Origin: a virus
Reading direction: 5' to 3' (one strand)
IMG/VR virus record: IMGVR_UViG_3300022874_000046
Location: 1-24,604 of that record
DNA: 24,604 nucleotides
Both the position numbers and the translations under genes were made by a program. Positions 1 through 24,604 of this stretch are shown in pieces; position 1 is the stretch's first letter, and every line of letters starts with the position of its first letter. The notes under the pieces are model-generated. The model saw only the letters and a program-made list of their open reading frames with translations, was not told where the DNA came from and made no database searches.

Positions 1-129
1 GGGCCATTAAAGACGGAGTTTGTGGACGAACTTCGATTTTTGGGCAACGGAATCGTCCCAGATACAGCAGAAAAAGCAATCAGGTATTTGTTTAAGAAAG
101 CAGGAGTGAATAATGAATGGTTACACTAA
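1..129 (+). CDS. C-terminal end of a probable C5-cytosine DNA methyltransferase (partial)
   Basis: The first reading frame is open from the left edge and stops at 127-129, giving 42 residues. They contain RFLGNGIVPDTAEKAIRYL, which resembles motif X of C5-cytosine DNA methyltransferases (GNxVxP followed by a helix), as found at the end of many phage Dcm-type enzymes. Such enzymes methylate cytosines in phage DNA, often to evade host restriction. The catalytic PCQ motif and the rest of the enzyme would lie left of the window, so the assignment rests on this short tail alone. The gene overlaps the next start (113) by 17 bases, suggesting translational coupling. Another SAM-dependent methyltransferase class is possible. 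Confidence 0.5.
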   Translation, partial: GPLKTEFVDELRFLGNGIVPDTAEKAIRYLFKKAGVNNEWLH

Positions 130-553
130 ACTATTTTCAAGTATTATAACCTCAACCATCTGGCAAGAGGACGATAAGACTCGCATCCTTTGGATCACAA
201 TGCTTGCACTTTCAGATGCTAATGGTACGGTCGAAGGGTCTATTCCTGGACTGGCTAGAATGGCTGGGATAAGCTTAGAATCATGCGAAGCCTCTATGGT
301 TAAGTTATTAAGCCCAGACTCATATAGTAGATCAAAAGACCATGAAGGACGCAGAATTGTAGAAGTTGACGGTGGTTGGTTTATTCTTAACAGGGCGCAA
401 TACAGGGATAAGAAAGTAAGTAGAGCAGACTACTTCCGGAAATACCGTAAAAAGAAGAGTGCAACATCTGCAACATCTGCAACATGTTGCACAACACCTT
501 TGCAACAATTTGCAACACAGGAAGAGAAAGAGAAAGAGAACTACTTACCATGA
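113..553 (+). CDS. Phage winged-helix replication-type protein
   Basis: This 146-residue protein follows the pattern of a widespread phage family: an N-terminal YxKLFSSI...STIW..D...RILWITMLAL.DANG block, a SIPGLARMAGIS helix-turn-helix-like segment (about residues 42-55), then DHEGRRIVEVDGGWFILN (about 86-103). The family is usually annotated as a replisome organiser or DnaD-like N-terminal domain and probably binds DNA. The function is inferred from family resemblance only. The C-terminus is basic (RKYRKKK), then low-complexity (SATSATSAT), then Glu/Lys-rich. A clear AGGAG sits at 102-106, six bases before the ATG. The coding region for the C-terminus carries the TGCAACA repeats listed separately. 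Confidence 0.6.
   Translation: MNGYTKLFSSIITSTIWQEDDKTRILWITMLALSDANGTVEGSIPGLARMAGISLESCEASMVKLLSPDSYSRSKDHEGRRIVEVDGGWFILNRAQYRDKKVSRADYFRKYRKKKSATSATSATCCTTPLQQFATQEEKEKENYLP
460..517. repeat. Cluster of TGCAACA 7-mers (iteron-like)
   Basis: TGCAACA occurs directly at 460-466, 469-475, 478-484, 501-507 and 511-517, and inverted (TGTTGCA) at 485-491. The first three are spaced by exactly 9 bases. The cluster lies inside the 3' end of a replication-type gene, a place where some phages carry origin iterons. It could equally be a by-product of low-complexity coding sequence (SAT repeats), although the last two copies are in a different codon phase. Confidence 0.45.
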
Positions 554-622
554 CAAAAAATAGAAGCGCCTATCCTAGCGCATAACCTAAGGTGTAGTTT
601 AATTAAGAAAGTGAGGACTAGA

Positions 623-703
623 ATGTTTATAGTAGGATTACTTATTGGTGTTCCGATTGGTTATTTCGTAGCTTGCCTCATGTTCATATCGAGAGATAAT
701 TAA
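623..703 (+). CDS. Single-helix membrane micropeptide (26 aa)
   Basis: A 26-codon ORF starts with ATG at 623 and has a GTGAGGA ribosome binding site at 611-617. The peptide is one hydrophobic helix rich in Gly, Ile and Val (MFIVGLLIGVPIGYFVACLM) followed by a short polar end (FISRDN). It sits alone in the 207-base gap between 553 and 761. It would be an inner-membrane peptide; small membrane proteins of this kind are common in phage early regions and are mostly of unknown function. Apart from this ORF I see no clear promoter or hairpin in the gap. The call rests on the good ribosome binding site and the clean helix. Confidence 0.5.
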   Translation: MFIVGLLIGVPIGYFVACLMFISRDN

Positions 704-760
704 CCTAAATCGTTGTTTTTGAGCTAAAATTGATGTCAACTGATTACAAAAGGATAAATT

Positions 761-1204
761 ATGACACATAAAAGTAGTCAAGGAACAAAGACACATTACT
801 TTGCAGCAGATGATAAGCTTGGAATATTGCCATATAACAATTTGGCAAGAACTAAATGTGGAAGAAAGGTGAAGCTGGATCATATAGTTACTTTTGGTGA
901 AGATCCTACTTGTAGACTTTGCTTACCAGATGACAAAAGAAAGGAGTTAGTAATTCAATGTAAAGCTAAAACTGGCGTTATAGCAGAGCTTGATGGTAAG
1001 TATTGGGGTAAATTATATGAGGATGGTCATGTTTGCGAGATGGGATACGGTGGCATAGAGACTGCTACAATATGTGAGCCTGAGTTTTGTAAACGTCCTG
1101 TTGATATGACAAACCAAAACAGCCCTAATTATAGAGATTTACAGAAGGCTACTTTGAAAATGGTTAAGAAAGATATCATGTTCACAATTACGGAGGTGGA
1201 ATAA
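761..1204 (+). CDS. Hypothetical phage protein with zinc-finger-like Cys cluster
   Basis: The protein has 147 residues, an ATG at 761 and an AAAGGA site at 749-754. The N-terminal third holds HYFA....KCGRKV.......DPTCRLC, a spacing (Cys about residue 33, then CxxC about 51-54) seen in small phage proteins thought to bind zinc. The second half (ELDGKYWGKLYEDGHVCEMGYG, then KRPVDMTN) resembles phage domains with a YEDG core that are often found without a known role. More cysteines (residues about 67, 87, 104 and 109) could add metal ligands. It ends in a TAATG overlap with the endonuclease gene. No function is known to me; a DNA-binding or regulatory role would be a guess. Confidence 0.55.
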   Translation: MTHKSSQGTKTHYFAADDKLGILPYNNLARTKCGRKVKLDHIVTFGEDPTCRLCLPDDKRKELVIQCKAKTGVIAELDGKYWGKLYEDGHVCEMGYGGIETATICEPEFCKRPVDMTNQNSPNYRDLQKATLKMVKKDIMFTITEVE

Positions 1205-1674
1205 TGTCAGACTTTGGTCATGTTGAAAAAGTTAAAGCAGAAGTTGGTGGAAAGGTCTGTAATTTTAGGTCAAAGCTTGAGTACAGGTGGTCAGTCTGGA
1301 CTCAGATGCGTAAAGAGCTTGGCATGATTGACAATTGGTGGTACGAGGATCCTGACAGCCTTCTGGAGATCCACCCCGGTAGATATGGCAACAAGAAGAT
1401 GTACCTCCCAGACTTCACAATCCTTACCAATGGTGAAGATTACTCCTTCGAGGAAACAAAAGGATATTTCTCTGGAGCAGATTACACCAAGATGAAGGCT
1501 GTCTGTGAGACATATGATGCACCAGTAACAATGATCTTCGCTAATCTGAAGAACACCAAGAGTATGCGTACCCAGTACAACAGGGCTAAGAAACTTGAGT
1601 ACCTCCTGGATCGTCTAATCCTGGATGCGAATGAAACTATTTTTAAACCTATCAAACATTTATTTCAATATTAA
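1204..1674 (+). CDS. PD-(D/E)XK phage endonuclease (DUF1064-like)
   Basis: The 156-residue protein shows the order of motifs expected for small phage PD-(D/E)XK nucleases: FRSKLEYRW (E26), a Trp/Tyr-rich stretch (NWWYEDP, 44-50), YLPDF (D70) and FEETKGY (E84 and K86 as ExK), then KMKAV. E26, D70, E84 and K86 are the likely metal-binding and catalytic residues. Related proteins include DUF1064 family members and other nucleases that may act in recombination, Holliday-junction resolution or host DNA degradation. The exact substrate cannot be told from sequence. A GGAGG lies at 1192-1197, and the start overlaps the stop of the upstream gene by one base (TAATG). Confidence 0.68.
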   Translation: MSDFGHVEKVKAEVGGKVCNFRSKLEYRWSVWTQMRKELGMIDNWWYEDPDSLLEIHPGRYGNKKMYLPDFTILTNGEDYSFEETKGYFSGADYTKMKAVCETYDAPVTMIFANLKNTKSMRTQYNRAKKLEYLLDRLILDANETIFKPIKHLFQY

Positions 1675-1689
1675 GAAAGAAGGTGTATT

Positions 1690-2199
1690 ATGGATTGCAG
1701 TTTAATGTTTAGAGATGCAAGGCGAGCGAAGCTATATGGTAAACCGATGACACTGGCTGAGGAAGGTATCTTGGTGGTTTCTGATCCGCTTGTTCATGTG
1801 GAATTTAGATTCTCAGGTAGGTACCACCTAATCTCTCAGTCAGCTACTATGCAGGGTAATTTTAATGGCTGTAGGTTTATGCCAATAAACTACTCTCACC
1901 CAGAACGATGGGTTGAGATAATATTGCCAATGTCGGACTACCAAGAGGACTGTGCATTTGCCAAGGGTCAAGAGCTTGACGGCAAAGGATATGATAAGTT
2001 TGGAGTGTTCAGCTTAGTCTCTAACATGAATATAATCAAACCCAACCCAGAGCTATATTGGTGCAGTGAAGACGTACTGGAGCTTTGTAAGGCTGGTTAT
2101 GGATGGGCTGACCTACAGTGCGATAAATTCAACCCGCTGCAAGCCTACTTTGAAGTATTGGACAGATTAAAGCAAATGAAAGCGAAAGTTATCGGTTAA
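1690..2199 (+). CDS. Permuted papain-like cysteine hydrolase (NlpC/P60-YiiX type), possible lysis or peptidase protein
   Basis: This 169-residue protein has HVEFRF (H36) followed at a distance by YWCSEDV (C125). His before Cys, with an acidic residue next to the His and CSE at the Cys, is the signature of the circularly permuted NlpC/P60 (YiiX/LRAT-like) hydrolases. The HPERW.EI.LP segment and the G.GYD..G motif also fit phage members of this fold. Substrates could be cell-wall peptides or lipids. There is no signal peptide. No other endolysin candidate is visible in the window, so it may take part in lysis, but this is inference. The ribosome binding site is AAGGTG about 8 bases before the ATG. 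Confidence 0.6.
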   Translation: MDCSLMFRDARRAKLYGKPMTLAEEGILVVSDPLVHVEFRFSGRYHLISQSATMQGNFNGCRFMPINYSHPERWVEIILPMSDYQEDCAFAKGQELDGKGYDKFGVFSLVSNMNIIKPNPELYWCSEDVLELCKAGYGWADLQCDKFNPLQAYFEVLDRLKQMKAKVIG

Positions 2200-2227
2200 A
2201 TAAATGTTAGTAATGTTTTTTTAAGGA
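2198..2227 (+). promoter_or_regulatory. Leader module 1: AAATAAATGT, TAGTAATGT, T7, AAGGA
   Basis: AAATAAATGT (2198-2207), TAGTAATGT (2208-2216) and a run of seven T (2216-2222) run into the ribosome binding site AAGGAG (2223-2228) of the 31-residue gene. The same elements, with the first two swapped in order, precede the next gene. The role is unknown: it may be a promoter, a U-rich translation enhancer or a duplicated leader. Confidence 0.4.
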
Positions 2228-2235
2228 GATAGAAA

Positions 2236-2331
2236 ATGACAGCAAGAAAAGGTAGTTGTGGTGGAACTCCCAAGAATGGCAAAAAAGGGGACAAGAAACC
2301 CGCAGGTGGTCGTAACAGTAGAATAAAATAG
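2236..2331 (+). CDS. Small basic Gly-rich protein (31 aa)
   Basis: The ATG at 2236 follows AAGGAG (2223-2228) at a normal distance. The product is 31 residues with the pattern MTARKGSCGGTPKNGKKGD then KKPAGGRNSR: very basic, Gly-rich, with a CGGTP motif. Small proteins with a GGTP motif and a basic Gly-rich tail recur in phage genomes near structural or lysis genes and have no known function as far as I am aware. The strong ribosome binding site and the leader shared with the next gene argue that it is translated. Nucleic-acid binding would fit the charge but is a guess. Confidence 0.5.
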   Translation: MTARKGSCGGTPKNGKKGDKKPAGGRNSRIK

Positions 2332-2360
2332 TAATGTAAATAAATGTATTTTTTTAAGGA
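2329..2360 (+). promoter_or_regulatory. Leader module 2: TAGTAATGT, AAATAAATGT, T7, AAGGA
   Basis: TAGTAATGT (2329-2337), AAATAAATGT (2338-2347), seven T (2349-2355) and AAGGA (2356-2360) form a second copy of the leader seen at 2198-2227, with the first two elements in reverse order. It leads to the ATG at 2368. The AAGGA placement is the reason I prefer 2368 over the in-frame ATG at 2344, which lies inside the module. Confidence 0.4.
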
Positions 2361-2367
2361 AAGAACA

Positions 2368-2685
2368 ATGGATCCAGCAACACTAGCGTTAATATTGAAA
2401 TTCGGAATACCCCTAGCCATTAGGCTGCTTAATGATGGAAAGGACAACCAAGAAGCGATTGAGACAGCACAGGAAACCGTTGAGGCATTAGCGACAGGTG
2501 ATGTAGTAGAGTCACTAATAGCTGCTGATGAGGAGCAGACAGAGTTTATTGTAAACTGTTTGCATGGTGCTTTAAGTGGAGTTGCAGAAGCTCTTGGGGA
2601 GTTGCTCGGCAATATCAATGATATTGGTAAGCCACAACAAGGTCAAGGCACAAATTTAGGGAACATTAAAAAATTACCGGGTTAA
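2368..2685 (+). CDS. Hypothetical helical acidic protein (105 aa)
   Basis: Starting at 2368 the protein has 105 residues. It begins with a hydrophobic segment (TLALILKFGIPLAIRLL, residues about 4-21) and continues as an acidic, probably all-helical domain (EAIETAQETVEALATGDVVE, then a Cys at about 72), ending with a Gln/Gly-rich tail. I do not recognise a family. The short hydrophobic start could be an amphipathic helix rather than a membrane span. It is the last gene before the bidirectional terminator, and it sits beside the 31-residue gene with a matching leader, suggesting joint expression. An in-frame ATG at 2344 would add 8 residues but lacks a good ribosome binding site. Confidence 0.55.
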   Translation: MDPATLALILKFGIPLAIRLLNDGKDNQEAIETAQETVEALATGDVVESLIAADEEQTEFIVNCLHGALSGVAEALGELLGNINDIGKPQQGQGTNLGNIKKLPG

Positions 2686-2693
2686 GCCATTAA

Positions 2694-2731
2694 AAAGCGG
2701 GGTAGTTGACACCGAGCCAGCTACCCCTTTT
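2694..2731. terminator. Bidirectional rho-independent terminator between convergent operons
   Basis: GGGGTAG (2699-2705) pairs with CTACCCC (2721-2727), extended inward by TTG/CAG (2706-2708 with 2718-2720, one GU pair), with a 9-base loop. TTTT follows on the plus strand, and AAAAA upstream (2692-2696) gives a T-tract for the minus strand. Genes converge here, so a terminator working both ways is expected. Confidence 0.8.
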
Positions 2732-2751
2732 GGAGAGAGGATGAAAAGTTG

Positions 2752-3039
2752 TTATACTCTTTTTTTCAGTAACTCTTTGACATCACTTTGTATATCATCA
2801 AGCTTTCCTTCAATTCTCTTAGTAGTCAACCGGCATCCTTCAGCTGTAGCAAACTCTGATTTTTTTGCGTGGATGTCAGAATCCAGATGATGTTCATTCA
2901 TCTTGTCATATATATCACTCAGCTTCTTATCTGTTGACTGTGCCACTTTGAACATCCATGCATAAGAACCAATAATACAAATAAATATTGATGCCAAGCT
3001 GCCGATGAACACTTTTGCTGTTATTACCGCTTCTACCAT
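2752..3039 (-). CDS. Small membrane-anchored coiled-coil protein (holin- or spanin-like candidate)
   Basis: The 95-residue protein has one N-terminal transmembrane segment (about residues 8-29, VFIGSLASIFICIIGSYAWM), then a charged helical region with the pattern HHLDSDIHAKKSEF and RIEGKLDDIQSDVKELLKK, probably a coiled coil. The helix has no signal-peptidase site and looks like a signal anchor. One-span proteins with a C-terminal coiled coil lie at the end of many phage late operons and include holins, inner spanin components and lysis regulators. Its place directly after the tailspike gene and before the terminator fits a lysis role. GAGAG lies upstream of the ATG at 3039. No second overlapping spanin ORF is evident. 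Confidence 0.55.
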   Translation of the reverse strand: MVEAVITAKVFIGSLASIFICIIGSYAWMFKVAQSTDKKLSDIYDKMNEHHLDSDIHAKKSEFATAEGCRLTTKRIEGKLDDIQSDVKELLKKRV

Positions 3040-3077
3040 GATGTTACTCTCTTAAAAAATTGCCCTTTATAGAAGCA

Positions 3078-5504
3078 CTATGCGCCATTGTTTCCGCGAG
3101 ATACTTCGTACCATTTGCCGTCAGCTTTGCAGATTAAAGTAAGTGTATCTGTTGCCGTCATTGCCCAATTAGTAGAACTACTTAAAAATATATTAGTTCC
3201 ATCTGTTATCGTAATTGATGTTTCTGCTATAAAAGTGATTATTTGTCCCTCAACTCCATCGTCAAAGTCTGTAATAGTAGTTGTACCAAGACTTCTTAAT
3301 ACGTCTGTACCCTGTATGGTAGGAGTAGCATCGGCAGTAACCATGACAGGTATTGTCTTAGCAATTATTTCAGTTTCAGGTATGTAAGTTCCACCAAACA
3401 AAGTACCGGCCAAAGTAGTGTTGTTGAAACCACTGGTAAGCATACCCTGTCTTACTGCATCTCTACCGTTATAATAAGCAGTTGAATTAACATCTATCGT
3501 AGTGTTATTCATTAAGCGAGTACGTTGAATATTATCGTTGATATAAATACTATACTCTTGTGTTTCGCTTGCCTCTCCAAAGACATTATTTTCTATTTTC
3601 CAATAGTCGCCAGTAACGTAAACACCTGCATTATTAGCTCCCTTATGGGGGCTAGAATCTGCGTTAGTATCAGTATTATTACCATGAATATAATTATGTG
3701 TTATAACATGGTTATTGCCAATATATGTAGAAGCTGTTGATGATTGTGCAATTCCATTATGAGTATTATCAAATATGTCACAGTTCTTAATAGTTACTCT
3801 CTGTGCAACATCAGGTTGCATAGAAACACCATATTTAAAGTTGCTTATTTTACAATTGTCTATTATTACACCTTCACAAGTATATGGTTTAATACCAGCC
3901 TTATCGCCACTACCTTGGAAATTACAGTTCCTAAATACAACTGGAAGTTCTAAATCGGTAGTAGATGTGATAGTTCCACCTTGTCCAGCAAGACCATTAA
4001 TATAAACTCCATTATCTTCAATGTCGCTAAGTGAACAGTTTTCGAACACTAAACCAGTTCCAATCTTCTCAGCTTCGTTTGCATTAGCCACATAATCTTT
4101 CCCTGCATCACCTGGAAGTATTGAAAAACCAGCTTTGCAATTAGTAGCATTTACTCCGGATATATAAACATTATAACAACCACGAAGTTGTATTAGATAT
4201 GATGAAGCATTAGTAAAACCAAGACATGAAACATTATCTATGGTTATATTATGTGGGTGGGTAGACCCAGTTGTATCATAAACAGTGTAACCACCAAAGT
4301 GAATATTTATAATAGCAATTGGGTTTGCAGTTGCCGAAACGAGAATATTTGAAATCTTAATATTATAAGAATCACTTGTAATGAATAGAAGGTTTCCATT
4401 AGTGGGCCGATTCGACTCTAACTCTATTCCATCGATTATAATATTATGATAACCAACACCTGAATTATAATCTCCAATTGAAACTGGACTTTGATAATTA
4501 CCACCGCTGGTTGGATTAGTTCCTGCATTTTCAATAGTTCCATTAAGTAAAGAAGTATAGTTTTGCAACTGCAAGCATTTAATAGCTCCATCAACTATAA
4601 ATATTATCTTAGATCCATTCAAATTAACAGTACAGCCATCTGGAACAACGAGAGTTGTTGTTACTTTATAAACCTTATCTGCCTCGAATATTAAATGACT
4701 ATCACCAGCCGCAGCAAAAGCCGCTGTTAACGCTATTGTATTATCAGTAAGACTTGCATCGGCAGTACCAGAAGCGTCCCCAACTGCCCCATAAGCCCTA
4801 ACATCAACCAACGGGCCTTTTGTGATAATATCTGTTGCAGTAATATCTGCAAATTCTACATCATCAGTAAGACCTAAATCTAGTGTTGCTCTTGCAGCTA
4901 AAGCGTTTGCATCATCTATAAGAGTTTTACCAAATGTTGATATATTAGCAGTTCCAGTACTCAATACGCTTGTAGTTGTTAGGTTTCCAGAAGCATCAAA
5001 TGTTACGTTCTGACCTGCTCTATCAATTGAACTTGCAAACAATGTTGTTGCTGATTCTGTATTTGGTATTTTCAAACATCGATCTATCTGCTCCTGAAAT
5101 TCCTGCGAGATCCTGGTGAGCTTGTCATAACCTTCATTGATCGCTGATGTTCTAATTATACCAGTATCAACAAAAGTAATAACCTGAGACTGTGTGGTAG
5201 ACCGCCTAATCATTAGCTCATAACTGCTCGAATAAGTCTCTGTGGTCGTGATCGTACCACCAGAAGAGTAATCGTTATTCGTTGCAGATACAGTGTAATC
5301 TGTGGCACTGACAAGTGTTTCCTGATCTCCAGTTGATACTGTCCTGAGAATAACCTGGACATCTGATCCGGTAGATACCGGCCAAGTAAAGCTGAATTCC
5401 GTTGTGCTACCGTCACCAGAAAAAGTGGCGGGTACATAGTTATCTGGTGTACTGCCAATCGCAACTGATGCGAACAAAAATAATACTAACATTTTCTTTA
5501 ACAT
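3078..5504 (-). CDS. Tailspike/tail fibre: signal peptide, T7 gp17-like N-terminus, beta-helix
   Basis: This 808-residue protein probably binds the host surface. Residues 1-18 look like a signal peptide (KK, LVLFLFASVAI, possible cut after AIG). Residues about 21-147 match the T7 fibre N-terminal domain that docks on the tail: NYVPATFSGDGSTTEFSFTW, the SATDYTV repeat, ELMIRR, and a GYDKLTRISQEFQEQIDR helix. Then comes a fibre linker with ALAARATLDLGLTDD (about 201-215), followed by a pectate-lyase-like start (VRAYGAVGDASG, about 235-246) and a right-handed parallel beta-helix to about residue 700 with many NxxIxN turns. The last 100 residues form a small beta-rich end. Beta-helix tailspikes often cleave surface polysaccharide, but no catalytic residues can be assigned. 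The site AGGAG is well placed before the ATG. Confidence 0.78.
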   Translation of the reverse strand: MLKKMLVLFLFASVAIGSTPDNYVPATFSGDGSTTEFSFTWPVSTGSDVQVILRTVSTGDQETLVSATDYTVSATNNDYSSGGTITTTETYSSSYELMIRRSTTQSQVITFVDTGIIRTSAINEGYDKLTRISQEFQEQIDRCLKIPNTESATTLFASSIDRAGQNVTFDASGNLTTTSVLSTGTANISTFGKTLIDDANALAARATLDLGLTDDVEFADITATDIITKGPLVDVRAYGAVGDASGTADASLTDNTIALTAAFAAAGDSHLIFEADKVYKVTTTLVVPDGCTVNLNGSKIIFIVDGAIKCLQLQNYTSLLNGTIENAGTNPTSGGNYQSPVSIGDYNSGVGYHNIIIDGIELESNRPTNGNLLFITSDSYNIKISNILVSATANPIAIINIHFGGYTVYDTTGSTHPHNITIDNVSCLGFTNASSYLIQLRGCYNVYISGVNATNCKAGFSILPGDAGKDYVANANEAEKIGTGLVFENCSLSDIEDNGVYINGLAGQGGTITSTTDLELPVVFRNCNFQGSGDKAGIKPYTCEGVIIDNCKISNFKYGVSMQPDVAQRVTIKNCDIFDNTHNGIAQSSTASTYIGNNHVITHNYIHGNNTDTNADSSPHKGANNAGVYVTGDYWKIENNVFGEASETQEYSIYINDNIQRTRLMNNTTIDVNSTAYYNGRDAVRQGMLTSGFNNTTLAGTLFGGTYIPETEIIAKTIPVMVTADATPTIQGTDVLRSLGTTTITDFDDGVEGQIITFIAETSITITDGTNIFLSSSTNWAMTATDTLTLICKADGKWYEVSRGNNGA

Positions 5505-5530
5505 TTCTCTTACTCCTTAATTAAGTTTTT

Positions 5531-8500
5531 CTAATTGTTAATACGTTTAATTACCGACTGAATCCTGTTGAAATAATTAACCCTTTTATCTTCATTTTCA
5601 GTATCATAGATACGTCGTGCTATCTCTGAGATATTGCTACTGATAGTATTATATTTCCTCACAAGCCTGATGTCTGTATCTGTCTCATCTCCTGATTGTA
5701 TTCTGCGTTTAATTAAGGTCTGGTCTGCGTAAAATTTTGCAAGGTCTTTTTTTAGTTCGTCTAAATTATCTTCTGGTTGTATTTCTTTTATGATTTTACG
5801 ATGTAGTTTTTCATATGTAACAAGGTGACTTTTATATTGGCTTTCACCTATTTCAAAGTTTTTCAACCAGCCAGAATCCTTTTTAATACTGTCTTGGAGT
5901 TCTTTGATATCTTTATGATGTTTTTCCGGTGATTCTGAATATTCTGCCAACTTTGCCTTGTCGCCTAGGTATCTATATACTTTATTGGAGGTGATTCTGT
6001 CAACATCGATAATCAGTTTAGATTCGTATTCATCTTTTATACTTAGCGGAGTTATAGGATTGTTAAGTATTTTCATAACAGTTTTGTTATAATTCTTAAT
6101 ATGTTCTCTTGGATTTTTTAGCGTTCCGAGATAATAATAAAGTCTTTCCTGTTGATCTCTCATTGAGAAGATTTGACTTAATACTTCTATTTCTCGTTTA
6201 TCTTCTTCGCTTTTAGCAAGTCTTACACCAGTCAATGTCATAGCTGCCGACAATGCTATTCCTGTACCTTTCTGTCGTACCTGTTGGAATACGTTAGTCG
6301 AGATCGGTTCACCCTTTTTGAGTTCATGTATGCTTAGTTTCAATGTCTTTTTAATAAATGAATCTGTAATCTCAACTATCCTGTCACCCTTGTAGTCATA
6401 AAGAGCCTTGCCCATTGATAGCTGGTTAATATCAGAAATAACGTCCCATGTTGTTGATGTCATACCACCGAGTCGTCTGACTGTCCCTCCTATAGCTTTT
6501 CCAGGTTGTAGAGTTGCAATATTACCAAATACATCCCAGTAGTCTTTATCGTAACTAAGTATGTCAATCATTATCCTACGTCCATTTTTATCAACATGTC
6601 CTGTATCTATCTTGAATATGTCTCTAATATCTTTTAGGGTTTCAGGTTTTTTTGGCGTCTTTCCAGTAAAAATCATCGTACCTATAGTTGCAGCAGTAGC
6701 AGATATAATAAAGGAATTTATAATATTAGCCCTTGAACGACCTGCTTTAAATCCTGTGTCACCGCCCCATTGTAGAATTGATTTCAATATTGATCTAAAG
6801 TTACCTTCCGCAAAACCAGGAGCCATAAACTTAAACCTGAGAAGCGTAGTTACTGTTCCAGATCTACCGAACAATCTCTCATTCATCATCCCATAGAAAT
6901 TCTGTTGTTCTTTAATAATATCTATTTTTTCAGCAGACGTTAAAGAACGTCCTAACTTTATTTCATTCTCCCTAACTCCATCAAGAAATTTACCATACTT
7001 GAGTTTTGGGATATAACTTTCAAACATCCACTCAACGAATTTTTCTGGAAGTTGGCTTGCAAACGCAGCTCCCTTTACAACCTTTCCAGCACCAGTGATT
7101 CCCATAGCATCATTTATCTTATCAATAGTATTTGAGAAAGCCCTTTGTGCCTCTGAATCTATGCTATATCTATGACCGCCACCGTGAAGAACATAGTCTT
7201 TATATTCAGGTGTCTGGAATATCGGATCGCTCTTTTTAAATCCGGTTGTTGCTCCCCTAAGAGCAGTTTTTTTATGCAGGAATCCAAGATAACCACTATC
7301 AGCAAGAGCTTGTTTTGCTTCAACACCTAAATGGAAAGCACTACCAATAAACTTAACAGTTCTAAGAAAATTGTTTACTTGCCTGATAGTATTAAGTAAT
7401 GGCTGTCTTGTAATTTTATTTGTAGATATAAGATTGTTTATCATCTTTGCCAATTCAGGAGCTAATCTGACATCAGCAAAAACAGGGTCATTTACTTTGT
7501 CCCAATCAATAGAAGCACCTTCTGTTATAGCAATATACTTTCCTTCACCTGATTTCATTAAGGCATCTTTCATACTAATCATACCGTCAAGTCTAGCAAT
7601 TGCCATATACTCGCTTCTCAAGTTGTTTATAGGGTTAGAATCTCGTAAGTCAAGACCAAAAGCTTTAGCGTCTGCAACTGTTGGTAGTTTCTTTTGCTTA
7701 GTGAATCTCTTTGTTGTTTTCCAGTAGTCTAAGAATTTTTCTACTTTTCGTGGGTCTTTATAAAGACCATAAAAATAATCTTCAACATAACCTATTTTAT
7801 CACCTACTACCTCTGTCAGATAATCATAGTTAAAATCTGATATTCGGGTAATCATCTTACGAGTGCCAACCAGTTCAGGTGCATCTTTAGCTAATTGTTC
7901 TAATGCTTCAGCCTGAATAATTTTTGCACTTTCTGAAACTGGCTTTCCTCTCGATAACATTAGATTTTCAAGTATCTTATTTGAATATTTGCTTAAAGCC
8001 TTACCGTATTCGCCAAGAGTTCCATCAAGACTTTCAAGTTCTTTTTCGTTAAAGTCTATCATGGCAACATCAGCCCTATGAACGCCTTTAATAACCTCGG
8101 CATAAACATCTTTGCCCTGTGCTATCTCAACAGCCTTAGACGGTTCTATAACCGACATAAATGCTTCGTGTATCTTAGCAAGGGGGGTTACGTCAATGAA
8201 GCCACCTTTACCTTTTAATATATCTGGCTGTTTAATTTCTTTAATAAGTTCTGGATTAAATACTATTAAATTGTTTGTTGGTTTATTAGTAGTGCTTGGG
8301 TGGTAGTTATCTTTGATATTCTTTAAGATAAGGCCGTCATGCCCTTCTTGTATCGCCGTTTTTATGTCATTATTAACTGTTTTTGTCCATTGTTTTCCTT
8401 GTAAATCAATGACTTTAGGGTTATAAAGCGTAATTTCTCTTTCAACAACTAATGGAACTGAGTTTTGAATATCAAATGATGGCTTATCGGCATAAGACTG

Positions 8501-11500
8501 AGCGGTACTACGGTTATCAGTGAAAGATACTCCAATGTTTCCGGTTACACTTTTACCTTTAAACCCTTGTTTTATTCCTCCATGTAAAGAAATAAACTCA
8601 TCATTCTCTGGTAGTAATTCCGGTGCATCTTTAAAGTATCCTTTTTTATTTGGGTCAAATTCAGGTAAAAATCTACCATCTGGTGTACCATGAAAAGCCT
8701 TTAAAGTGACTGGTTCGCCTGTTTTAACCTGTTTAACTTCTTTCTTAATTGGCTTTTCAGCTATTTTAGGTTCTACTGCCTTTTCTGCAGCCCGCTCAAG
8801 AGGTAACTGTTGAACTCCTGAACCGTCTGGAACCCTGAGTTTTCCGGGGCCTTCTGTCCACTGTTCGAGAAGGCGATTTGTGACTTTCGTAAGATTTTCT
8901 TTTGTTGAGTTCTTTGCGTATTCTTTTGTTGCTTCATTTAAAGCCTCCGCTACTGCGCCTTTGGCATTTGCAAGTTTTTCCAGCATAAACAAGACTTCTT
9001 CAGCTTGTTCTTTAGCGGCAATGTTCTCTACCTTTTTAAGAATATTACCCTTTGCCTCTATTATACCGGTTGATTTTGCAAGTACACCAAAAACTTTTTT
9101 ATTTGTTTTAAGTTTCTGTTCTATGTTTGCTAAAACCTTTGCCCTTTCAGCATAAAGACTCTTTTCGGTAGTCTCTAATCCGAATAAAGTATGTTCTGAT
9201 GTTGTTAATACTGGTGCTGAGTTTATGGTAGCTGATAATAATTCAGCTTGCCTAACAGTATCAATCTCACCCTCAAGAATAAGGTCAGCTACTTGTTTCT
9301 GCTGTGCATCGTTTTTAACGTTCCTACCGATAGGTGCTGCAAAATTGGCAGGTAGTTTTTCGTCAACCACCAACCTAAACACATAATCAGATAGGTCTTT
9401 CATATCCATACCCTGTTTGACAATAGCGTTATTAGTCGGTACGCCCTGTTTTTTAAGCTTATCGATGGTTATATCTGAATCTCTAAATAGCTTTGCAGCG
9501 TCAATAGCAGTTCCTTTGCCATCTGCAAGGTTTCTTAATGCTCCTGTGGCTCTTGCGTCTGCTGAAGTCCAGCCGTCTACTTCTCTAATTACCCATGTAT
9601 TAAGACTCTCCGCGCCTGTCTTTTTGGCAAGTGCTACCCTGTGATGTCCGTCAACGACAAAATATTTACCTGCCTTATTCTGCCATACTAAGACCTGACC
9701 AGCTTTTACAGGGTCAAACTTATCAACCTCTTGCAATGCTTCAGTAACCCCACCAGCCAGCTTTGCGCCTAATTTAAACTGGAACGTCTTAGGGTCAACA
9801 TTGATCTGGTCTGTTGGTATTGTTGTCGGGGTATATGTTTTACCGCCTACTTGTACTGGTTTACCTACCCCCTTTTCCACCTTCCCTTGTGCTTGGGGCT
9901 GGGAGGGGGTGAGTTGTATTATAGGAACAGGTTTATCACCTACCATACTTTTTATTTCTTCTTGAGGATTAGCAGAATTATATATAGTAAAAGAGCGTGT
10001 CACGTCCGCTTGAGAAATACCGAGTCTTGTGGCTATTTCCTTAATTGTTTCCTTTGAAGGACGGCCAAAAGAATCATTCAGTTGGCGTGTCGATGCAATT
10101 TTATGATATTCGTCCGTTACCTGCTTGGAAAAAGACCACCAATTTTTATTTTTCTGTGGCATTTCTGATATAGGTTTCCAACCATCAGGAGTTTTGATTT
10201 CTATATTTTGCGGTGGTATAGTATTTTTTGTTGCTTCATTTAAAGCCTCCGCTACTGCGCCTTTGGCATTTGCAAGTACACCAAAAACTTTTTTATTTGT
10301 TTTAAGTTTCTGTTCTATGTTTGCTAAAACCTTTGCCCCTAGCACCTTTACTTCTGTAGGCACACTATCGGGCTTAGTAGCGGGCGTTTGGACGATAGGT
10401 GTAGACGTAGGCTGTGGAGTTCCGGCTACTGGCTTTTTAACAGGAGCTATCTCTGTAGGTTTAATAGGAGCCGCTTTTGCAGCTTCTTCAGTTGCCGCCT
10501 TTGCACCAGAGTTCCAATAAGCGTTTATGGAAGCGTCTTTTTGGGCGGCCTTTGTAATTTCATCACCAACCATTCTAGTCACTTTCTTTAGTTTAGCGAC
10601 ATCAGCAGCGGTAGGATCAACTCCAAACCGAGCTTTAAACTGCCTCTTAGCCTCATTAAGCAATTCATCTGAAAAAGGTTTACGTCCATAGTTCATCAAT
10701 CGTGGAAAATTTTGCCAAAGTGACGTATATGCTTGGCTTGCTATAGTCTGTGCTTTCTGTCCAAATTTTGTAGCTATAGCTATTTTTCCAACAGCACCAG
10801 CAGCAGGACTAATCGCGGAAAATCCTGCGCCCCATAAAGCCCCAGCCCACGCAGCTTCTGATTTATCTTCACCTTTTAAAGCTGCACTACTAGCACTCCA
10901 AGAAGCTAAAAAAGCTATGTTCTCAGGAGCAAATTTAAGAAAAGCGGCAATTCCATCATTAGCAACTTTTTTTAATCCAGCCCTACTTAAAGTATTTAAT
11001 ACCTGTGATCCACCAACTAAGGCAATTTGTTTGGTTACAAAACGAGACGCAAGTTTCTGACCTGATGAAGTTAATAATTTGTGAAGCCCAGTTACTTTAA
11101 ATATACCTTTCATAGCATAATATTCAGTTATTTTTTCTGCTGAATATCCTACAAGTTCAGGGCCCTTTGTGTACCAGTCTGGATTGTTTACTAACTCGTC
11201 TTCATATATGCTCAATGCTTCTTTTCTTGTAATAAGTCCCGCTTCTCTTGCTGCTGTTGCTCCTACTCTGTTTAGGATGTGTCCACTAGCCATATAAGCA
11301 TCAAAAGCGAATCTCTTAACTGGGTTCATATCCCAGTAGTGTTCTGGTTTAGCTCTGCCGGTATAGCCAGCAGTAAAGAATTTATTCCAAAATCCAGGTT
11401 CTTCTCCAGCTATCAGTTGAGGTTGTTCAGCTGGTAAAGGTTCTTCTGGTTGTGGTAAATCATCTGGGTCAATAACGTTAGGATTCCAGTTTGAAATTTC

Positions 11501-11689
11501 ATCGTAGTTTTGTTCAACTGTGCTGATAGGTAACTGCTGGTCAACAGATATATTCTGAATATCTACACCTTTTGTGTAAGCTTCGTCTGGTGTTTCGTCA
11601 CTGACAGGTTTTTCTTCTAAGGCAAGAGCAGTATCCCAGACAGATCCTTTTGCAGAGTTACGTTTTTTAGCTTCATCCCATACGCTCAT
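5531..11689 (-). CDS. Giant polyvalent internal virion protein with ParB-like and ADP-ribosyltransferase-like domains
   Basis: At 2052 residues this is the largest gene, in the T7 gp16 position after gp14- and gp15-like genes, so it is probably ejected with the DNA. Layout: start repeat SVWDEAKK/SVWDTAL (2-9 and 16-22); helical region with hydrophobic stretches (100-390); Pro/Thr linker (405-445); repeat copy 1 (452-488); ParB-like domain around INVDPKTFQF (629-638) and VVDGHHRVALA (678-688); repeat copy 2 (850-922); ADP-ribosyltransferase-like domain from LKAFHGTPDGRFLPEFDP (996-1013) through NIGVSFTDN (1051-1059) to NLIVFNPELIKEI (1140-1152); then a C-terminal region (about 1400-1760) resembling large-polyvalent-protein domains (LLNTIRQVNNFLR, IGSAFHL) with a hydrophobic segment at 1654-1676; and a coiled-coil end. 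I see no transglycosylase motif like that of T7 gp16. Start: AAGGA upstream; the ATG overlaps the stop of the gp15-like gene by 4 bases. Confidence 0.7.
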   Translation of the reverse strand: MSVWDEAKKRNSAKGSVWDTALALEEKPVSDETPDEAYTKGVDIQNISVDQQLPISTVEQNYDEISNWNPNVIDPDDLPQPEEPLPAEQPQLIAGEEPGFWNKFFTAGYTGRAKPEHYWDMNPVKRFAFDAYMASGHILNRVGATAAREAGLITRKEALSIYEDELVNNPDWYTKGPELVGYSAEKITEYYAMKGIFKVTGLHKLLTSSGQKLASRFVTKQIALVGGSQVLNTLSRAGLKKVANDGIAAFLKFAPENIAFLASWSASSAALKGEDKSEAAWAGALWGAGFSAISPAAGAVGKIAIATKFGQKAQTIASQAYTSLWQNFPRLMNYGRKPFSDELLNEAKRQFKARFGVDPTAADVAKLKKVTRMVGDEITKAAQKDASINAYWNSGAKAATEEAAKAAPIKPTEIAPVKKPVAGTPQPTSTPIVQTPATKPDSVPTEVKVLGAKVLANIEQKLKTNKKVFGVLANAKGAVAEALNEATKNTIPPQNIEIKTPDGWKPISEMPQKNKNWWSFSKQVTDEYHKIASTRQLNDSFGRPSKETIKEIATRLGISQADVTRSFTIYNSANPQEEIKSMVGDKPVPIIQLTPSQPQAQGKVEKGVGKPVQVGGKTYTPTTIPTDQINVDPKTFQFKLGAKLAGGVTEALQEVDKFDPVKAGQVLVWQNKAGKYFVVDGHHRVALAKKTGAESLNTWVIREVDGWTSADARATGALRNLADGKGTAIDAAKLFRDSDITIDKLKKQGVPTNNAIVKQGMDMKDLSDYVFRLVVDEKLPANFAAPIGRNVKNDAQQKQVADLILEGEIDTVRQAELLSATINSAPVLTTSEHTLFGLETTEKSLYAERAKVLANIEQKLKTNKKVFGVLAKSTGIIEAKGNILKKVENIAAKEQAEEVLFMLEKLANAKGAVAEALNEATKEYAKNSTKENLTKVTNRLLEQWTEGPGKLRVPDGSGVQQLPLERAAEKAVEPKIAEKPIKKEVKQVKTGEPVTLKAFHGTPDGRFLPEFDPNKKGYFKDAPELLPENDEFISLHGGIKQGFKGKSVTGNIGVSFTDNRSTAQSYADKPSFDIQNSVPLVVEREITLYNPKVIDLQGKQWTKTVNNDIKTAIQEGHDGLILKNIKDNYHPSTTNKPTNNLIVFNPELIKEIKQPDILKGKGGFIDVTPLAKIHEAFMSVIEPSKAVEIAQGKDVYAEVIKGVHRADVAMIDFNEKELESLDGTLGEYGKALSKYSNKILENLMLSRGKPVSESAKIIQAEALEQLAKDAPELVGTRKMITRISDFNYDYLTEVVGDKIGYVEDYFYGLYKDPRKVEKFLDYWKTTKRFTKQKKLPTVADAKAFGLDLRDSNPINNLRSEYMAIARLDGMISMKDALMKSGEGKYIAITEGASIDWDKVNDPVFADVRLAPELAKMINNLISTNKITRQPLLNTIRQVNNFLRTVKFIGSAFHLGVEAKQALADSGYLGFLHKKTALRGATTGFKKSDPIFQTPEYKDYVLHGGGHRYSIDSEAQRAFSNTIDKINDAMGITGAGKVVKGAAFASQLPEKFVEWMFESYIPKLKYGKFLDGVRENEIKLGRSLTSAEKIDIIKEQQNFYGMMNERLFGRSGTVTTLLRFKFMAPGFAEGNFRSILKSILQWGGDTGFKAGRSRANIINSFIISATAATIGTMIFTGKTPKKPETLKDIRDIFKIDTGHVDKNGRRIMIDILSYDKDYWDVFGNIATLQPGKAIGGTVRRLGGMTSTTWDVISDINQLSMGKALYDYKGDRIVEITDSFIKKTLKLSIHELKKGEPISTNVFQQVRQKGTGIALSAAMTLTGVRLAKSEEDKREIEVLSQIFSMRDQQERLYYYLGTLKNPREHIKNYNKTVMKILNNPITPLSIKDEYESKLIIDVDRITSNKVYRYLGDKAKLAEYSESPEKHHKDIKELQDSIKKDSGWLKNFEIGESQYKSHLVTYEKLHRKIIKEIQPEDNLDELKKDLAKFYADQTLIKRRIQSGDETDTDIRLVRKYNTISSNISEIARRIYDTENEDKRVNYFNRIQSVIKRINN
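8924..9144. repeat. Direct repeat copy 2 (full, 221 bp), C-terminal flank of the ParB-like cassette
   Basis: The two ends of this stretch (8924-8975 and 9075-9144) are identical to 10226-10277 and 10269-10338. The 108 bases in the middle have no counterpart in copy 1. TTTGCAAGT occurs at 8967-8975 and 9075-9083, exactly 108 bases apart, marking the endpoints of the missing part. It encodes residues 850-922 of the polyvalent protein. Confidence 0.9.
10226..10338. repeat. Direct repeat copy 1 (113 bp, deleted form), N-terminal flank of the ParB-like cassette
   Basis: All 113 bases match copy 2 once 108 bases between two TTTGCAAGT motifs are removed; the single remaining TTTGCAAGT is at 10269-10277. 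It encodes residues 452-488. The offsets to copy 2 (1194 and 1302 bases) are both multiples of three, so recombination between copies would keep the reading frame. Confidence 0.9.
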
Positions 11690-13326
11690 TCTGTGTATCC
11701 TTCCTCAGCTGCTAACCGTTTAGCTTCTTCAATATCATCACCTGCTATATCCAAATAGTGCCTAGCTATCTTTGGAGTAAGTTTTTTGGATTCTTTGGCT
11801 TTTAATTCCTTATTCATCTCTATTTCACGCCGTTCTGCTTCACTTTCTGAAACCTGAAACGAAGCTGCAAGTTTTCTACCTTCTGGGTAGATGTCTGTAA
11901 TTTTTAACGTATCACCTTTACTGGCGATCAAGTTAAACCACTCTTGTTGGAAATCACCAAAAATCTTATGTCTGATAGGAGCGTTTTTAATATAACCCAG
12001 TGAGTCAGGGTTAAGTAAAATTCCTTCAGCGAAATCATTAACCTTAGACATCATCTGTCCATAACCTTGTTCGTATTGAGCATTGACAGCAGTTACAAGA
12101 GCTTTGTAATCAGTTTCATCCATAGTAGGCTCTATTGGATTCTTGGGGTCTGAATAATCACCATATCTTGCTTTGTTTGCTCTGTCTAAAATTTTATCTC
12201 TTGTTTGAGATCCAGTAAGTATTCCCATTGTATCTTTGTACAATTGTGACCTAACCTTGGAATTTGCAACTATAGCTTCACCTGTTAATTTACGATCAGT
12301 TTCTTTTCTGTATTTCTGTAACATTTCATCTTGTTCATCTTCACCCAGAGATGTGCTTTCAATAAAACTTCTAATATTGGTCGTTACAGAACCATCTGGC
12401 AATTCTGCTTGTCCTGCTTCAATTGCATCGTAAACCTTACCTCTATCAACTTCCTGATTTTGCGTAAGCTCTTCATTTTGATGAACAGTATATTGCTTTT
12501 CTTCATCTTCGATAATATTATTCATATCATACTTCTGCTTTGCTGTTATATCTACTACCTTGACAAGGTCATACGCATCTTCGTATCTATTCTGGTTTAT
12601 TAACTCATAAACAGGTGTTGTCTGTTCTTCTAAGTGCCTAACCTTCTCGTAAGCTATGATCTTCTTTTCATAACTGTTCATCAACTGTCTCTTCTCCAGC
12701 GGATCATAAAGCTCACCGCCAACATTCGTATTGTCGATAAGAGCCTCGATCTGCTTCATCTTTATATCCATCTCATTAACATGATCAGGGCCTTCAGGAT
12801 TACCTTTGTTAATCGCAGCATTAGTAACCTTTGCATCATCTCTTAGATTTGACCCAGCTATAAGATCAGCTGCACTAAGAGCATTAGCTTTAGCCTGTTT
12901 CATCGTCCCTTCTTGCACCTTCTGAGTAACAGACGCTCCCCAGACAGGTGAATTTCTGTTAACAAAATTACCTCCTATTGATCGTACTCTGGTATTAAGC
13001 TTATTCTTGGCATCATCAATAGCCTTAGACCTCTTATCCCATTCAGGTTCAAAAGTCTCAAAGCTCGCACCACTCTTCATGTAAGCTTCCTGATCGATAC
13101 GTTGCTGTGCTACGAACCCTTGAAAGGCTGCCAACTCGCCACCATCCTGAGTATCCTGAATCTCTTTTGCCTTTGCCAAAAATGCACCAGCTATTTGTTT
13201 TGTTCCAGATGCTATCTTGTTAAGAGAGTTAGCATTCTGACGTGCAATTCCATTATCAGACTGGTATTCACCCGGTACTCTTGCATCAGGTACTAATTGA
13301 TCTGGGGGTCTATTTATAGTTACCAT
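11686..13326 (-). CDS. Internal virion protein, T7 gp15-like position
   Basis: The 546-residue protein starts MVTINRPPDQLVPDARVPGE, resembling the start of many podovirus internal virion (ejection) proteins, and is almost entirely helical and charged, with long coiled-coil-like stretches (for example EKKIIAYEKVRHLEEQ and SESEAERREIEMNKELKAK). It lies between a gp14-like gene and the giant polyvalent gene, the same order as T7 gp14-gp15-gp16, whose products form the channel through the cell envelope for DNA entry. It is shorter than T7 gp15 (about 750 residues), and sequence similarity is not visible by eye, so the call rests on position and composition. GGAGA lies just upstream of the ATG. 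It has no signal peptide, unlike its neighbour at 13358-14032. Confidence 0.6.
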   Translation of the reverse strand: MVTINRPPDQLVPDARVPGEYQSDNGIARQNANSLNKIASGTKQIAGAFLAKAKEIQDTQDGGELAAFQGFVAQQRIDQEAYMKSGASFETFEPEWDKRSKAIDDAKNKLNTRVRSIGGNFVNRNSPVWGASVTQKVQEGTMKQAKANALSAADLIAGSNLRDDAKVTNAAINKGNPEGPDHVNEMDIKMKQIEALIDNTNVGGELYDPLEKRQLMNSYEKKIIAYEKVRHLEEQTTPVYELINQNRYEDAYDLVKVVDITAKQKYDMNNIIEDEEKQYTVHQNEELTQNQEVDRGKVYDAIEAGQAELPDGSVTTNIRSFIESTSLGEDEQDEMLQKYRKETDRKLTGEAIVANSKVRSQLYKDTMGILTGSQTRDKILDRANKARYGDYSDPKNPIEPTMDETDYKALVTAVNAQYEQGYGQMMSKVNDFAEGILLNPDSLGYIKNAPIRHKIFGDFQQEWFNLIASKGDTLKITDIYPEGRKLAASFQVSESEAERREIEMNKELKAKESKKLTPKIARHYLDIAGDDIEEAKRLAAEEGYTE

Positions 13327-13357
13327 GCTTCTCCTATTATTTATCTTTTACTAATTA

Positions 13358-14032
13358 TCAAAAACCATGAGCAGCATCACCACCACCACTTGAATAGTTA
13401 GTAGAACTCTTCTTTGTACTTGTGGTGGTACTTGTGGTGGTATCTGTGTTGGTAAAGTCAAGATCAGTTGACATTGATGCAATAGATCCGATACCACCAA
13501 ACAACTCTGCGCCAACTGCCAGCCTGCCAGCTGATTTAATATTAGAGGCCTGTGCATTGAATGCTGATGCTTCTGCCTCATAACCCCTTGCAGCATTCTC
13601 ACCTTCTCTATTTATCATCAGTGCATTGAGTGCTTCATTTTTAGCAGTTTCAAGACCAACTGTCAATGGCGTTCCTGCTGTAGTGACACCAGCTTTTGCA
13701 TACCCAGCTCGCTGACTTGACATCAATCGCTGAGTCTGCTTGCGCCTCGCTTCAGCTTTAATCAATCCCATCTTTCGTTCTTCGTCTGCTTTCCTCTGGG
13801 CAAGTGCAGCATTATACTTAGCTGTTGCCGATGCAGCTTTATTCTGTTGCCTCTGAGCCTGCATTGAGATACCAGTTGAAACTGCTGTTGCTGAAATTGC
13901 TGAAATCGCTAATATTGTTGTTAACGTAATAGGTTCTGCTGTTTGTAAACCATCCTCATGCTTTGAAGCAGAGCTGTTTGTAACCACTAGGATTAAAAAT
14001 GCCAATAGTAAAATCAATCTTAGATATTTCAT
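13358..14032 (-). CDS. Internal virion protein, T7 gp14-like, with signal peptide
   Basis: The 224-residue protein has the central pattern of phage gp14-type ejection proteins: an Ala/Gln-rich helix (QAQRQQNKAASATAKYNAAL), an Arg/Lys-rich helix, RLMSSQRAGYAKAGVTTAGTP (about 103-123), and an ENAARGYEAEASAFNAQA helix. T7 gp14 ends up in the outer membrane. Unusually, it is preceded by a signal-peptide-like start (MKYLRLILLLAFLILVVTN, possible cut after SSA, about residue 22). The C-terminus is Thr/Ser-rich, then Gly-rich, ending in SGGGDAAHGF. The start overlaps the stop of the 148-residue gene by 4 bases (ATGA). Confidence 0.68.
   Translation of the reverse strand: MKYLRLILLLAFLILVVTNSSASKHEDGLQTAEPITLTTILAISAISATAVSTGISMQAQRQQNKAASATAKYNAALAQRKADEERKMGLIKAEARRKQTQRLMSSQRAGYAKAGVTTAGTPLTVGLETAKNEALNALMINREGENAARGYEAEASAFNAQASNIKSAGRLAVGAELFGGIGSIASMSTDLDFTNTDTTTSTTTSTKKSSTNYSSGGGDAAHGF
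13416..13439. repeat. Tandem 12-bp repeat GTACTTGTGGTG x2
   Basis: GTACTTGTGGTG is repeated exactly at 13416-13427 and 13428-13439, followed by a degenerate third unit (GTATCTGTGTTG, 13440-13451). On the minus strand it encodes the TTTS repeats in the C-terminal tail of the gp14-like protein, so it can expand or contract in frame. Confidence 0.7.
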
Positions 14033-14475
14033 TTGTCCACCTTCAAAACATAATAGTCGTGCGTCCCGTTTATCATTGTTCTCACCCTCTTTAAGCCCAT
14101 ATGCCTGACAAGCGTATCTGCTCCTGGTAAACCTATCCTTACTGAAGCCCTAACTGTCTTAAAATCACAAGCCTCCAGTACATACTTAAACATTAGCTTA
14201 TAAGATCTCATCACAGAAAACTTTACCATCTGTGCTTCTCTAGTAAAATAAGTCCATGCCTCACCTTTTTTTGTTATAGGGTTAACAATCCGAATACCAG
14301 CTGCCATGATTGGGATGCCCTCAAAGCAACCAGTATAAGCAACCGATGTCTTTTGCAGGAATTCGCCCCATATCTTACGATGAGGAACTGGAGTTTCTAT
14401 CATCTCTGGATCAATCGAGTTGGGAATAAGTATCTCAAGATCTTCAGCTTTAAATTCTCTAAAAGGTAAAAGCAT
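14029..14475 (-). CDS. GNAT-like internal virion protein, T7 gp13-like position
   Basis: The 148-residue protein begins with LLPFREFKAEDLE and has a middle strand pair (YTGCFEGIPIMAAGIRI), then AWTYFTREAQMVKFSVMRS and a C-terminal RASVRIGLPGADTLVRHMGLKRVRT. This is the layout of the acetyltransferase-like (GNAT-fold) phage proteins that occupy the T7 gp13 position next to the tail tubular and internal virion genes. T7 gp13 has 138 residues. Catalysis is not required for the virion role, and the acetyl-CoA loop is not clear here. The GAGG upstream of the ATG is good. Its ends overlap both neighbours (TAATG-type with the nozzle gene and ATGA with the gp14-like gene). Confidence 0.6.
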   Translation of the reverse strand: MLLPFREFKAEDLEILIPNSIDPEMIETPVPHRKIWGEFLQKTSVAYTGCFEGIPIMAAGIRIVNPITKKGEAWTYFTREAQMVKFSVMRSYKLMFKYVLEACDFKTVRASVRIGLPGADTLVRHMGLKRVRTMINGTHDYYVLKVDK

Positions 14476-17273
14476 TATGGCCTCACTTCAAAATCTGGAA
14501 TTAACTCTATTACCGACATTGGCAATGGTATATTCTGTTCAATACATATCGAAGAATCTCTCGTATAAGATCCTTCAAAGAATCCATATTTATCGCCAGT
14601 ATAAATTGGCACAGCTTCATCAATACGATCTTCTGCATCACGAAAAATGAATGGCGTTAGGTTATCAAAGTCAGGGCCATACTCTGCTCCAACTGTTTTA
14701 TAAAACTTGACACCAAGCTCTGTTATCCTAACAACCGCATTCGCTACACCCTGATTTGCTTTGACCTCTAATCTCATAGGTTTTAGCTTACTGATATAAC
14801 CCAAACCTGCAACAACTTTATTGTAATAATCGTCAAGTGTTATGATACCGCCAGAAACCTCGTATGTTCCCGCATAAGCAGAGTCACCCAGTACCTGAAC
14901 ATCTTCACCTTCAAGATGACTTAGAGTTGTGAAGCGATTCTCTACTTGATATACAGACCCTCCTAAAGTGTAAGCTGTAAAGTCAACACTATTGATATCA
15001 ACAGCGCCAGTCTTATCTTCAAGGCTAAATGTATTAGTTGTGGCATCGTCAACTGTAAACACTTGACAGTTAAGCTCAGTCATCCCGGCAACAGACTCAA
15101 ACCTGACTTGATCGCCATCGCTAAAACCATGAGATGCTGCCGTGACAACAGCTGGATAAGCTTGGGTAATACCAGTGATTGTAGCGGCACTACCGCCGTC
15201 AAAGGACAACCCAGAGTCAACAAAAAACATATCGCTCTGATCAGTTCCCCAGTCTATTGGCTGAAATTGCTCTATATACCGAACTGTGGATCCGTTTATC
15301 TCTCTCTCAATTGATATCCAAACTTCATCTTCACCATCACCTGGAATCACTGCAATAGATTCAACATCTCCATCGAGGATCTGTCTTGACCAGCCAATAA
15401 CATCCTGACTTCTCTTATACGTCATAGTTGCGATATAACCGTCTGAAGTGCAACACCATAGAATAGGGTCGGGTGTCTTCTGAAAAGCGATCTGAGTGAT
15501 ACCCTGGCCTGTTACATGTTCTGATAGAACTGTCAAGTCTGGAGAAACGAATGCATCCTGGTCGTAAGAGAAAACAAGCTCCCTTGCTTTCTTGCCCTGC
15601 CTTTGGACATATAAAACCACGTTGTCAACTGTTACCGGCTGTATCATATCAGAACCGTAACTGGACTGCCTTCTTACGGATACTTTGGTTGGTGTGAGTG
15701 CTTCATCAGATGAACCAGATCCTATCTTCCATTCAGCTGAATTAGTGCCAATAAGCAACCAGTCTTGAGGAACAATCCACCTGATGACATCTACCTGATC
15801 AGATGCGATCTCATATATCAGAGCATCTGAGTCATTACTGCCGATCAGGAAGTTTTCCCAGTCAGCTGTCTGAGAGAACCATATTGTTTGTGGTAGCTCT
15901 TCAGTTCCTGCTAAAACTAGTCTCTCCTCGTAGAATGATATCGCTGATGGATATCCCTGGCTTGGACTCCATGCACCTTCTGACCATAACTTCGATGCTG
16001 TGATCCCGCCAGGTGCAGTCTTAACTATTGCAGTAACCTCATTGGCATCAGTAATTGCTGTTATCTTTGCTACCATCGTAACCTTAATGCTCTTCGCTAC
16101 CAGGGAATATCTTAGAGATCCTGATGTATAATCAGACATTCTAACACGATAGATTGCATCGTCAACAATCTCATCGTCTGGATAGGTGATATTACCATCG
16201 CCTTCATAGTGTGTGGTATAAGCATCTTCCCACTGTGAGCCACCATCAAAAGATCTCTGGAGTATAACAGTTCCAGTCCAAGTGCCATGAGTGCTAAAGA
16301 CGTAGCTTCGGCCATATTGCATTACAAGAGTATCTGAAACGCCAACCGCTGAAAATGTCCCCTCAATTGATTCCGACTCCTGGATATGATTGATACCCCA
16401 GATCGCACCAACATGATCAGCTGTCCACAGATCATCAGATGATATGAGTGTAACAGCCCCATCAACAACCACAATATCACCGTCAACAACTGCATTTGTA
16501 ATATTGCCTGTTACTGTGACTATGAAGTTTGGAGAACTATAGGCAACACTCTCAACTGTCCATGTACCGTCATTGCCGGTAGATCCAAAAACCTGAAATG
16601 TCTTAGCGTCAGTGAAAACAGTATTAATATCTGTAGCACTGTAAATTGTAAAAGTATCTTTAGTGATGTTAACACCTGTTATGATGTAACCTTCTGTTGT
16701 GACCGTAGTGTCAGTGCTATTCTCGTCAAGGAAGGGGCCTCGCTCAAACTCGATCTCAGTTAATGACCAGTCAGTATGGCCTGACCGAGTTAGCTTGGCT
16801 GGTGGGTAATCTGAGTGGACAATATAGAATGTGTCAGCTGATTGGATCATCTGCAACTCAAATACATCATTGCCGTCATAAGGCGTAGTGATCTCATAAG
16901 CAGCTGCTCCGTCAAGGATCTGGCCACCGTCTTTATAGAACCGAGCATACTCATGCCCAAACTCAATTATATAAGCCTGCAACTGGGAGTACTCAAATGA
17001 AGCAAGCCTACAGGGTACCGATGAGTTTTTAGCAGTGGTAATGTATTTTGTACCGGGTCTTCTGGTAGTACCGCCATAAGAGAAGCAGAACATATTCTCA
17101 AGAGTTCTGCAACCACTGTAATACTTGGCAATATCTGTTCTACCCTCCAACAAAGGTGATAACTCACCTGCATTAAATGAGTTGATCACGCCTACATGCG
17201 CAAAGGCCGAAGTGTAAACACTTGACAGAATTAAAAATAATATCAGTTTTTTCATAGTCGCTTTCTTTGCCAT
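14475..17273 (-). CDS. Tail nozzle / tail tubular protein B-like, with signal peptide
   Basis: This 932-residue protein shows the standard start of phage nozzle/stabilisation proteins, INSFNAGELSPLLEGRTDIA, then CRTLENM, GGTTRRPGTKY and FGHEYARFYKDGG, and a FYEERLVLAGT motif in the middle. It should form the tail tip below the gp11-like adaptor, as T7 gp12 does. In front of the normal start lies MKKLILFLILSSVYTSAFA (Met-7 onward), which looks like a Sec signal peptide with an AFA cut site. Translation may start at Met-7 (17255). Residues about 695-775 (GITQAYPAVVTAASHGFSDG, GMTELNCQVFTV, NTFSL) look like an E1-FCCH-type beta domain often found in phage tail proteins. The start overlaps the upstream stop as TAATG. 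Confidence 0.72.
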   Translation of the reverse strand: MAKKATMKKLILFLILSSVYTSAFAHVGVINSFNAGELSPLLEGRTDIAKYYSGCRTLENMFCFSYGGTTRRPGTKYITTAKNSSVPCRLASFEYSQLQAYIIEFGHEYARFYKDGGQILDGAAAYEITTPYDGNDVFELQMIQSADTFYIVHSDYPPAKLTRSGHTDWSLTEIEFERGPFLDENSTDTTVTTEGYIITGVNITKDTFTIYSATDINTVFTDAKTFQVFGSTGNDGTWTVESVAYSSPNFIVTVTGNITNAVVDGDIVVVDGAVTLISSDDLWTADHVGAIWGINHIQESESIEGTFSAVGVSDTLVMQYGRSYVFSTHGTWTGTVILQRSFDGGSQWEDAYTTHYEGDGNITYPDDEIVDDAIYRVRMSDYTSGSLRYSLVAKSIKVTMVAKITAITDANEVTAIVKTAPGGITASKLWSEGAWSPSQGYPSAISFYEERLVLAGTEELPQTIWFSQTADWENFLIGSNDSDALIYEIASDQVDVIRWIVPQDWLLIGTNSAEWKIGSGSSDEALTPTKVSVRRQSSYGSDMIQPVTVDNVVLYVQRQGKKARELVFSYDQDAFVSPDLTVLSEHVTGQGITQIAFQKTPDPILWCCTSDGYIATMTYKRSQDVIGWSRQILDGDVESIAVIPGDGEDEVWISIEREINGSTVRYIEQFQPIDWGTDQSDMFFVDSGLSFDGGSAATITGITQAYPAVVTAASHGFSDGDQVRFESVAGMTELNCQVFTVDDATTNTFSLEDKTGAVDINSVDFTAYTLGGSVYQVENRFTTLSHLEGEDVQVLGDSAYAGTYEVSGGIITLDDYYNKVVAGLGYISKLKPMRLEVKANQGVANAVVRITELGVKFYKTVGAEYGPDFDNLTPFIFRDAEDRIDEAVPIYTGDKYGFFEGSYTRDSSICIEQNIPLPMSVIELIPDFEVRP

Positions 17274-18874
17274 TAGTCCACAGTTACCATTACACCACCA
17301 CCACCCGAACTGCCTCCAGCCGATTCTGCTGATATAATATTAGAAAAATTATCCTGCGTGCCATCAAATCCGTAACTCATCGGCACCATTTTATTTTTAA
17401 TTAAAGCCCCGCCGCCGGCAGTGTCATTTAAATAAAAATCAGTTGACAGTGAGTATGAACCACCAGCATTTAAGAACGGACATGCTGACAGGCTTATTGT
17501 TCCGAGATCATAGCTTGCCCAGTTGCTTTCATTTGCATCGACGTTGCCGATAAAATTATTAAAAAGATAAGCACAAGTTTTATTTGTTGCTATCCCGTTA
17601 TTGTAAATCCCGTAAGCACCTGATGCGTTATTACCCCATATTATATTATTGAAAACACATATCCTGTGGATGTCCGCCACATCTGGCAATGTGTCAAAAT
17701 GAAATCCCGTCTTAAAATTACGAATTATACAGTTGCTGAAACAGCTTGATGAAGCTGTACTTGCAAGTGAACTGATATAAACGCCAGCAGCAGTATTACT
17801 CTCGCCTGCTGTAATTATGCAATTGCTGATCCCGCAGTCATAGCTTCCGTTTAAATCTACCCCTCTGCATTGATTGGCAAAAATAAAACAGCCTTGCATA
17901 TTTGTATACTCTGTTTTTACGGCACCTTCAGTCGCAAGCGTTCCCATTGAGCTTATCTTGCAATTAATCAGGGTGGTTCTTTTAGGATAGATAGCACAGG
18001 CAGATGATGAACTTGTCGAAGTATTATTTATTACACATTGACGTAATAACAATCCGTTGCTTCTATTACCATAGACAACATTGGTCGTATTTATCCCTGT
18101 CCATTTTATATGCTTATATTCGACTCTTAAACTTGTGGTTCCGCCACTTCCAAGCGTGAAAACATAAGCGGCCATATTGATAGTCGGCATATCATCTTCG
18201 TCGATCAGGTTGGCTGTAGTCTCATCTATCGGCTGAAAACAGTTATCAGCAGTTTCACCGTCATATGTTGTCCCGACGTATCGCAAACGACCGGTCAATG
18301 TTGAATTTGCGAGCATTGAAACCGCACCTGTCGCAGTCTCATCTTTATTAAAGAGTACATCAACCGAATAGCTTGCTGCGTCAATATGGGAGCTAATATA
18401 GTCGTCACAATTTTCTATGCTTAATATTACAGAACCTTTATTAGCAGCACCACCAACGGAAACATCGAAAGTGCCATCCTCAACAATACCACCCAACTCC
18501 GCAAGGTAACCATTGTCTATAGTACAATCAGCACCACTTCCATTATCTGTAATCTTATAATATCCATATGGCGGATTATTCCCCGTTACTCTTGTAAGAA
18601 AAATATATGTTCCAACAGTAACACCAGAAAAATCTCCAGAAACCCTTGAACCACCTGCAAAATATTCTACATTCGCAGCAGCTAAAGTAACCAGTGGCAA
18701 ACCATTTGCGTCCATAAAATCAGACGGATTACCCGCGTCCCAGGCAGTTTTTGTAACAACACCAGGAATAGGAGTTCCTGTCTGATCACCAGTGCCCCCT
18801 GCAAACATTACTAAATCAGCTGCACAAGTAAAACACGCCATAAGTAATATCAATAAAATTATAGTTTTTCTCAT
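17273..18874 (-). CDS. Exported-looking right-handed beta-helix structural protein
   Basis: I place the start at 18874 (533 residues): TTAGGA lies 6-7 bases upstream, whereas the longer ATG at 18901 sits inside the preceding gene without a site. Residues 1-18 form a signal peptide (MRKTIILLILLMACFTCAA, with an LMAC that also resembles a lipobox). Residues about 250-470 have repeated turns of the type NCKIS, GCFIFANQCRGV, NCIITAG, NCIIRNFKTG and FNNIIWGNNASG, typical of a right-handed parallel beta-helix. The end is Gly-rich (GGSSGGGGVMV). It may be a receptor-binding or tail-decorating protein; enzymatic activity is not apparent. It lies between two tail-tube genes, so it is probably a virion part. 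Confidence 0.62.
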   Translation of the reverse strand: MRKTIILLILLMACFTCAADLVMFAGGTGDQTGTPIPGVVTKTAWDAGNPSDFMDANGLPLVTLAAANVEYFAGGSRVSGDFSGVTVGTYIFLTRVTGNNPPYGYYKITDNGSGADCTIDNGYLAELGGIVEDGTFDVSVGGAANKGSVILSIENCDDYISSHIDAASYSVDVLFNKDETATGAVSMLANSTLTGRLRYVGTTYDGETADNCFQPIDETTANLIDEDDMPTINMAAYVFTLGSGGTTSLRVEYKHIKWTGINTTNVVYGNRSNGLLLRQCVINNTSTSSSSACAIYPKRTTLINCKISSMGTLATEGAVKTEYTNMQGCFIFANQCRGVDLNGSYDCGISNCIITAGESNTAAGVYISSLASTASSSCFSNCIIRNFKTGFHFDTLPDVADIHRICVFNNIIWGNNASGAYGIYNNGIATNKTCAYLFNNFIGNVDANESNWASYDLGTISLSACPFLNAGGSYSLSTDFYLNDTAGGGALIKNKMVPMSYGFDGTQDNFSNIISAESAGGSSGGGGVMVTVD

Positions 18875-18881
18875 ATTTTTC

Positions 18882-19880
18882 CTAATCAACATTGGCATCA
18901 AACCAGCCGGTTATAGTTAACTTTACATATTCAGGTTCATCAGTCGTATCAAAATCAATAGCAAGTAAATGGTCTGTCTCAATAGTGTCATGCGTGATTA
19001 CCGTATAAGTAGAATAAAAACAAGATGTTCCATCAGTAGCTATCTCAACCGCTTGTACTGTAGTTAGTGACGTAAAGTCAGTCATGCTTGTTATTTCTTC
19101 AAGCTCAAGGCTAACATCGTCAGTATCACTCCATGCGTATATTTCCTCAATGTGGAATGTGAAACCAGAAGTATTATGCCACACTGGAATAAGATCGGCA
19201 GCAGCAATATCGGCAGGTGCTATTAAGGTTATATTCAAATGCTTAATCTTTTGGGATGCCATAAACTGATTAGTGCCATCGTAAGACCGCATAGAAACAT
19301 CGTTAGGCTCATTGCCAGCGTCAGTATCAATTGAAACCTCACCAAGAGCATCAACGTCAGGGTCAGTGCCATTAGGAAGCTCTACGGAAGTTGCACCGCC
19401 CAAATCATGCACCCCTAACCAAACTGCGCCATCAGCCTTATTCACAAGAGCTTTGTCAGCTACCACAGAATCTATTTCTGCGAATGTATTTATATCACTA
19501 CTTGCCAAAAATCCCTGACCTGACCAGTCACCCCAACCGTAAGCCGTATCCCACTGACCTACCTTAGTAGCGGTGACTGTAGCAGCATCAATGGTTATGC
19601 TAGTTGTGAATGTCGGGGCGGTTGCAAAACATAATGCACCCGTTCCAGTCTCGTCTGTTACTATTACAATCATCTTAGCTGATGTGTCAATAGTGTCGAA
19701 CATATTAAGAACTGTTATCTTTTTAGAAGTGGCAGTCCCTGCAACATCGTCAACAACGTACATAACATCTGCATTGTTAACAGTTGTCAGTTCAGCAAGA
19801 TCTGTAACCTTAGTATCAGCTGCAAATATGCATGAGGCCATTAGTAAGATCAATAGTATTGTTTTATTCCTGTAAAGCAT
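18882..19880 (-). CDS. Unknown exported-looking virion protein (332 aa)
   Basis: Starting at the second ATG (19880) gives 332 residues; a start at 19889 would add three. The start is a signal peptide (KTILLILLMASCIFA, then AADTKVTDL). The mature start, KVTDLAELTTVNNADVMYVVDD then TSKKITVLNM, is a pattern I associate with phage tail or capsid-surface proteins that begin with a short peptide followed by a beta-rich stretch. The rest is beta-rich and acidic, with GWGDWSGQGFL (about 115-125) and a C-terminal domain containing a Trp-rich beta pattern. I do not recognise a named family. Its signal peptide is almost the same as that of the next gene. It overlaps the 176-residue gene by 17 bases. Confidence 0.55.
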   Translation of the reverse strand: MLYRNKTILLILLMASCIFAADTKVTDLAELTTVNNADVMYVVDDVAGTATSKKITVLNMFDTIDTSAKMIVIVTDETGTGALCFATAPTFTTSITIDAATVTATKVGQWDTAYGWGDWSGQGFLASSDINTFAEIDSVVADKALVNKADGAVWLGVHDLGGATSVELPNGTDPDVDALGEVSIDTDAGNEPNDVSMRSYDGTNQFMASQKIKHLNITLIAPADIAAADLIPVWHNTSGFTFHIEEIYAWSDTDDVSLELEEITSMTDFTSLTTVQAVEIATDGTSCFYSTYTVITHDTIETDHLLAIDFDTTDEPEYVKLTITGWFDANVD

Positions 19881-20394
19881 TATCACCACTTTCTAATAAA
19901 AGTTTATCTCCGGTTTCAAGTAGTAACCTAGCAGCAGGTGTCCAATCTGATATTGCTACCCTTCGCCATGTGTTTGTTGATACACAGATATAGTAGTAAT
20001 TTTCGTCCCATGCCATCTGTCCTTCTAGTCCGGTAGTTGTTGGATCCGATGGTATAGCTGATGCAACAAAGGATAGATTGTCACCTGTCAAGTCAATTGG
20101 AGATGTAGCTGTTAGGTTAGTATAGTCTGATATGTCAAGCTTAGTTGTCAAACTTAGCTCATTGACCATAAGTACACTTGAATCTTCATCCCAAAATAAC
20201 TTACTAACGTCAGAAAACTGCCATGTATCAACATCCCAGTAAAGCATCTGTCCTTCAGACGTACCAGGTATAAGATCAAAATCTGCAATAGTTCTGTGTT
20301 GCATCTTGTTCGCCTCATCAGTGAAGTCCCTGTCATGCAAGGTAGCAGCTGGCAAGCAAGAAGCTATTAAGAGTAGAGCGAACAATCTTTTCAT
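19864..20394 (-). CDS. Unknown small exported-looking protein with LLLE-GD C-terminal repeats
   Basis: The 176-residue protein starts MKRLFALLLIASC, with IASC matching a lipobox and LPAA a possible type I site. It continues DRDFTDEANKMQHRTIADF, has EGQMLYWD and EGQMAWDENYYYICVSTNTW (a beta motif often found at the ends of phage tail proteins), and ends with a short repeat LLLETGDKLLLESGDNALQE. That C-terminal motif recurs in many phage structural proteins. The function is unknown; a small tail or fibre component, perhaps an adhesion or oligomerisation part, would fit. GAGGA precedes the ATG, and the start overlaps the stop of the gp11-like gene. Confidence 0.5.
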   Translation of the reverse strand: MKRLFALLLIASCLPAATLHDRDFTDEANKMQHRTIADFDLIPGTSEGQMLYWDVDTWQFSDVSKLFWDEDSSVLMVNELSLTTKLDISDYTNLTATSPIDLTGDNLSFVASAIPSDPTTTGLEGQMAWDENYYYICVSTNTWRRVAISDWTPAARLLLETGDKLLLESGDNALQE

Positions 20395-21047
20395 TACACC
20401 GTCCTCAAGATAGTAGTTGTTTGACTCAGATTACCCATTGCATTATTTACTAGATCATCAACAGATGTACCTTTTCTTTCGTCATAACCAAGCTCCATTG
20501 CGTTTGATTCCTGCGCAACATACATCGCATCCTTGACTGCCTCAAAGAGATTCTTCGTCTTTGTCTTATCTCTCTTGAGTGGTTCAGCGAGCAGATAGCC
20601 AATGATCGTAGAGATCAACTTAGCAAAGTAAGCTGGATAACAGCTTTCGTTCTCCCTGAACAAAATGTACCGCAAATAGATAGGGCTTGTGTCATCTGTC
20701 AACAGAACATCAACCTGCCTGTTCCTACTATCAATAAAGACTTCCCTGCGGAATTTCTTCTCTTCATTATCATCAGTAGAGTCAACCACAGCGATAGGCC
20801 TTATGCAATCAGTAGGTATGTTATACATATAACTGTAACCACTTGTAGGAGTCTCTGATCTATTCGCAATTGTTGTCCTGGATGTGCAGAAGCACCAGTC
20901 AGTTGGAAAAGCAAAAGCTTCCTGCCGGGCAAATGGATAGACCGCTAATGCTTTCTTTCCTTCAGGTGATTTATCAGTAAGAGAAGTCATAGGCTCTGCG
21001 CCAACTAACAACAAACCGGCATTAAGTATTTCTAACTTGGTGAACAT
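20394..21047 (-). CDS. Tail tubular protein A (T7 gp11-like adaptor)
   Basis: The 217-residue protein has the typical start of gp11-type adaptors, EILNAGLLLVGAEPMTSLTD then ALAVYPFARQEAFA and the FPTDWCFC strand, followed by YNIPTDCIRPIAV, FIDSRNRQV, IYLRYILF and a C-terminal helix with LAEPLKRDKT. T7 gp11 is 196 residues. It forms the ring between portal and nozzle, so it marks this as a podovirus-type tail. It has no signal peptide, in contrast to its neighbours on both sides. AAGGAG lies 8 bases upstream of the ATG. It overlaps the 176-residue gene by one base. Confidence 0.75.
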   Translation of the reverse strand: MFTKLEILNAGLLLVGAEPMTSLTDKSPEGKKALAVYPFARQEAFAFPTDWCFCTSRTTIANRSETPTSGYSYMYNIPTDCIRPIAVVDSTDDNEEKKFRREVFIDSRNRQVDVLLTDDTSPIYLRYILFRENESCYPAYFAKLISTIIGYLLAEPLKRDKTKTKNLFEAVKDAMYVAQESNAMELGYDERKGTSVDDLVNNAMGNLSQTTTILRTV

Positions 21048-21066
21048 GTGTCAACTCCTTACATAA

Positions 21067-21972
21067 TTAGTATCTTCTGCCGTAAACTGTCAAGTCTCCT
21101 GCCTGCTCACCAGTGGCGGCATCCGCATCATAGATAATAAACTGTAACCACTCAATGCCAGTCAAGTCCAATACAATTACAGCAACCTCATTGGTAGTGG
21201 AATTGTATACCATTGGATTTGCGCCATCGCCATCAACATCTAGAGGCCACTTGGTTAATGCGGTGATTACAATTGTATCAGCCCAAAACGCAGGATTGAT
21301 ATCTACCTTCACAGTAGTGGTTGCAATGTCTGCTGTTGACGTAGCTGCTGTCATTGTAATGTTATTTGCATCCGTCACAGCGGTTATAGGATAGAAACCT
21401 GACGTAAGATTACCCTCATTGGGACTTGTCACATAAGCCATCATCCCAACTACCGCACCAGAGAACCCACCATCAGTCACTGTAAATACATCACCAGTAT
21501 GAACATAATTAGCATCAGATACTGAGACATCGCTACCTAATGCATCTGACCCGTCATGTGGATACTTAACAACTGACTGAGTACCTAAGATACCTGTACC
21601 ACCTGCTATGTGCTGAAGCATTCCATTGGTCTTAGACCAACCAACAATGTCATAGCTGAATGTATCGTTAACCCCATTGTAACACTTACCACAGATCGCA
21701 AACATCCACCGGCTGCCTGCCGAATAACCCTCACTGATTGTCTCATCTTTATTAGTTGAGAGTATCCTGAAGGGGCCGCCAAGAGCTACGGTATTGCTAT
21801 CCTTACTTGCAAAGTCACCGTCAGTTGTCAGGTCGTAAACAGCAGCAAATGTTGCACCATCCTCATCAGCTGTAGCACGAACCATATGCCAACTAGAATG
21901 ATAAGTATCGAGTGGTAAGGCAAATGAAGCTGTCACTATTATTATAATCAAAAAAACAATTAGCTTTTTCAT
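21067..21972 (-). CDS. Unknown exported-looking virion protein (301 aa)
   Basis: I use the ATG at 21972 (301 residues), with AAAGG upstream; the longer frame to 22260 would read through the terminator hairpin and the end of the previous gene and is not credible. Residues 1-17 are a signal peptide (MKKLIVFLIIIIVTASFA), very similar in shape to that of the nozzle gene. The mature part is beta-rich (WHMVRATADEDGATFAAVYD, GFYPITAVTDANNITMTA) and ends with a strand-rich segment (IEWLQFIIYDADAATG). I recognise no family. It sits between the beta-helix gene and the gp11-like gene, and is followed by a one-base-scale spacing to the adaptor gene, so a virion role is likely. Confidence 0.5.
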   Translation of the reverse strand: MKKLIVFLIIIIVTASFALPLDTYHSSWHMVRATADEDGATFAAVYDLTTDGDFASKDSNTVALGGPFRILSTNKDETISEGYSAGSRWMFAICGKCYNGVNDTFSYDIVGWSKTNGMLQHIAGGTGILGTQSVVKYPHDGSDALGSDVSVSDANYVHTGDVFTVTDGGFSGAVVGMMAYVTSPNEGNLTSGFYPITAVTDANNITMTAATSTADIATTTVKVDINPAFWADTIVITALTKWPLDVDGDGANPMVYNSTTNEVAVIVLDLTGIEWLQFIIYDADAATGEQAGDLTVYGRRY

Positions 21973-21990
21973 TCTTATATACCTTTCGTA

Positions 21991-22024
21991 CAAAAAATGA
22001 GGCGAGCAGAGTATACCCGCCTCG
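21991..22024 (-). terminator. Rho-independent terminator-like hairpin after the 356-residue beta-helix gene
   Basis: On the minus strand GAGGCG (22023-22018) pairs with CGCCTC (22004-21999), loop of 13, followed by ATTTTTTG (T run at 21997-21992). It lies inside the late operon, just after the 356-residue beta-helix gene, and may reduce expression of the following tail genes relative to capsid genes. Confidence 0.65.
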
Positions 22025-22030
22025 TTAATA

Positions 22031-23101
22031 TTAACCACCATCATCAGCAGAAGCAGCACCAATAATGCCACCTGTAGCAGCACTTCCTTCATCTTCATTA
22101 TAGTAATTCTCAAATAGATACATGTCTGCAGCAACAACAGAAGCAGCTTTAGTCGCAAGATTACAAACAATGTAGTTCCCACTAATAAAACCTGTAGTGG
22201 TCGCAACAACCTCAATTCCTGGCTGAGCATTGAGTCCGGTGTTACCGCCAATAGTACCATTGAACAATAGATTGTCCTTGATAACTATGAAGTTACTTGC
22301 AGTTGTTATCTGATTGATATTAGCAACTGCATAATCACCAAATGATGTATTGCCCTTAATCACCATGTTGTCGCTGTCTTTAATACTCATAGCAGCGTTA
22401 CAAGCACCAGCTCCCATATCAAAATAGCAGCCAACTATTGTAAGCCTGTCAGATGCAGCACCTGGAGAATCTATGCACTCAAGGAAGTCATCGGTTCCTG
22501 AAGCTTCAAGATCAAACCGGCAGTTAGCAATGGTCACTCCTGAAGATCCAGCCTCAATATCTATCGCTTCATTAACATCAGTGATATTCGCATGGAAGTT
22601 AAGGTTGACAACAGTAACATTGTCGGCACCAATAGCAAAGGCTCCAGTAACAGTGCCTGTGAAGTCAAACTTCGGTTGCAAGCCACCATTGCCAAGACCA
22701 ATTACAGTTACACCCGCTACATCAATATCGACTTCATTGGCAGCTGCTCCCATAGTTTCAGTATGACCTTGAGCAATTAAGATTACATCACCGGCGCTAG
22801 CAGTGCAGAGATCTACCGCATCGTCAAGTGTAGCTACAGCGTTAGTCCAGCTAGATCCATCGCCCGCTGAAGATAGTCCACTGTCTACATAATAAACACT
22901 GCCCGTCCCTACATTGATACCAAGCTCAACCAGCTGGTCAATGGCATTCATCCAGTGCCAAGCTGTATCCTTAGTCACAGATCCTGACAGCCAATTGGCA
23001 TTAGGTTTTACACTAATGTTGTAAGCAGTAGCATCAGCCTGCGCAGTTACGCACAAAGCCATCAACACAAACAACATTAAAAAAATCGTTACTAGTTTCA
23101 T
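22031..23101 (-). CDS. Exported-looking pectate-lyase-like beta-helix protein
   Basis: The 356-residue protein starts with a signal peptide (MKLVTIFLMLFVLMALCVTAQA, cut after AQA). After a short linker it has VYYVDSGLSSAGDGSSW (about residue 68), ATLDDAVDLCTA and GDVILIAQGHTETM, then a series of beta-helix turns (VTVIGLGNGGL, NVTVVNLNFHANIT, GVTIANCRFD, LTIVGCYFD). This module (YYVDSG.....G.SW....ATLD.A) is common in phage structural proteins encoded beside capsid genes. No catalytic residues can be claimed. It ends in DDGG. AGGAG precedes the ATG. It lies between two hairpins, next to the capsid genes, so expression may be high. Confidence 0.62.
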   Translation of the reverse strand: MKLVTIFLMLFVLMALCVTAQADATAYNISVKPNANWLSGSVTKDTAWHWMNAIDQLVELGINVGTGSVYYVDSGLSSAGDGSSWTNAVATLDDAVDLCTASAGDVILIAQGHTETMGAAANEVDIDVAGVTVIGLGNGGLQPKFDFTGTVTGAFAIGADNVTVVNLNFHANITDVNEAIDIEAGSSGVTIANCRFDLEASGTDDFLECIDSPGAASDRLTIVGCYFDMGAGACNAAMSIKDSDNMVIKGNTSFGDYAVANINQITTASNFIVIKDNLLFNGTIGGNTGLNAQPGIEVVATTTGFISGNYIVCNLATKAASVVAADMYLFENYYNEDEGSAATGGIIGAASADDGG

Positions 23102-23115
23102 TTGATTAGTCTCCT

Positions 23116-23154
23116 AAAAAACTAAGATAAGGGACAGGTTTTGAGGCCTGCCCC
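23116..23154 (-). terminator. Hairpin with T-rich tract after the cement gene (attenuator-like)
   Basis: On the minus strand GGGGCAGG (23154-23147) pairs with CCTGTCCC (23138-23131), eight pairs with one GU, followed after about nine bases by TTTTTT (23121-23116). The gap between stem and T run makes a full terminator doubtful. It lies between the cement gene and the beta-helix gene, so partial termination or mRNA protection is plausible. Confidence 0.45.
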
Positions 23155-23161
23155 ATTTACT

Positions 23162-23575
23162 TTATACTACTTCCGATTCAGGTACTTCACTGAACCACGA
23201 AGTAAACTTGCCTGCAACGCCAGCTTGTGATACCGGCTCATACCTGGCACCAAGATACTGTTGCAGTTTCTTTGGCGGTACTGGTATCTGCCAGTGTCCA
23301 CCAGCTGTTAAGAAGTCAGCCTGGGCAATAGTTCCAGTACTATTGAGTTCACGTTCACCGGCATCGATCTCGCCAGTAGTATTGCCAGTGCCATCGATCA
23401 AGTGAATGATCAAGCCACTGTCAAGACCTGTGAATGCAGTCGTACAAACAACATGGAGGATCAATCTATTGATACCCAGTTGCTTGTCAGCTGCCCCGAG
23501 ATCAATACAGTTGTCACTTACATCTGAAGTTTCAACCGCTTGATCCTCGGATAGAAGATTTTTTGTGTCCATCAT
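23162..23575 (-). CDS. Bbp16-like capsid cement (decoration) protein
   Basis: The 137-residue protein starts TKNLLSEDQAVETSDVSDNC then IDLGAADKQLG, has a long beta-rich core (LILHVVCTTAFTG, SGLIIHLIDG) and ends with a basic turn (LQQYLGARYEPV...AGKFTSWF). This is the pattern of the Bbp16 family of capsid cement proteins known from Bordetella phage BPP-1, where the 14-kDa protein sits on the capsid and stabilises it. The next upstream gene is a Bbp17-like capsid protein, as in BPP-1. AAGGAG lies 9 bases upstream of the first of two adjacent ATGs. It has no signal peptide. Confidence 0.72.
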   Translation of the reverse strand: MMDTKNLLSEDQAVETSDVSDNCIDLGAADKQLGINRLILHVVCTTAFTGLDSGLIIHLIDGTGNTTGEIDAGERELNSTGTIAQADFLTAGGHWQIPVPPKKLQQYLGARYEPVSQAGVAGKFTSWFSEVPESEVV

Positions 23576-23613
23576 AATTCATTTCTCCTTAAAGAAATTC
23601 GTTTCTGTTTACA

Positions 23614-24604
23614 TTAAACCAGTGTTGCCTGGGTCGTTGAGATCTGCTCAACCATACGGATAGGAATCCCATCAATCATGTTGACCCAGTTACCGAATGG
23701 ATCTTTCTCACGATGGAACACATTCCCTTTTTCATTCACACGTTTGCGGATCTGCGCTCTAAGAATTCTAGGCACATACCAGAAACAGTGATCAGTACTT
23801 GGGATGTCATTCATTGCATCGATCATGTAGTTCTCGTCGAAGCTGAAGTCATCAACGCCATCGATATTAGTCGTAGAGATGTTACCAACTCTGCGGATAT
23901 AACGAGGGTCGTGGATACAAAGACCGAAATGGCATTCAAGATAACTGACAAACGCCATGAAATCCAAACTACTAGCATCCTGAGTAAGTATCTCACCGAG
24001 ATCCTTGACTCTGATACCCATACCTGAGACTGATGGATCCTGAAGCGTGAAGGCACCAGGTGCATCGTTCTGAGGGTAGATGAAACTAACCCTGTCCATG
24101 TTACCAAAACTGATAAGATACATCGAAGTCTTATTTGCTGTTGCAGATGCATTACCGCCAGCGTTGTCATAAACATACTCACTAGACAGCGTATTATAAT
24201 CGCTTCTTGTGTTGATGCCATTGACGCTCTTTGGATCGCTTGCTCTGCTACCATCAAAGATGCTCGATACAAATGTCTTACTCATACCAGCCATGTACTG
24301 TGCCACGTACTGAGCCAGGATCTGAAGAGGATTCGATTTGTGCTGAATCTTCTTAACATCTGTTTTCTGGATTCCATCAAGCATACAAGTAGGTTCCTCG
24401 TATGGAGTGGACGATCCAGCTTCAGCTGCGATACCTTCGTCATACGCTCGGAAGGTTCCAGTAGGCTCGGTTGAACCTCTTTGTCCTTTGTGAGATGTGC
24501 CATCGTTGCACTCTTCCCACGATGCATCTCCAATGATCTCCAACTGTTGGCCCAGCATGTTGATGAGAGGCAACAGATTACCGTTGTTCTCTTTGTTAGC
24601 TAGA
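23614..24604 (-). CDS. Major capsid protein, Bbp17-like, HK97 fold (N-terminus at window edge)
   Basis: The frame is open to the right edge of the window; about 10 residues lie before the in-frame TTG at 24573 (ANKENNGNL then LPLINMLGQQ), so the true start is just outside. The visible 329 residues fit the size of the 36-kDa Bbp17 type. Key features: WEECNDGTSHKGQRG (about 30-45 of the visible part), a SSTPYEEPTCMLDGIQKTD stretch, a KTFVSSIFDGSRASDPKSVN loop typical of Bbp17-type capsid proteins (lfyGd..a.p), and RSDYNTLSSE. This is the HK97-fold shell subunit. It is the first gene of the visible late operon and is followed by the cement gene. Confidence 0.78.
   Translation of the reverse strand, partial: LANKENNGNLLPLINMLGQQLEIIGDASWEECNDGTSHKGQRGSTEPTGTFRAYDEGIAAEAGSSTPYEEPTCMLDGIQKTDVKKIQHKSNPLQILAQYVAQYMAGMSKTFVSSIFDGSRASDPKSVNGINTRSDYNTLSSEYVYDNAGGNASATANKTSMYLISFGNMDRVSFIYPQNDAPGAFTLQDPSVSGMGIRVKDLGEILTQDASSLDFMAFVSYLECHFGLCIHDPRYIRRVGNISTTNIDGVDDFSFDENYMIDAMNDIPSTDHCFWYVPRILRAQIRKRVNEKGNVFHREKDPFGNWVNMIDGIPIRMVEQISTTQATLV

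Follow-up and report, generated by a model that had tools for sequence, protein, structure and literature searches.

It is assumed that tailed phages complete their virions in the cytoplasm, using the Sec system of the host for lysis or membrane proteins only. Signal-arrest-release and secreted endolysins are tailed-phage proteins which make use of this system. In the filamentous phages it is the coat proteins (pIII and pVIII of M13) which carry Sec-type signal peptides, and the particle is assembled at the envelope. A limited search of the literature turned up no description of signal peptides for the structural proteins of tailed-phage tails. The T7-type podovirus tail is composed of portal gp8, adaptor gp11, nozzle gp12 and fibre gp17, and in T7 the tail parts are added after DNA packaging (PMC6702177).

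The window analysed here is a stretch of viral DNA of 24,604 nucleotides, comprising positions 1 to 24,604 of IMG/VR record IMGVR_UViG_3300022874_000046. It resembles the T7-type phages in its gene set and order (capsid, adaptor, nozzle, acetyltransferase, gp14-like, internal proteins, fibre) and in its nozzle, adaptor and fibre families. The late genes and their predicted signal peptides, with the signal score of each N-terminus, are as follows.

23614..24573, minus strand: major capsid protein, no signal (Pfam GP7, E=1.2e-48; phrog_212; score -19.0)
23162..23575, minus strand: phrog_427 protein beside the capsid gene, no signal (phrog_427, E=4.3e-6; score -9.7)
22031..23101, minus strand: beta-helix protein, encoded after the capsid and phrog_427 genes (AlphaFold model)
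23036..23101, minus strand: its predicted signal peptide MKLVTIFLMLFVLMALCVTAQA, then DATAYN (score 20.2)
21067..21972, minus strand: predicted exported protein before the adaptor gene (family alignment A6)
21919..21972, minus strand: its predicted signal peptide MKKLIVFLIIIIVTASFA, then LPLDTYHSSWH (score 15.6)
20394..21047, minus strand: tail adaptor (tail tube A), no signal (phrog_394, E=1e-29; score 5.7)
19864..20394, minus strand: tail-fibre-like protein between adaptor and nozzle (phrog_17312 tail protein, E=6.9e-10)
20347..20394, minus strand: its predicted signal peptide MKRLFALLLIASCLPA, then ATLHD; possible lipobox IASC (score 17.1)
18882..19880, minus strand: tail-fibre-like protein between adaptor and nozzle (phrog_9729 tail fibre, E=1.5e-4)
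19821..19880, minus strand: its predicted signal peptide MLYRNKTILLILLMASCIFA, then ADTKV (score 10.0); DNA resembles the leader of 17273-18874
17273..18874, minus strand: beta-helix-like protein between adaptor and nozzle (sequence repeat pattern)
18821..18874, minus strand: its predicted signal peptide MRKTIILLILLMACFTCA, then ADLVM (score 14.6)
14475..17273, minus strand: tail nozzle, gp12-like (phrog_376, E=2.9e-198)
17199..17273, minus strand: its predicted signal peptide MAKKATMKKLILFLILSSVYTSAFA, then HVGVINSFNAGELSP after the cut (score 22.6)
14029..14475, minus strand: GNAT-like gene, no signal (position and phrog_4177, E=7.3e-5; score -19.3)
13358..14032, minus strand: gp14-like internal virion protein (phrog_418, E=5.6e-26)
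13964..14032, minus strand: its predicted signal peptide, lineage-specific (score 15.3)
11686..13326, minus strand: internal virion protein, no signal (position and homologues; score -16.6)
5531..11689, minus strand: giant internal virion protein, no signal (phrog_21 and phrog_10691; score -6.4)
3078..5504, minus strand: tail fibre with T7 gp17-like N-terminal domain (phrog_1640, E=8.4e-13)
5454..5504, minus strand: its predicted signal peptide MLKKMLVLFLFASVAIG, then STPDNYVPATF (score 13.2)

Signals were scored with a three-region scorer of our own (n-region, h-region and -3/-1 site), built from known E. coli signal peptides and calibrated on E. coli. Left out one at a time, the E. coli signal peptides gave a median of 20 and a 10th percentile of 12.7, whilst 34 E. 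coli cytoplasmic proteins reached at most 6.3 (median -10.7). Two proteins annotated as secreted were given scores of 13.6 and 18.2; those of two membrane proteins were -4.2 and -15.6. A first-pass annotation of the window had named eight genes as beginning with Sec-type signal peptides; all eight are found in place on the minus strand, and their N-termini score from 10.0 to 22.6, with the positive n-region, hydrophobic h-region and small -3/-1 residues of the Sec (SPase I) pattern. The six genes it had listed as lacking a leader (at 23614, 23162, 20394, 14029, 11686 and 5531) all score 5.7 or less, as does the small gene at 2752 (-0.8). Ribosome-binding sites precede most start codons in the window. 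Judged from sequence, the presence of an export signal on these virion proteins is near certain.

The leaders are not uniform. Some have weak or ambiguous predicted cut sites, and a Cys lies near the cut in 19864 (IASC), 17273 (MAC) and 18882 (ASC), which makes lipoprotein processing of these three possible; a few of the leaders may thus be lipoprotein signals. No lipobox Cys was read in the leaders of the nozzle, 22031, 21067 or the fibre. The 17273 and 18882 leaders are alike at the DNA level and may be paralogous, while DNA similarity among the remaining leaders is far weaker, ruling out the copying of one leader among the genes as DNA.

The leaders are additions to otherwise ordinary virion domains, as the nozzle shows. 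The nozzle-family profile matches the Tail Nozzle of PDB 8ck1 (E=6e-156), and the nearest annotated relatives, at about 37 to 41% identity, are those of the Pelagibacter phages HTVC035P and Skadi-4, Caudoviricetes vir555 and the Manatee Spring podovirus MW202898, all with the same module order as the window. Their nozzles open with MARVA.. or MAKVS.. at the domain itself, whereas that of the window has a leader. None of the best matches in the phage collection is a record from the signal-bearing clade. The Pelagibacter-phage nozzles begin MARVA..NFTGGELSP, and the window nozzle is 22 residues longer at its N-terminus; this excess bears out the earlier proposal that extra segments precede normal domains. 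A phrog_376 protein usually starts some 10 residues before the FNxGE motif (median 10 from the first Met in 121 signal-less nozzles). The window nozzle does not, having a 25-residue leader first and then 7 residues between the predicted cut and the motif; the median of this interval in signal-bearing nozzles is 9. The fibre has a weak match to Pfam Phage_T7_tail (E=0.0083). The 22031..23101 model (mean pLDDT 73.6, pTM 0.74) has Foldseek matches, modest in TM-score, to beta-helix polysaccharide lyases and adhesins, whilst that of 21067..21972 (pLDDT 45) is too poor for use, and profile searches with the 17273..18874 protein found no family match.

Among relatives, nozzle scores are bimodal over 159 nozzles, being either at least 10 or mostly below 6. 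The trait reaches well past the window. A signal is borne by 20 of the 113 non-redundant nozzles; these fall in a few well-supported clades (support 0.97 to 0.999), almost all within a single region of the tree. Among non-nozzle genes 100 aa or longer, 19% reach a score of at least 10 if the nozzle bears a signal, versus 3.7% if it does not, and this difference at other loci indicates that the leaders are not due to chance. Within signal-positive genomes the signal is present on 30 of 35 nozzle ORFs (the rest being partial ORFs or having mis-called starts), on 8/8 fibres and on 12/12 members of the 22031 family. A homologue of 22031 in MW202647 has none. It is absent from capsid (0/24), portal (0/12), scaffold (0/22), adaptor (0/27), GNAT (0/24), phrog_427 (0/14), internal (0/11) and giant internal proteins (0/13, two giant families). 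The carriers are the nozzle, the tail fibre and beta-helix or spike-like genes either side of the adaptor gene, and signals are missing from every head, adaptor, acetyltransferase and ejection protein found, except the gp14-like genes of two lineages. The gp14-like signal is confined to the window and near-identical contigs, with a marginal case in L009/L095; most relatives lack it, and it is not part of the general set.

Nozzle and fibre agree in state in 44 of 44 genomes, with eight bearing both signals, 36 bearing neither and none discordant, so that fibre signals occur in 8/8 genomes with a nozzle signal versus 0/36 others (Fisher 5.6e-9, kinship not corrected for). Comparison with close relatives, which the first-pass annotation had proposed as a check on itself, speaks in its favour, all of them being signal-bearing save one, G511. 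Nested within a positive clade, this genome has neither signal, nozzle and fibre having lost it together, and its fibre starts exactly at the cut site of its relative. Two or three of the other late genes of G511 still have signals, which implies that the exported proteins need not all belong to one complex. In L131 and L153, near the clade, signals are restricted to genes before the adaptor. The nozzle of L087 is divided among three ORFs. All three pieces bear a signal of their own, and the third has no relation to nozzle sequences; a second copy of this split was sought in other contigs and not found, so it is known from a single contig.

Among homologous nozzles, signals diverge more than the 60 residues which follow them. 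The 21067 family shows the same, its mature start being conserved in four relatives whose signals have diverged. When random drift to 35% identity was simulated, the signal was retained in only 46 of 1160 trials. The predicted signals are conserved as a function without conservation of sequence. The phages are uncultured, and their hosts probably belong to a single family of Phycisphaerae (Planctomycetota). CRISPR spacer matches to the window in 397 Phycisphaerae genomes were weak, none of them convincing, and the tRNA genes offer just one tRNA-Met as a clue. A Planctomycetota-wide trait was rejected, as the nozzle homologues of other Planctomycetota genomes are mostly without signals.

The reading which we moderately favour is that the outer tail parts are Sec-exported as cleavable precursors and joined to DNA-filled heads at a breach of the inner membrane. 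The nozzle, the fibre and the beta-helix or spike-like proteins flanking the adaptor would be made with cleavable Sec signals and exported to the periplasm, and signal peptidase would remove the leader to leave an ordinary nozzle N-terminus. In the cytoplasm the head, portal, adaptor and ejection proteins would assemble and package DNA. Nozzle and fibres would add to the DNA-filled, adaptor-capped heads once the compartments meet, most likely upon inner-membrane breach at lysis. Export, cleavage and the late joining of tail to head are steps that we infer. The wider picture, on which our judgement is evenly balanced, would be of a virion built in two compartments, with a cytoplasmic core of head, portal, adaptor and ejection proteins, and with nozzle and receptor-binding parts which would undergo folding and processing in the periplasm and attach at lysis; phages of a Planctomycetota family would be the main carriers. 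Several points weigh against the favoured reading: the weak or ambiguous cut sites and possible lipoproteins, the signals which G511 keeps elsewhere, the pattern in L131 and L153, and the risk that unsealed heads might lose their DNA. To our knowledge there is no mechanism for completing a tailed-phage tail outside the inner membrane, nor any other tailed phage whose tail is made there. A need for disulphides was rejected as the reason for export, the cysteine content not being specially raised relative to non-exported proteins of the same phages.

The first-pass annotation had suggested that a subset of virion proteins is exported or membrane-tethered. The subset is real and not arbitrary, consisting of tail exterior parts, although the gp14-like protein is not a core member; export signals are likewise upheld, whilst tethering is less favoured. 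If the leaders were uncleaved signal anchors, nozzle and fibres would be held at the inner membrane, where heads would dock and virions mature. Such an arrangement would suit the very hydrophobic leader cores (the gp14-like maximum is Kyte-Doolittle 3.73 over 11 residues) and the C-terminal hydrophobic stretch and basic tail of the L009/L095 nozzle. It is nevertheless unlikely: the h-core in positive nozzles is estimated in most cases at 7 to 15 residues, which is short if it is to anchor a protein in the membrane, Ala occupies -1 in 13 of 24 nozzle signals, mature starts are conserved where leaders are not, and the predicted cut restores the canonical nozzle start, all of which favours a cleaved peptide.

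Distinct from tethering is the proposal, rather improbable in our view, that exported copies do a separate job at the cell surface, such as superinfection block or glycan digestion, while virions use signal-less copies. Several exported proteins are beta-helix or fibre-like, some nozzles contain a LamG lectin-like insert, and one signal-bearing nozzle gene lies in an apparent degenerate prophage beside a host kinase. However, duplicated or split pieces in L087 and L134 aside, no second, signal-less nozzle gene was seen. Nor is the nozzle signal followed by an internal start that has a ribosome-binding site, which rules out a signal-less isoform by dual translation start; dual localisation would then need inefficient export. 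That the hydrophobic segments are working parts of the virion, such as membrane-inserting tips, is suggested by the natural N-terminal hydrophobicity of podovirus gp14-like proteins, but is very improbable given that the same type of leader is found on unrelated folds, is missing from the ejection proteins which would need it most, and retains the n, h and c layout of a signal peptide while diverging. Chance hydrophobic starts or mis-called start codons can be dismissed almost entirely. A few relatives did need a start codon other than the choice of a simple caller, but the bimodal scores and clade-wide recurrence refute this explanation, and the ribosome-binding sites and nozzle–fibre concordance also oppose it.

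If Sec-dependent export of nozzle and fibres is correct for this clade, it would represent a new assembly route for the most common virus form, and it would become a testable question whether a podovirus can complete its tail beyond the inner membrane, and how the DNA is retained until then. Such phages could supply ready-made precursors with which to export large receptor-binding complexes of phages, and the finding connects to a poorly known host group, the Phycisphaerae. In relation to known systems, the endolysins which use Sec are lysis enzymes, whereas the signals described here are on virion components. The filamentous phages have signals on the coat and leave the cell without lysis as an extruded tube of coat protein; in the present phages the icosahedral head, portal and adaptor would be assembled in the cytoplasm, and signals are confined to tail exterior parts. 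The T7 tail, like the Pelagibacter-phage nozzles compared, has no signal peptide, whereas here the nozzle and fibre bear one and the portal and adaptor do not.

The 24604-base record of an uncultured virus carries its late block on the minus strand, from capsid at one end to fibre at the other. The gene order is capsid, phrog_427, two extra genes, adaptor, three extra genes, nozzle, GNAT-like, gp14-like, two internal proteins and fibre, which is the known late gene order of Pelagibacter-type podoviruses. The assigned features are:

23614-24573, minus strand, capsid (Pfam GP7)
minus strand, adaptor (phrog_394)
14475-17273, minus strand, nozzle (phrog_376)
minus strand, gp14-like (phrog_418)
3078-5504, minus strand, fibre (phrog_1640)

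The tail nozzle assignment is firm, since the profile built from its family hits the solved structure 8ck1, a Tail Nozzle (E=6e-156). Nozzle residues 711-777 form an insert matching Pfam E1_FCCH (E=1.3e-11), shared with relative L009. The giant internal protein (5531-11689) contains KVLANIEQKLKTNKKVFGVLA twice and NAKGAVAEALNEATK twice; like polyvalent phage proteins it matches ART-PolyVal, though weakly (E=0.0027). Plus-strand genes (113-2685) converge on the late block; 1204-1674 weakly matches endonuclease and resolvase families.

The scorer applied to the N-termini had E. coli signal peptides as its training set (leave-one-out median 20; maximum for E. coli cytoplasmic proteins 6.3). The first-pass annotation had assigned Sec-type N-termini to eight late genes and named six that lack them; this division holds, the eight scoring 10.0 to 22.6 and the remainder -19 to 5.7. 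The extra segment claimed ahead of a normal nozzle domain is likewise present, as a 22-residue addition relative to the nozzles of Pelagibacter phages, vir555 and MW202898.

Scanning IMG/VR with nozzle alignments yielded about 160 loci, on metagenome contigs with simple gene calls. Nozzle scores are bimodal (n=159), and 20 of 113 nozzles are signal-positive after thinning at 85% identity. Positives fall into well-supported clades, among them those comprising the window, L007, L008, L009, L093 and L094 (support 0.97); L011, L134, L015, L165, L145, L161 and L138 (0.998); and L115, L139, L126, L150, L130 and L143 (0.999). Parsimony requires 4 changes of state on the nozzle tree, although the actual number of gains and losses may differ. 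The predicted nozzle signal peptide is thus a clade trait, and no best match in the annotated phage collection belongs to a signal-positive clade. Five loci (L003:21710-24430, L006:24278-26014, L042, L131, L153) combine an ordinary nozzle with one or two signal-bearing late genes, so export of accessory fibres may extend beyond the clade.

Only one signal-positive nozzle came out of an unbiased scan of 84,980 species genomes; it belongs to a Phycisphaerae MAG (G001). Its 44.7 kb contig (L165) looks like a complete phage genome because its ends overlap by 127 bases. Genomes with nozzle matches number 8 of 89 in the GTDB family of G001, against 9 of 397 in a class-wide sample and 11 of 392 in a phylum-wide one. 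In G780, a third MAG of that family, a signal-bearing nozzle shares its contig with a sensor histidine kinase (Pfam) and a further fragment, IS110-like by eye. Hosts within one Phycisphaerae family are reasonably probable, our confidence being moderate because phage contigs can be mis-binned. In the G780 locus (L230, G780:C389, 269-7441) the nozzle adjoins the kinase and the IS110-type-transposase-like fragment, and they are followed by a phage gene whose paralogue sits in a different phage block of G780; the contig would be either a degenerate prophage or chimeric. Its nozzle (3240-7094) holds a large lectin-like Laminin_G_3 insert, absent from T7-type nozzles; those of L126, L130 and L143 are similarly long and may hold it too. 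LamG matches are frequent among genomes of the bacterial family containing G780.

In none of the 44 genomes with both genes seen do nozzle and fibre differ in signal state (8 both positive, 36 both negative; uncorrected for kinship). Contig G511:C12 is nested inside a positive clade (support 0.98 to 1.0), and its nozzle and fibre both lack a signal; its fibre starts M|TVASSESIRES against the sister's ...AAATVPAGETIRE, which places the loss at the cut site. The L087 nozzle is split into three ORFs, each with its own signal, the third (MNKRLKMLKIMVLFACCFLCRTGWA) having no homology to nozzle sequence. L134 similarly has a second nozzle-like ORF, which corresponds to the C-terminal part and begins with a signal-like stretch of its own.

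The earlier proposal of proteins 'exported or membrane-tethered' now divides, with a cleaved leader favoured and tethering of nozzle or fibre to the membrane the first-ranked rival. Signal regions are highly divergent and post-cut residues conserved, most clearly in the family of the putatively exported protein at 21067; nozzle pairs with well-conserved mature starts show about 0.26 to 0.5 identity across the signal. Estimated h-cores mostly span 7 to 15 residues, which together with the conserved mature starts argues against tethering. After the predicted cut the FNxGE motif is preceded by 9 residues (median), against 10 in ordinary nozzles, and random drift to 35% identity retained the signal in 4% of trials, in a simulation that ignores the score-based choice of the positive set. 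Cleavage is therefore the favoured reading. One point for tethering is the nozzle C-terminus of L009:5096-7798 and L095:9995-12697, a hydrophobic stretch with a basic tail (IRPVDLIPVSLASMWFIGFMVRRRNRKKFEGVE) resembling a C-terminal membrane or sorting anchor. A separate surface function of the exported proteins ranks second among the rivals, and a leader that functions inside the virion third.

In the best-supported reading, nozzle and fibres would pass through Sec, lose their leaders and meet the heads at or after breach of the inner membrane. In T7 the closed portal retains the DNA before tail assembly (PMC6702177); a portal so closed would make late tail joining tolerable.

Counts over signal-positive genomes, near-identical contigs included, define which proteins carry the signal. 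Besides the nozzle, it is found in 8 of 8 recognisable fibres, all 12 members of the family of the beta-helix protein at 22031, and most other genes flanking the adaptor. Capsid (0/24), portal (0/12), scaffold (0/22), adaptor (0/27), GNAT (0/24), phrog_427 (0/14) and the internal proteins (0/11 and 0/13) all lack it. The gp14-like protein, named earlier among the carriers, is one in the window lineage but not generally, being elsewhere only marginal (L009 and L095). Gp14-like and internal virion proteins of signal-positive loci have almost no cysteine (average 0%); capsid and adaptor differ. The pattern across families therefore sets a boundary of predicted signals, with portal and adaptor on one side and nozzle and fibre on the other. 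In T7, the order in which tail parts are added to the packaged head has the same dividing line (PMC6702177).
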